Assembly: GCA_026874595.1 (NCBI GenBank) | Contig: CM049313.1 | Coordinates: 76,128,659 to 76,192,658 of the forward strand | Reading direction: 5' to 3' | DNA: 64,000 bases | Source of the DNA: Sipunculus nudus | Lineage: Eukaryota > Annelida > Sipuncula > Golfingiida > Sipunculidae | In this document: positions 1 through 64,000 of the stretch, one piece after another | Layout of the letters: every line of letters begins with the position of its first letter | Numbering within the stretch: position 1 is the stretch's first letter | Translations under genes and position numbers: made by a program | Notes under the pieces: model-generated | The model's database searches: none | Told to the model about the DNA's origin: nothing | The model's input: the letters and a program-made list of their open reading frames with translations, nothing else

Positions 1-1631
1 CATGGCTCCTTAACTTGCTAAAATCAACTACATCCATGCTTGTAAAAATGTTTGCTTTAATTTTTAAAGGATTCTAAAATTTCCTGCTTAATTGATAATT
101 GGATTGAGAATTAAATCAAAGGTAAAAGAATTGATAATTGAATTGATTCAGTGTCCCCTCACACTCCACAGGCCTAACTTCAATATGCAGTTACAAACAG
201 GATATATTGATTTTGGTGCTTCTTGTCTGAATATGGTCAAATGACCTTTATACCAAAGGTCACTTCTACAGGGATGGTAGGGCTTGTCTAGATGTGTCTA
301 TTTTATGCTGTTACCCTCTGGTTAAATAATGATGTAATATTATAAAGCACACCAATGCCCTCAAGTGTATGTATTGGCAGTTTTGTACATGTTGCAGAAG
401 TGTTGATAAAATATGCCTTGCAGTTGAAACTTACCAAAAGTAAACTTTAAACCTGCATTGACCAAACTCTTCTGCTTTTCTTGTAGTTCAAGTGTGTGGA
501 CTAGATGGCTTTTATAATGGCTAGGCTTATGTTTTACTACGCTTGGTTATTTATTTTGAATGTGTGAAAATTCATTCATAAAGTTCTCAACAGATTTTGA
601 TGAAAGTTGGTAGAGGGTTATATAACATCAGGGAACAATTCATTAAATTCTGGAGGTGATCTGAATCACCATAATATGTTTTTTAATTTAAATGATTCTG
701 GCTGATTGTTACAAACCATTATTTCATTATAATAGGGCTATTCATCAATACTAAGGGGGCATTGTTCTGGAGGTGACTTGGGATTGGGTTGTTGAACAAA
801 CTAGACCAAACAATAGAAAGGTTTGTTGTTTCTAACTATAAGGGCCATGTGCAAACAGGTTTCTGTTATAACTCAGCATATTTGGAAATCCCCCTGCATG
901 TACGTTTGTTGAATCCCTGATGGAATACAAGCATGTCTCCAACAGCTTATGTGAATGATAGCCAAGTTGTGCTGGGAATATAGGATCTGACAGTGGTTAC
1001 CATTGAGATGGGGATTTATACTTTTGAACATTCACATTTATTCTTTTACTGCTCACTTGAAGCCTTATGATAAGGTTACTGGCTCTTTAAAGCAATATGC
1101 AATTGCACTTGGAGTGCAATTTTCCCTGTGACTGGTGATAAGTAAGCCCTATCAGTTCAATATACATACCTACCAAGTCATGAATTCATGGCTTTTACTA
1201 CTCCAGATCTGTCATCATGAACAGAACAATTCAAATTAAAGGTCATTTTCGTGACAGCCCATTCATTTATGACTCATTTATGCAGTGCCACAGAAATCCC
1301 TGGCATTTAAGAGAGGACAAGAAAAGTAACCAGTAAGCAGTGACATTTTAAAGTACATGATACAGGAGGTCTCTTTCTGATTACTGAAGAACAGTTTCTG
1401 GTAGTACTTTAGACATGCTATCAGTGTTGGATTTTGTTTATTAACCTTTTGAAAATATCCCCAATAAAAAAAAAATGACCAGCTCTCTTTTATCCCTTTG
1501 CAATGTCTTTAATTTGTCTGTCTATTCCCCACTGTCTAGGTGGGCCATTTATCTGTAATGGTTAACCAGAGTACACCGACTACATATTTTGATGAACATT
1601 TTCAGGGAAACACAAGAAGGTTATCTCTGTA
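1..1631. other. Intron-like sequence, no gene seen
   Basis: I see no coding exon, RNA gene or clear transposon end here. The base composition is AT-rich with several homopolymer A/T runs. One small perfect inverted repeat lies at 1101-1121 (arms AATTGCACT and AGTGCAATT, 3-base loop). It is too short to call anything. Confidence 0.5.
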
Positions 1632-1633
1632 TA

Positions 1634-3076
1634 CCGTATTTTCTCAAATTATTCAGAATCTGTTATTTCGTAAATGTAGTTTTCTGAAAATCTTAATTAT
1701 TTTTTTTACTATATAATTTCGGAAGAAGAAACCGTATTGATCGTATTGAATGGAACAACATGAACTTTGCACCTTTTTTAGTGTGATCAAAGATATTACT
1801 GATATGAATGTAGTACTAGGGTGACTATTAAAAATACATATATTGCTCAGAAATGGTTTTCATATGTCTGAGTAGCATCCCAAGATTAGAAAAAAATGCA
1901 ACTTAAATAAACTATCCTTGGCCTAAGCCCTAACCGGGCCGGGGACGGCCCCTTACCGCAAATTATCACCTCGAGTAAAACATACGCAGTTGACAATTGA
2001 CTGTTTTGCCCTCCCATATTGCCCTTTACTATGATTTATAAATATATAATTATTGACATTCTCAAAAAATGGGCAGAAAACTTGACTTTTATAATTCAGT
2101 ATACCTATCCATACAAATTAATATATGCACATTTTATTGGGAATTCCAAAGTCAAGTGATCTCAGGGTGTGTTACCTGAGGTAAAACGGTGCCACACATA
2201 TACTAATTACTCTTATTTCTGACATGTGAAATAAAACTTGTATATAATTTGTTGTTCTCCATTTCATTAAATTGTGTTATTGTTAACTGATTTTGTTCTT
2301 TTTGTCACAATTAACCTTGTCTAACCATTCATGCGGAGTTTGTAACGGTCACTCATTTGGTTAAGGTGTGTTTTGATCTAGCGTACTAATTAATCATCAA
2401 AGGATTATGGTGGGATCCTTGCGCACCTGCAGTTTTCCTATGTAATTAATTATCAAAGGGATGTTGTCTCGCGCATCGGCGGTCTTTCTTACACAAGCAA
2501 TTAACGCTTCACCGCTTGAACGGCGACTCGCAGGAAGCGGCCCTCGCTGCACTACCTTGAGCAGTTCAGGAATTTTACCTCATTTGTCTTTAATTTTTTT
2601 AGCATGGAAATAAACTTCGATTTGGTCCTTGCATACAGTTATTCAGTAAATGATAGGCAAAAAAAAATTATAAAGTTTAAGCAAAATCCATTATAAAATT
2701 TACTCCATGTGGCCTTAACAGCTGATCAAAAGTTGACTGTCAAGTATGGAGGCCTAAATGTGAGATCCGTCTATATAATATACCATTTTAAAACAACGAA
2801 ATCATAAGTTTTCACGGATAATCTCGTATTTACAGATTATCTGAGGGGGAAAAAAGAACTATTGAAACAGGTTTAATCAAACAAACGTGACAAATATTGG
2901 CACCTTGCTCTTATAAAAGGTAGATATTTAAACTTCTGGCATTATCGCCCATCTATGAAACAACATCGATGGTCCATGTGTCAGCAAAACTAAATTTACT
3001 CATTTTTTATTGTTTTATATCATAATTCCAAGATCATAAATATTTTTTTCATTACGAATTATTTGAGAAAATATGG
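1634..3076. mobile_element. Non-autonomous DNA transposon with TA target duplication
   Basis: Inverted ends of about 21 bp are visible. The left end reads CCGTATTTTCTCAAATTATT, and the right end (2 mismatches when reverse-complemented) ends in GAGAAAATATGG. Both are flanked by TA (1632-1633 and 3077-3078), the target duplication of Tc1/mariner/pogo-type transposases. The 1,443-bp interior has no transposase frame, so this is a MITE-like or internally deleted copy. It holds a GC-rich inverted stretch near 1935-1952 and two diverged copies of a roughly 75-bp unit with ATTAATTATCAAAGG near 2385-2510. The superfamily is inferred only from TA and the inverted ends. Confidence 0.7.
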
Positions 3077-3078
3077 TA

Positions 3079-5179
3079 GTATAATTTCAAGCAATGTAGG
3101 ACCAAGACCTTTACCTAGGGCCTTCAATAGGAAGAATAATCGAAGAGTCAGGAATACTTACCGGTAGGCGAAAATTTTGGGAAATTTGAGTGTCCCAATT
3201 GGAGGATAAATTTGTTTCAGATTTTGAGGGGATTTGTAAACTTGTATTTTATTATTTCATGTATTTGTTATATCAATATATGATTTAATATTTTGTCATT
3301 ATAACCTAACCAGAGTAAAAACTAAGGGTTAGTTGTCAGGACAGTTCACACAGTACTGAGACTAGTTTGTGAGTTTGGTGGAAATGTTCAGTGCCTGCTG
3401 CAAAAGCTAACTTGATAATTATTGAATTCACACATCACAGGCACTTACCCCATGTTTCTGAAAGCCCTGATACCAGAAGTTTTGATTCATTATCCAGATT
3501 CATTTCACAATTATGTTTAATTAAATCTGTAACTGCATGTGGTTATGGTGTTTGATTCTGGATACTAATGTTTCGTACCTGGTTGAATCCGGCCTATTCC
3601 TTCCAGAAAAAAATCATAGAATCAGAAGGATTTTTTCAAATGGCCTAATGACAGGTTACCATTTCTTGATTATAAGTAGCCCCATGTATATTAAACTTGA
3701 AATCCAAAGGGGGCAAATAATAGCACTTCATTCATGTGGTATCTTTGCATTCATCCTCAATCAGTGCATGGACAGTGACATGAAGATTCCATGGAGCTTA
3801 AAGAAATGAAAAAAGTGTATGTCTACTCATACATGTTTGTGGCAATGAAATTGGAGATATTTCAAATGAAAGTTTATGATTCTGTTGGATTTCAGTATGA
3901 GAAAGGAGAACTGTAGTGTTGAATATATTTATCAACGAAAATAGGATGATATGTTTATTATAATCTGGAGGACTTGTATCACATTGTGGTTGTTATTGAT
4001 CAGGCTGCCCTCCTAACCCACAGTCAGTGATCCCTGCCACTCATGTATGAAATCATACCAGGGAACCTGCTACTGGCAGCCCTGTGATTAATGTTCATTA
4101 TACGTCCAGCCTCCATGCAGACATTAAGTGTATCAAAGTTAGCTTCCCTGCAGATCTAGGATATCTCTTCTTGGAGAGAAGCATATGGGCCATTAAACCC
4201 CATCTCAAGGCTAAGCACGCTTTAATTTCCATGAAGGATTTAACAGATGGTAGCAGGGTGCTGTTATCTAGTGCTTGCCCATTAGAGTTGTCTGCAGATT
4301 GAGTAATATTAGAGAGCATGGTGGAGGGGTATGATGTAGCCCTGTAGTTCTGTTGATGGATTACAAGGGAGGAAGCAGAGGTCTGGCTATTACAGATGTT
4401 AATGCATATTGATTATTGGACCGACGTTTAATTTTCATTAGATGTAACAACTGCTTATAAACGTCATCATTAGAAACTTTGCTTTTTAGTCGTAAGTGAA
4501 ACACTTGTTTCTTTTTACTCTTACAAATAGTCATAAATTCAACAGAGAAGTTATTTGTTTCAGCTCTGCTGAATAACCAACCCTCATCGGAGGGTGGAGG
4601 GTGGGGTTGGGGATGTAGTGATCAGATAAATGTATTTCATGTGCGACACAATATCTCAAAAGCGGTTTATCATATCCACTTGTAATACGGATTGCAGGTT
4701 ATCTCCTTGGTCTCCTCACCTGATTATGTTCAAGTCACTCTTGGTTGTTTTTTTGGATTTTAAGAAGTTTCAAGTTAAACATTTCATTGATGCTGTATCT
4801 CTTATTGTTATTTACGGTAACTCCAGTATTTGCTTCTCAGCACAATCTAGTATAAGGTTTAAGATGTTTATCTTTTTGATTAAACATTAACTTTAATCAG
4901 ATTTCAACTAAATGCTGATAAATGTTATTTGTGCACTTGTGGGTGACCCACTCCAATGTATAAGAATATACAAACTTAAGGAATAGCCAGTTTTAATGCA
5001 TTAGTCAAACAATGTGTTTCATTAAATTAATACAAAATGGTGCTGATATACAATAGCAGTTTACCATAATTAAGTAGAATTTGTGTAAATGAAAAGCGAC
5101 TTGTGTGTATCAGATGAAATCAGAGTGATACAAGTGAAGCATGGATTGAGTGATAAGGGGAAAAAGAGTGAGATATGTT
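3079..5179. other. Intron-like sequence, no gene seen
   Basis: There are open frames of 73-90 codons at 3537-3809, 4084-4302 (+) and 4098-4319 (-). None shows a recognisable domain, and the last two overlap on opposite strands, as expected by chance. The notable local structure is a G-rich run at 4592-4612, listed separately. Confidence 0.45.
4592..4612 (+). other. Potential G-quadruplex motif
   Basis: Four G runs (GGG, GGG, GGGG, GGGG) are separated by loops of 4, 1 and 2 bases on the + strand. This satisfies the usual G3+N1-7 quadruplex rule and stands out in an AT-rich context. It lies on the sense strand relative to the unc-13 exon, so it could form in the nascent transcript. Whether it folds is not known. 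Confidence 0.5.
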
Positions 5180-5935
5180 GCTTATTAGCATGGATATCTG
5201 CTATGTATCATTAGGTGGGGCCATCTGTCATTTGAACAAGAAAGCTATCCAAGATGTATACATATGCAAAATTTCAGGTGGATAAGTCAAACCACTGCTG
5301 AGATATGAGTGATTTTTACCTTATATATATTTAATAATATATATTATACAAAAAAATAGATTCAATTTAACAAATGTGTAAACTACTGAAATGTCAACAG
5401 TTAATCAAAAAGCCAACTAATGATCATGGTAATAGTACAGATCATTTGTTCACAAACTGCTCACATGCTTCAGTTTCAACATTAGGAAACATGGGCAGGT
5501 CACAAAATATTATTTGCAACAATTTCTTGCTCATCAATACAAACCAATCATATAAACCAACCATGGCCTATATTACTTCTTCCTCTCATGCTTTATCTCC
5601 ATTTTGTATTATTTAGATTTTTACCTTCAAGGTCAGCTTCAGCTGAGCACAGTGACCCATGGTTCCCTTGTTAGTGTGATGTAAAGCTGTCCAAGAACTA
5701 CACTTATGCAAAATTTTAGCTCGATTGGATGAACGAGTCCCAAGAAATGTGGAAAAGTGAGGAAAGGTCATAGGTCAACCCAAAATGAGGGCCCAGCAGT
5801 TCACACTTGACCCAATCATAATTCGAGTTTCATAAAATTATGTCCAGTGGTTACGGAGGAGTTCTCTGGAAACCTATGTGGCGGCGGAGGCTGGCTGAAA
5901 ACAGTATCCTCTAAACTCTTTTGGCAAATACATTA
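5180..5935 (-). repeat. Degenerate Helitron-like core fragments, mostly antisense
   Basis: Reverse-complemented, 5207-5317 closely follows the core of family C (51485-52894): phrases such as CTCATATCTCAGCAGTGGTT and GATAGCTTTCTTG occur in the same order, ending in a decayed form of the GGTGGCGCCACC palindrome. The stretch 5671-5900, also reversed, resembles the start of family C (GAGAACTCCTC, then ACTGG). Between them, at about 5630-5670 on the + strand, is a D/E-type 3' end (CAGCTGAGC, then GTGACCCATGGTTCCCTTG, then TT). This looks like an old composite remnant, not an intact element. Confidence 0.5.
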
Positions 5936-6087
5936 GTCCTGAAGTACCCTATTGTAATCTATAATAAAAGGCTATATCCATTTCTAATAAACAAAGCTTC
6001 ATTTGCACATATTTCTAATTGGCCTTCTCACTGCATTATAAAGGTTTAAGTACATTCTTCATCATGTTAATTTTTTTTCTTGTTCTA

Positions 6088-7313
6088 CAGTGGAACCCTG
6101 CCTTGCGACCACCCCACAATTGCGACCACCCCACAATTACGACCATTTTGCTTGGTCCCAAATTTTTTTTAGTTTATTTATGTTTAAAAATGACTCAAAA
6201 TTAGGACCACCCCTGAATTCAGAATTACGACCAGATTTCCTGGCCCCAGCGCTAATGCGACCCCGCTAATGCGACCACCGCCGAGAAGTACTGAAACAAC
6301 ATTTGTCACGAGTCAATGGCTGCGTCTTGTCACAGGTGCCTTAACGAAAGATCAAAGCGGGTAACAAGGTTTCTTAACCCGAGTGTTAATCTGGTCCCGC
6401 ATATCTTCCCGACTCGGTGTCTTCGCTGAGACTCGTTGAGGTGTAGGTTATAGATCAAAGAGGGTATCCACCGGCCTGATTACTTAACGAGCCGGTCTGA
6501 CCTGGGGTCAGATGCTAATTGCCCCTCAGTGATCACCTTTATTACAGCTACCCTAAGTGTGGGGTTGCAGGCTTAATATTTCAACTCATCACATATTGTT
6601 CGATCCTAATTGGTAAAATTAACGACCAAGTTAATCCTAAATGTGTTCATACCTTACTGACACTGAGTATTGAGCAGTCAGTAAAATGTATAAATAAAGC
6701 TTGCATCCGGGGAAAATCCCTCACATTAATTTGCCTTTTCTGATAGATTGTTGTTAGTTTATTTCTCTACTGGTTAAGTTTGCATTTAAATTGCTTGCTG
6801 TTAGGCAACCATGACTCTGAAAGAGCTCTCCTTGAAGGATAAAGTAGCGTTAATCAAGGCGGCAACACCACGCGCAGTCAGCACCAAATGGCTCAGCAGT
6901 TTAGCGTCGGGAAAGCTCAAGTGCACGCAATATATACTCAAGCGGAAGGCTAAATATATGACAGCCACGTATTATGTTCAATATGCATTCAGTAGGTTGT
7001 AATCGTATTGCCTTAGTGTTATTATTTGTTCATCATTAGTCACTACGTATGTGTACATGTGTATTAATTTTCATCATGAATAAATATGTTCAGCTACACA
7101 CACAAAAAAAAAAAAATCATAATAAGGGTCCTCCGCTAAGTAAAATATTTTGTTAAAATTCACATTAAAGATATGCAATAGATAAACTCTGATACCCATT
7201 AAATATCAGCGTGTTATATGCGACCACAATAAGAGTTTCACAAATATGACCACCCCCAAATTACGACCACTTTGCTCAGTCCCCAGGGTGGTCGTAATTG
7301 TGGGGTTCCACTG
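6088..7313 (+). mobile_element. pogo/Tigger-like DNA transposon, internally deleted
   Basis: The ends are CAGTGGAACCC and its reverse complement GGGTTCCACTG. They are flanked by TA at 6086-6087 and 7314-7315. The long subterminal regions repeat GCGACCACCCC / ACGACCACTTTGC motifs in inverted orientation, with small insertions and deletions. CAGTGGAACC ends with TA duplication are typical of the pogo/Tigger branch of Tc1/mariner. The 1,226-bp element keeps a short transposase N-terminal frame (6811-7002) but no DDE catalytic domain, so it can only move in trans. The GC-rich stretch 6230-6500 may be its former promoter or 5' untranslated region (inference). Confidence 0.8.
6811..7002 (+). pseudogene. 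CENP-B/pogo-type helix-turn-helix remnant
   Basis: This 63-codon frame starts at the ATG at 6811 and ends at a TAA. Residues about 7-50 look like the N-terminal psq/CENP-B helix-turn-helix used by pogo, Tigger and CENP-B proteins to bind their ends: SLKDKVALIKAA near the start and QYILKRKAKYM near the second helix, matching the family pattern 'L..K..IIKA...ILK.K..Y'. The second CENP-B-type DNA-binding domain and the DDE catalytic domain are missing. The full family protein is some 400-600 residues, so this is a truncated gene. It sits within a TA-flanked pogo-like element, which supports the assignment. Whether the frame is still translated is unknown. Confidence 0.65.
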
Positions 7314-7315
7314 TA

Positions 7316-8840
7316 CATAAGGTACTGTGGTACAAAGTTTGATACCGGTACTGTAAGAAAGTATACACTTTCTCACATTCAATCCATATCTGATTTGGAA
7401 ATAAGGTACAGAGTAGATACCTACACTGTCAGAGCCTGGCTTACTGGCCACAATTAAAAGGAAGGAGAATTATCATAAACAGTCTACCTGTGACACAACT
7501 TGAACACTGACAGCTGTGTTTGTAGATTGACAGGCTTTACACACTAACACCACTTGACTGCCAATCCACCTGTCTAAAGGGTTCCTTGATTCAGGAGCGT
7601 TAACGAAAGGGTGAAAATAAGGGATGGTGAGTGGTGTTAGAGAATTGTGAAACAAGTTATTCCAGATCAATACAGATCATCTACAAAATGAAACGGATTC
7701 TGCATGACCCTCTAAACTATTTTTTATCCCATGAGTAACAATACTAACATTGCAAAGTTACATTGAATTAATCCTGCTGATTGAAAAAAGCATAGATTCA
7801 AATATGTATTTCCATTTAATATTTTGATATAGTTAACAAACTTGGAAGTAAACATTAATTACCTCCTTCCTAATGATAAAAGCAAAATGCTACTAGATGC
7901 TGAAGTTAAATGTGGCTTTTAGACAATACACAGACAGAGAGAATAAAAATTTCTCCACCCAGTGTCTCCAATTTTATCAGAATCACTTAGAGCCTGCCAA
8001 AGAGCCATTGATGTCCAGAGCCAACAAGCCAGAAAACAGTTGATTTACTAAGAGTGAGTGATGTATCACAGAGAGGTTGAGTCCTGTATCAAACCTTCAA
8101 AAAACCCAAGCCACATTTCATATTTCATGCATGGAGAAGAACGTCGTTTCAGTGAGATAAAATGTTTCATAAACGAAGAACATAGCCTGATCTGTCAAGA
8201 TGAAAGAGTGGGTTTTTCATATGGTTCTGTTCTGTGTCTGGCTTTGTTAATGCCCCCACAGAAAGGACTATGTTAAAGAAGTCATAGATGATGTTTCATC
8301 TTGAAACTTACAGGGAAAGATAAATTGAGCAAGTCTCCATGGACTCCGCAGTAAGGATACCAAAAGTGCTTTCTGATGTCTGACTGAATTGTCACTAGTA
8401 CTCAATTGCTGGCCCCACCTCCTGGTCCCTCTTCTGGCCTGTATATGGCACTGCCTGTCACCAAATGATAATGAATGATATGTTTTTCAAAATACATAAG
8501 CTTGGAATAATAAGAAGCCAAACCATATTATTTGCATACTATACATAAAAATAAATTTCTGAGGTTATGGCAAAGTTTGCCTTCACCCACACAGGCTTTA
8601 AAATGGTTTTACTTTCAGATCATGACAAGGTTTTAAATTCTCTACACATGTAACTAGCTGTAGTAAAAATTCCAGACTACTGCTGAGTTAGTGACTGTTC
8701 CATTTATGAACAACTGTATTGGAATTCTCTTTACCCTGTAAACAATTAGATAGTTTGAGAACTCCCAACAACTGTAGTGAACAACCCTGTGCTTAAACAA
8801 CAGGAGTAGATTCCATCACCCCTGTTAACATAAGCCTATA
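7316..8840. other. Intron-like sequence, no gene seen
   Basis: I see no exon or transposon boundary. From about 8690, decayed versions of the minisatellite unit that follows appear (GAACAACTGTATTGG, AACAACCCTGTGC), so the tandem array probably once reached further left. Confidence 0.4.
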
Positions 8841-9425
8841 TCAGGAGCAGCTCTGTGTATAAACAGCTGAGGAAGAACTCAAAACCTCTGTGTAAGGAAT
8901 AGTTCTGTATAGAAACAGTTGTAGATGAATTCAAAACCTCTGTGTAAGTAACAGTTCTGTATAGAAACAGATATAGAAGAACTCAAAACAGCTGTGTAAG
9001 GAACAGTTACGTATAAAAACAGTTGTAGAAGAACTCATAACCTCTATGTAAGGAGCAGTTCTGTATAAAAACCGATGTAGAACTCAAAACCTCTGTGCAA
9101 GGAACAGTTTTGTATAGAAACAGATGTAGAAGAACTCAAAACCTCTGTGCAAGGAACAGTTTTGTATAGAAACAGATCTGGAAGAATTCAAAACAGCTGT
9201 GTAAGGAATAGTACTGTATAGAAACAGTTGTTGAAGAACTTAAAACCTCTATGTCAGGAACATTTCTGCATAGAAACAGTTGTAGAAGAACTCAAAACCT
9301 CGGTGTAAGAGACAGTTTTGTATAGAAACAGATATAGAAGATATCAAAATCTCTGTGTAAGGAACATTTCTGTATAGAAACATATGTAGAAGAACTCAAA
9401 ACATATGTGCAAGGAACAGTTCTCT
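8841..9425 (+). repeat. 54-bp minisatellite, about 10-11 units
   Basis: The unit is roughly AGGAACAGTTCTGTATAGAA then ACAGTTGTAGAAGAACTC then AAAACCTCTGTGTA. The phrase TGTGTAAGGAACAG or a variant recurs near 8887, 8941, 8994, 9044, 9094, 9148, 9198, 9246, 9301, 9352 and 9404. The spacing is 50-57 bases, mostly about 54, with point changes and small deletions. One isolated diverged unit is at about 10083-10130. It has no coding potential. Confidence 0.85.
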
Positions 9426-11041
9426 CAAACTTGGCCAGTCTCACATATTCTTAACAGGACAATCGCAGGAGGCAGCTCTTGGTTCACATCGATGGTCATA
9501 ACTTCCAGTACTAGTGGAATTGGTGATCCATAACTTACTTAAGTAATGTTACCAGCATGCAGCCAGTTCCATTCTAGTGTGCCAAACATCTGCCATATGT
9601 CCTACAAGGGAGGACAGAGATGCACATGGTGCACATCTCTGTCTCCTAGCTCTTCTCTGTCTGGATTTTCAATCTTTATAATATACATGTTAAACTGGTC
9701 ATTATTTCTTTGATAACTAATCAACTAGATTGCTTTGGTAAACTGCAATAGCAGAACTATTACCATCTCTCAGCCTGACTGGTACTATACATAAAGGTGT
9801 GATTTTCTTTAAAAGATTCAGTTGCCATTCCCTGAACTGAAATCCTAATTAGCTCTGACCTAAGTGTTATCCTGCCTGAACATAGTTTGACCTTCACAGA
9901 ACTGCTTATTATATCTACAGGTAATTAGCCATTTAGATATATTAAATTTACAAAGAATCTTATGCACACTTTCATACATTTACAACCAAGTAATAAATTG
10001 GTTATAACACCTCTGTCATTCTTTCAACATGAAGTACAATAAATTGTTGTTCATTCAAAGCTATTAAAGAAAAGTAATGTATGTAAGGGACAGCTTTTTT
10101 GTAAAAACAGCTATGGTAGAACTCTTAATGAGAAAAGGAGAGAGTCCTCAGGATGGCAGCTAAGCAGAAAATCAGTTGTCCCCCTTGAGCATGAGACCTG
10201 GCTGAGGGCAGCCTGAGACATTGCTGCTAAAGGCTTCTAGAGGCATTCCCACAGGTGCATGGGTGATTCCAGCAGCACTGTTTATATGATGCCCTGTGTC
10301 TGTCTGTGAACCAGCGCAGAGTCTGTCATTAACTGGATGGTGAGCGGGGCATTAACAGGTATTGATCCCTGTCTCCTGTGATTGTCCCCATTGACAACAC
10401 CATTGATTCAGAAAGTCTGCTGCTGTTGGGATAATTCCAGGGTTTACTCTCCTGACTACTTGGTCGTCATGCGAAATCTAGTGATTTTAATAACCAACTT
10501 AATTATGGTTGTATTATCCACTTTTGTCTCAGTATCATTCAAATGCTTTATTCTATGCGTGTGGAGGTGAATGAATGAATGAAAGACATGCCAGTACATG
10601 TATAGGACTTAATTAACAATAAAAAATATTCACTCTGGATGATTAAGACAGCATTGAAATGCTTGTTTGTGTTGATAAAATGCTTGAATGTTTTATTTAT
10701 AGTGATTTGCAAAACAGACTGTCACAATATGTTTCTTGTGCAGCATTGGTTAACATCACTTGTCAAGTTTAGCTCTGTTTAGTTTATAATGTGATATTTT
10801 AGGATGATAGTAAAAATATGGATCGATATACAGGAGACTTAGACTGCTCATCAAATCACCAGCAGGATATGACAGATATGGATAGATAGCTTTATTGTAT
10901 TCCTAGACAAAGTTGGGAGATACTATGGTTTTATGATGGTCCTGCCACTCATAAATTATGTCTGCGCGATAACTAAAAAAATATTACACAGATCTTTACC
11001 AAACTTGACATGAGCATAGATATGGGTAAAAGGACAAAGCC
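9426..11041. other. Intron-like sequence, no gene seen
   Basis: Apart from the hairpin at 9613-9643, the isolated minisatellite unit near 10083 and a short GAAT run near 10569, I find nothing to annotate. No exon signals match the unc-13 family. Confidence 0.4.
9613..9643. other. Perfect 10-bp hairpin with extended stem
   Basis: The arms GACAGAGATG and CATCTCTGTC pair perfectly over an 11-base middle that adds a further CAC/GTG pairing with a 2-base bulge. The stem is compact and stronger than expected by chance in this sequence, but at about 13 pairs it is short for a microRNA precursor. Confidence 0.45.
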
Positions 11042-11043
11042 TA

Positions 11044-12019
11044 CTGTGGTTGTCTTCTTATTTGCGGTGGTTTCAAATTCGCGATATTCATGGTCGCTCT
11101 CTGACCGCGAAATTGAAGCATCGCAGTTTTTAATGCATATATACCAGGCCATGATTGTTAATTTCAATAGCTGCAAACAGTTGACGACAGTTAGTGATGT
11201 CAATCAAGCCTGGTGCATATACTTTGATTGATTCAGTAAGAAAAACAGGGCCCATTTAAAATAATATCGGTCAGCTTAGATTAAAAAACCGTGACCATTT
11301 GCAGGAATGTGCCGACGTGGTGGGTGCGCCTGGCAGTTTTTCCTGCCCCCTGGCATATGACTGGAGTCTTTATAGTGTCAATACCCGCCAGGCAGTAATA
11401 TTTAAAAATTATATGTATGTGTGCAAAGCCAGATTACGTCCAGTGCCGTTCAAAATGAATATTGAGTATAAGGTACTCTTTCACATTGTGCCTTATTTAC
11501 TTATTATTAATGAATAAAATTTGCCACTAATATAGTGAATGTACGTAGCTGCTAGAGTAGCACCACCTTGTAACTGGATAAAGGACTAATTCTGTCACTA
11601 CTGAAATCATGATGCGCCAAACGATGCTTGATTGGCTAGTGATGATGTAAATTTTGAATATATTTGAAAGGTCACAGTTCATTATGGGGCCAAATCGCCA
11701 TAGAACAGTGAATTATGAGTTGTTTTGAATGAGCCTTGGCCCTGAACTAATTACAACCAGGGGGGTCAATGCTTCCTGCACGTGTCGGCTCATCCGTTAG
11801 TGACTGTAGAACATGCAATATCCGGTTGGAAAAATAGTAGACCTAGATAATAGTGAAATCTGTGGTTTATGAGTTGGTCATTACAGTCCATGGTTTCATA
11901 TTTGATAATAAAATAAACTACTAGACTAATGATAGAGTGCGAAAAAAGGAACCCCGTGAAATGTTTAAAAATACAAAAACCGCGAAAATTCAGCTCTGCC
12001 GATATAAAGGCAACCACAG
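11044..12019. mobile_element. Non-autonomous TA-flanked inverted-repeat element
   Basis: The left end CTGTGGTTGTCTTCTTATTT and the reverse-complemented right end CTGTGGTTGCCTTTATATCG share the first 10 bases and continue as imperfect inverted repeats (GCGGTGG.TT.AAATTCGCG against GAATTTTCGCGGTTTTTG). TA flanks both ends (11042-11043 and 12020-12021). The 976-bp interior has two overlapping opposite-strand frames at 10973-11231 that are by-products of the repeat. It is a MITE of Tc1/mariner-like type by its TA duplication; the source transposase is not present. Confidence 0.7.
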
Positions 12020-12179
12020 TATTTAAAAGGGGTCATGACCTTTACTAGGAGAGAGTGACCCTCACCTCGAATAGTTCCATTTTGGAGAAAATCACACAGT
12101 ATATTAAAAGTCTCAAGAAATATTGCATAGATTGATTCTAAAATCAAGTTGATCAAAGATCTTGGATAGTGTTGTCATG

Positions 12180-13050
12180 TAATGGTAACTGGTGGCACCA
12201 CCTGTCATCCTTTTCTTGTTTTATGGCCTTTTAATACCCCCATCCTTACCACTTGACAGTACTGTGAGCATTATAAGTCAAAAACTATTAGACAGATTTA
12301 GGGTGGTTTCCATGTACGTGTTTTCTAAGCATTTGCCATGTGGCCAAAATCCAACCAGTTATTAAGTCATATTCTACTTTCATTTGGCGATTGCTCCGCG
12401 GCAAACACATGCGTCACTTTACTACGTGGCAAACTCATGGGAATTCAGCCTTCAAATGGCACCACATTTTGGTTTCCCCGTAAACATGCTGTCCTTGTAT
12501 CTTTGAGTCTGTTCAGCAATGTAAAAAGGGCATGTGATTGCCGCTCGATAAATGCATACAAAACGCTCACATGAGAAAGGACTGGCCACACATTCATTTA
12601 AAGTGCGGCAGAAACTGCTGTGCACATGGAAAATCATCCTTATGCATATACAAACAAAAATATTGTTTATGAAGTGGATAGATATATCTTTGTGATAATC
12701 AGAAGGAAAGATATCATTAACTGTTGAGAAAGTTTAAACACCTATGACCTTGACCTTCAAGGTCAAATCTACTGATATATAGGATTTTGTGAACCCCATA
12801 ACTTTTTATATTTCTTTTTTCTTCAAATGATACACACGTATTGTTTCCGCCAAGAACTTCGACATGTTTGAAGACTAGTGGCCTTGACCCTGCTTTTCAA
12901 GGTCAAATCTGTGGAAACATAGGATTTATGTTAACCCTATAATGTTAAAAGTACAATTTTTCTTTCTTTCAAATTTTATATACAAATGGTTTCTTACAAG
13001 TTTTCCTATGTGTTGCCTTGATTCTGCTTGCCTTGGCTTGTCAAGTGTTG
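12180..13050 (+). repeat. Degenerate Helitron-like core repeats
   Basis: A decayed palindrome GGTGGCACCACC lies at about 12190. At 12740-12910 two units about 140 bases apart each contain CCTTGACC followed by TTCAAGGTCAAATCT and then ATAGGATTT. The same phrases occur in families A and D elsewhere in the window. No intact termini were found, so this is called a remnant only. Confidence 0.5.
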
Positions 13051-14928
13051 ACATATGCTTCAGAAGAAGGGGGGCCTATTTTAGAGGGGTTATGCCTAAA
13101 TTGTCTTGGGATACTGCAGCATCTCTAATAACTGTATAGTTTCCTTTGATTGTTTGGAGGATATATCATTTTACATTATACATATAATAACTAGTGGTTT
13201 GAATTGATTGTAAAATCATGTTCAGTGATTGAAAGTAAGAACGACCGATGATTGATCATACAATTATTATTTTTGTACCTGCTGTATAACCATGTTATCT
13301 GCTATACGTAATAATACCTATGTATGTTGACTAAGTAAATTCAGTCTGACATTGTGATTGTAGGTCATATTGTAAAGTGAAGATAACTGCCAGGTTGACA
13401 CTTTTTCGCTGCACGAGGCACACTTTAAATGTCTTTTACCCCTTTATCTCTAAGAATGATAGATTTTTTTTCCTGGTCAATATGACTTCTTTGTATGTGC
13501 ATACCTGATTGTTTGTGAGGAAAAAATGCAACCAGTTTAATCAATTACGATAGAAAATGACCAATCATCGATATAACAGATTAATTTGCACACCACTAAT
13601 TATAACAGTATGAAAATATGTATGAAACTCCAGATGACTAAAAGGTCAGAGGTCTAGGTGGATCACTGTATATCCTGTTATTGTGTTCTCTCAGACATCA
13701 CCACCAGGATATGAAGCAGTTATTACCTGTATTGTACAAGGCAGATCCTGGATTATGCATTGTCATGGGTTAAATATAGATCTGCAACCACAGGTGGGAA
13801 TAAGGATATCTGTCCAGATGAATTAAAAGTGACTTAAATGCTCTAAGGATACCCAAAACATGTTGCTGTATGTTTTCCTGGCACGTATGACATTTAACAT
13901 CTAAACTTGCTACACGGAAGCTTGATTTGTAGGCATTATAAATGTCTGTAAATTAATGCATGCCTAGATAACATAATAGATTCATCAATAAACCTGTTAA
14001 CAAAGGAGGACTACATGTCAGAATAAACCTGAGATGATATCTTGGAAGAACCATGAATCATGAATTTCAAGTAGTAAAGCAATGCCATATCAGATGAAAT
14101 GTTTAAAGAATGAAACAAAAAAAAGAGTGCATCCTCTACATCTAATGGAAATTTAAATAATGTTATAAATACTATGCTTGGAATCCATGTCATGTAAAGG
14201 TTATGTATTTATCTAGGTCAACTTGTGCATCAGGTTTAAGGTATCACAGCACCAGATGTCTTTCATTTAGTGATATCTGTTATTTAGTTCAGACGATTAA
14301 GTTACAAAAAAAAATTAAAAAACTCATCTTTTATTAATTTAATAGGAAATCATTTGTTGCAAGGTACATGAACAACATATGTAACAAAAACTATACTGCC
14401 ATCTCTTTTAGTAATGATGCAGTATACCAAATCAGTTTCTGCTGTACATATCTTTTTGTTTTTCACGCAACATGTTTCCTTGTCATTAACTTCTGCAGAG
14501 AAATATTTAAAGCATACCTGTTTATAGCTGCAGATTTGAACAACTTATTTGTTTGCGATACTTATTTAAAACCTGCAGGACCACAGAGTCATTAAAAAAG
14601 TATCCAATATTTGGAATAAAACTTCTAAAGACAATGATTAATAGAACATGTATGCCATGTGATAAGACTGTGAGGACATTTGAAAAATGAAAAATTAGGA
14701 GAATGAGGTCAGTGTAATATTTAGGGTCTACTTGATAACAGGAATATAACAAATGACTGCAGCACTTAGAATGATCTCCTTTGCTTATTTTACAGATATT
14801 ACTAAGTTCTCAAAAAGATATACCAATGAAAACTAAAGTGCTAAAGTTTTCATTTGAAAAGATAGTGTGTGCATGACCTTTTGACCAGAAGGTCTTTGAT
14901 AAAAAATGTCCTCAATGCATTAGTTTTT
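13051..14928. other. Intron-like sequence, no gene seen
   Basis: I recognise no exon, RNA gene or element end. Small frames (14011-14193 minus, 14368-14595 plus, 14522-14752 minus) show no domains and are interpreted as chance. Confidence 0.4.
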
Positions 14929-15399
14929 AGCGAACCTGTGAGCTTATGTGATGGTGCGGCGTCGTCCGTCATGCGTCGTGCCTCGTGCGTTGTCTGTACG
15001 TTAACCATAGCTATCTCAAAAACGGCAGGAGCTAGCATCACCAAATTTTTTGCAAATATTCAGTCATCAAAAAAACTATATCGGATTTTGTTTATTTTTT
15101 TTCTAACTGCATGTTCTTAGATTTTATAGGGAAACAGCTAAAAAAACTTTAAAAATCATCTTCTCTGAAACTGTCCAGCCAAATTGTCCAATATTTCACA
15201 GAAATGATTCCTGGAACAGTCTTTCTCAAGTTTGTTCGAATGGTTCCAGTTCGGAGATTTTTGGCTGAGTTACAGGAGGTTGAACTTTGTTAACTGTGCA
15301 AAAAAGCATATTAAAAATTAAATCTCAGAAACGGCTTGAGCTATCATCACCAAATTTTATGCCAATGTTGGCCACATGAGTCATATCTGAAATTGAGGT

Positions 15400-15585
15400 A
15401 TTGGTGGCGCCACCTGCATCGGCCTTTTTTGTACGGGGTCATCAGTGCCTGTATCACACTGACACCTACAAATAACTTCTTCTCTGAAACGAAATGGCCA
15501 AATTGTTTAATATCGCACAGAAATGATCCTAGGGTAGTACTTTCTGAAGTTTGTTCAAATGGTCTCAGTTCAGTGACTTTTGGCT
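15400..15585 (+). repeat. Family B module with GGTGGCGCCACC palindrome
   Basis: CTCAGAAACGG starts at 15324 and the perfect 12-bp palindrome GGTGGCGCCACC starts at 15403, 79 bases downstream. The palindrome is followed by TGCATCGGCC. The same box-palindrome spacing recurs in families A and C. Confidence 0.75.
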
Positions 15586-16140
15586 AAGTTATGGGAAGCT
15601 GAATTTAGTCATATGCCGTAACAGCCCATTTTAGCTAAGTGGCTACAAAAATCTTCTTCTCAAAAACCACTGGGCCAAATTCTTAAATCTCACACAATAA
15701 TTATCCTTAGATGTTGATAATTCAAGTTTGTTCAAATGGTCTCAGTTCAGTGACTTTTGGCTGAGTTACAGGGAGCTGAATTTAGTCATATGCCATAACA
15801 GCCAATTTTAGATAAGTGGCTACAAAAATCTTCTTCTCAACAACCACTGGGCCAAATTCTTAAATCTCACACATTAATTATCCTGAGATGTTGATAATTC
15901 AAGTTTGTATAAATGGTCTCAGTTCAGTGACTTGGCTGAGTTATGGGAAGCTGAATTTAGTCATATGCCATAACAGCCCATGTTAGCTAAGTGGCTACAA
16001 AAATCTTCTTCTCAAAAACCACTGGGCCAAATTCTTAAATCACACACAATAATTATCCTTAGTTGTTGATAATTCAAGTTTGTTCAAATGGTTTTGATTC
16101 AATGATTTTTGGCTGAGTTATGGGAAGCTGAACTTTGCCA
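15583..16140 (+). repeat. About 180-bp tandem units within family B
   Basis: Three near-copies begin with TTTTGGCTGAGTTATGGGAA at about 15580, 15759 and 15932. They continue through CATATGCCATAACAGCC, TCTTCTTCTCAAAAACC and GATAATTCAAGTTTG. The differences are point changes and small deletions. A related stretch lies at 45850-46060 in B copy 2. Confidence 0.75.
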
Positions 16141-16907
16141 TTGTGTTGTATTTTCCCATATGAGTTATAAACCTACAAAACATTTTTGACTGATGATGAT
16201 ACTGAGGCCAGTTTGTTTAATATTTTGCAAGAATCATTCCCTGAATCATTCTTATAATAATTGTCTTTTATGGTTCCAAAAAATGAATTTTGCTGAATTA
16301 TAAAGATTGAATTGAGTCATTTTACCAAATATGTTAGCTGTGTGAAACAGATACATTTAGCCTAGCACCAGTTTATCAGCATCCATTACATCATGCCTCT
16401 AGACATTTAGATTTCAGGTTATCTATGGAAAATATTGACAAGAATGTTTTTAAAAGCTTTTAAAAAATGTAGATTTATGATATTACATATCATCTGTACA
16501 CTAACTCATAATTTCTCAGGAATAGCAGGAGCTACCATCCCCAAATGTTATGCAATTATCTGTCACATATCAAATGTTGATGGATTCATCTAATTTTTGC
16601 TATCTGCATTTACTTAGATTTTACAAGGAAAAAGCTGAAAAAAACTTGTAAAAGTCTTCTTCTTGTAAACAGTCCAGCCAAATTGTCCAAATTTTACAGA
16701 AATGATCCCAGAGGCGAGCCCTCTCAAGTTTGTTCAAATGGTTTATGTTGGATAAATTTTAGCAGAGTTACATAACAGGCCAAGATTGTGTACGTTTCTT
16801 GAATAGGTTGAGAAACTGCCAACTGTTTCAGATTTGGCAACAGATCAAGAGTTCATTCAGTGCAGACAAATATAGGTCAACAGTTCAGTCAGTGCAGCCA
16901 AGCACAA

Positions 16908-16999
16908 GGCATGTGATCACCTCATGGGCAGCATGTGATCATCTCATGGGTAGCATGTGATCATCTCATGAGTATCATGTGATCACCTCATGGGTGTCA
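16908..16999 (+). repeat. 22-bp tandem repeat, four units
   Basis: GCATGTGATCACCTCATGGG and variants repeat four times inside family B. The corresponding site in B copy 2 (49709-49775) has three units, so the number varies between copies. Confidence 0.85.
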
Positions 17000-17712
17000 T
17001 GCCCCTCAGGGCTGCATATGGAGCCAATCTGTGAGCTTATGCCATTGTGTGGCTACTATTTCAGATTTGGCAATAGGCAAAAGGTCAGCCTGGATTTATT
17101 TATAGCTTTGGCAGACTGCACACTGTTTCAGATTATGCAACAGGTCAAGAGTTCACTGGTGCAGCCAGGTACAGGTCAAAAATTCACTGTCTAGCCAGGT
17201 GCAGATCAAGAGTTCACTCAGTGCAGTAGCCTGAGCCAGTAATTTTTCACAGTACACTCGGGGCAACAGCCTTTCTCACCTAAGCCTGGTCAGCCCCTTG
17301 CATTAGACTCAAGGTAAGTTTGATGTATTGGCCTGATATTCTGACCTGTCTATGTGTTTTATGGCTTTCTCGTTCACAAGACAGGTGTCGCCATCTACAA
17401 TGACTTTTGCAAAGTGTATTTGCCTGCTTAATTCTACAGAAGAATTTGATATAACAGCCTGAAATTGGGCATATGTGTACATGTCAAATAGCTTTGTTGT
17501 ATACAAGACTGGTGGTGCCACCTACAATAATTTTTGTGTTGTGTGCACCCATGCCAGAATTTCAGTAGTGATGTTTGTGTATTGTTTCTTGTTCAATATG
17601 TTTAGTACTTGCATTGTTCATATATATGAAAAGTAGTGGTTCAGCACTGAAGCGTTATACCTGGTGTATATCCATATGCACAGGTTCGCATTAGGCCTGT
17701 AGGCCTTGTTTT

Positions 17713-18554
17713 AGTTCAGCTTACTGAAAGTCAGTCGAGGTATAGGAATGGTGCTTTGTCCTCAGAAACCTAAAATAAGGTCACTGCAACCAATATCCTT
17801 TGAGGTATAGAGCTTGTTAGTATCCCCCCAGAATTATTGCATGGATTGCCATGAATCTTGCCTTGAATATTGACAATGACCAGGGTTGTAAGTTCCTGAA
17901 AATTGGTGGTGTCACCTGTGTTTTTTTTTCAAATTTTTATTATTTTTGTTTATGTCTTTGAGACCATCAGATGACAATAATTATGTAAATTTCTCAGCTG
18001 TAGTTTCATCTAGTGTCCTGAAACCTTTTTGTGTTTCTTTAAAGAGTTGAATAAGTGGATGCCTTATAGTTTAATCACCTTGTCAGGCCGTCTGTCTGAC
18101 TGTTCGTCTTCAAGTATGTCCGTCAAAAGATCAAGGTCACAGGGCCCATCTGTCCACATTTGTTTCCAGATGATACCACCTCGGTTTCAAACTTGACTCA
18201 TATATGGCCTACCACTAAAGTAAGAACTTGATTGATTTTGGGGTCTTGAGATCAAAGGTCAAGGTCACAGGACCTACTTTAAAAAGATTGTGGATGCATT
18301 TTAAGCAAACTTTTCATCACAAATCTTCCAGCTTCCACATGTGTTGCACCTGCCAATAGGGAAAGATTCTGTTTGATTTTGGGGTAACAAGGTCAGAGGA
18401 CCCATCCATTCACAAATAAGTTCATGGATGATAACTCCAGTCTGGGTAGACAGATTTGCTTTGAACGTGGTCACAGGACCCACATTTTGAAAATGCTCAT
18501 AAACATATCCTCATCGACAAATTCAGCTGGGCATCAAGACCCATGGGTTCCTAG
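17713..18554 (+). mobile_element. Helitron-like element, family D copy 1
   Basis: The 5' end AGTTCAGCTTACTGAAAGTC forms a hairpin with GTCAGTCGAG-like bases and resembles the family E start. The 3' end reads CAGCTGGGCATCAAGACC then CATGGGTTCCTAG before T, with the hairpin AGACCCATGGGT just before CTAG. GTCTGTCTGACTGTTCGTC-type microsatellite sequence is near 18090-18120, and TCAAGGTCACAGG occurs twice. It lies directly after the CTTG|TT end of B copy 1, so one inserted at the T run that bounds the other. There is no coding content. Confidence 0.6.
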
Positions 18555-20461
18555 TATTTGGGAGCATTCTAATTTAGTATATTAGACCATTGGTGTATGA
18601 TTCATAGATGGAGAAAAGTCTTGTTATGATAATCAAACAACTCAGAGGCAGCCGTTTTATTTTAAAAAGGATGAACTGTCCTTGAAAATTGAACTGCTTT
18701 CATATTGATAACAAAATACTAAATTTGTTTTATACATCTTTTGTACAAAATGTGATAACTTTCAGTATTATCTGCTGGGGGAATAATTTGTTTAATTCCT
18801 TATTGGCGGTAAATGATATCTTATTTTATATCTTATCTTATATCTTAAAGGTTTGAAAGAGCATGGATATAAAGATTGTATGGTCAGTAAAGCACCCAAT
18901 GAGAAACAAGTTTCCATTGGATAGAGTGTTCGTATTGGGTTAAGGGGGTTGTGCAAAGGATATTGAGTTCTTTGATATAAAAAATTGTTAGGCAATAAAA
19001 AGCAGTCAATTTTCTTCCAAACAAAAAAAGCAAATTTGCTGGGTGATACCAGGAGCAAGATGGCCCCCATGGGAAGTTGAACACCTGAGAGGTATCCAGG
19101 CATAAAGCGGAAAGGGCACCGGTCTATGGGAAAAGCACCAAGTTACATCTCGTCTTGTTATACATTACCCACTAATGCAAATAACAGGAAATGTAAGCCT
19201 GAGGATGTCCGAGAAGCGGAATCCGGCCAGAACATAGCTGAGTTTTATCTAAACTTCTGCGACAAAGCATGTTTTAACTGTGATGCAGGGACGTTGTGAA
19301 TAGAGTTACATGAGCTGTAGTATGGAATTCCCAGGTCTCTTTAAAGCTCGATTTAGAATTTCTTTACTTGGGTATTGAAACAGCAATTTATGGCTGTCAT
19401 CAGAGGGACTGGACTTTACGGCCTTTTGGCAGAGATAGCCTAGACACATATTGAAACAGCTCAGGCTGAAGTTTCACGGTGCATTGGATATACACAGAGA
19501 TCTGATTACAGCACTTTGTGGCCCTGAGACTACATTGGCAGAAATAAAGAATAAGATTTGATGTACAATAACGGTTCCTCTGTCAGCCAGATACCACACA
19601 CCACTGATCTAAATGAAATATGGCTAACCCTACACTTTGTCATACACAAATGTTCCCTCTCTCCCTGGAGAGATTAAACGCTGAACAGATCATACAGCTG
19701 GCTTGTGGTGGTGGTGGTGATTTTTCCCTGGGACATAGCTCTTCAGACAGTACAGGCTGGCATTATGTATTTATTACTTCCCAGAACAGAATGAGAAATG
19801 AATGTTCCCAGGCCAGCCAAGGCTGGTAGTGCTCTTTATTCCCTACACCTGTCGCCATAGTGATGGGTATTGTCATACAACTGGAACATAAATGTGAGCT
19901 GTACCTGCTTGAAACTGCTGTACCATAAAGCTTCCACAGCAAACAGGACAGTCACACACAATCACAATGTTCACTTCACTTTCCTCGTGCCATTCTGCAT
20001 TAACTGATCTTGTATGTTTGTACTGTTAACTTTATTCACATGTGCATTTGTTGGGAGTAAATTATAGTGAGTGCATGGCAGGTATGTCTCAATGTGATCT
20101 GTGGTACAGATTTCTCTGTATGATCTGTGCTTCACAGTTTATGATATTTTATGTGAACAATATTTATTGGGGCTCTAATGTGTATTTAAAGAAAGCAGGG
20201 TCTCCATATTTAAGTGAACATTATAATATGAAGGTAACAGTGATCCGCTATTAAAGAATAGCATAAAGTACCAGAGAAAGATACATGGGGAAAAATTGTT
20301 CAGTGGCATATAACATTGATTTTGTCCTTCCTCAGATTTGTATTGCTCAAAATGTCAGTGCATTGTAGCAAAACATGTAAACTTAAGCTTGAACCGTATA
20401 GTGTAAATAGTATAAGTATCAGCATTAGTATGAGTTGTATTAGTATACAAAGTATTAGTAT
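18555..20461. other. Intron-like sequence, no gene seen
   Basis: Minor features only: a TATCTTAT microsatellite-like run at 18817-18848, a GGT run near 19706, and a TTAGTAT-rich stretch at 20404-20460 directly before the LINE. The frame at 18792-19103 (-) spans the TATCT run and has no recognisable domain. Confidence 0.4.
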
Positions 20462-21972
20462 CAAGCTAAGGATTGTGAACTGGACCCTTTTCTAACCTGG
20501 CTTGTTAAGCAATATGCGGATGTTTTTATTCCAATTTCCTGTCAGTTGTGTCATATGTCTTTTTACAATTGTGAAGTTCCAGCATCTTTGAAATCGGCTA
20601 TTGTAACTCCTATATTGAAGAAAAGCAGTCTTGATGCACAGTTTTTGCACACGTTTTAAAGCACTATCGGCCAATATCTAACCTTTCGTTCCTTACTAAA
20701 GTGTTAGAAAAGATCGTTGCCACTCGTATCACTTCATATATGAAGGAAAACCATTTGTATGAAGACCAACAGTCTGCATATAGACCTTTTCATAGCACTG
20801 AAACATGCCTGCTTAAAGTATATAATGATCTCCTCTGGGCTATGGACTCTCAACAAGTATCCATTCTCATACTATTGGATTTATCTGCTGCCTTTGATGT
20901 AGTAGATCATCAGCTCCTGTTACAACGGTTGTCCACCAGGCTTGGAATAACTGGAGATGCCTTGCAATGGATCAGGTCATACCTGTGCAATCGAAGTCAG
21001 TGTATTAGTGTTGTAGGTCATAAGTCTTCTCCAACTGAGATCACTTACGGTGTTCCATAAGGTTCTGTGCTGGGGCCTCTGTTTTTTACAATTTACACAT
21101 TACCACTTGGTGAATTAGTACGACAGCATGGAATGAATTATCATTTTTATGCTGATGACAGTCAAATTTATGTATCATTTAAACCAGAATCAAAGGTTCC
21201 TATTTCTACCATTGAAACATGCTTGCATGACATAGGTGTTTGGATGTGTCAGAATCTGCTTAAACTCAATGCTGATAAAAACTGAGGTTCTGATTATCAG
21301 TACAAACCAGCAGAGGTCAAAAATTCAGTTGAAAACTCTGAACATATTTGACTCTGTAGTTGTGCCAACAAACAGTGCTAGAAACCTGGGGGTAGTGCTT
21401 GACCAAGGGCTTTGCCTTGACAAGCATGTAAATAATATTTGTAGTTTGGCTTTTTACCACCTGCATAATATAGCTAGGATAAAGGGTTTCCTAACTCAAG
21501 ATTCACTAATAACATTAATTCATGCGTTCATCAGTTCAAGGATTGACTGTTCCAACTCATGCTATGTGGTCTTCCTAGCAAGCTACTGGACCGGCTACAG
21601 AGAGTGCAGAATGCAGCTGCTAGGCTTGTAACTGGTGCCAAGAAGCGCGACCACATTACACCAATACTTAAAGAACTTCATTGGCTCTTGGTGCGACAGC
21701 GCATTGATTTTAAAATTTTATTATTAGTATATAAAGCCATAAATGGTCAATCGCATATTTACATTGGGAACCTCTTAACTTTTCATGTTCCAGTCAGGCA
21801 GCTTAGGTCATCTGACCAAGGGCTTTTAGTGATCCCTAAAGCACGAAGTGAGATGTGTCGTTTGAGAGCTATCTCAGCTGTGGCACCAAGGTTGTGGAAT
21901 GAACTTCCGCACACAATCAGAACTTCACCATCTTTAGCTTCTTTTAAAAGAAATCTTAAAACTTACCTTTTT
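20462..21972 (+). pseudogene. Reverse transcriptase of CR1/L2-like LINE (broken)
   Basis: Read in order, the frames give ELDPFLTWLVKQ and SAIVTPILKK (20471-20640), HYRPISNL (20662), motif A LDLSAAFDVVDH (20875-20910), GVP-stop-GSVLGP (21049-21078), the catalytic YADD (21148-21159), LQRVQNAAARLV (21596 on) and APRLWNELP near the C-terminus. Damage seen: a frameshift between 20640 and 20658, a TAA in place of the usual CAA glutamine at 21058-21060, one extra A in the A run near 21280, and a missing base near 21561. The catalytic aspartates remain, but the gene cannot make a protein. APRLWNELP and the QNAAARL segment are typical of the CR1/L2 group C-terminus. Confidence 0.85.
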
Positions 21973-23031
21973 AGCCCTCAGCCCTTAGGCTGATGGGCTA
22001 TTGTGGTCACCCAAGCTGTCCGTTCGTCCCTATGATCATAGTAAGTATTGTGAAAATCCAGCCAATGGTCCGTTAACTTTTACCTTGTGAGCGGGATATC
22101 TTGAAAAGGATTCACCGTCAGAATTTTATTTCCTCGGTAAAGATGTATATCGACAAAATCTCGGTCAAGTTCGAAGATGGGTGACCTTGACCTATTTTTC
22201 TACATTTTAGACCTGATTATAGAAAAACACTTAGATGCTTATTCCTCAGGAACTATTTGGTGGATTTTCACAAAACTTACTATGATTATTGGGATTGATA
22301 ATCTGTACCTGCTACACAAGTTTGGTGGCGCCACCTACAATATCTGATTTTTAATGAATTTTTATCGGATTTTTCAACTTTTGGCTTGTGAGCGGGATAT
22401 CTCTAAAAGGATTCACCGTAGGAATTTTATTTTTTTGGTGAAGATGTATATTGACAAAATCTCGGTCAAGTTCGAAGATGGGTGACCTTGACCTATTTTT
22501 CTACGTTTTAGAGCTGATTATAGAAAAAACATTTAGAAGCTTATTTCTCAGGAACCATTGGCTGGATTTTCACAATACTTACTATGATCATAGGGAGTGA
22601 TGGTCTGTAACTGCTGCACAAGTTTGGGGGCGCCACCTGCAATTTCTGATTTTTAATGAATTTTTCTTGGATTTTTCAACTTTGGCCTTGTGAGCGGGAT
22701 ATCTCTAAAAGGATTCACAATAGGAATTTTATTTCTTTGGTGAAGATGTATATCGACAATATCTCAGTCAAGTTCGAAGATGGGTGACCTTGACCTACTT
22801 TTCAAGGTCACAGAGCTGATAATAGAATAAAACTTAGAAGCTTATTTTTCAGGAAGCATTTGGTGGATTGTTATGAATCATGGTACATACCTCTCCATTT
22901 TAAATTTGTAACTGAGACATGTACAGATATACATCCATGTGAGAACAGATATTTAGTACTTGTTACTGTTACCACCTCTAAACACTGTTCTTTTGGCTGA
23001 GGGCTTTTGTCAGCTTCTGCTGATATTCTAG
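21973..23031 (+). mobile_element. Helitron-like element, family A copy 1
   Basis: It starts AGCCCTCAGCCCTTAGGCTG, a 5' hairpin (AGCCC.TCAGCC paired with GGCTGATGGGCT), after a T run. It ends with GGCTGAGGGCT, the exact inverse of the first 11 bases, then the hairpin TCAGC-ttct-GCTGA and TATTCTAG before TT. CTAG is a Helitron-type CTRR end. The interior holds three tandem units of about 301 bp starting CTTGTGAGCGGGATATC at about 22084, 22385 and 22687, two of them with a GGCGCCACC palindrome. It is inserted in the LINE after a CCTTTTT run, with no evident target duplication. There are no genes inside. Confidence 0.75.
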
Positions 23032-23221
23032 TTATATTAGCTTTTGGTAGTTCTTAGAAATTAGGGTTTTCTTTTAGGAATCTTTACTTTAGTAGGAATC
23101 TACATTTTATGTTTTAGTAAAACTGTGCTTTGTGTCTTGTAAAGTGCTTTTGATAACTATTTTGTTGAATCAGCGCTATATGAATTAAATATATTATATA
23201 TCAACATGAGTATGGATATAC

Positions 23222-23525
23222 CATCTAGGGGTAGAGCACAATACTCAAAGCTGGGAGGTCATGAATTCAAATCTCAGTAAAAAAAAACAGTGACATTTTC
23301 ATGGTTGGCTCATACCCAAGGGAAGCTCTATCCAGGCTCAATGGGAAGGCTGTGCCCCACAGCTGTGTATTAGTCACAAAGAGTGTCTTTTGGGGGTTCC
23401 TCAATGTTATGACCCAGCATTTTGGATGATTACACACCCAGGACCCGCTGGTGTGGTAGACACTGGGCCTGAGTGACACTAGGATACAAAATAAAATGAC
23501 AAGAAGCCAGGAAGTGTGTGTCACT
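23222..23525 (+). other. Possible tRNA-derived SINE head
   Basis: GGGGTAGAGCACAAT (about 23228) resembles a polymerase III A box. About 35 bases later GAATTCAAATCTC resembles a weak B box. Downstream is unique-looking sequence ending near a TGACAAGAAG stretch. The boxes deviate from consensus and no clear tail or target duplication was found, so this is tentative. Confidence 0.3.
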
Positions 23526-26339
23526 GCCCTGTCATGTAGTCCAAAACTGAAATGGAACCCTACAAATGTACATACTTAATAAGAAGTAGGTAAGACACCA
23601 TATAACATGTAGGCAGTTACGTCCACCAAAAAAAATTATATGAATTGTATTAATTAGTATGAATAGTATTAGTATAAACAATTGTAATCATGCTGGTATC
23701 TTGGAACAAGTAAACAATATTAACACTGATGAAGAGATAGATAAAATGATGTGTACTTGTATCAGCAAGTATGTTCAAATATTTTTGTTACAGTAAATGA
23801 CCATGGCTTGAATAGGGAAATGGTGCAGTCATCAGATTTAAGATACATGCAGGCCTAATATGGTGTTTGATTTAATGGGTTCAAAATCCCCATACTTCAG
23901 TGGTTTATTGACATCCATTCACTTATGGCACCTTAATTCCAGAATACTTTATTACTTTTAACTTCTTAAAAGAGAGCAGGACAGCTTCAAAGAAAATGAG
24001 ATTTTAAAATGATGTATGTTCATGGTTATGGGTGACACAGCTTTCTCTAATGTTGAACACCGACCATCCTCCTGGCTTGAAACGAGAATGATTGATGATC
24101 TATGATAAGCACTCTGTTCTCAGTGGAAGAGACTGATGATTGAATATCAGCTATTTAGTCTCAAGGAGTCCTGGGATATTGATGAAGATTGTAAAGAATC
24201 AGAACAGAAAGCTGTTAGTTCATAACAGGAAGGGTTGAAAATGATAGATGATATATGATAAATAGCTTTGTTCTCTCTGGTTCAGTGATGACTCAATGTA
24301 CAAATGGCGTTTTAACAAAGACATATTGTGATACATTGATAAACTGCAGTCACTTCTTGTTTCCATTCTGAAAGGAATTCTGTGTAAGATTTTGTAAAAA
24401 GATAATGGTAGCAAGTAAAATTCTGTCCATAAATTGTTATAGAAGATGCTTCCCAAGGCAATGCAGAAAAATTGAAATAAACTTTTTAAGTCAGGTTTTT
24501 TGGATGTTGTGTACTTTGTCCCATCTTTCATTTTCTTTATTTTTTTAAAACTTTTTAAAGGAACAGACACTTCTGGCATAAAACATTTGAGTTGAAAGTC
24601 TGATGTTTACCAGTTGATGTTCAATTTAGAAAAACTTGTAATAAGTGGCAAAAGAGATAAAAAATAATAATTTTTCTGGTTTTCAGGAGATAAACAAGTA
24701 TTGAAATATTTGTAAAAAGATCATTTCAAGATTTTATTTGGAATCAGGGACACCTGATCGGAAAAACTGAATTGATCTATGCATAATCTTGCAAAGTTGG
24801 GCAAACCTAAGTTGAGTCAGGGAAAGGGTACATTGGGGAATGCATAGTCATCTGAGCTTGGTTTCCATGAGCTGAATTCAAGTTTCCATTCAAAGCTCAT
24901 TGAACTAAGCAGAAATAATATGAACTTCAGTTTGATCAGTGTTTTTTTAATAGGTGTCAGAAATCATCTATATACCACCCATGTACCCATATATGGATAA
25001 ACCATCTTTTTATCTCTTCACACTTGTCCTCAAATTAATAACAACTGTTTTTATACGGTTGTCTATGACGAGACGTATTGTGATATACCAACAGTCCATC
25101 AATGTCCCTCTGTCCCTTCAGTCATTAGTGTTGCTGCGATAACTTACCAGCATTTTTATGGATTATCAGGAAACTCAACTACTAACCAATAGATTATCTT
25201 GCCCGAGTTCAATCATAGGCAAAATCCCCACATATTTAATGAGGTTAGAGGTCATCGGGCTACTCAGTGGTGTCTCTGCTGTAACTTAACAGGAGTATGA
25301 TGGATTTGATGAAACTAAACAGAAAAATTAACCAGTTCAGTTCCCCAGATCTATGCATATTGAATGAGGTCTGAGGTTACCATACTTCATTCCAGATGAA
25401 ATTCATTATAAATTTTAACCAATACAGTTTCTCACCTGAATTGAATTCTCAGTAAAATTCACTCATATTTAATGGGCATATTATGCACATTTGAGGTGTT
25501 CTTGTTATTAGTTATGTAAACTTGATTTGTATGTACAATGCTTCCCTTTAAGGGTTTGCCTATCATCAGGGTAGAAAACCTGGTTACCGCAGTGATTTAT
25601 CATTTATACACAATCCTTCACCATTTGGCTGCCTTCACCATAACTCATCAGGTGCTGCTACCTGTTGGTGTGAATTGAATAAGAATTTCTTCAGCCAAAT
25701 ATATTATGAGGAATTATCATAAGATAAATGATTGGAAAAAATAAAATAAAAAAAATAAAAAAAATTTGCTCTTATTCCCAATTCTTATCTCAAGCAGCTG
25801 GTCAAAAACATTGACAAATGATGTAAATATTAGTATTAGAAAAATTGACCTCAGTTCTGCTTTTTAGCTGTTTTAGTGCACAATGACCCAACAAATATTA
25901 AAAATGTAATTACAAAACAAAAGCAAGTATATGAAACCAAGCACGAACAGCAGTTCAGATGTACTGGGATATTCAAGTTAGGGGTAGCCTTGTAACTTAA
26001 TTTGGTACATATTGAGTATACCTATAGATGCACTTTAAACATATATATCCTTCACCATATAAACAGGTAACAGGAACCTCTCTTAGTGCAGACCTTCATA
26101 TAGTGGGTACCTCTATGAAGTGGGCAATTATGTCCAGTCTTAAAGGCACCCACATTATCAAGGTTTTATCAAGTATTTGTTTTTGGTTCAAGACATGCAA
26201 AAGGCCTGTTAACACTTGCCGAAAATTTATTAAAAGGAATTTGAGTTAAAAATCAACAAGGTGTTATTTAGAAGTTCTGATATTTGTACTACTGCAACTT
26301 TTTTTTTTTCTGAAGAAGGGTTTCTTTTTTGTCTTGCAG
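23526..26339 (+). other. Intron sequence upstream of the unc-13 exon
   Basis: No further exon was recognised. I looked for a short exon coding the usual Met-Ser-Leu-Leu start of the Unc13 C2A domain ending in a split Glu codon and did not find one. There is a TTAGTAT-like stretch at 23640-23680 and an A-rich run at 25735-25770. The pyrimidine tract and CAG acceptor for the exon occupy about 26298-26339. Confidence 0.45.
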
Positions 26340-26439
26340 AAAAATACCATACATATGTGACACTGAAGTTGCAAAATGTGAAGTCCACAACAATTGCTGT
26401 GAAAGGCAACAGCCCTAGCTGGGAGCAGGACTTCATGTT
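26340..26439 (+). CDS. unc-13: unc-13 (Munc13) exon, part of C2A domain
   Basis: This internal coding exon of 100 bp follows a T-rich tract and TTGCAG (acceptor at 26338-26339) and is followed by GTAAGT (donor from 26440). The frame starts with the last two bases of a Glu codon and ends two bases into a Phe codon, so both neighbouring introns are phased (1 and 2). It encodes [18 protein letters not shown] then [16 protein letters not shown]. This matches the N-terminal C2A domain of Unc13/Munc13, in which vertebrate proteins carry [18 protein letters not shown] and PSWEQDFMF. Munc13 primes synaptic vesicles at the presynaptic active zone. Its C2A domain is a Ca-independent module that homodimerises or binds the RIM zinc finger. 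The sequence is intact, with no stops. Neighbouring exons were not found. Confidence 0.9.
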
Positions 26440-26470
26440 GTAAGTAATAACTTTTTCCAAATATGTGTCT

Positions 26471-26830
26471 GCTTTTTTATGGCCCTTCTTGAATAAACAA
26501 GTGCCCTATTGTAATCACCCTGTCTGTTGGTGTGTCTGTGTGTCTCAAATACTCCTTAATGATTAAATACTTCTTAAGATCAGTTCCCTCTGTCCCTGCA
26601 TGTAATCAGTCCTTTATTGTATTGTTTTCAAGCATCACTCAGCCCACACTGAAAATCTTTGGGCTTTTTGCGGGGCCCTTCATGGACCTGTCAGTATTCT
26701 TGTTGTTTGTGAAGGTTTCAAATGTGCAATATCCAAGAAAGGGAAATTATCATGAAAATAAAATCTTTGTGAATATTTGGCCCATCATGAAAGCAAAGTC
26801 TAAAGACAAAAGAATGACTTTATAGATATT
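26471..26830 (+). repeat. Possible 5' part of another Helitron-like element
   Basis: Only about 30 bases past the exon donor, TTTTTTATGGCCC begins a stretch with AGTGCCCTATTGTAATCACC and CTGTCTGTTGGTGTGTCTG. Its order (T run, hairpin-like start, GGGCTATTGT..TCACCC phrase, GTCTGT microsatellite) parallels the 5' part of family A. No matching 3' end was found, so the right limit is arbitrary. Confidence 0.35.
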
Positions 26831-27950
26831 AACAGATCTTGTACATTACCTGTAAATCTTATAAATCAGATGAAAGATGCTTCAAATAATATGCCAATAA
26901 CAAGCAGTAAATTAAACTTGTTTCACTTAATGTCAGTATTATTTAATATAATTAATTCATATAAGAATTGAAGACTATTGAAGGCCCATGATGAAATTGA
27001 GAAAATGGATTACTTGCAGTAACACTGAAGACATGAAAATGGCTAATTCATCCCCGCTAATATGAAGCCAACCACAGTTTTGCATAATTAAATATAGAGT
27101 TCTAGTCAAATGTTATTGGCTGATCCAAGGCCAGAAACTGTAGTGAGAGAAAAGTACGACCAATATGATTACATTAATTGCCAACATACAATCATGGCCT
27201 CTTCTTGTTAAAATGGAACTTGAAGTAGAATAGTCCATTAAGGTGCCATAAACATGTAGGCATCAAACTTTAGAAAGAATAAAACACAGTGATAATGCCT
27301 GTTATTATGTGCTTGGTGAAATCCTCATTTATCACTATCAACATGAATAGACAAAGACCTGTGCTTAGTTCCCTATATTACCAGCTTCTGAGTTCTAGTA
27401 AGTGATTCAGGACTGCCTCATTGGTCTTAATATCCAGACATCATGTGTTCCTCGGGTTTGGTTAGTTATCAATAGAGTGCTAAGCGTTAATCCTGATTGA
27501 TCATCTCGAGAGTCGCAGCCAAGGACGGTACCCGGCCGTCTTCCCAGGGGCCCTGTGGTTGGGACCCTTAATGTTAGCTTAACGTGTCCACTTTCTGATT
27601 TTGCATAGTTTTAAGTTTCTCCAAGCCACATGAAAAAAAGCTCATTATATTGATTTTGCAACTTTCATGAATGATATACAGGCACCATTTTATGTGTATA
27701 TGTCATTAATATTCAGACTCTTTACACCTAACTGTTCCAGATTTTCCATTCTTAATGTGGTTTTATGTTTCATTAAAGAAAGCTAATGTATAACTTAAGT
27801 ATGATACACATGCATTTTCTGTCATTTTAACTTCAGTTTCTCCAGGTGTTATAAACTTGTGTTAGATAATTTGTATTATTAGTGTTCCTTCATGTTTTAC
27901 TATAGCAAATTCATAATTTCTTTATATGCCTCACATGGATTTACATTTTT
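26831..27950 (+). other. Intron sequence, no gene seen
   Basis: No next Unc13 exon (expected to code for the rest of C2A, including the conserved 'VWNKG' region) was recognised. A short GC-rich patch at 27505-27560 (GGTACCCGGCCGTC, GGGGCCC) is conspicuous but not identifiable. Confidence 0.4.
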
Positions 27951-28204
27951 AGCTCAGCTGACTATAAGTCATCTGAGTTATAGTTGTGGTCCATTGTCCG
28001 TCGGTCCGTCCGTCTGTAGATGTGGCACATTTTGTACCATAAGATCTAGGAATCCAGAATTCGTCATGATGTTAGATGTCACAAAGATCTCCTACCAAGC
28101 CGAAAAACTGGGCCTTTGTGACTTCGTTCCTTTGAGAAATTAAGGAAAAACCTCAGTTTTTAGCTCAGCTGACTATAAGTCATCTGAGCTATAGTCGTGG
28201 TCCA

Positions 28205-28247
28205 TTGTCCGTCGTCCGTCCGTCTGTCCGTCCGTCCGTCCGTCCGA
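28205..28247 (+). repeat. GTCC/GTCT tetranucleotide microsatellite
   Basis: GTCCGTCGTCCGTCCGTCTG followed by more GTCC units lies about 45 bases inside the 5' end of the inner E element. The outer copy has a shorter version (28000-28018), and A2 and A3 have the same type of array at a similar distance from their 5' ends. A microsatellite near the 5' end is a known trait of oyster pearl-type elements. Confidence 0.8.
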
Positions 28248-30727
28248 AGATGTGGCACGTTTTGAAACCATAAGACCTAGGAATCCAAAATTCAGCATAA
28301 TGTTAGATGTCCCCAAGATCTCCTACCAAGCCGAAAACTGGGTCTTTGCGACTTCATTCCTTTGAGAAATTAAGGAAAAACCTCAATTTTTTATTAAAAA
28401 CCTATTTTCACACTTCAGGACTGCCTAATATCAAAACCACTCATCTGTTTTACCTCATATTTACCATAAATATTCCTCTATATAGTTCCGATGTACATGC
28501 CAGAAATTATGTCTGTATTATTTAATTTAAAAAAGTTATGGGCCCAAACATAATGCATTTTGTAAAAAATCAGAAAAGATATTTGATCACTTAACACAAA
28601 AAATGTTAATGCTATGGACCTTTTTTCCAGTAATATAACTTTAATTAATCAAAATTAAATTGTATACCCAAAATAAGATGAAAATCTTTTAAATTTTTTA
28701 AAATATTAATAAAAATAAAAAATTGGTACCTTAAATTTTGCCCAACTTTGACCATGGCACTTTTTTTCCTGTAAGTACTGTGGATTTAATTTTCACAGCA
28801 TGTTTTTGTTAGCATTTCAACTGTTAACACAAAAAATTTGAAACCAGTTGATCAAAAACTGTAGATTTTAATCAAGTTTTCAAGCACCATGTAACATATT
28901 GTTTACATCAAGCTAGTGTTATGCAGTTTGCAAGAGCTCAGCTCCCCAGCTTCAGCTCTAAGTTCCTTAAATTCGGCATACAGTTAGATTTCTCCAAAAT
29001 GCCCAACCATGCCAAGAATTTGGTCACTAGGACATTCGAGATATTAATGAAAAACTTCATTTTTCCATTAAAAACCCATTGTTACACTTCAAGACTGCCT
29101 AATATCAAAACCACTGATCTGACTTTAATCATAAATAATATACATATTTTTCATTCTCTATGCACATGCCAGAATGATGTCAGTATTGTGTAATTGTTTT
29201 AAGTTATGGGCCCAAACATAATGCACTTTGTAAAAAATCAAGAAATATATTTACTCCCTTAACAAGAGCATTGCTGAAGCTAGAGATTTTTTTGTCAGGG
29301 ATGTAACATTATTTAATCAAGATTCAATTGAATACCCAAAATTAGTTCTGAATTTTTCAAATTTTATTTAGTATAAATATAAAATTAGTACCTTAAATTT
29401 TGCCCAACTGTGACCATGGCACATTTGTTTCCCGTGAGCACTGTTGATATAATTTTCATATCATGCACACATAAGCATTTCAGCTTTTTAGTTTAGAAAG
29501 CTGAAAGAAATTGGCCAAAAATTGTAGCTTTTATTAATGTTTTTTATGAGACCCTGTCAGACTTTGGCTCTCTCCAGCCCCTCTTGAGTCACCTGTATGT
29601 TGACCTTGTTGACCTTTCATCAAATTATGCATGCTTGAGGCGAGGCATACATGGAATCCAGGCAGCTTATGGCAAGCCACAGTTGATCCAGGTGTCCAAC
29701 CCAACTCATCTAGTAGTTTTAACCAAGAACATAACAAAAAACAATAAATTTATAAATTTTTATTGGTTTTTAATAACAAATTAAAAAAAAATAGAAAAGG
29801 AATTTGTTAGTTTATAATAACAGGAAATTAACTTGCAGTTACTGATGATATAAGAATCTTGTATCGATGGGTAGAATGTCACATATTCCAAATAACACCA
29901 TGCAGTCACCTATGGCATTTTTCAGTTCAATTTTAATGATAAAGAAGTAAATCATATTATTCATTACTAATCATTAGGGATCATATGAAGGAAATTAGAC
30001 AAAGATGCAGTTGATAATATTAATCTAGATTCCTGCTGTGTCTAGTGTGTACAATGATGTGAAATTAATCCAAAATGAATTTTTTACAGTTATTTTTATG
30101 CCCCCGCCACAAAGTGGCCGGGGCATATAGTTTTACCCATGTCCGTCATTCCGTCATTCCAAAATCAAACAGTTGTACGGACTTTTTTTCGCAATGCCTG
30201 CAGATATTGGCCTGATTTTTGGTGTGTGGGCAGATAATGACCAGTTACAGATCGAGTTCGCGTTTCATCCTGGTTGACCTATTTTGAGCGTTTTACAGCT
30301 CCTAAACTTAGAAAATTTCATGAAAAATAGAAATTTTCATGACAAATACACATGTACGGACTTTTTTTCGCAGTGCCTGCAGATATTGGCCTGATTTTTG
30401 GTGTGTGGGCAGATAATGACCATTTACAGATCGAGTTCGTGTTTCGTCTTGATTGACCTTCTTTTGGGCGTTTAACGGCTCCTAAACTTAGAAAATTTCA
30501 TGAAAAATAGAAATTTTCATGACAAATACACATGTACGGACTTTTTTTCGCAATGCCTGCAGATATTGGCCTGATTTTTGGTGTGTGGACAGATAATGAC
30601 CAGTTACAGATCGAGTTCGCGTTTCGTCCCGGTTGACCTACTTTTGGGCGTTTTACGGCTCCTAAACTTAGAAAAATTCATGAAAAATAGAAATTTTCAT
30701 GACAAATACACATGTACAGCTGTTTTT

Positions 30728-31406
30728 AGCCCTCAGCTCATAGGCTGATGGGCTATTGTCGTCACCCAAGGTGTCCGTCTGTCCATCTGTCTGTCCGGTG
30801 TATGTCCGTCCGTCCGTCCGTCCGTTCCGCGTCTGTTAACTTTTACCTTGTGAGCGGGATATCTCTAAAAGGATTCACCATTAGAATTTTATTTCATCAG
30901 TGAAGATGTATATCGATAAAATCTCGGTCAAGTTCGAAGATGGGTGACCTTGACCCATTTTTCTGCATTTTAGAGCTGATTATAGAAAAACAATCAGAAG
31001 TTTATATCTCAGGAACCATTGTGTGGATTTTCACAAAACTTACTATGATCATTTGGACTGATGGTCTGTATGTGCTGCACAATTTTGGTGGCGCCACCTG
31101 CAATTTCTGATTTTTTAATGAAATTTTATCGGATTTTTTCAATTTTGGCCTGTTGTGCAGGATATCTCTAAAGGTATTCAACACAGGAACTACATTTCTT
31201 CAGTGTTATTGCATTATATTTACAAAATCTTGGTCAGGTTCAAAGATGGGTGATCTTGACCTACTTTTCAAGCTCACAGAGCTTAGTATAGAAAAAAACT
31301 TAGGAGCTTATTTCTCAAGAAGCATTTGGTGGATTGTTATGAGACATGGTATATACCTCTCCAATTTAAATTTATAAATGATTATCAACTTTTGCTAATA
31401 TTCTAG
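30728..31406 (+). mobile_element. Helitron-like element, family A copy 2
   Basis: AGCCCTCAGCTCATAGGCTG starts it after CTGTTTTT, and ATATTCTAG ends it before TTTCGCAATGC. The uninterrupted host unit at 30531 reads GACTTTTTTTCGCAATGC, so the insertion lies within a T run with no obvious duplication. It has about two core units, one GGTGGCGCCACC palindrome (31087 region) and a GTCC microsatellite. The 3' GGCTGAGGGCT motif and strong hairpin of A1 are missing, so this is a subtype. Confidence 0.75.
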
Positions 31407-31772
31407 TTTCGCAATGCAATGCTTACAGATACTGGCCTAATGTTTGGTCTGTGGGCGCATAATGACCACTTACAGATCGAGTTCGCGTTTCATCCCAGTT
31501 AACCTATTTTTCACCATATGACAAACCTGAACATAGAAAATTTCATGAAAGACTGAAATTTTCATGACAAATACACATGTACGGACTTTTTTTCGCAATG
31601 CCTGCAGATATTGGCCTGATTTTTGGTGTGTGGACAGATAATGACCAGTTACAGATCGAGTTCGCGTTTTGTCCCGGTTGACCTACTTTTGGGCGTTTTA
31701 CGGCTCCTAAACTTAAAAAAATTCATGAAAAATAGAAATTTTCATGACAAATACACATGTACAGCTGTTTTT

Positions 31773-32447
31773 AGCCCTCAGCTCATAGGCTGATGGGCTA
31801 TTGTCGTCACCCAAGGTGTCCGTCTGTCCATCTGTCTGTCCGGTGTATGTCCGTCCGTCCGTCCGTTCCGCGTCTGTTAACTTTTACCTTGTGAGCGGGA
31901 TATCTCTAAAAGGATTCACCATTGGAATTTTATTTCATCAGTGAAGATGTATATCGATAAAATCTCGGTCAAGTTCGAAGATGGGTGACCTTGACCCATT
32001 TTTCTGCATTTTAGAGCTGATTATAGAAAAACAATCAGAAGTTTATATCTCAGGAACCATTGTGTGGATTTTCACAAAACTTACAATGATCATTGGGACT
32101 GATGGTCTGTATGTGCTGCACAATTTTGGTGGCGCCACCTGCAATTTCTGATTTTTTAATGAAATTTTATCGGATTTTTTCAATTTTGGCCTTTTGTGCA
32201 GGATATCTCCAAAGGTATTCAACACAGGAACTACATTTCTTCAGTGTTATTGCATTATATTTACAAAATCTTGGTCAAGTTCAAAGATGGGTGATCTTGA
32301 CCTACTTTTCAAGCTCACAGAGCTTAGTATAGAAAAAAACTTAGGAGCTTATTTCTCAAGAAGCATTTGGTGGATTGTTATGAGACATGGTATATACCTC
32401 TCCAATTTAAATTTATAAATGATTATCAACTTTTGCTAATATTCTAG
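31773..32447 (+). mobile_element. Helitron-like element, family A copy 3 (duplicate of copy 2)
   Basis: It is nearly identical to copy 2 and has the same flanks, because it was copied by the 1,045-bp tandem duplication and not inserted independently. The palindrome is at about 32129-32140. It ends ATATTCTAG before TTTCGC. Confidence 0.8.
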
Positions 32448-35026
32448 TTTCGCAATGCAATGCTTACAGATACTGGCCTAATGTTTGGTCTGTGGGCGCA
32501 TAATGACCACTTACAGATCGAGTTCGCGTTTCATCCCAGTTAACCTATTTTTCACCATATGACAAACCTGAACATAGAAAATTTCATGAAAGACTGAAAT
32601 TTTCATGAAAAATGCACATATATGGACTTTTTTTCACAATGCCTGCAGATACTGGCCTGATTTTTGGTGTGTTGCTTGATAATGACCCTTTACAGATCGA
32701 GTTTGCATTTTGCCCTTGTTGACCTACTTTTGACCATACAACACTTCCTGAACTTAAAAAAATTTACAAAATTTAACAAATGTTTCTATTTGCCCCAGGC
32801 GGGGGCATTCGTGTCGTTCCGACACATCTAGTTTAATATAAATAAAAGCCATAAAACCAGGTGCTTATGATCATTATTTAAATGTGTGAATTTTGTATAT
32901 TCTGGATTCTCAACATCATTGTTTGGTGAAAACTGAATAAATTCCAGACATGGTGCAAATACTTTGTAATTGTATTTAAATACGAATATGATTTTGTACT
33001 CCATTATAAAATTTCTTGCATCAAGAATTGGAATTCAGGTAAAAATGAAAATATATGAATACTCGTGCAAATACTTTCAAAATGTATTCATGAATGCATT
33101 CATGAATATATTCTTTAATATTATTTTAATAATCATATCAGTTATATTTCATTTTAAAAAATCATATGATTCTCTTATTATTTTTAATAAAAATTATATT
33201 TGAGACAATATTTGTATTTTTTTTAATAAATAGTTAAACTCTTATATTATATGTTCTGCTTATAAGTTATATGGCCAAGTCAAAATCTGTGTGACAATAG
33301 TACATTTGTTAATAAAATAAATGAAATCAATCCTCTTCCCTGTCTCCAAAGGTACTATCAAAATCATACATAAGCTAAACAACAACAACTCATAATACAG
33401 CTTATATTTATTACCACACAAAACCAGCATGTGCCTCATTTCTAAATAATATTTTTTTATCATATATAACAGCTGAGCGTCGTGACCCATAGGTCCCTTG
33501 TTTTAATTAAAAACTTATTTTCACACTTCAGGACTGCCTAATATCAAAACCACTTATCTGTTTTTCCTCATATTTTCCATAAATATTTCTCTATATAGTT
33601 CCTATGTACATGCCAGAAATAAGGTCTGTATTATATAATTTAAAAAAGTTATGGGCCAAAACATTTTGCACTTATTAAAAATCAGAAAAAATATTTGGTC
33701 ACTTAACACAAAAAAATGTTAAAGCTAGGGACTTTTTCAGTAATATAACTTTAATTAATCAAAATTTAATTGTATTCCCAAAATTTGATCAAAATCTTTT
33801 TAAATTTTTTAAAATATTAGCAAAAATATAAAATTGGTACCATAAATTTTGCCCAAATTAGACCATAGCAAGTTTTTTTCTCGTAAGTATATTTAATTTA
33901 TTTTTCCCGGCTGGGATACATGTTGATTTAATCTGTTGAATTCTGAAATTTGAAAGTAAAAGCTTAAAAATTATTCTAATTATTGAAGTATTTCAGATGC
34001 CCTTATAAATTTGCATTTTGTATATCCAAGACCAAACTTGCTCACTACAGCCTTGCCTAGGTAACCTTATTAGTGATGCAGCACTGGCAGAACACCCCTG
34101 CTGTAATAAACATACACTTATTCTCATGGGCCCTACCCCCCACCACCACCACCATCACCAATTATATTGCAATATATGGTTTGTTATTTTCAACTGCATT
34201 TCTTTAAATGTAAAGATGTTTTTGATCCACTGTGCACAGCTTTTCTTGAAATATTAATTCAAGAAGTAATCCAAGAGATGCCACGTTGTTCTGATGTAGC
34301 ATTTTTAAGAAATTATTTCCTTTTAAATAATTAAACAAAATATAATTTTACCCATCAGTAGGCATAATTGATAATATATGAAACAAATCATGGATAAATA
34401 ATGGTGCAATTAAAATTGTGAATTGTGGAGTGTTGTTTTCATATATTTATTGCTTTGCAAATTTAAAAAATTTATTTTATAACAAAAAAGAAATATATCT
34501 GTGTGCATAATGTGATGTTACCTGACTAAATAAGTATAAATGTTGATGCAATTTAGATTTTTGAATCAGTTTAAATATTCAGATATATATGATATACTGT
34601 AAATATATAGTAAAATTTATAAACTTAAAAAAATGACTTCACAAAAGAAAAATAGGATCTAATGCTAATATTTGTTCATTATTTCCTGTATCAGTAAAAT
34701 GGAAATTAAAGTTATTTGCTATTTTTTCCATCTCTCTGCCTGTTTTTAAATAGTTAAAAATAATTTCATTTTAAATAGATTTTATCCTTTACGTTTATGC
34801 AGAGATGCAGAGGTGCTGTAACTCCCACCAGTCCTTGTAAGCACCGTTGAATTTAATTCATTAATCTGTATTTATATCCAAAGGTGTTGTAACTCTCCCC
34901 CCCCCAGTCATTGAGCCCTAATTCCTGAGCACTGAGGATAGTATTTTTATTGCAACTTCAAAAAAACATTGGTGATGCAGTTATAACTGTCACAATCAGC
35001 TGAGCCCATGACCCATGGGTCCCTTG

Positions 35027-36839
35027 TTATATATCCTAATGACACTTGTAAGTAATCATTTCAAATTTCGTGGGAGTTTTTTTGACATTTTTTATTTTTA
35101 TTTGCTTATTCAGTTATCTCAGAGATGTGTATTGGATGTTTTGTTTCCAACTTTAAATATTTTATAAATAATTTTACAGATTTTATATTCTTAATTGCTT
35201 ACTCTATAAAAAAATAAGTGTTATTTTTAAATAATATCATCACATTTTCATAGAATGTTTCCCTGAAAAATACAATGCATGGATATATTATGCAGTATAT
35301 TAAATACCATGAACTCTGTCAGACACTAGGACCTTTTACTGTCACTGACCTCAGCTGTTTAGCATTTAAGCATCAATTTTAGTGCATGCAATTTAAAATT
35401 GTTGTGATCTATTTCATCATAAAGAAATCAAAATCTAACACAGGAATATCAGCTGGATCCTGATTAAGATTGTTTAATGTAAGCTCCTTAATAATCAGAA
35501 ACTAAAAAAAAACAAAAAAAACCCTTGGTCTCTATGGACGGGATTTAGAGGAACAGATAAGACATTTAGTCTTGGTTAAATTCAGATACAGCTAGTGCAG
35601 TTGTTTGCATTTTAACCTGCAACAGAGGTTGGTGGTAAAAGTATTTGTGATTGACCCAGGGCTGTTATTGCCATCCCAAAATGTAAACATTTTATATTCA
35701 TTATGAGAATCAACTGTATAAATATATATAGTTATAGTTATAGTTGGATCTTTTAAAAGCTCTGTCAGATGACCTAATAGGATTATAGCTGAGACATAGA
35801 AACTGGTAGCTGGATATCCTCCATTCCACTACCCCTGCCCCAGCTGTTTTTATGGCTGTAACTTTATGTAAACTCATGATGATAGGTAACTCATGTTACC
35901 ATACATAAAAGTAGTATGAAACTATAGATAAACAAACTCATACAGCCGTCACAGAGGCATTATAAGATCTTTTCTTAACAGGAATTACTTACAGTTAACT
36001 GGTTTGTCTGCTCAGTTAGAGCCATGCATCACATAAATTATACAGAAAAGGTAGGTGCATACCTGGTTTTGACCTTCATCCATTTAGCTGTACACAGAAT
36101 GGTTTATAACTGGTCTTATTTGCAAGTTACACATTCAAGCAAGCTCTGTTATGTCATATGTCATCATCAGGTAACAGAGGGATAAATATGTATGGCCTCT
36201 TTAAACCTTGGACTTATTGTATATTCTACCTTTCTTCAAAGGAAAGTCAACACCATAATTAAGTAAACATTTTTGTTTCAAACTTACCATAATCATTATA
36301 AGTAACTATGCTACCACGATCATTTGATTGCATATGAAATTTTAGCTGCCACCAAAATAGTTTTGATAATATTATCACCAAAAAAGCATGTTAGAAACAT
36401 GCAATATTGTCACATTGAACTCATATTTTGTGGCATGATTTGAGCAAGATGCCTTTGATTGTAATACCCTTAATTTTTGTTGTAATGCTCAGCAAAGAAA
36501 TATCTCAGCCGTAACCAATCCTCTGATGTACAATGACATTTAGGGAGGTCCTAGGCAAATGTCCTTGGAAATCTGAAATTCAGTCACTGTGACCCATATT
36601 CTGCGACTTTTGGATAAAGATGTCATATGAGCACCCCGAATGTCAGATGGGGACAAATTGAATGTGTTAGGCCTAGAATCTTCTAACACAATATCCTGGG
36701 AGTTTCCAGGCACTTTGACCTTTATTCTGGGACCTACAGGCTGAAAACAGGATTTTGAGCACCCAGAAATTAAGTCAGACAGGGCACACATTTTATCTGT
36801 TAGGCTCAGATTCTTCTAATAGTGTTTGAAAGAATTCGA
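35027..36839. other. Intron-like sequence, no gene seen
   Basis: AT-rich with A runs at 35503-35521 and a short TATAGT repeat at about 35723-35745. The minus-strand frame at 36540-36791 (83 codons) matches no family I know; parts of it repeat (TTAGGC.TAGA.TCTTCTAA at 36668 and 36811). No exon is recognised. Confidence 0.4.
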
Positions 36840-37275
36840 GTCCATCGTACATGAATAATCTAATTTCAAAACCAGTAGATCTGTTTATCTAAATTTATAT
36901 TGAAGTTTCTGCAAGCACAGAGAAATCAAAATATCATCTGTTGTTTCACAGAAAGTTTGCTAGCTTTTAGACTTTCTGCCTGTAAATTCCCCCTAGTACA
37001 ATGTAAATTTCAAAACTAGTAGATCTGTTTTGATTCATATTGGATTTTCTGCAAGTTCAGTGAAATCCAAATATCATTATCTGTTGCCTCACAGAAAGTT
37101 TGCTAGCTTTTAGACTTTCTGCCTGTTAACTCCCCTAGTACAAAGTTAATTTCAAAACCAGTAGATCTGTTTAAATTCATGTTGGATTTTCTGCAAGTAC
37201 AGAGAAATCAAAATATCATTATCTGTTACCTCACAGAAAGTTTGCTAGCTTTTAGATTTTCAGCCTGTTAACTGC
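36840..37275 (+). repeat. About 143-bp tandem repeat, three units
   Basis: CAGTAGATCTGTTT or CTAGTAGATCTGTTT recurs at 36873, 37016 and 37159. Each is followed by TTTCTGCAAG, GAAATC.AAATATCAT, CACAGAAAGTTTGCTAGC and TTTCTGCCTGT. The units are about 85-90% alike by eye. Confidence 0.8.
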
Positions 37276-39839
37276 TGTAAGAAATACCTCACAGCCATCA
37301 ATAATCCCTTCGTCAGGAAACCCATTAAGGGAAGAAGAAAGATTGTAATTATAATCGGTTTAGTAGGGACAGAAAACATGTGACATCATGCCACAATCAG
37401 ATGGTACCGTATGGTTGTCATGGCAACAGTAATGGCATTAATAACATTATTGGAACTTTAGTAAAACAATATCTTTGTTTCATATTGCTTGATTGTTTTT
37501 ATGAAAGTTGGTCAATGCCAGTGCTAGAACTTTACTTTAATATTGTTGATTTTGCTTTGCCTGATATCACTTGATGATTGTAGTACATACCATACAAGAG
37601 CCCATAGACCTAAAGTAAACATAACCTCGTGGACTTCTGTCATCCAGCTGTTCAGTAACATACTCATACTCATAGACATAGCCAGGTAGGAGAGGCCAGA
37701 TAACCAAAACTTCTGCCTTTGCAATTCAGTTACATACATAATACTTTTATAAAGTGCACAGAAGTGATTGTTTGAATTTAGTTCCTTAAAGAAAAAAAAT
37801 GGAAGACACTAAGTTATACAGGGAACTGTTTGGCAGTACCAGTATATTTGTTACAATACAAGGAAGATCTTTGTTTTGTGTGCACCATTGTTGCTTTGCA
37901 CAGGAAGATATAAAAAACAAAACCTCTTCAGGAAAGATAAAAGTTAATAACCTTTTTTATGTGTGGTAGAGAAATAGATTGAATTTCTGCCAAAAGAATT
38001 TCATCAAGGCCAGGCCCTAAATAAGTTTACACTGACAGGAGTAAATTGATTAAGTGTTGTGTATTTGGCAGGAAATTTTACGTTATGGAAGGCTGCAGGA
38101 AAAGGAAGTAAACTTAATCATAGGTAATTAAATCCAAGCCTGCATTAATCCACCAGTAGAGAATTACAGCGTTTCATGGTAAAATGAATCTTATATAATA
38201 TGTGACTTTTATACATGGTCACCTGAACTCAATTAATTTCTCTGGTACTAATTAAGTTATCTGACCTAATGTGATCAGTGCAGACTAAAACCTTCAAAGG
38301 GATTAGATATTGTTTAATTTATATACCATCCAAATCATTATTAATTTGGTAATGCATGAAAAATGTCTTTCACATAAAATATAACCATATAGAAAATAAT
38401 TCTGTTAAAATATAGTAGCATGAGTTAAATAGATTTGTCTAATTTTTGCTTCATAAGATATATTTTTAAAGGGTGAACTTGTAGAGAATTTTTTTAAGTA
38501 TCACAGAATAAAAAAAAGTAAAACTGCAATTTTAAACTTTTAAAACCACAAAGTGTTTACTGTAATTTGAAGTAAATAATTTTACAACTCTTAAGTGTGC
38601 TTATATCCTTACATGACCCTACAACTGAGTAGGTTTGGGATGGTTACAAGTATACAGTATTTTCATGGTATCTGACATATACGGTAATCATACCGTCAAC
38701 TTTCCTATTATTGCGATATGCATTTTTGTCCATGATTTTGGTTCACAAGCAAGCTCTTGAAGTGTATTTTCTGAGAAAACTTGCATCATTAGAGTCGGTC
38801 CATGTTCAAAATAAATTTATTTTTCAAGAATCACGTTCATTTTCAGAAACCACATATATTTTGAATGCCTGCTTGTGTGTGGAACTGTGTGCTTATGGGC
38901 TTCAGGATTAGTCAGAAATGAATCAGGATGAATCAGAGTGGACAAAAGCCGGAAAATTCCAGGAGAAAATGACATTATTAAGAAAGAGCAAAAAAAAAAA
39001 ACATTCTTATCCTTTTATTGCATTTAATAAAAATGTCAACATAAAAGTGTCACCACTGGATGGAACATGTCTTGCGGATTGCATATTTTGCCATATAAAA
39101 TGGGGTTGGAGTATTTTGCCATGATGGGTATGTCATGCTCTCCAAAAATTCGCCGGGATTCTCTGGCTTTTATGTAATGGCAGTTATAGGAAACATGCAT
39201 GGTGGAAAGTTCTGACAGGCATGATTTGATGATGGGAGCAGTAGTTCTAGGGCCTCAAGCTTGCACACCTGCAGTGCCTTCATGCAACTTACATCACTTA
39301 ATGAGTCATTCTGTGGTACTGACATAAATGATATTAATAGTTAACCCCTTGTAATCAGTAAAGACTTTAAAGGTGGCTGTTATTAATATCATTATTGGTG
39401 GCTTATTAATGCAATTATATATTACTATTAATTTTGCAATATGACAGTATATTGCGATAAAATTTGAATAATTATCATGATATAAAAAATCAATATCACT
39501 ATCAAATATCAATATCACTATTAAACACTAGTAAAATTGAGGTGAAATCATGAAAATTTCAGACCTGGGCTTTCCAATCAGAACTCATCTTTCATGAATT
39601 GAGAAATTCTGCTGTCACACTGTTGACATTATGGGAATGTGCCACATGATGGCATGACATATTTCATTGGGTCTGATATATGGTTTAAAATACTGGCCTG
39701 AGTCATGTTCTGTGCAGGTAAACATGGCATGTCCTGTTGGTATCAGTCTAAGTTGTGTACATTTCTCAGCTTACCTGGAATATTAACTGGTCTGTTGTGC
39801 CTGTCAGATCAATTACCCTATTTCTTGAGGGGTTTTTTT
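37276..39839. other. Intron-like sequence, no gene seen
   Basis: There are no recognisable exons or transposon ends. A 17-bp doublet with ATATCAATATCACTAT lies at about 39488-39525. The frames at 38711-38911 and 38918-39124 have no domain match and no splice or codon pattern that sets them apart. Confidence 0.4.
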
Positions 39840-40545
39840 CTCGCAAAACTGTGACTTATGCAAGGGGAGTGTTGGCTGTCATCCAACTTCTGCCATATGT
39901 ACGTTAACCCATATTATCTCAAAAAAGGCAGGAGCTAGAATCACCAAATTTTATGCAAAAAATCAGTCATTTGAAAAACTATCTGATTGAACTTATTTTT
40001 TGCTATCTACATTGAATTATATTATATAGGGAAAAGGCTAAAATCAAATTTAAAAATCTTCTTCAAAACTTCTGGCCAAATTGTTTAATATTTCACAGAA
40101 ATAATTCCTGAAATTATCTCTCACGATTGTTTGGCCGAGTTACAGGAAGATGAACTTAGTCGTTTTGCCAAAAAGATTACTAAAATTACAATCTCAGAAA
40201 TGGCTGGACCTATTATCACCAAATTTTATGCAAAGATTTGTCACATGAGTTGAATTTGCAATTGAGGTATTTGTGGTGCCACCTGCATCAGCCTTTCTTG
40301 TATGGGGGTTATCAGTCATCGGTACATTAACTTATAATTTCTCAGGAACAGCTGGAGCTTATGATCACAAAATTTTATGCAAAAAGCAGGCCCATGTCAA
40401 ATGTTGTGGGATTGAGCTCTCTGTGAGCCACCTGCATCAACTTATATTTTATGGGGAAATAGCTAAAAAGCCTTTCAAAATCTTCTTCTCATTCAGCCAA
40501 ATTGTTCAATATAATTTCACAGAAAAGATGTTATGTCTGATTTTG
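39840..40545 (+). repeat. Decayed family B fragment
   Basis: CGCAAAACTGTGACTTATGC resembles the family B start. GTACGTTAACCCATATTATC, GGCAGGAGCTAGAATCACC and GTGGTGCCACCTGCATCAGC then follow in the same order as in B1 and B2. The 3' part of the family is missing. The 91-codon frame at 40273-40548 is a translation of this repeat. Confidence 0.65.
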
Positions 40546-41086
40546 TAAAATCATACTCTTTACCTTCTCTGTAAATAATTTTAGCTGGATTTCAGATTCC
40601 AATATATAAATTAAAATAAATAATCTGATCAAAATATTGTCAAGCAATATTGATTCAAGTCTACCTAACCAGAATGTTTCTGCCTGTAACAGTTTGAGGG
40701 GCCCAATCCCGGTTCTGACCTTAAACTAAGGTTTTCCCTTGGAGCTTTTATAATAATTATCACCGCACACAGGCTGTTTTTTTTTTTATTATAACAATGT
40801 GTTTATACTACGTGGGGGTCCACCAAAATAATCAAAAAAAAAAAAAATTCAACAAGGGCATCTGGTAGCAAGTCAGATAATTCAGAGCTTTGAAATGGCT
40901 TTTGCAACAAGTGACCTTTCTACCTCCACATATATGCAACCTACCACGTTAGTCAGCATGTTTTTCCTGTTTGTCAACATTGCTGTGATTTCAAACATGT
41001 TGTTGATCAACAAGTTTGTACTTCCTTTATGAAGGCCTTATAAGAACTTTTCACAACCAAAATTACCCTTTGATCAAAAATATAAA
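40546..41086. other. Intron-like sequence, no gene seen
   Basis: A/T homopolymers (40779-40790, 40839-40850) and a short GC-rich piece near 40700. Nothing was identified. Confidence 0.4.
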
Positions 41087-42503
41087 TGTCAAGGCCCAGA
41101 TTGCGATCTGGACAGATCTTAGATCTGTCCAGCCCAAATTGCGATCGCAGTTCAGGCCGGCCCAAACTGCGATCGCAATCCAGACTGGCCAGATCTTAGA
41201 TCCGTCCAGCCTAGATTGCGATCACAGTTTAGTCCGGCCCAGATTGCAATCCTGTCTTTCTTGCTTCAGGATCGCAATCTGGCTAGATTGCGATCCTAAA
41301 CTTGACCAGTCCATATTGCGATCCATGCTTTTACTATTACATGTAGGAGTGGAACATCTGATGTTTTACCAACTCATTTAGTATTTCATGCTACCATTTC
41401 CCCATAATAAATACATATTCATAAAAAAAAGTGAAGTAATTTTAAATGTAAATTCATTTGATCATACTTATAAAACTGTGTTACATAAAAAAACATTTTC
41501 AAAAGCAACTTCAATAGCACACTAATATGTCAAGGAATGTCAATCTATCACAGTACGAAAAAAAGTCCATCTAAGTACCTGCAAAAAAGTAAGCTAAGTC
41601 ATTTAAAAATTTAAAATTACAGTACATTTTACTGCACTCTCTGAATACAAAGTTAATCCATGCTTACTTGAACATTCATGTTTCAAATTTACTGACTATG
41701 AAAAAAAAACCCAGGAAAACTAAATAACAATTTATATAGCATAATGTTAATTAAGCTGTTTGAACAAGCAACAACAGTAAACATGGTATTAATCAGTCAG
41801 TTTATTCAGACACATGGAAAGATCACAGGATTCTAGGCAACATGAATAGGTAACCAATTAATCAGACCAAATCCAATAATGGGTCAAACAGAACAGCTAC
41901 TTGTAGCAAATATATAATACATACTATTAAAGTTTATAAAAATATATTGATTTTTTAAAAGATATATGATGGCTGAAAGTATAATATTTATATGATAGCC
42001 TCATGGTTAAGTTCATAATAATTACTTGGGATTGATGACTTACATGGGCTATGCATTTTAGATACTGCCTAATTGTTTCAATTTTGTTTACATTTTCAAC
42101 AAGCAGCTTTTTTTGCATGTACCTATTTGTATTATAATTGTGTTTATTATGGGGAAATGGTACCATGATATACTAGTTTCCCTCCTGTGATAGGAAGGAG
42201 TGAAAAGTGCCTTTTTTGTATCATAATTGTATTTATCATGGGGAAATGGTACCATGCAATACCAAATGAGTTGGTAAAACATCCAATGTTTCACTCCTGT
42301 GATATAGTAAAAGCATGGATCGCAGTATTGGCTGGTCAAGTTTAGGATCGCAATCTCGGCTGGACAGATCTAAGATCTGTCTAGCCAGATTGCGATCATG
42401 AGGCAAGAAAGACAGGATCACAATCTTGGCTGGACTAAACTGTGATTGCAATCTGGGCTGGACGGATCTAAGATCTGTCCAGATTGTGATCTGGGCCTTG
42501 ACA
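41087..42503. mobile_element. Foldback element with ~300-bp inverted arms built of GATTGCGATC
   Basis: The left arm (41087 to about 41415) and right arm (about 42228-42503) are inverted copies. TGTCAAGGCCCAGATTGCGA opens the element, and its inverse closes it (GGGCCTTGACA). Both arms carry AGATCTTAGATCTGTCCAGC-type palindromes and many GATTGCGATC/GCGATCGC motifs. They end at TACCATTTCCCCATAATAAA and its inverse. The middle is about 0.8 kb of AT-rich unique sequence. The frames at 41016-41381 (+) and 42236-42529 (-) are mirror translations of the arms, not genes. A target duplication is not resolved (flanks TATAAA and TATACA). No transposase is present, so the superfamily is unknown. Confidence 0.75.
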
Positions 42504-42930
42504 TATACACAGAGGAAACTAGAAATCACTTAAATTCTTTTTCAAAAGGTAGGTAAATGGGCACCTATCATATACATATCATATACAAAATAACATATTT
42601 CAGGCACAATAACTGAGGAAGAAATTTGATCCAACTTGGGAGGACTGAAAAATTGGGGCCACCCAGCCTAATGTGTAGGATATAAAAGAACGAATTTAAC
42701 ATGTCAAAATTCCATATTTACCCTAGGATACCTGAGAATTCTAAGCATGGGCAGTTCTCATTTAAAAGACAAACATAAATTCAGAGCTAAAGTGAAATAA
42801 TTCTTGTTCTTCTAAATCTCATCCTCAGGAATGTGCACAGATCATTGGAAACCTTTCTCATCATTTCTCCTTTTTCCATGGATGGTTTAGAATCTCCAAA
42901 TTTTTAATCCTCCCTCTCTATATATATACA

Positions 42931-43065
42931 CAGTGAAATCTCACTAACACGACCATCTGGTGGGAGCTAGGTTTTATGATGATTTTTACTTTCATCTACC
43001 AAAAAAGTAGTGGTCTTAGTGAGCGTGGTCATCTTAACAGAATGGTCATCAGATGACTTGCACTG
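42931..43065. mobile_element. Small pogo-like MITE candidate
   Basis: CAGTGAAATCTCACTAACAC then GACCA starts it, and the inverse-type end CACTG is followed by TA. GTGGTCTTAGTGAGCGTGGT lies inside. The ends share only a few bases in inverted orientation, but the 'CACTAA.ACGACCA' phrase is typical of pogo/Tigger-derived MITEs. Weak support. Confidence 0.4.
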
Positions 43066-45296
43066 TATTTGCAAATAATACTCTTACTGTCTTCTAAGTG
43101 CCAGGATGTGTATCCACCTTGGGTTCAGACACTTTGGTTTTCATTTTATGGTTTTTCCTGGGACCTCTGGAGCCAAATGCTTGCTAAAGAGCCATGGAAA
43201 TTGCCTTCCATAAATTATTATAACTATTTGCATGACCTGTGTAAAATAAAAAAAGTTCAATGGTTACATGTTGAAATTTAATAGTGGTCAAATTTATAAG
43301 ATTAACATCAGGGTTGGGAAAAAGGATAATACATTAAAACCATAACCCTAAAGTGATATCAGAAATGTCTTTCAATTTCTAATTTTTCTGCAGGTTTTGA
43401 ATAACATTTGGCAGATACTTGTAGGTACAGGAGCCTTAGAACTGTGGTCTGCTACAGCTGAGGAAAATTCAGTTTCTGCTGTAATCTAAGCACGTCTGGC
43501 TCTGTCTGAAATTAAAAGAAGTCTGTGACTTAGAAGGCTGCAGCAGCCAGTCTGGCCTTCAAGAGGACCATGCAGTCACTGTTGTTGTAAATTACAGAAA
43601 TCTATCACAACAATTGTCCATGCCAAAATATTGACTATAAAGTCCATGGGTGAAATATGTCATGATATTGTTTTCCTCTTAATTTTTTTGCAGTATTTTC
43701 AACTTCAGCTGACCTATATATGTAAGAAAGTGATAAACAGGGCAGCTATCAAATCAACAACTATGGTAAAGAAACTTCCTTAATAAACCGAACTACAGGC
43801 TTTGTCTTTGCATCATCAAGCAGTGAAGTTAAATGATATGCTCTTTTTATGGAACAGGATTTATTTGTCATGTCTAAAGACACCTATTCATGGTAAAATA
43901 AACAAAAATCTGAGATTTATAAATCTGAGGCTTAAATAAAGGTTTGACTTAATCTTCTTTATTTTCTTGTCACATTTCATAAAGCGTATCATACAGGTTA
44001 TATTGTTTTCTCAACAATACACAGTATATGTCACCTGCTGGGTGTTGATCTGTTCTTCAGAAGAAGTTCCCATGCATTTGGTTTACCATCAGAAGGCCGG
44101 TTTACAGACATAACCCCACAAAAAACATGAAACATTAAATCATGATAAAATTCTGAAAGTGAAATGGTTTTAATTGTTTTCTTAAAAGTTAAAATGAACA
44201 GCAGCCACTATTTGCGTTCTAACAGTTAACTTCATACAATCATGGCCTACTTTTACATTCATGGCTTCAGACTCTGTGGAGGAGTTAGCTTTTTCTGGAT
44301 ATTGAGAATGGATTTCTGTTTGAAACTATTGAAAAAAGGCATAAATAAATGTTTTCAAGATTGGAAAAAAAAACTCAAGTTGTACATATAAAAAGATATT
44401 TATTTTCTGATTTTCTGGTAAAAATGCTAAAATCTGTTTAAACACATCAGCAAATTGACATTGAAGTCCCTGTTCTTCTCCAAGAGGTCTAGCCAGATTT
44501 GAAAAAGAGTTAAAAAAAAAAAAAAGAAAGATAAAATGCAAGGTCAAACATGGCTAACCTTGAGTGAGCCTTCACGCCTGGCTACCCAGCATGGGCTGTT
44601 GGCTCCTTTGTGCTAGCCTGGTTGATTCAGGGACTGCAGGATACAAATAGATAATTGGTTCAATTAGTTTGAATTAATTCCACATGAAAGGTGCTAGATC
44701 GCAGCTACAATCAATAAATATTGTTCACACCTCTGTTGGCTGCTTCCTGCTGTTTTATCGTCTCATTCCACCCTGCGTGCTCAGGGTTTGTGGCCTTCTG
44801 TCTGTTTGCAGAAATGATCTATCTCAATTTCTTGTGAATTGGAAATTCTGCCAAGCTCCAACCAGGGTAGTGAGATGAACCACTGTCTGAAAGGACAACA
44901 GGTCATGGATATGTAATCAATATACTGCTGCCATCCTGCCTTTTCTTCCAAACTCCTTATGTTTATTCTTCTTTACCAGAACTGTTGCCTCCGATCTGTA
45001 CACCAGACTTAACTAGATCATACAAAGTTCATCCTCAAGCCATTGTTGTTCCTGTTCAACTTTTGTTCAAACAAGAATTCTCAGTTTCAGGGCTTTTAAA
45101 GGACATTACAAGAAGTAGATTTTTTGCTGAAATTTATTTTATTCCTTTATCATCATGCTCAGTTAAGTTCATTAGTATTAGTTATTAAATTATGTACTAT
45201 TATTCTTTGAAAATGTTTGAACGTCTTATATGTCTTTTGATGTTTCTTTAAAAATCCTAGACCAGCTAGAGCCTAATTTACTGTGGCTGTTTTATG
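43066..45296. other. Intron-like sequence, no gene seen
   Basis: No Unc13 exon or other recognised gene. The frame at 44326-44547 (-) contains long Phe/Lys runs from homopolymers. Confidence 0.4.
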
Positions 45297-47151
45297 AGCG
45301 AACCTGTGAGCTTATGTGAGGGTGTGGCGTCGTCCGGCGTCTGTACGTTAACCCATACTATCTTGAAAAAGGCAAGAGTAAGCATCAGGAAATTTTATGC
45401 AAAAAAATAGTCATCTAAAAAACTATCCGATTTTGCTTATTTTTTGGCTAACTGCATTTTCTTAGATTTAATAGGGAAAAAGCTAAAAAAGCTTTAAAAA
45501 TCTTCTTCTCTGAAACTGTTTGGCCAAATTATCCAATATATCACAGAAATGATCCCTGGAACAATCTCTCTCAAGTTTGTTCGAATGGTTTCAGTTTAAA
45601 ATTACAATCTTAGAAACGGCCGGAGCTATCATCACCAAATTTTATGCCAATGTTGGTCACATGAGTCATATCTGAAATTTAGGTATTAGTGGCGCCACCT
45701 GCATTGGCCTTTTTTGTACGGGGGTCATCAGTGCCTGTATCATAATGACAGCTACCAAAAACTTCTTCTCTGAAACCTTATGGCCAAATTGTTTAATATC
45801 GCACAGAAATAATCCCAGGTTAGTGTTTTCTGAAGTTTGTTCAAATGGTCTCCGTTCAGTGACTTTTGGCTGAGTTATGGGAAGTTAAATTTAGTCATAT
45901 GCCATAATAGCCCATTTTAGCTCAGTGGCTACAAAAATCTTCTCAAAATCCACTTGGCCAAATTCTTAAATTTCACACATTAATTATCCTTAGATGTTGA
46001 TAATTAAATAAATGGTTTTGGTTCATTGATTTTTGGCTGAGTTATGGGAAGCTTAACTTAAGTAGCCATTTTGCTTTATTTTCTCATATGAGTTATAAAC
46101 CTGCAAAACATTGTTTTGACTGACGCCACTGAAGCCAATTTGTTTATTATTTTACAAAAATAATCCCCTAAATAATTCTTATAATAATTGTCTTTTATGG
46201 TTCCAAAGAATGAATTTTGGCTGAAGTATAAAGATTGAATTGAGTCATTTTACCATATATGTTAACTGTGTAAAGCAGATACATCTAGCCTGGAACCAGT
46301 TTATCAGCATCCATTACATCATGCCTCTAGACATTTAGATTTCAGGTTATCTTTGGTTAATATTGGCAAGAATGTTTTTTAAAAACTTTTCAAAAATGTA
46401 GATTTATGATTTTAGATATTCCTCATGCCAGGCAATGTTTACAATCACAGGTATACGTTATCCCATACTATTTCAAAAACAAATGGAGCTAGCATCATGA
46501 AATTTAATGCAAAAAACTAGCCATCTGAAAAAATCTGCATTTTCTCAGATTTGATAGAAAAAAAAGCTAAAAAACCTTAAAAAATCTTCTACTCTGAAAC
46601 GGTCAAGCCAATTTCTTCAGTATTTCACAGAAATAATCTTTTATACCATCTCTCTCAAGTTTGTTCAAATGGTTCAGGATCGGTGAATTTTGGCAGTATT
46701 ACAGGAAGTTGAACCTAGTCATCTGTCCAAAAAAACATACTCAAATGACAATCTCAGAAACGGCCAGAGCTATCACCAAATTTTATGCCAGTGTTGGTCA
46801 CATGAGTCATATATGAAATTCAGGTATTGGTGGCGCCACCTGCATTGACCTTTTTTTTATATGGGGGTCATTGTTCATCTGTATATTAACCCATAACTTC
46901 TCAGGAATATCAGGAGCTACCATTCCCAGATTTTATGCAGTAATCTGTCACATATCAAATGTTGTGGGATTTAGCTTACTTTTTTCATTATCTGTATTTA
47001 CTTAGATTTTATAGGGGAAAAGCTGAAAAACCTTTAAAAGTCTTCTTGTAAACGGTCCAGCCAAATTGTTCAATATTTTACAGAAATGATCCCAGAGGCA
47101 ATGGTTTGCATTTGATGAATTTTAGTGGAGTTAAACGAATTTGAACAGTCA

Positions 47152-49004
47152 GGCCAGACTTTTTTAATTCTTTGGTTTACGAACATGATTGACAAAAGTG
47201 ATAGGTAGGAGGTAGGAAAAAAAAAAAAAAAAAATTGGAACAAACCTGGATACTGGTGTTCCTGAATCCTGTATTGTACAGTTGGGTTATAAAATTCATA
47301 TTTTAATGGCTCTATATAAACCTGTATAAAATATATAAGATAATATATAAAAATTAAAATATTATCATCATCCTCTCGAGTTTTCCACATGAATCTTGCT
47401 TTGGCCATGTTATTTCAAGCCATTCAAATGTCATTGAAGGTAAATTAATGACAAATAAAAGTTTTAACAGTAAAACTTATGATTTCATACACACCTGAAA
47501 TAAAAATTCAGTCACTGTCCCTGCCAAGTGAACTGCCTATTTTATAAAGTTTTACAAATTAAAGACCAGTCAAACACATACAAATATAAAATATTTTTTT
47601 TTGTCTGATATGCAAGGAGAAAACTTAATATTCACTGCTAGCATGATAGACTGCAGTTTAAATATAAAATATTTTTTTTTGTCAGATATGCAAGGAAAAA
47701 ACTAAATATTCACTGCTAGCATGATAGACTGCAGTTTTTATTTTTCAGTCGTGAATGACAATAACAATGACAATATGCGACTTGCTGCTATTCGCCTATT
47801 GTTTATCAAATGTCAACAACATGGAACTCGAGTTGTTTGATTCATGACCATGTCCTTTCCTTTTTGGTGTTGCGCATGTTTGACAGTCCTTTGAATATAC
47901 AACAACTGCTAATAAAGTGAGGTTTCCATTGGAGATCACATTGAAATATTCAACTATTTTAAATTTTAAAAAGGATTAATAATCTTTATTTATTCATCTG
48001 CATTTCCTACCATGGCCGTGACAGTACGTACCGTACTCATTTTAATATGCCGTCACTTGGCCACTGTCAGTCCGGAATTGCTTTTCGGCATCCATATACA
48101 TCAAATCTTCCATCACATCCGTTTGGAACAATTAAATGAATCCTTTCAAAGTTTCTGCATTATAAATGGCTTTCATTTTAGCTTGCTTTTGTTTTGACTA
48201 TAAAATATCCGCAAAGCCAACGCGCTGCAACGCTTCACATAAAACCGCGCCACTAAGACTACAGATAGTCGGAAATACTGCAGTAACCCTGAGAATTCTT
48301 GGAGTTTTCAAAGAGTACATGACAACCTCATGCAGTATATAATTTCATCTGTTCAGTAATTTTCTTTTAAGCGTTACAAGACTACATTTTTAAGTTTTGA
48401 CAAGTTTTAATATTTTTAAGAGTAAGCTTGTGAAACTTAGCCAATTCGCAGTAATTAATAGCATCTGACTTTGAGTGCAATAATTCGTCATAAGAAGTAA
48501 ATTTGTGTGTATATCCAGCAAGTTATTAACAGTGGCAAGCTGGTAAAGCCGCTATGCAACCAAACTAATTTTCTTTTCTAATTCACATCTATCTATAACA
48601 AATATGTTTAACAAATATGACCAAAACGCTGGTTTGAAAATGTATTGTAGTGCAGAAAACGAACTTTGAAAACTCTCCAAGAATTCTCAATTTCCCTGCT
48701 GAATCTTTTGACTACTTGATGGCCAATCAATTGCATTTATGGCCCAAGGATACCCTATTTTGATTGGCTTAAACCCTCCATCTGTCATTAAGAAAGTGAC
48801 CTTATTAGCCAATTATAAGTTCTAACATTTGAGGTGATCTAATACACATGGTCAATAAACAATTCATTTGTCAACAACCGTGCTGGATTCGGCGACGTAA
48901 TATAAAAAGAAAAAAAAGTAAAAATGCCAATTTGATTTTTTTTCTGAAATGAGGAAATTAGAGGTCGGCGGTTTGGTTAACCGAAAAATTAAAAAAGTGT
49001 GGCC
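47152..49004. mobile_element. Inverted-repeat DNA transposon inside family B
   Basis: The ends GGCCAGACTTTTTTAATT and AATTAAAAAAGTGTGGCC are inverted with one mismatch over 18 bp, and similarity continues a little further inside (CTTTGGTTTACGAAC against TTTCGGTTAACCAAAC). No clear target duplication is visible. B-family sequence lies on both sides. The 1.85-kb interior has no recognised transposase; frames at 47070-47408 (-) and 48012-48197 (+) lack domains. It contains a tandem duplication at 47582-47738. Superfamily unknown. Confidence 0.5.
47582..47738 (+). repeat. 78-bp direct tandem duplication
   Basis: AAATATAAAATATTTTTTTT then GT.TGATATGCAAGGA and ATTCACTGCTAGCATGATAG occur twice, at 47582 and 47660, with a few substitutions. 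Confidence 0.85.
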
Positions 49005-50211
49005 ACATTTGGCCAAGTAAGCATACTGACATATTTATCTCAGAAATGACAGAAGCTAGCATTACCAAGTATTGTGCAAATGTTGGTCATATGACTCATA
49101 TTTGAAGTTGCAGATTTTGTGGTGCCACCTTCATTGACCTGTTTTTAATGGGCAAAAACCTCATAATTTAAGCCTCTTTCAGCTTAAAATGTTTATGATG
49201 AAAACTGTCAAGTTGAATTGTTCAATTTTTCAATAGAATTATCCTAGGACATGGTTCTTTCAATTATATCAGAAAAACTTAAATTGGTCTTATGGTCATT
49301 TTTATGTCTAACTCAAACTGAGGACTGCAAAACTGTTCTTCTACAAAATGATTGTTTCAATTATAACGTCTGTAACATGGCACAAAAATTATTCTTAGGT
49401 AGTCTTTGTTCAAGTTTACTTAACTTATTTTTGGCAGAATTATTGGGCCTAGACAATGAAAGAACTGCATCTTTTATTATTCTAGATATTTTGATAAAAA
49501 AAATTATGAATATTTCAGCTTGAAAAAAAAACATTTTAGCCAAAGTCTTTAAGTATGTGTAAACAGATTTGCCAACAGGCCAAGATTGTGTCTGTATATT
49601 TAAATAGGTTAAGAAACTGTCAACTGTTTCAGATTTGGCAATAGATCAAGGGTTCATTCAGTGTAGCCAGATATAGGTCAAGAGTTCAATCAGTGCAGCC
49701 CAGCACAAGGCATGTGATCCCCTCATGGGTGACATGTGAACACCTCATGGACACCATGTGATCACCTCATGGGTGTCATGTCCCTCAGGGCTACATGTGG
49801 AACCAATCTATTTATAGCTTTGGCAGACTGCCAACTGTATCAGATTATGCAACATGTCTAGAGTTCACTCAGTGCAGCCAGGTACAGGTCAAAAGTTCAC
49901 CCAGTCTAGCCAGGTGCAGGTCATGAGTTCACTCGGTGCAGTAGCCTGAGCCAGCAAATTTGTTATAGTTCACTCTGCCTTTCTCACCTAAGCATGGTCA
50001 GCCCCATACATCAGACTCAAGGTAAGTTTGATGTATTGGTCTAATATTTTGACCTGTCTTTGTGTCTTTGATGGCTTTCTCGTTCACAAGACAGGTGTCA
50101 GCACCTACAATGACTTTTGCACAGCGTGTGACTTTTGTGCCTGCTTATTTCTATAGAGGAATTTGGTATATCATCCTGAAATTGGGCATATTTATACCTA
50201 TCGAATACCTC

Positions 50212-51415
50212 TGTCCTAGACATGGTCACTTTTTAGCCCTCAGCCCTTAGGCTGATGGGCTATTGTCGTCACCCAAGCTGTCCGTCCGGCGTCCGTTAAC
50301 TTTTACCTTGTGAGCGGGATATCTTGAAAAGGATTCACCGTCAGAATTTTATTTCCTTGGTAAAGATGTATATCGACAAAATCTCGGTCAAGTTTGAAGA
50401 TTTGTGACATCGACCAATTTTTCTACATTTTAAAGCTGATTATAGAAAAACACTTAGATGCTAATTACTCAGGAACCATTTGGTGGATTTTCACAAAACT
50501 TACTATGTTTATTGGGACTGATAGTCTGTACCTGCTACACAAGTTTGGAGGCGCCACCTGCAATTTCTTATTTTTTAATCAATTTTTATCGTATTTTTCA
50601 ATTTTGGCCTTGTGAGCGGGATATCTCTAAAAGGATTCCCTGTAGGAATTTTATTTTTTCGGTGAAGATGTATATTGACATAATCTCGGTCAAGTTTGAA
50701 GATGAGTGGCCTTGACCTATTTTTCTCTGTTTTAGAGCTGATTATAGAAAAAACTTTTAGAAGCTTATTTCTCAGGAACCATTGAGTGGATTTTCACAAT
50801 ACTTACTATGATCATAGGGACTGATGGTCTATAACTGCTGCACAAGTTTTGGGGCGCCACCTACAATATCTGACTTTTAATTAATTTTTCTTTGATTTTT
50901 CAACTTTGGCCTTGTGAGCGGGATATCTCTAAAAGGATTCACAATAGGAATTTTATTTCTTTGGTGAAGATGTATATCGACAAAATCTGTATCAAGTTTG
51001 AAGATGGGTGACCTTGACCTACTTTTCGTGGTCACAGAGCTTATAATAAAATAAAACTTAGAAGCTTATTTTCAGGAAGCATTTGGTGGATTGTTATGAA
51101 TCATGGTACATACCTCTCCATTTTAAATTTATAACTGAGACATGTAAAGATATACATCCATGTGAGAACAGATATTTATAACTTGTTACTGTTACCACCT
51201 CTAAACACTGTTGAGGGCTTTTGTCAGCTTCTGCTGATATTCTAGTTAAAAGATTGTTACAATAATCCTAATGCTGCAAGTTCAAGGATATTAAGTTCTA
51301 AGATTTTTTTGGTCACAAGGGTATTGGTTAAGGTCCCAGGACTGTCATTCTGAAAAATTTCTTTAAAATATCCTTATAGACAAATTCAATTGAGCATTGA
51401 GACCCATTGGTCCCT
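50212..51415 (+). mobile_element. Family D fragment (copy 2) split by family A
   Basis: CATGGTCACTTTTT before A4 and AAAAGATTGTTAC after it together match GGTCACAGGACCTACTTTAA then AAAGATTGTGG in D1 (about 18260-18290). The right end GAGACCCATTGGTCCCTAG before TTATG matches the D1 terminus. The 5' part of D is missing. It lies within family B copy 2. Confidence 0.55.
50235..51245 (+). mobile_element. Helitron-like element, family A copy 4
   Basis: AGCCCTCAGCCCTTAGGCTG starts it after CACTTTTT. It ends GAGGGCTTTTGTCAGCTTCT then GCTGATATTCTAG before TTAAAAG. It has three ~301-bp units (starting near 50307, 50609 and 50910) with GGCGCCACC palindromes at about 50549 and 50852. It is close to A1 over its full length but has a shorter GTCC region. 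The 85-codon frame at 50458-50715 is a repeat translation. Confidence 0.75.
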
Positions 51416-51484
51416 AGTTATGTTGTGTGCACCCATGCCAGAATTTCAGCAGTGATTTTTGTGTAATTGTTTCTTATTGTATTT

Positions 51485-52894
51485 GCCAAAACGAAGTTTT
51501 GCGGATACTATGTTTTTGACTGGGTTCCACCACCGTGTTCGTTTCCGGAGAACTCCTCTGAGACTACTGGGCAGATTTTTCCCGAACTTACACCAATTAT
51601 CGGGTCACGTGAACTGGTGCCTAACCAACTGGCCTTGACCTCAGACCTTTCCTCTCTGCCCAGCATCCGTTTGTGCGTCTGTTTCCACAGATAAACTCAC
51701 ATATCTCGGGAACCGTTTGAACGATCAGGAAAAAAATTTACAGAAATGTAGCCCTTGGATAGCTTTATGGCATACACAAAAAATGGTGGCGCCACCTGCA
51801 GCAATTTTAGCACAGTGTCCATCTGTTCATCTGCCTTGGGTTAAAATCCCTCATATCTCTGCAGTGGTTTGACTAATTCACCTGAAATTTGGCATGCCTA
51901 TACATCGTAGATAGCTTTCTTGATTTTATGACAGGTGGCGCCACCTACATTCACGTTCACGCTGCAGACTTCCAAGCTTATATCTCAGGAACCATTCGAC
52001 CAATCAGGGAAAAAATTTTACACAAATGTAGACCTTGGATAGCTTTATAACATACACAAAAATGGTGGCGCCACCTGCTTCCATTTTCGCACAGCTTCCA
52101 TCTGTTTGTCTGCCTTGGGTTAAAATCACTCATATCTCTGCAGTGGTTTGACCAAATGACTTGAAATTGGGCATACATATACATCCCGCATAGCTTTCTT
52201 GATTTCATGACAGGTTGCACCACCTACATTCACGTTCACACTGTAGACATCCATTCCTATATCTCCTGACTCATTCGACCAATCAGGAATAAAATTTCAC
52301 ACAAATGTAGCCCTTGGATAGCTTTATAATATACACAGAAATGGTGGTGCCACCTGCAGCCATTTTTGCACATCTGTTTGTCTGCCTTGGGTTAAAATCA
52401 CTCATATCTCTGCAGTGGTTTGACCAAATTACCTGTAATTTGGCATGCGTATACATCCTTTATAGCTTTCTTGATTTTATGACAGGTGGCGCCAGCTTCA
52501 TTCACGTTCACACTGCAGACATTAATGCTTATATCTCTGGACTCATTTGACCAATCAGGAAAAAAAATTGACACCTTGGATAGCTTTATAACATATAACA
52601 GCCATTTTTGCAGAGTGTCCATCTGTTTGTCTGCTGTGGGATAAAATCACTCATATCTCTGCAGTGGTTTGACGTTTCAACCTGAAATTTTGCATGTTTA
52701 TACATCTTGGATAGTTTCTCGTTCAAATAACAGGTGGCGTCCTCTACAATCATGTTTACATGGCAGACATCCATTCTAATATGTAACACATCTAACTCTA
52801 TTTCCCCTTGCCTATCAATCCATGCCTCACTTAACCCGTCCTACTCTGATTTTGGCGGATACACGTAGTCGCTTGTCGACTACCCTTATTCTAG
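51485..52894 (+). mobile_element. Helitron-like element, family C
   Basis: The 5' end GCCAAAACGAAGTTTTGCGG forms a hairpin after ATTT. The 3' end has TTTTGGC (inverse of the start), then the hairpin GTAGTCG-cttgt-CGACTAC with 7 perfect pairs, and CCTTATTCTAG before TTC. The interior alternates two unit types: one ends in ATGGTGGCGCCACCTGC (51785, 52063, 52340) and the other in ACAGGTGGCGCCACCTAC or variants (51934, 52209, 52484, 52731). It is inserted in family B copy 2, whose sequence continues on both sides. Minus-strand frames at 51978-52789 are repeat translations. No helicase. Confidence 0.75.
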
Positions 52895-53011
52895 TTCAAA
52901 ATGTTTAGTACCTGCATTGTTCATATACATGAGAAGTAATGGTCCAGCATTGAAGCATTATACCTGGTTTATTTCCCAATGCACAGGTTCACATTAGGCC
53001 TGTAGGCCTTG

Positions 53012-55977
53012 TTGAATAGTCTCAAACTATATGATCATATAACCTATTAAGTTTTATCCTTGTGTAAATTAATAATTTAAAAAAAATATGCATAAAAAGA
53101 ATTTGTTCATCAGGTGAATATATATCACTATATTACTAAAGTTAGTTCTTTAGAGAAAATCATGAACACAAAACATAAATTACAAAATCTCGGAAATTTA
53201 TATAATCATTAAAAAAATGTCTTGATATAAAGCTTGATCTTAAGAAGAACAAAACTGATTGATCAGCCCTCTGACAGAAGTTTGGAAATGTATTTTATCT
53301 GTCAAATGAACATGCATGTGTATTTTGGTCTTAGTTAAGAGCTGACTTGATATTTGTTGTAGGTTTAGTATGACCATAAACCATTAACTGTATCATGTTC
53401 CAGTTTAATACGTTTTTGTGCACCACATGAACTGATAAAAGGGTAACAGGAATGTCATCTGGGTTTGATCAGGATCCGTGTCTGGATGTATCACTTCAAA
53501 GGATGTTTAGGAATTGATGCAAAAGATATTCCTTCCATGTAACTGGACACTGAAAGCTTTGAGCAATGGTGTGATAGACTGGTTTCTTCTAGAACAGCAG
53601 GTTATTACAGAAAAAGTAACAGCCAACAGAGTCGCTAATCATATCTAAATAACACTAAAGAAAGGTACAAGGCTGATCCAGAGATTAACTGGAAGTCACG
53701 TTCACAGGGTTTCTTTATTGTTTGAGGGATTGTCGTGAGTGAAATCTGCAGGGAGCAGATTGCACGGAGCAGGAGACTGAACAGGTTACTAATGATGCCT
53801 CTTGTGATCCTTGTTGAGTTTGTGCCTAGATGGTCACATGCTAGGCATGCTTTCCATTTTGTCCTGATTTTATCAAGAGTTCCAATCAATACGACGTGAT
53901 AACACTCTCAGGCTGCATCATGTTGCTTTCACACTGCTTTCTAATATTTCTCAGCCGAAAAAAAAATTCAATATAAGAAGAAATACACAAAGGTTTATCT
54001 AAGAACTCTTTCTTCTAAGTACTTCAGGGCTTTCATTAATTAGAAACAGGGGCTCTTAAAAGGCCATCAAGTACAATAGACCATTACAGTAATTTCTGAA
54101 TTATGTGGCAGTTTTATAGGTGATCTTGATAATTAGCTTTCAGCATGTCTCAATTTTCTTAGTGATGTAGCATAAAATTTTGAAGAGTTTATGAAGTATA
54201 CATTTATTGAACACTACAAACATCATTTCTTAAACCATGTATGAAGGGGAGGTCTTCTGTATATCCATTTCTTTCTTATGTTCTCTTGAAACTGACAGAA
54301 CTATTGTTCTGTTTGCCTAATTTATGCCTGACAGCCATAATAGGGTAAACAGAGCCCGGTACAAATTTCTGTTATATCCAGCTTAATGGGAACCTTGCTA
54401 ATGGCACTGTAGAAAATACGGTTGGGATAGCTGCTTTCTTAGGTAACACTTGTCCTGGCTTGTAAGGCATTGAAGGTTCTGTGGTAAATGTGTCTGGCAT
54501 GGGTCATCGATTGTGAGAATAGTGGACAGACCTTGGTCTCAGTGTGCTGAAAGAGTCTGCCAGGAAACAATCCCCCTGATATACTGCTGCTTTTGCAAGA
54601 CATTATGAGCCAGCCATCTTGTAGCTTTAAATGCTGCTCTTGACATTTCTTCAGCATTACTTGTCTAGTGTTCCAAACACCAGTGACAGAGACTCTTATT
54701 CAGCTAGATGTCTGGCTTCTTGAGATGTAGTGTTAAACAGCTTTCAGCAGATCCCAGACATCTTATGCACCCAAGTTCAGCCATCTGAAGATAGATGGCT
54801 CTGTATATTCAACCTCAAACCAATGAGTCAGACACAGCTTGACACTCTAACTTGTGCTTTTCTTTCTTGTTGGCTTCTGTCCAGTGGTTCATTTCTAAGT
54901 AAAAAAAAATGAGAGTTCATCATTTGTCACAGTTAACCAAATTGCTGCTTGGTTAGTCTTCCAAACACTGAGGGTACATGACTGCTCATAATGAACTAGA
55001 TTTTTTTTTTATAAGAATCTGATGTTCTTATCATGCATGTCACACATGTCAGATCACTTTATTTAGTATATCCTCTTCCAGTACTTCAGGATTTTAAAGA
55101 AAAGATGAAGTTACACCTTAGGTAATTTTCCTGCTCTGATTTTCTGACTTTATTTAGTGTATCCTCTTCCAGTACTTCAGGATTTTAAAGAAAAGATGAA
55201 GTTACACCTTTGGTAATTTTTCAAGCTCTGATTTGAAAGTAAACGTGGGAAGTAAAGGTGAAAAAACACCAACTGTACTACTGTTGTTGTTGTTCTAGAA
55301 TTTAATAAATGAAATACTACTGGAAAACTATTTTTACATCACAATTATCCATAAATAACATTTGGTATCACCCATGCATTTTGCATGATCTGAATCATTG
55401 GAATTTACATGCATTATGATGACAGGATTTTTCAATTTTCATCAGTCAGAAGGCCATGGCCCATTGTTTAGAATAACAAAATCTTGTTATTACAATAATA
55501 GGGAAGTTAATGATAAGATTATTGCAGATGTCCAGATATTACCATAATCCTGGATATCAGTTATCATCCCATCCCTATTTCTGTGTTAATATATGTATAT
55601 TAACTTGTATTTACCCTTTATTAAATAAACTTGACTGTCAAAGGCATAACTTATTGAGAGGAAAATGCATAATTTCCTGTAAATGTTTATGTTTTTTTAA
55701 TGTGTGATGAAGTTAACAGATAAATATCTGTAACCAGCTTTATTATCAACACCTGTCTTCTTTGTAATGTTAGAATTGAAGTTTATTGCCTTTTTAATTG
55801 AATGATCTGATTTTTTTTCCAAGGCTGGTTTGATAGTCATTAAACCACATGTCAACCATTAATATCACACAAAAGGTGAAAATAATATCAGATTCAAGTT
55901 ATGGTTCTGTGGCTTTTATATGGTAATTAATAGTTACACACACCAGTGGTCCCCTCTCTTTTGTGAACTTAATCGAA
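53012..55977. other. Intron-like sequence, no gene seen
   Basis: No Unc13 exon recognised. Minus-strand frames at 53635-53889 and 54439-54657 have no domain match. A 91-bp tandem duplication occupies 55057-55240. A T run lies at 55001-55010. Confidence 0.4.
55057..55240 (+). repeat. 91-bp direct tandem duplication
   Basis: CTTTATTTAGT.TATCCTCTT then CCAGTACTTCAGGATTTTAA and AGATGAAGTTACACCTT occur at 55057 and 55148. The first 80 bases are nearly identical. Confidence 0.9.
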
Positions 55978-56039
55978 TTTCAGACATTTGAATTTATTAA
56001 TTGCTTGAACTCTAACAAAGCTTTGTATGTGATCAGGGG

Positions 56040-57450
56040 GAATAACACAGCCAGTAATGGGTCAGGTTTTGAAGGCTTCTTAATTGTTTGAACTATGTCA
56101 AAGCTTTGTATGTGATCAGGGGGTATGTAACACAGCCTGCAGTGGGTCAGGTTTTGAAGCCTTCTTAATTGCTTGAACTCTAACAAAGCTTTGTATGTGA
56201 TCAGGGGGAATAACACAGCCAGTAATGGGTCAGGTTTTGAAGGCTTCTTAACTGTTTGAACTATGTCAAAGCTTTGTATGTGATCAGGGGGTATGTAACA
56301 CAGCCAGTAATGGGTCAGGTTTTGAAGGCTTCTTAATTGCTTGAACTCTAACAAAGCTTTGTATGTGATCAGGGGGAATAACACAGCCTGTAGTGGGTCA
56401 GGTTTTGAATGCCACTTAATTGTTTGAACTCAGACAAAGCTTTGTATGTGATCAGAGGGTATGACACAGCCAGTAATGGGTCAGGTTTTGAATGCTTCTT
56501 AATTGTTTGAACTATGTCAAGTCTTTGTATGTGATCAGGGGGTATTACACAGCCTGTTGTGGATCAGGTTTTGAATGCTTCTTAATTGTTTGAACTCTGT
56601 CAAGTCTTTGTATGTGATCAGGGGGTATGTAACACAGCCAGTAATTGGTCGGGGTTTGAAGGCTTCTTAATTGCTTGAACTCTAACAAAGCTTTGTATGT
56701 GATCAGGGGGTATGTAACACAGCCTGTAATGGGTCAGGTTTTGAAGGCTTCTTAATTGCTTGAACTCTAACAAAGCTTTGTATGTGATCAGGGGGAATAA
56801 CACAGCCAGTAATGGGTCAGGTTTTGAAGGCTTCTTAATTGTTTGAACTATGTCAAAGCTTTGTATGTGATCAGGGGGTATGTAACACAGCCTGCAGTGG
56901 GTCAGGTTTTGAAGCCTTCTTAATTGCTTGAACTCTAACAAAGCTTTGTATGTGATCAGGGGGAATAACACAGCCAGTAATGGGTCAGGTTTTGAAGGCT
57001 TCTTAATTGTTTGAACTATGTCAAAGCTTTGTATGTGATCAGGGGGTATGTAACACAGCCAGTAATGGGTCAGGTTTTGAAGGCTTCTTAATTGCTTGAA
57101 CTCTAACAAAGCTTTGTATGTGATCAGGGGGAATAACACAGCCTGTAGTGGGTCAGGTTTTGAATGCCACTTAATTGTTTGAACTCTGACAAAGCTTTGT
57201 ATGTGATCAGAGGGTATGACACAGCCTGTAATGGGTCAGGTTTTGAATGCTTCTTAATTGTTTGAACTATGTCAAGTCTTTGTATGTGATCAGGGGGTAT
57301 TACACAGCCTGTAGTGGATCAGGTTTTGAATGCTTCTTAATTGTTTGAACTCTGTCAAGTCTTTGTATGTGATCAGGGGGTATGTAACACAGCCAGTAAT
57401 TGGTCAGGTTTTGAAGGCTTCTTAATTGCTTGAACTCTAACAAAGCTTTG
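56040..57450 (+). repeat. 755-bp higher-order duplication in the satellite
   Basis: Rare variants recur exactly 755 bases apart: CCTGCAGTGG...GAAGCC at 56136 and 56891, and GAATGCCACTTAATTG at 56408 and 57163. This is a nine-unit block repeated at least once, and a further GCCAC variant at 57918 suggests a third, partly rearranged copy. Confidence 0.8.
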
Positions 57451-60419
57451 TATGTGATCAGGGGGTATGTAACACAGCCTGTAATGGGTCAGGTTTTGAA
57501 GGCTTCTTAATTGCTTGAACTCTAACAAAGCTTTGTATGTGATCAGGGGGAATAACACAGCCAGTAATGGGTCAGGTTTTGAAGGCTTCTTAATTGCTTG
57601 AACTCTAACAAAGCTTTGTATGTGATCAGGGGGTATGTAACACAGCCAGTAATGGGTCAGGTTTTGAAGTTTTAATTGCTTGAACTCTAACAAAGCTTTG
57701 TATGTGATCAGGGGGAATAACACAGCCAGTAATGGGTCAGGTTTTGAATGCTTCTTAATTGTTTGAACTATGTCAAGTCTTTGTATGTGGTCAGGGGGAA
57801 TAACACAGCCAGTAATGGGTCAGGTTTTGAAGGCTTCTTAATTGTTTGAACTATGTCAAAGCTTTGTATGTGATCAGGGGGTATGTAACACAGCCTGCAG
57901 TGGGTCAGGTTTTGAATGCCACTTAATTGTTTGAACTCTGACAAAGCTTTGTATGTGATCAGGGGGAATAACACAGCCAGTAATGGGTCAGGTTTTGAAG
58001 GCTTCTTAATTGCTTGAACTCTAACAAAGCTTTGTATGTGATCAGGGGGTATGTAACACAGCCAGTATTGGGTCAGGTTTTGAAGGCTTCTTAATTGCTT
58101 GAACTCTAACAAAGCTTTGTATGTGATCAGGGGGAATAACACAGCCAGTAATGGGTCAGGTTTTGAAGGCTTCTTAATTGTTTGAACTATGTCAAAGCTT
58201 TGGATGTGATCAGAGGGTATAACACAGCCTGCCGTGGGTCAGGTTTTGAATGCCACTTAATTGTTTGAACTCTGACAAAGCTTTGTATGTGATCAGAGGG
58301 TAAAACACAGCCAGTAATGGGTCAGATTTTGAATGCTTCTTAATTGTTTGAACTATGTCAAGTCTTTGGATGTGATCAGGGGGTATGTAACACAGCCAGT
58401 AATGGGTCAGGTTTTGAAGGCTTCTTAATTGCTTGAACTCTGACAAAGCTTTGTATGTGATCAGGGGGAATAACACAGCCAGTAATGGGTCAGGTTTTGA
58501 ATGCTTCTTAATTGTTTGAACTATGTCAAAGCTTTGTGTGTGATCAGGAGGTATTTAACACAGCCTGCAGTGGGTCAGGTTTTGAATGCTTCTTAATTGT
58601 TTGAACTATGTCAAAGCTTTGTATGTGATCAGGGGGTATGTAACACAGCCAGTAATGGGTCAGGTTTTGAAGGCTTCTTAATTGCTTGAACTCTAACAAA
58701 GCTTTGTATGTGATCAGGGGGAATAACACAGCCAGTAATGGGTCAGGTTTTGAAGGCTTCTTAATTGTTTGAACTATGTCAAAGCTTTGTGTGTGATCAG
58801 GAGGTATTTAACACAGCCTGCAGTGGGTCAGGTTTTGAATGCTTCTTAATTGTTTGAACTATGTCAAAGCTTTGTATGTGATCAGGGGGTATGTAACACA
58901 GCCTGCAGTGGGTCAGGTTTTGAAGGCTACTTAATTGTTTGAACTATGTCAAGTCTTTGTATGTGATCAGGGGGTATGTAACACAGCCAGTAATGGGTCA
59001 GGTTTTGAAGGCTTCTTAATTGTTTGAACTATGTCAAGTCTTTGGATGTGATCAGGGGGTATGTAACACAGCCTGCAGTGGGTCAGGTTTTGAAGGCTTC
59101 TTAATTGTTTGAACTATGTCAAGTCTTTGTACGTGATCAGGGGGTATGTAACACAGCCAGTAATGGGTCAGATTTTGAATGCTTCTTAATTGTTTGAACT
59201 ATGTCAAGTCTTTGGATGTGATCAGGGGGTATGTAACACAGCCAGTAATGGGTCAGATTTTGAAGGCTTCTTAATTGTTTGAACTATGTCAAGTCTTTGT
59301 ACGTGATCAGGGGGTATGTAACACAGCCTGCAGTGGGTCAGGTTTTGAAGGCTTCTTAATTGTTTGAACTATGTCAAGTCTTTGGATGTGATCAGGGGTA
59401 TGTAACACAGCCAGTAATGGGTCAGGTTTTGAAGGCTTCTTAATTGTTTGAACTATGTCAAGTCTTTGTATGTGATCAGGGGGTATGTAACACAGCCTGC
59501 AGTGGGTCAGGTTTTGAAGGCTACTTAATTGTTTGAACTATGTCAAGTCTTTGTACGTGATCAGGGGGTATGTAACACAGCCTGCAGTGGGTCAGGTTTT
59601 GAAGGCTACTTAATTGTTTGAACTATGTCAAGTCTTTGTACGTGATCAGGGGGTATGTAACACAGCCTGCAGTGGGTCAGGTTTTGAAGGCTTCTTAATT
59701 GTTTGAACTATGTCAAGTCTTTGGATGTGATCAGGGGGTATGTAACACAGCCAGTAATGGGTCAGATTTTGAATGCTTCTTAATTGTTTGAACTATGTCA
59801 AGTCTTTGTACGTGATCAGGGGGTATATAACACAGCCAGTAATGGGTCAGGTTTTGAAGGCTACTTAATTGTTTGAACTATGTCAAGTCTTTGGATGTGA
59901 TCAGGGGGTATGTAACACAGCCAGTAATGGGTCAGATTTTGAATGCTTCTTAATTGTTTGAACTATGTCAAGTCTTTGTACGTGATCAGGGGGTATGTAA
60001 CACAGCCTGCAGTGGGTCAGGTTTTAAAGGCTTCTTAATTGTTTGAACTATGTCAAGTCTTTGGATGTGATCAGGGGGTATGTAACACAGCCAGTAGTGG
60101 GTCAGATTTTGAATGCTTCTTAATTGTTTGAACTATGTCAAGTCTTTGTATGTGATCAGGGGGTATGTAACACAGCCAGTAATGGGTCAGGTTTTGAAGG
60201 CTTCTTAATTGTTTGAGCTATGTCAAGTCTTTGGATGTGATCAGGGGGTATGTAACACAGCCAGTAATGGGTCAGATTTTGAATGCTTCTTAATTGTTTG
60301 AACTATGTCAAGTCTTTGGATGTGATCAGGGGGTATGTAACACAGCCAGTTATGGGTCAGATTTTGAATGCTTCTTAATTGTTTGAACTATGTCAAGTCT
60401 TTGGATGTGATCAGGGGGT

Positions 60420-61760
60420 ATGTAACACAGCCAGTAATGGGTCAGGTTTTGAATGCTTCTTAATTGTTTGAACTATGTCAAGTCTTTGGATGTGATCAGG
60501 GGGTATGTAACACAGCCTGCAGTGGGTCAGGTTTTGAAGGCTTCTTAATTGTTTGAACTATGTCAAGTCTTTGTATGTGATCAGGGGGTATGTAACACAG
60601 CCAGTAATGGGTCAGGTTTTGAATGCTTCTTAATTGTTTGAACTATGTCAAGTCTTTGGATGTGATCAGGGGGTATGTAACACAGCCTGCAGTGGGTCAG
60701 GTTTTGAAGGCTTCTTAATTGTTTGAACTATGTCAAGTCTTTGTACGTGATCAGGGGGTATGTAACACCGCCAGTAATGTGTCAGATTTTGAATGCTTCT
60801 TAATTGTTTGAACTATGTCAAGTCTTTGGATGTGATCAGGGGTATGTAACACAGCCAGTAATGGGTCAGATTTTGAAGGCTTCTTAATTGTTTGAACTAT
60901 GTCAAGTCTTTGTACGTGATCAGGGGGTATGTAACACAGCCAGTAGTGGGTCAGATTTTGAATGCTTCTTAATTGTTTGAACTATGTCAAGTCTTTGGAT
61001 GTGATCAGGGGGTATGTAACACAGCCAGTAATGGGTCAGATTTTGAATGCTTCTTAATTGTTTGAACTATGTCAAGTCTTTGTACGTGATCAGGGGGTAT
61101 GTAACACAGCCAGTAATGGGTCAGGTTTTGAAGGCTACTTAATTGTTTGAACTATGTCAAGTCTTTGGATGTGATCAGGGGGTATGTAACACAGCCAGTA
61201 ATGGGTCAGATTTTGAATGCTTCTTAATTGTTTGAACTATGTCAAGTCTTTGGATGTGATCAGGGGGTATGTAACACAGCCAGTAATGGGTCAGGTTTTG
61301 AATGCTTCTTAATTGTTTGAACTATGTCAAGTCTTTGGATGTGATCAGGGGGTATGTAACACAGCCTGCAGTGGGTCAGGTTTTGAAGGCTTCTTAATTG
61401 TTTGAACTATGTCAAGTCTTTGTATGTGATCAGGGGGTATGTAACACAGCCAGTAATGGGTCAGGTTTTGAATGCTTCTTAATTGTTTGAACTATGTCAA
61501 GTCTTTGGATGTGATCAGGGGGTATGTAACACAGCCTGCAGTGGGTCAGGTTTTGAAGGCTTCTTAATTGTTTGAACTATGTCAAGTCTTTGTACGTGAT
61601 CAGGGGGTATGTAACACCGCCAGTAATGTGTCAGATTTTGAATGCTTCTTAATTGTTTGAACTATGTCAAGTCTTTGGATGTGATCAGGGGTATGTAACA
61701 CAGCCAGTAATGGGTCAGATTTTGAAGGCTTCTTAATTGTTTGAACTATGTCAAGTCTTT
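60420..61760 (+). repeat. 849-bp higher-order duplication in the satellite
   Basis: The rare unit with TAACACCGCCAGTAATGTGT occurs at 60764 and 61613, 849 bases apart (ten units), and the neighbouring units also match in order. This indicates recent unequal exchange. Confidence 0.8.
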
Positions 61761-64000
61761 GTACGTGATCAGGGGGTATGTAACACAGCCTGCAGTGGGT
61801 CAGGTTTTGAAGGCTTCTTAATTGTTTGAACTATGTCAAGTCTTTGGATGTGATCAGGGGTATGTAACACAGCCAGTAATGGGTCAGGTTTTGAAGGCTT
61901 CTTAATTGTTTGAACTATGTCAAGTCTTTGGATGTGATCAGTGGGTATGTAACACAGCCTGCAGTGGGTCAGGTTTTGAAGGCTTCTTAATTGTTTGAAC
62001 TATGTCAAGTCTTTGTACGTGATCAGGGGGTATGTAACACAGCCTGCAGTGGGTCAGGTTTTGAAGGCTACTTAATTGTTTGAACTATGTCAAGTCTTTG
62101 TACGTGATCAGGGGGTATGTAACACAGCCAGTAATGGGTCAGATTTTGAATGCTTCTAAATTGTTTGAACTATGTCAAGTCTTTGGATGTGATCAGGGGG
62201 TATGTAACACAGCCAGTAATGGGTCAGGTTTTGAAGGCTTCTAAATTGTTTGAACTATGTCAAGTCTTTGGATGTGATCAGGGGGTATGTAACACAGCCA
62301 GTAATGGGTCAGATTTTTAGTGCTTTTCAATTGTTTGAACTATGTCAAGTCTTTGGATGTGATCAGGGGGTATGTAACACAGCCAGTAATGGGTCAGATT
62401 TTGAATGCTTCTTAATTGTTTGAACTATGTCAAGTCTTTGGATGTGATCAGGGGGTATGTAACACAGCCTGCAGTGGGTCAGGTTTTGAAGGCTTCTTAA
62501 TTGTTTGAACTATGTCAAGTCTTTGGATGTGATCAGGGGGTATGTAACACAACCAGTAACGGGTCAGGTTTTGAAGGCTTCTTAATTGTTTGAACTATGT
62601 CAAGTCTTTGGATGTGATCAGGGGGTATGTAACACAGCCTGCAGTGGGTCAGGTTTTGAAGGCTTCTTAATTGTTTGAACTATGTCAAGTCTTTGTACGT
62701 GATCAGGGGGTATGTAACACAGCCTGGAGTGGGTCAGGTTTTGAAGGCTTCTTAATTGTTTGACCTCTAACAAAGCTTTGTATGTGATCAGGGGGTATGT
62801 AACACAGCCAGTAATGGGTCAGGTTTTGAATGCTTCTTAATTGTTTGAACTCTAACAAAGCTTTGTATGTGATCAGGGGGTATGTAACACAGCCTGCAGT
62901 GGGTCAGGTTTTGAAGGCTACTTAATTGTTTGAACTATGTCAAGTCTTTGTATGTGATCAGGGGGTATGTAACACAGCCAGTAATGGGTCAGGTTTGGAA
63001 TGCTTCTTAATTGTTTGAACTCTAACAAAGCTTTGTATGTGATCAGGGGGTATGTAACACAGCCTGCAGTGGGTCAGGTTTTGAAGGCTTCTTAATTGTT
63101 TGAACTCTAACAAAGCTTTGTATGTGATCAGGGTGTATGTAACACAGCCAGTAATGGGTCAGGTTTTGAAGGCTTCTTAATTGTTTGAACTATGTCAAGT
63201 CTTTGGATGTGATCAGGGGGTATGTAACACAGCCTGCAGTGGGTCAGGTTTTGAAGGCTTCTTAATTGCTTGAACTCTAACAAAGCTTTGTATGTGATCA
63301 GGGGGTATGTAACACAGCCAGTAATGGGTCAGGTTTTGAAGGCTTTTTAATTGTTTGAACTATGTCAAGTCTTTGGATGTGATCAGGGGGTATGTAACAC
63401 AGCCTGCAGTGGGTCAGGTTTTGAAGGCTTCTTAATTGTTTGACCTCTAACAAAGCTTTGTATGTGATCAGGGGGTATGTAACACAGCCAGTAATGGGTC
63501 AGGTTTTGAATGCTTCTTAATTGTTTGAACTCTAACAAAGCTTTGTATGTGATCAGAGGGTATTACACAGCCTGTAGTGGATCAGGTTTTGAATGCTTCT
63601 TAATTGTTTGAACTATGTCAAGTCTTTGTATGTGATCAGGGGGTATGTAACACAGCCTGCAGTGGGTCAGGTTTTGAAGGCTTCTTAATTGTTTGATCTC
63701 TAACAAAGCTTTGTATGTGATCAGGGGGTATTACACAGCCTGTAGTGGATCAGGTTTTGAATGCTTCTTAATTGTTTGAACTATGTCAAGTCTTTGTATG
63801 TGATCAGGGGGTATGTAACACAGCCAGTAATGTGTCAGGTTTTGAATGCTTCTTAATTGTTTGAACTATGTCAAGTCTTTGGATGTGATCAGGGGGTATG
63901 TAACACAGCCTGCAGTGGGTCAGGTTTTGAAGGCTACTTAATTGTTTGAACTATGTCAAGTCTTTGTACGTGATCAGGGGGTATGTAACACAGCCAGTAA

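Follow-up and report, generated by a model that had tools for sequence, protein, structure and literature searches.

A 12-bp palindrome common to the central repeats of several HINE-like lineages in Sipunculus nudus

INTRODUCTION

Elements of the HINE / Pearl type are known from bivalves, and include Cg_HINE of Crassostrea gigas (PMC7492417) together with CvA, CvE and DTC84 (cited in PMC7492417 and PMC5139131). In the portions of these papers available here, the central tandem repeats of HINEs are described as abundant in bivalves (PMC7492417), and a conserved palindrome is reported near the repeat junction of DTC84 (PMC5139131).

We have analyzed a stretch of 64,000 nucleotides from contig CM049313.1 of Sipunculus nudus, termed the window. 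A sequence-only reading had proposed that repeat families with different ends share one module, in which a CTCAGRAAC box is followed at nearly constant distance by the perfect 12-bp palindrome GGTGGCGCCACC. It attributed this either to a functional constraint (a protein-bound pair of sites, an RNA fold, or a replication or recombination module) or to a very old common unit.

RESULTS

The box and palindrome form a pair

The window contains 23 sites that match GGTGGCGCCACC with at most two mismatches, against 0.37 expected, and eight of the 23 are exact. We also searched the genome (1,426,538,692 bases, 1.43 Gb, in 153 contigs). The exact palindrome occurs at 111,729 sites and a reversed-pattern control at 14; with one mismatch allowed these become 218,178 and 575. 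The CTCAGRAAC box followed by the palindrome at 66-96 bp was found as 4,209 + 4,119 pairs genome-wide, and the control gave none. The pairing that had been claimed is therefore real. The strict box accompanies only about 7% of the exact palindromes (8,328/111,729), and a looser ATATCTC-type box is present in most of the units read. Palindrome sites occur in clusters: no exact site lies in eight 10-kb stretches taken arbitrarily from other contigs (80 kb in all), and just one of the eight (L025) has units, five in number.

The box-and-palindrome patterns had no match in viral_contigs or in genome_contigs, which are viral and prokaryote collections and uninformative on molluscs. In the literature searched, the letters of the palindrome appear in one paper, which concerns a bacterial chitinase; for CTCAGGAACC, none of the matches listed concerns these repeats by its title.

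Units and elements in the window

A profile with the palindrome masked identifies 27 units in the window. The principal units, and the elements that appear to carry them, are as follows.

14930..17706 (+): B-type HINE-like element; subTIR 14930-14940 / 17679-17689, 3' hairpin 17693-17706; contains a B unit and a 177-bp tandem array, and also two decayed units (17384 and 17511) (inverted repeat by script, ends by pattern, hairpin by eye)
15324..15414 (+): B unit; box CTCAGAAAC, 79 bp, exact palindrome 15403-15414
21973..23023 (+): A-type HINE-like element; subTIR 21973-21983 / 22995-23005, 302-bp array 22075-22869, 3' hairpin 23010-23023 (by eye)
22245..22335 (+): A unit; box CTCAGGAAC, 79 bp, exact palindrome at 22324
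22547..22637 (+): A unit; box CTCAGGAAC, 79 bp, palindrome at 22626 with one change
31008..31098 (+): A unit; exact palindrome at 31087, A left end upstream at 30728
32049..32139 (+): A unit; exact palindrome at 32128, A left end upstream at 31773
40193..40283 (+): decayed B unit; CTCAGAAAT, 79 bp, TGTGGTGCCACC
45609..45699 (+): B unit; imperfect box CTTAGAAAC, 79 bp, AGTGGCGCCACC
46753..46840 (+): B unit; spacing 76 bp, exact palindrome
49039..49129 (+): decayed B unit; CTCAGAAAT, 79 bp, TGTGGTGCCACC
50235..51237 (+): A-type element; left end at 50235, right end degraded and starting at 51209 (its outer limit by eye); carries two A units, 50468-50558 and 50771-50861 (+)
51480..52883 (+): C-type HINE-like element; left-end hairpin at 51480, right end from 52848 with hairpin (hairpin limits by eye); array of alternating C1/C2 units with palindromes at 51785, 51934, 52064, 52213, 52343 and 52485

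The intervals that had been given for 22245-22324 (79), 15324-15403 (79), 45609-45688 (79) and 51984-52064 (80) are all correct, as is the spacing of 76 for the shortened unit at 46753-46829. The pair at 45609/45688 keeps its spacing of 79, but both of its motifs are imperfect (CTTAGAAAC and AGTGGCGCCACC). Three proposed decayed sites lie among the 27 units (17511, 40272 and 49118), and a fourth is absent from them. This is 12191 (GGTGGCACCACC; given earlier as 12190), which may be a chance match or too old to be detected. The model adds units at 22626, 31087, 32128, 50547, 50850, 51785, 51934, 52213, 52343 and 52485, together with one on the minus strand at 5185-5320. Related HINE-like elements starting at 27951 and 30098 have, by eye, repeats of their own that lack the palindrome.

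The units are homologous

Homology was examined in 18 stretches picked for exact palindromes, the eight arbitrary 10-kb stretches and the window. The profile was derived from 84 exact sites after masking of the palindrome, and units were accepted at E <=0.01. It found 202 units in the 26 stretches and the window. The palindrome is covered in 187 of these, where it is exact in 94, has one change in 53, two in 26 and three to five in 14. The same classes number 8, 9, 7 and 2 in the 26 of those units that come from the window and arbitrary stretches. With the palindrome masked in both model and target, held-out exact sites were recovered in 45/51 and 42/43 cases (87/94 total), compared with 179/2000 and 647/2000 random positions covered. 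Of the seven misses, five belong to family A, which had no members in the half used for training.

Clustering was applied to 175 units, the remainder being too incomplete, and gave seven groups, named for this analysis: C2 (57 units), C1/D (53), E (33), B (15), A (8) and two small groups of 5 and 4. By sequence comparison the units are homologous, and apparently represent a single ancient monomer that makes up the central tandem repeats in several HINE-like lineages. The proposal of one module in families with different ends thus holds, with four terminus types, and of the explanations offered for it the very old common unit agrees with what was found.

We also considered the A unit as a dimer, with a second box ~145 bp upstream and GGTGACCTTGACC close to where the palindrome would lie. 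Past the box, identity was 27, 32 and 29 of 88, matched by 397, 42 and 161 of 2000 shuffles, so that a dimer is not established.

Spacing between box and palindrome

Among the first 100 CTCAGRAAC and palindrome pairs listed, all on a single contig (contig C1), 66 have a spacing of 79 bp and 93 lie at 77-81 bp. The other spacings in the same 100 are 81 (n=15), 80 (n=5), 78 (n=4), 77 (n=3) and 84 (n=3), the rarest being 82 (n=2), 75 (n=1) and 74 (n=1). The most frequent interval in A, B, E and C1/D is 79, with 81 close behind in C1/D; in C2 and one of the small groups it is 77.

The ratio of indels to substitutions within families is 103/1831, or 25/1064 without the mixed C1/D group; these come from free-gap alignments, which overstate identity and make per-pair figures rough. 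The simulated probability of spacing this uniform is 0.01-0.49, depending on the assumptions. Comparison of spacing variance with substitution level, as the sequence-only reading had suggested, does not single out the spacing, and a separate functional constraint upon it is not upheld. The unit passes on its near-constant spacing by descent, and no function need be supposed for it.

The carriers resemble HINEs

The carriers begin with a hairpin or subTIR, continue through a central array and close with a subTIR followed by a 3' hairpin. The palindrome occurs with four types of terminus (A, B, C and E). Carriers of types A and E also contain a GTCC-like microsatellite ahead of the array, which is not clear in B and C. 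Subterminal inverted repeats were detected by script in A and B, and recognized in C and E from the patterns of their ends and by eye; a palindrome or hairpin near the 3' end is seen by eye in the right ends of all four. T runs precede the A, E and most B left ends. In every type read there is one orientation, box to palindrome running left to right in the element, and among the matches listed all 12 A left ends within ~600 bp of a unit have it downstream and on their own strand. Genome-wide, the exact left-end pattern was counted 1,284 + 1,257 times for A and 1,120 + 1,169 times for C. This anatomy matches that of bivalve HINEs, as far as it is set out in the portions of PMC7492417 available, and we have therefore filed the carriers as HINE-like, that is, as probable short non-coding relatives of Helentron rolling-circle transposons.

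A search for Helitron-type Rep domains gave 143 Helitron_like_N matches, some in open frames of >2,000 codons. Nine loci from among these matches were read, and have neither the palindrome nor left ends of A, B, C or E type; three of the nine are 10-kb stretches that are 82-88% alike. The three autonomous Helitrons read lack the module.

In the stretches sampled, five of 12 C left ends follow identical E-unit sequence. This shared context suggests that an E element with a nested C element has itself been copied. The palindrome as a landing pad for nested insertion was set aside by inspection. It lies <=80 bp before left-end matches in C 6/12, E 2/27, A 0/5, B 0/9 and G 0/2, where many of the E and one of the two G matches are one left-end hairpin read on both strands, and five of the six C cases are the single composite context.

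Conservation of the palindrome between and within families

Pairwise identity of the interval from box to palindrome is 35-68% among the seven group consensuses, whereas the palindrome is near-invariant. It is 12/12 in the consensus of A, B, C1/D, C2 and E, with one and two changes in the small groups. Of 12-column windows the palindrome scores best (0.93), followed among separate windows by the box region (0.73); these per-column figures are biased because 18 of the 26 fetched stretches were selected for exact palindromes. The near-constancy across families supports a constraint on the palindrome.

Decay within families was followed in copies anchored by exact sequence on both sides. In E the palindrome is intact in 73/100 anchored copies, compared with a control 12-mer that has its commonest form in 73/100 and one of two forms in 89/100. 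In C2 it is intact in 52/100, or 52/79 without one local cluster of 21, and the control has one of three forms in 79/100. That cluster (21 sites among the matches listed) shows that a broken palindrome has itself been amplified. In young dead copies the palindrome decays at least about as fast as the controls.

The CpG of the palindrome decays fastest, with the C kept in 147/187 units and the G in 160/187, compared with 171-186/187 at the other positions. Relative to other CpGs it is better kept in C1/D, C2 and B; in A it is kept equally to one other CpG and more than another. In E it is kept in 19/33, with no other CpG for comparison. These comparisons are subject to the selection of 18 stretches for intact palindromes. 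In 24 unselected units (the 26 less two that were unclustered) divergence is 0.084 for the palindrome and 0.127 for the flanks, a figure inflated by subfamily differences; the 95% interval of the difference is -0.072 to -0.014. This points towards some protection of the palindrome in place.

DISCUSSION

A proposed role for the palindrome in propagation

We give about even credence to the interpretation that the units descend from an ancient HINE-like monomer whose palindrome acts in cis in propagation, most likely as the site of a dimeric protein. The source copies of separate lineages would have retained the 12 bp, even the CpG with its fast decay, as the remainder of the unit drifted, and from this we infer an action in cis during propagation. 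A sequence that is fixed in sources and decays in dead copies is the pattern expected of such a site. Since it is a perfect palindrome without covarying RNA structure, a symmetric (dimeric) protein would fit best. This protein might be encoded by the host, or come from an autonomous partner or another Helentron, and its binding could make source copies accessible, transcribed or replicated. The palindrome is probably not generally needed, since other HINE-like elements in the window have palindrome-free repeats. The palindrome-free autonomous Helitrons, the small groups lacking an exact consensus, the amplification of a broken palindrome and the divergence in unselected units all count against a role in propagation.

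An old repeat with a functionless palindrome, which looks special through which subfamilies happened to amplify, would account for the homology of all the groups; a low indel rate fits the uniform spacing, and the anchored copies decay freely. Yet common descent alone leaves a palindrome window of 0.93 beside 0.73 for the next and 35-68% identity in the interval, despite fast CpG decay, and we think it rather unlikely. The palindrome could be a site recognized by a host protein and kept by several HINE lineages, so that >100,000 identical putative sites have been scattered, some of them now architectural or regulatory. CTCF sites spread by SINEs offer a comparison, and we regard this version as unlikely to a greater degree. 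Another reading, in which the copies themselves are kept for a host protein acting in architecture or regulation, draws on the lower divergence of the palindrome than its flanks in the 24 unselected units and on the very many identical sites. It is set against the loss of the palindrome in anchored copies at least as fast as controls, and against the absence of exact sites from 80 kb of arbitrary stretches; we consider it improbable.

Arrays that break and expand at the palindrome, as in phBglII400, have a precedent in that clam satellite, as described in the portion of PMC5139131 available, and the alternating C1/C2 arrays would fit. Against this, arrays end elsewhere in the unit, at varied points (few arrays, by eye), and among the sites listed each right-hand sequence keeps to its own left half (by eye). 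The proposed recombination module is thus not sustained, and growth of arrays at this site seems very unlikely. Least probable of all is a conserved RNA fold or ribozyme containing box and palindrome. Their fixed order and near-constant spacing, and the ability of the palindrome to form a 4-bp hairpin, are what such a structure might give; but the consensuses of six families fold to 4 palindrome pairs only, with no compensatory change, and no Rfam family reaches gathering score in the window. No tRNA was found. The suggested RNA fold is not supported, there being no covariation beyond the palindrome's own hairpin.

Comparison with known systems

The CENP-B box is a short motif conserved across divergent satellite repeats and bound by a dimeric protein. 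The palindrome resembles it in being short and in persisting among repeats that otherwise diverge; its sequence differs, and the sites here are scattered and not known to be centromeric.

Like the phBglII400 satellite DNA of Ruditapes philippinarum, these units are repeats with a 12-bp palindrome, but in the clam satellite junctions cluster within it (in the part of PMC5139131 available; compared by description), whereas none do so in the arrays read here. The BIV160/Cg170 (HindIII) family is comparable in its description, with ~160 bp monomers, two motifs conserved despite divergence, and a place as HINE central repeats (PMC5139131 and PMC7492417, as far as available). The comparison was made by primers only; the two BIV160 primer sequences that have been published gave matches in the window that were no better than those of shuffled sequences, so that we do not file the units as members of that satellite family.

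The closest resemblance is to HINE / Pearl elements as portrayed in the available portions of the sources above. The common features are a left flank with subTIR and inverted repeat, a GTCC-like microsatellite (in A and E here), central tandem repeats, a right flank with subTIR and palindrome, a non-coding sequence and a possible oligo-T insertion context. What differs is that elements with different termini here share an exact 12-bp palindrome within their central repeats, and our literature search found no description of one exact 12-bp palindrome common to HINE central repeats with different termini. A conserved palindrome in central repeats has an apparent precedent in DTC84 (PMC5139131, in part), compared by description only. 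A motif fixed in several lineages amid drift provides a handle on whether central repeats serve the element, and the 12-bp palindrome is a probe for finding a protein.

Sequence context of the A-type elements

The A-type elements, one of the terminus types of the HINE-like elements (short non-coding relatives of Helentrons), lie among other repeats in the window.

8843-9423, tandem array of a 52-bp unit, 11 copies
about 20500-23200, apparent reverse transcriptase remnant, non-LTR retrotransposon-like (judged by eye from the sequence)
30098-32813, a different HINE-like element, with ends ATGCCCCCGCC / GGCGGGGGCAT
55997-64000, about 95 tandem copies of an 85-bp unit

An A-type element is inserted near the 3' end of the retrotransposon-like remnant. 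The different HINE-like element, whose repeats are 180 bp long and lack the 12-bp palindrome, holds two further nested A-type copies, which are separated by about 1 kb. The 3' limit of the window cuts the 85-bp-unit array.

Variant units

Elsewhere in the genome, 21 of the 100 C2 sites listed fall in a local cluster of C2 units, one of the unit groups (contig C1, 10738262-10809913). There the palindromes are broken, with the form GGTGGCACGACC or GGTGGCACAACC, and the intervals from site to site are mostly 1.4-8 kb.

In the A units of the window, a second, ATATCTC-type box precedes the A box by about 145 bp (e.g. at 22401 and 30863), and after about 79 bp it is followed by GGTGACCTTGACC. This pair was considered as a homologue of the palindrome unit, but homology is not established. 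GGTGACCTTGACC includes a nuclear-receptor-like half-site.
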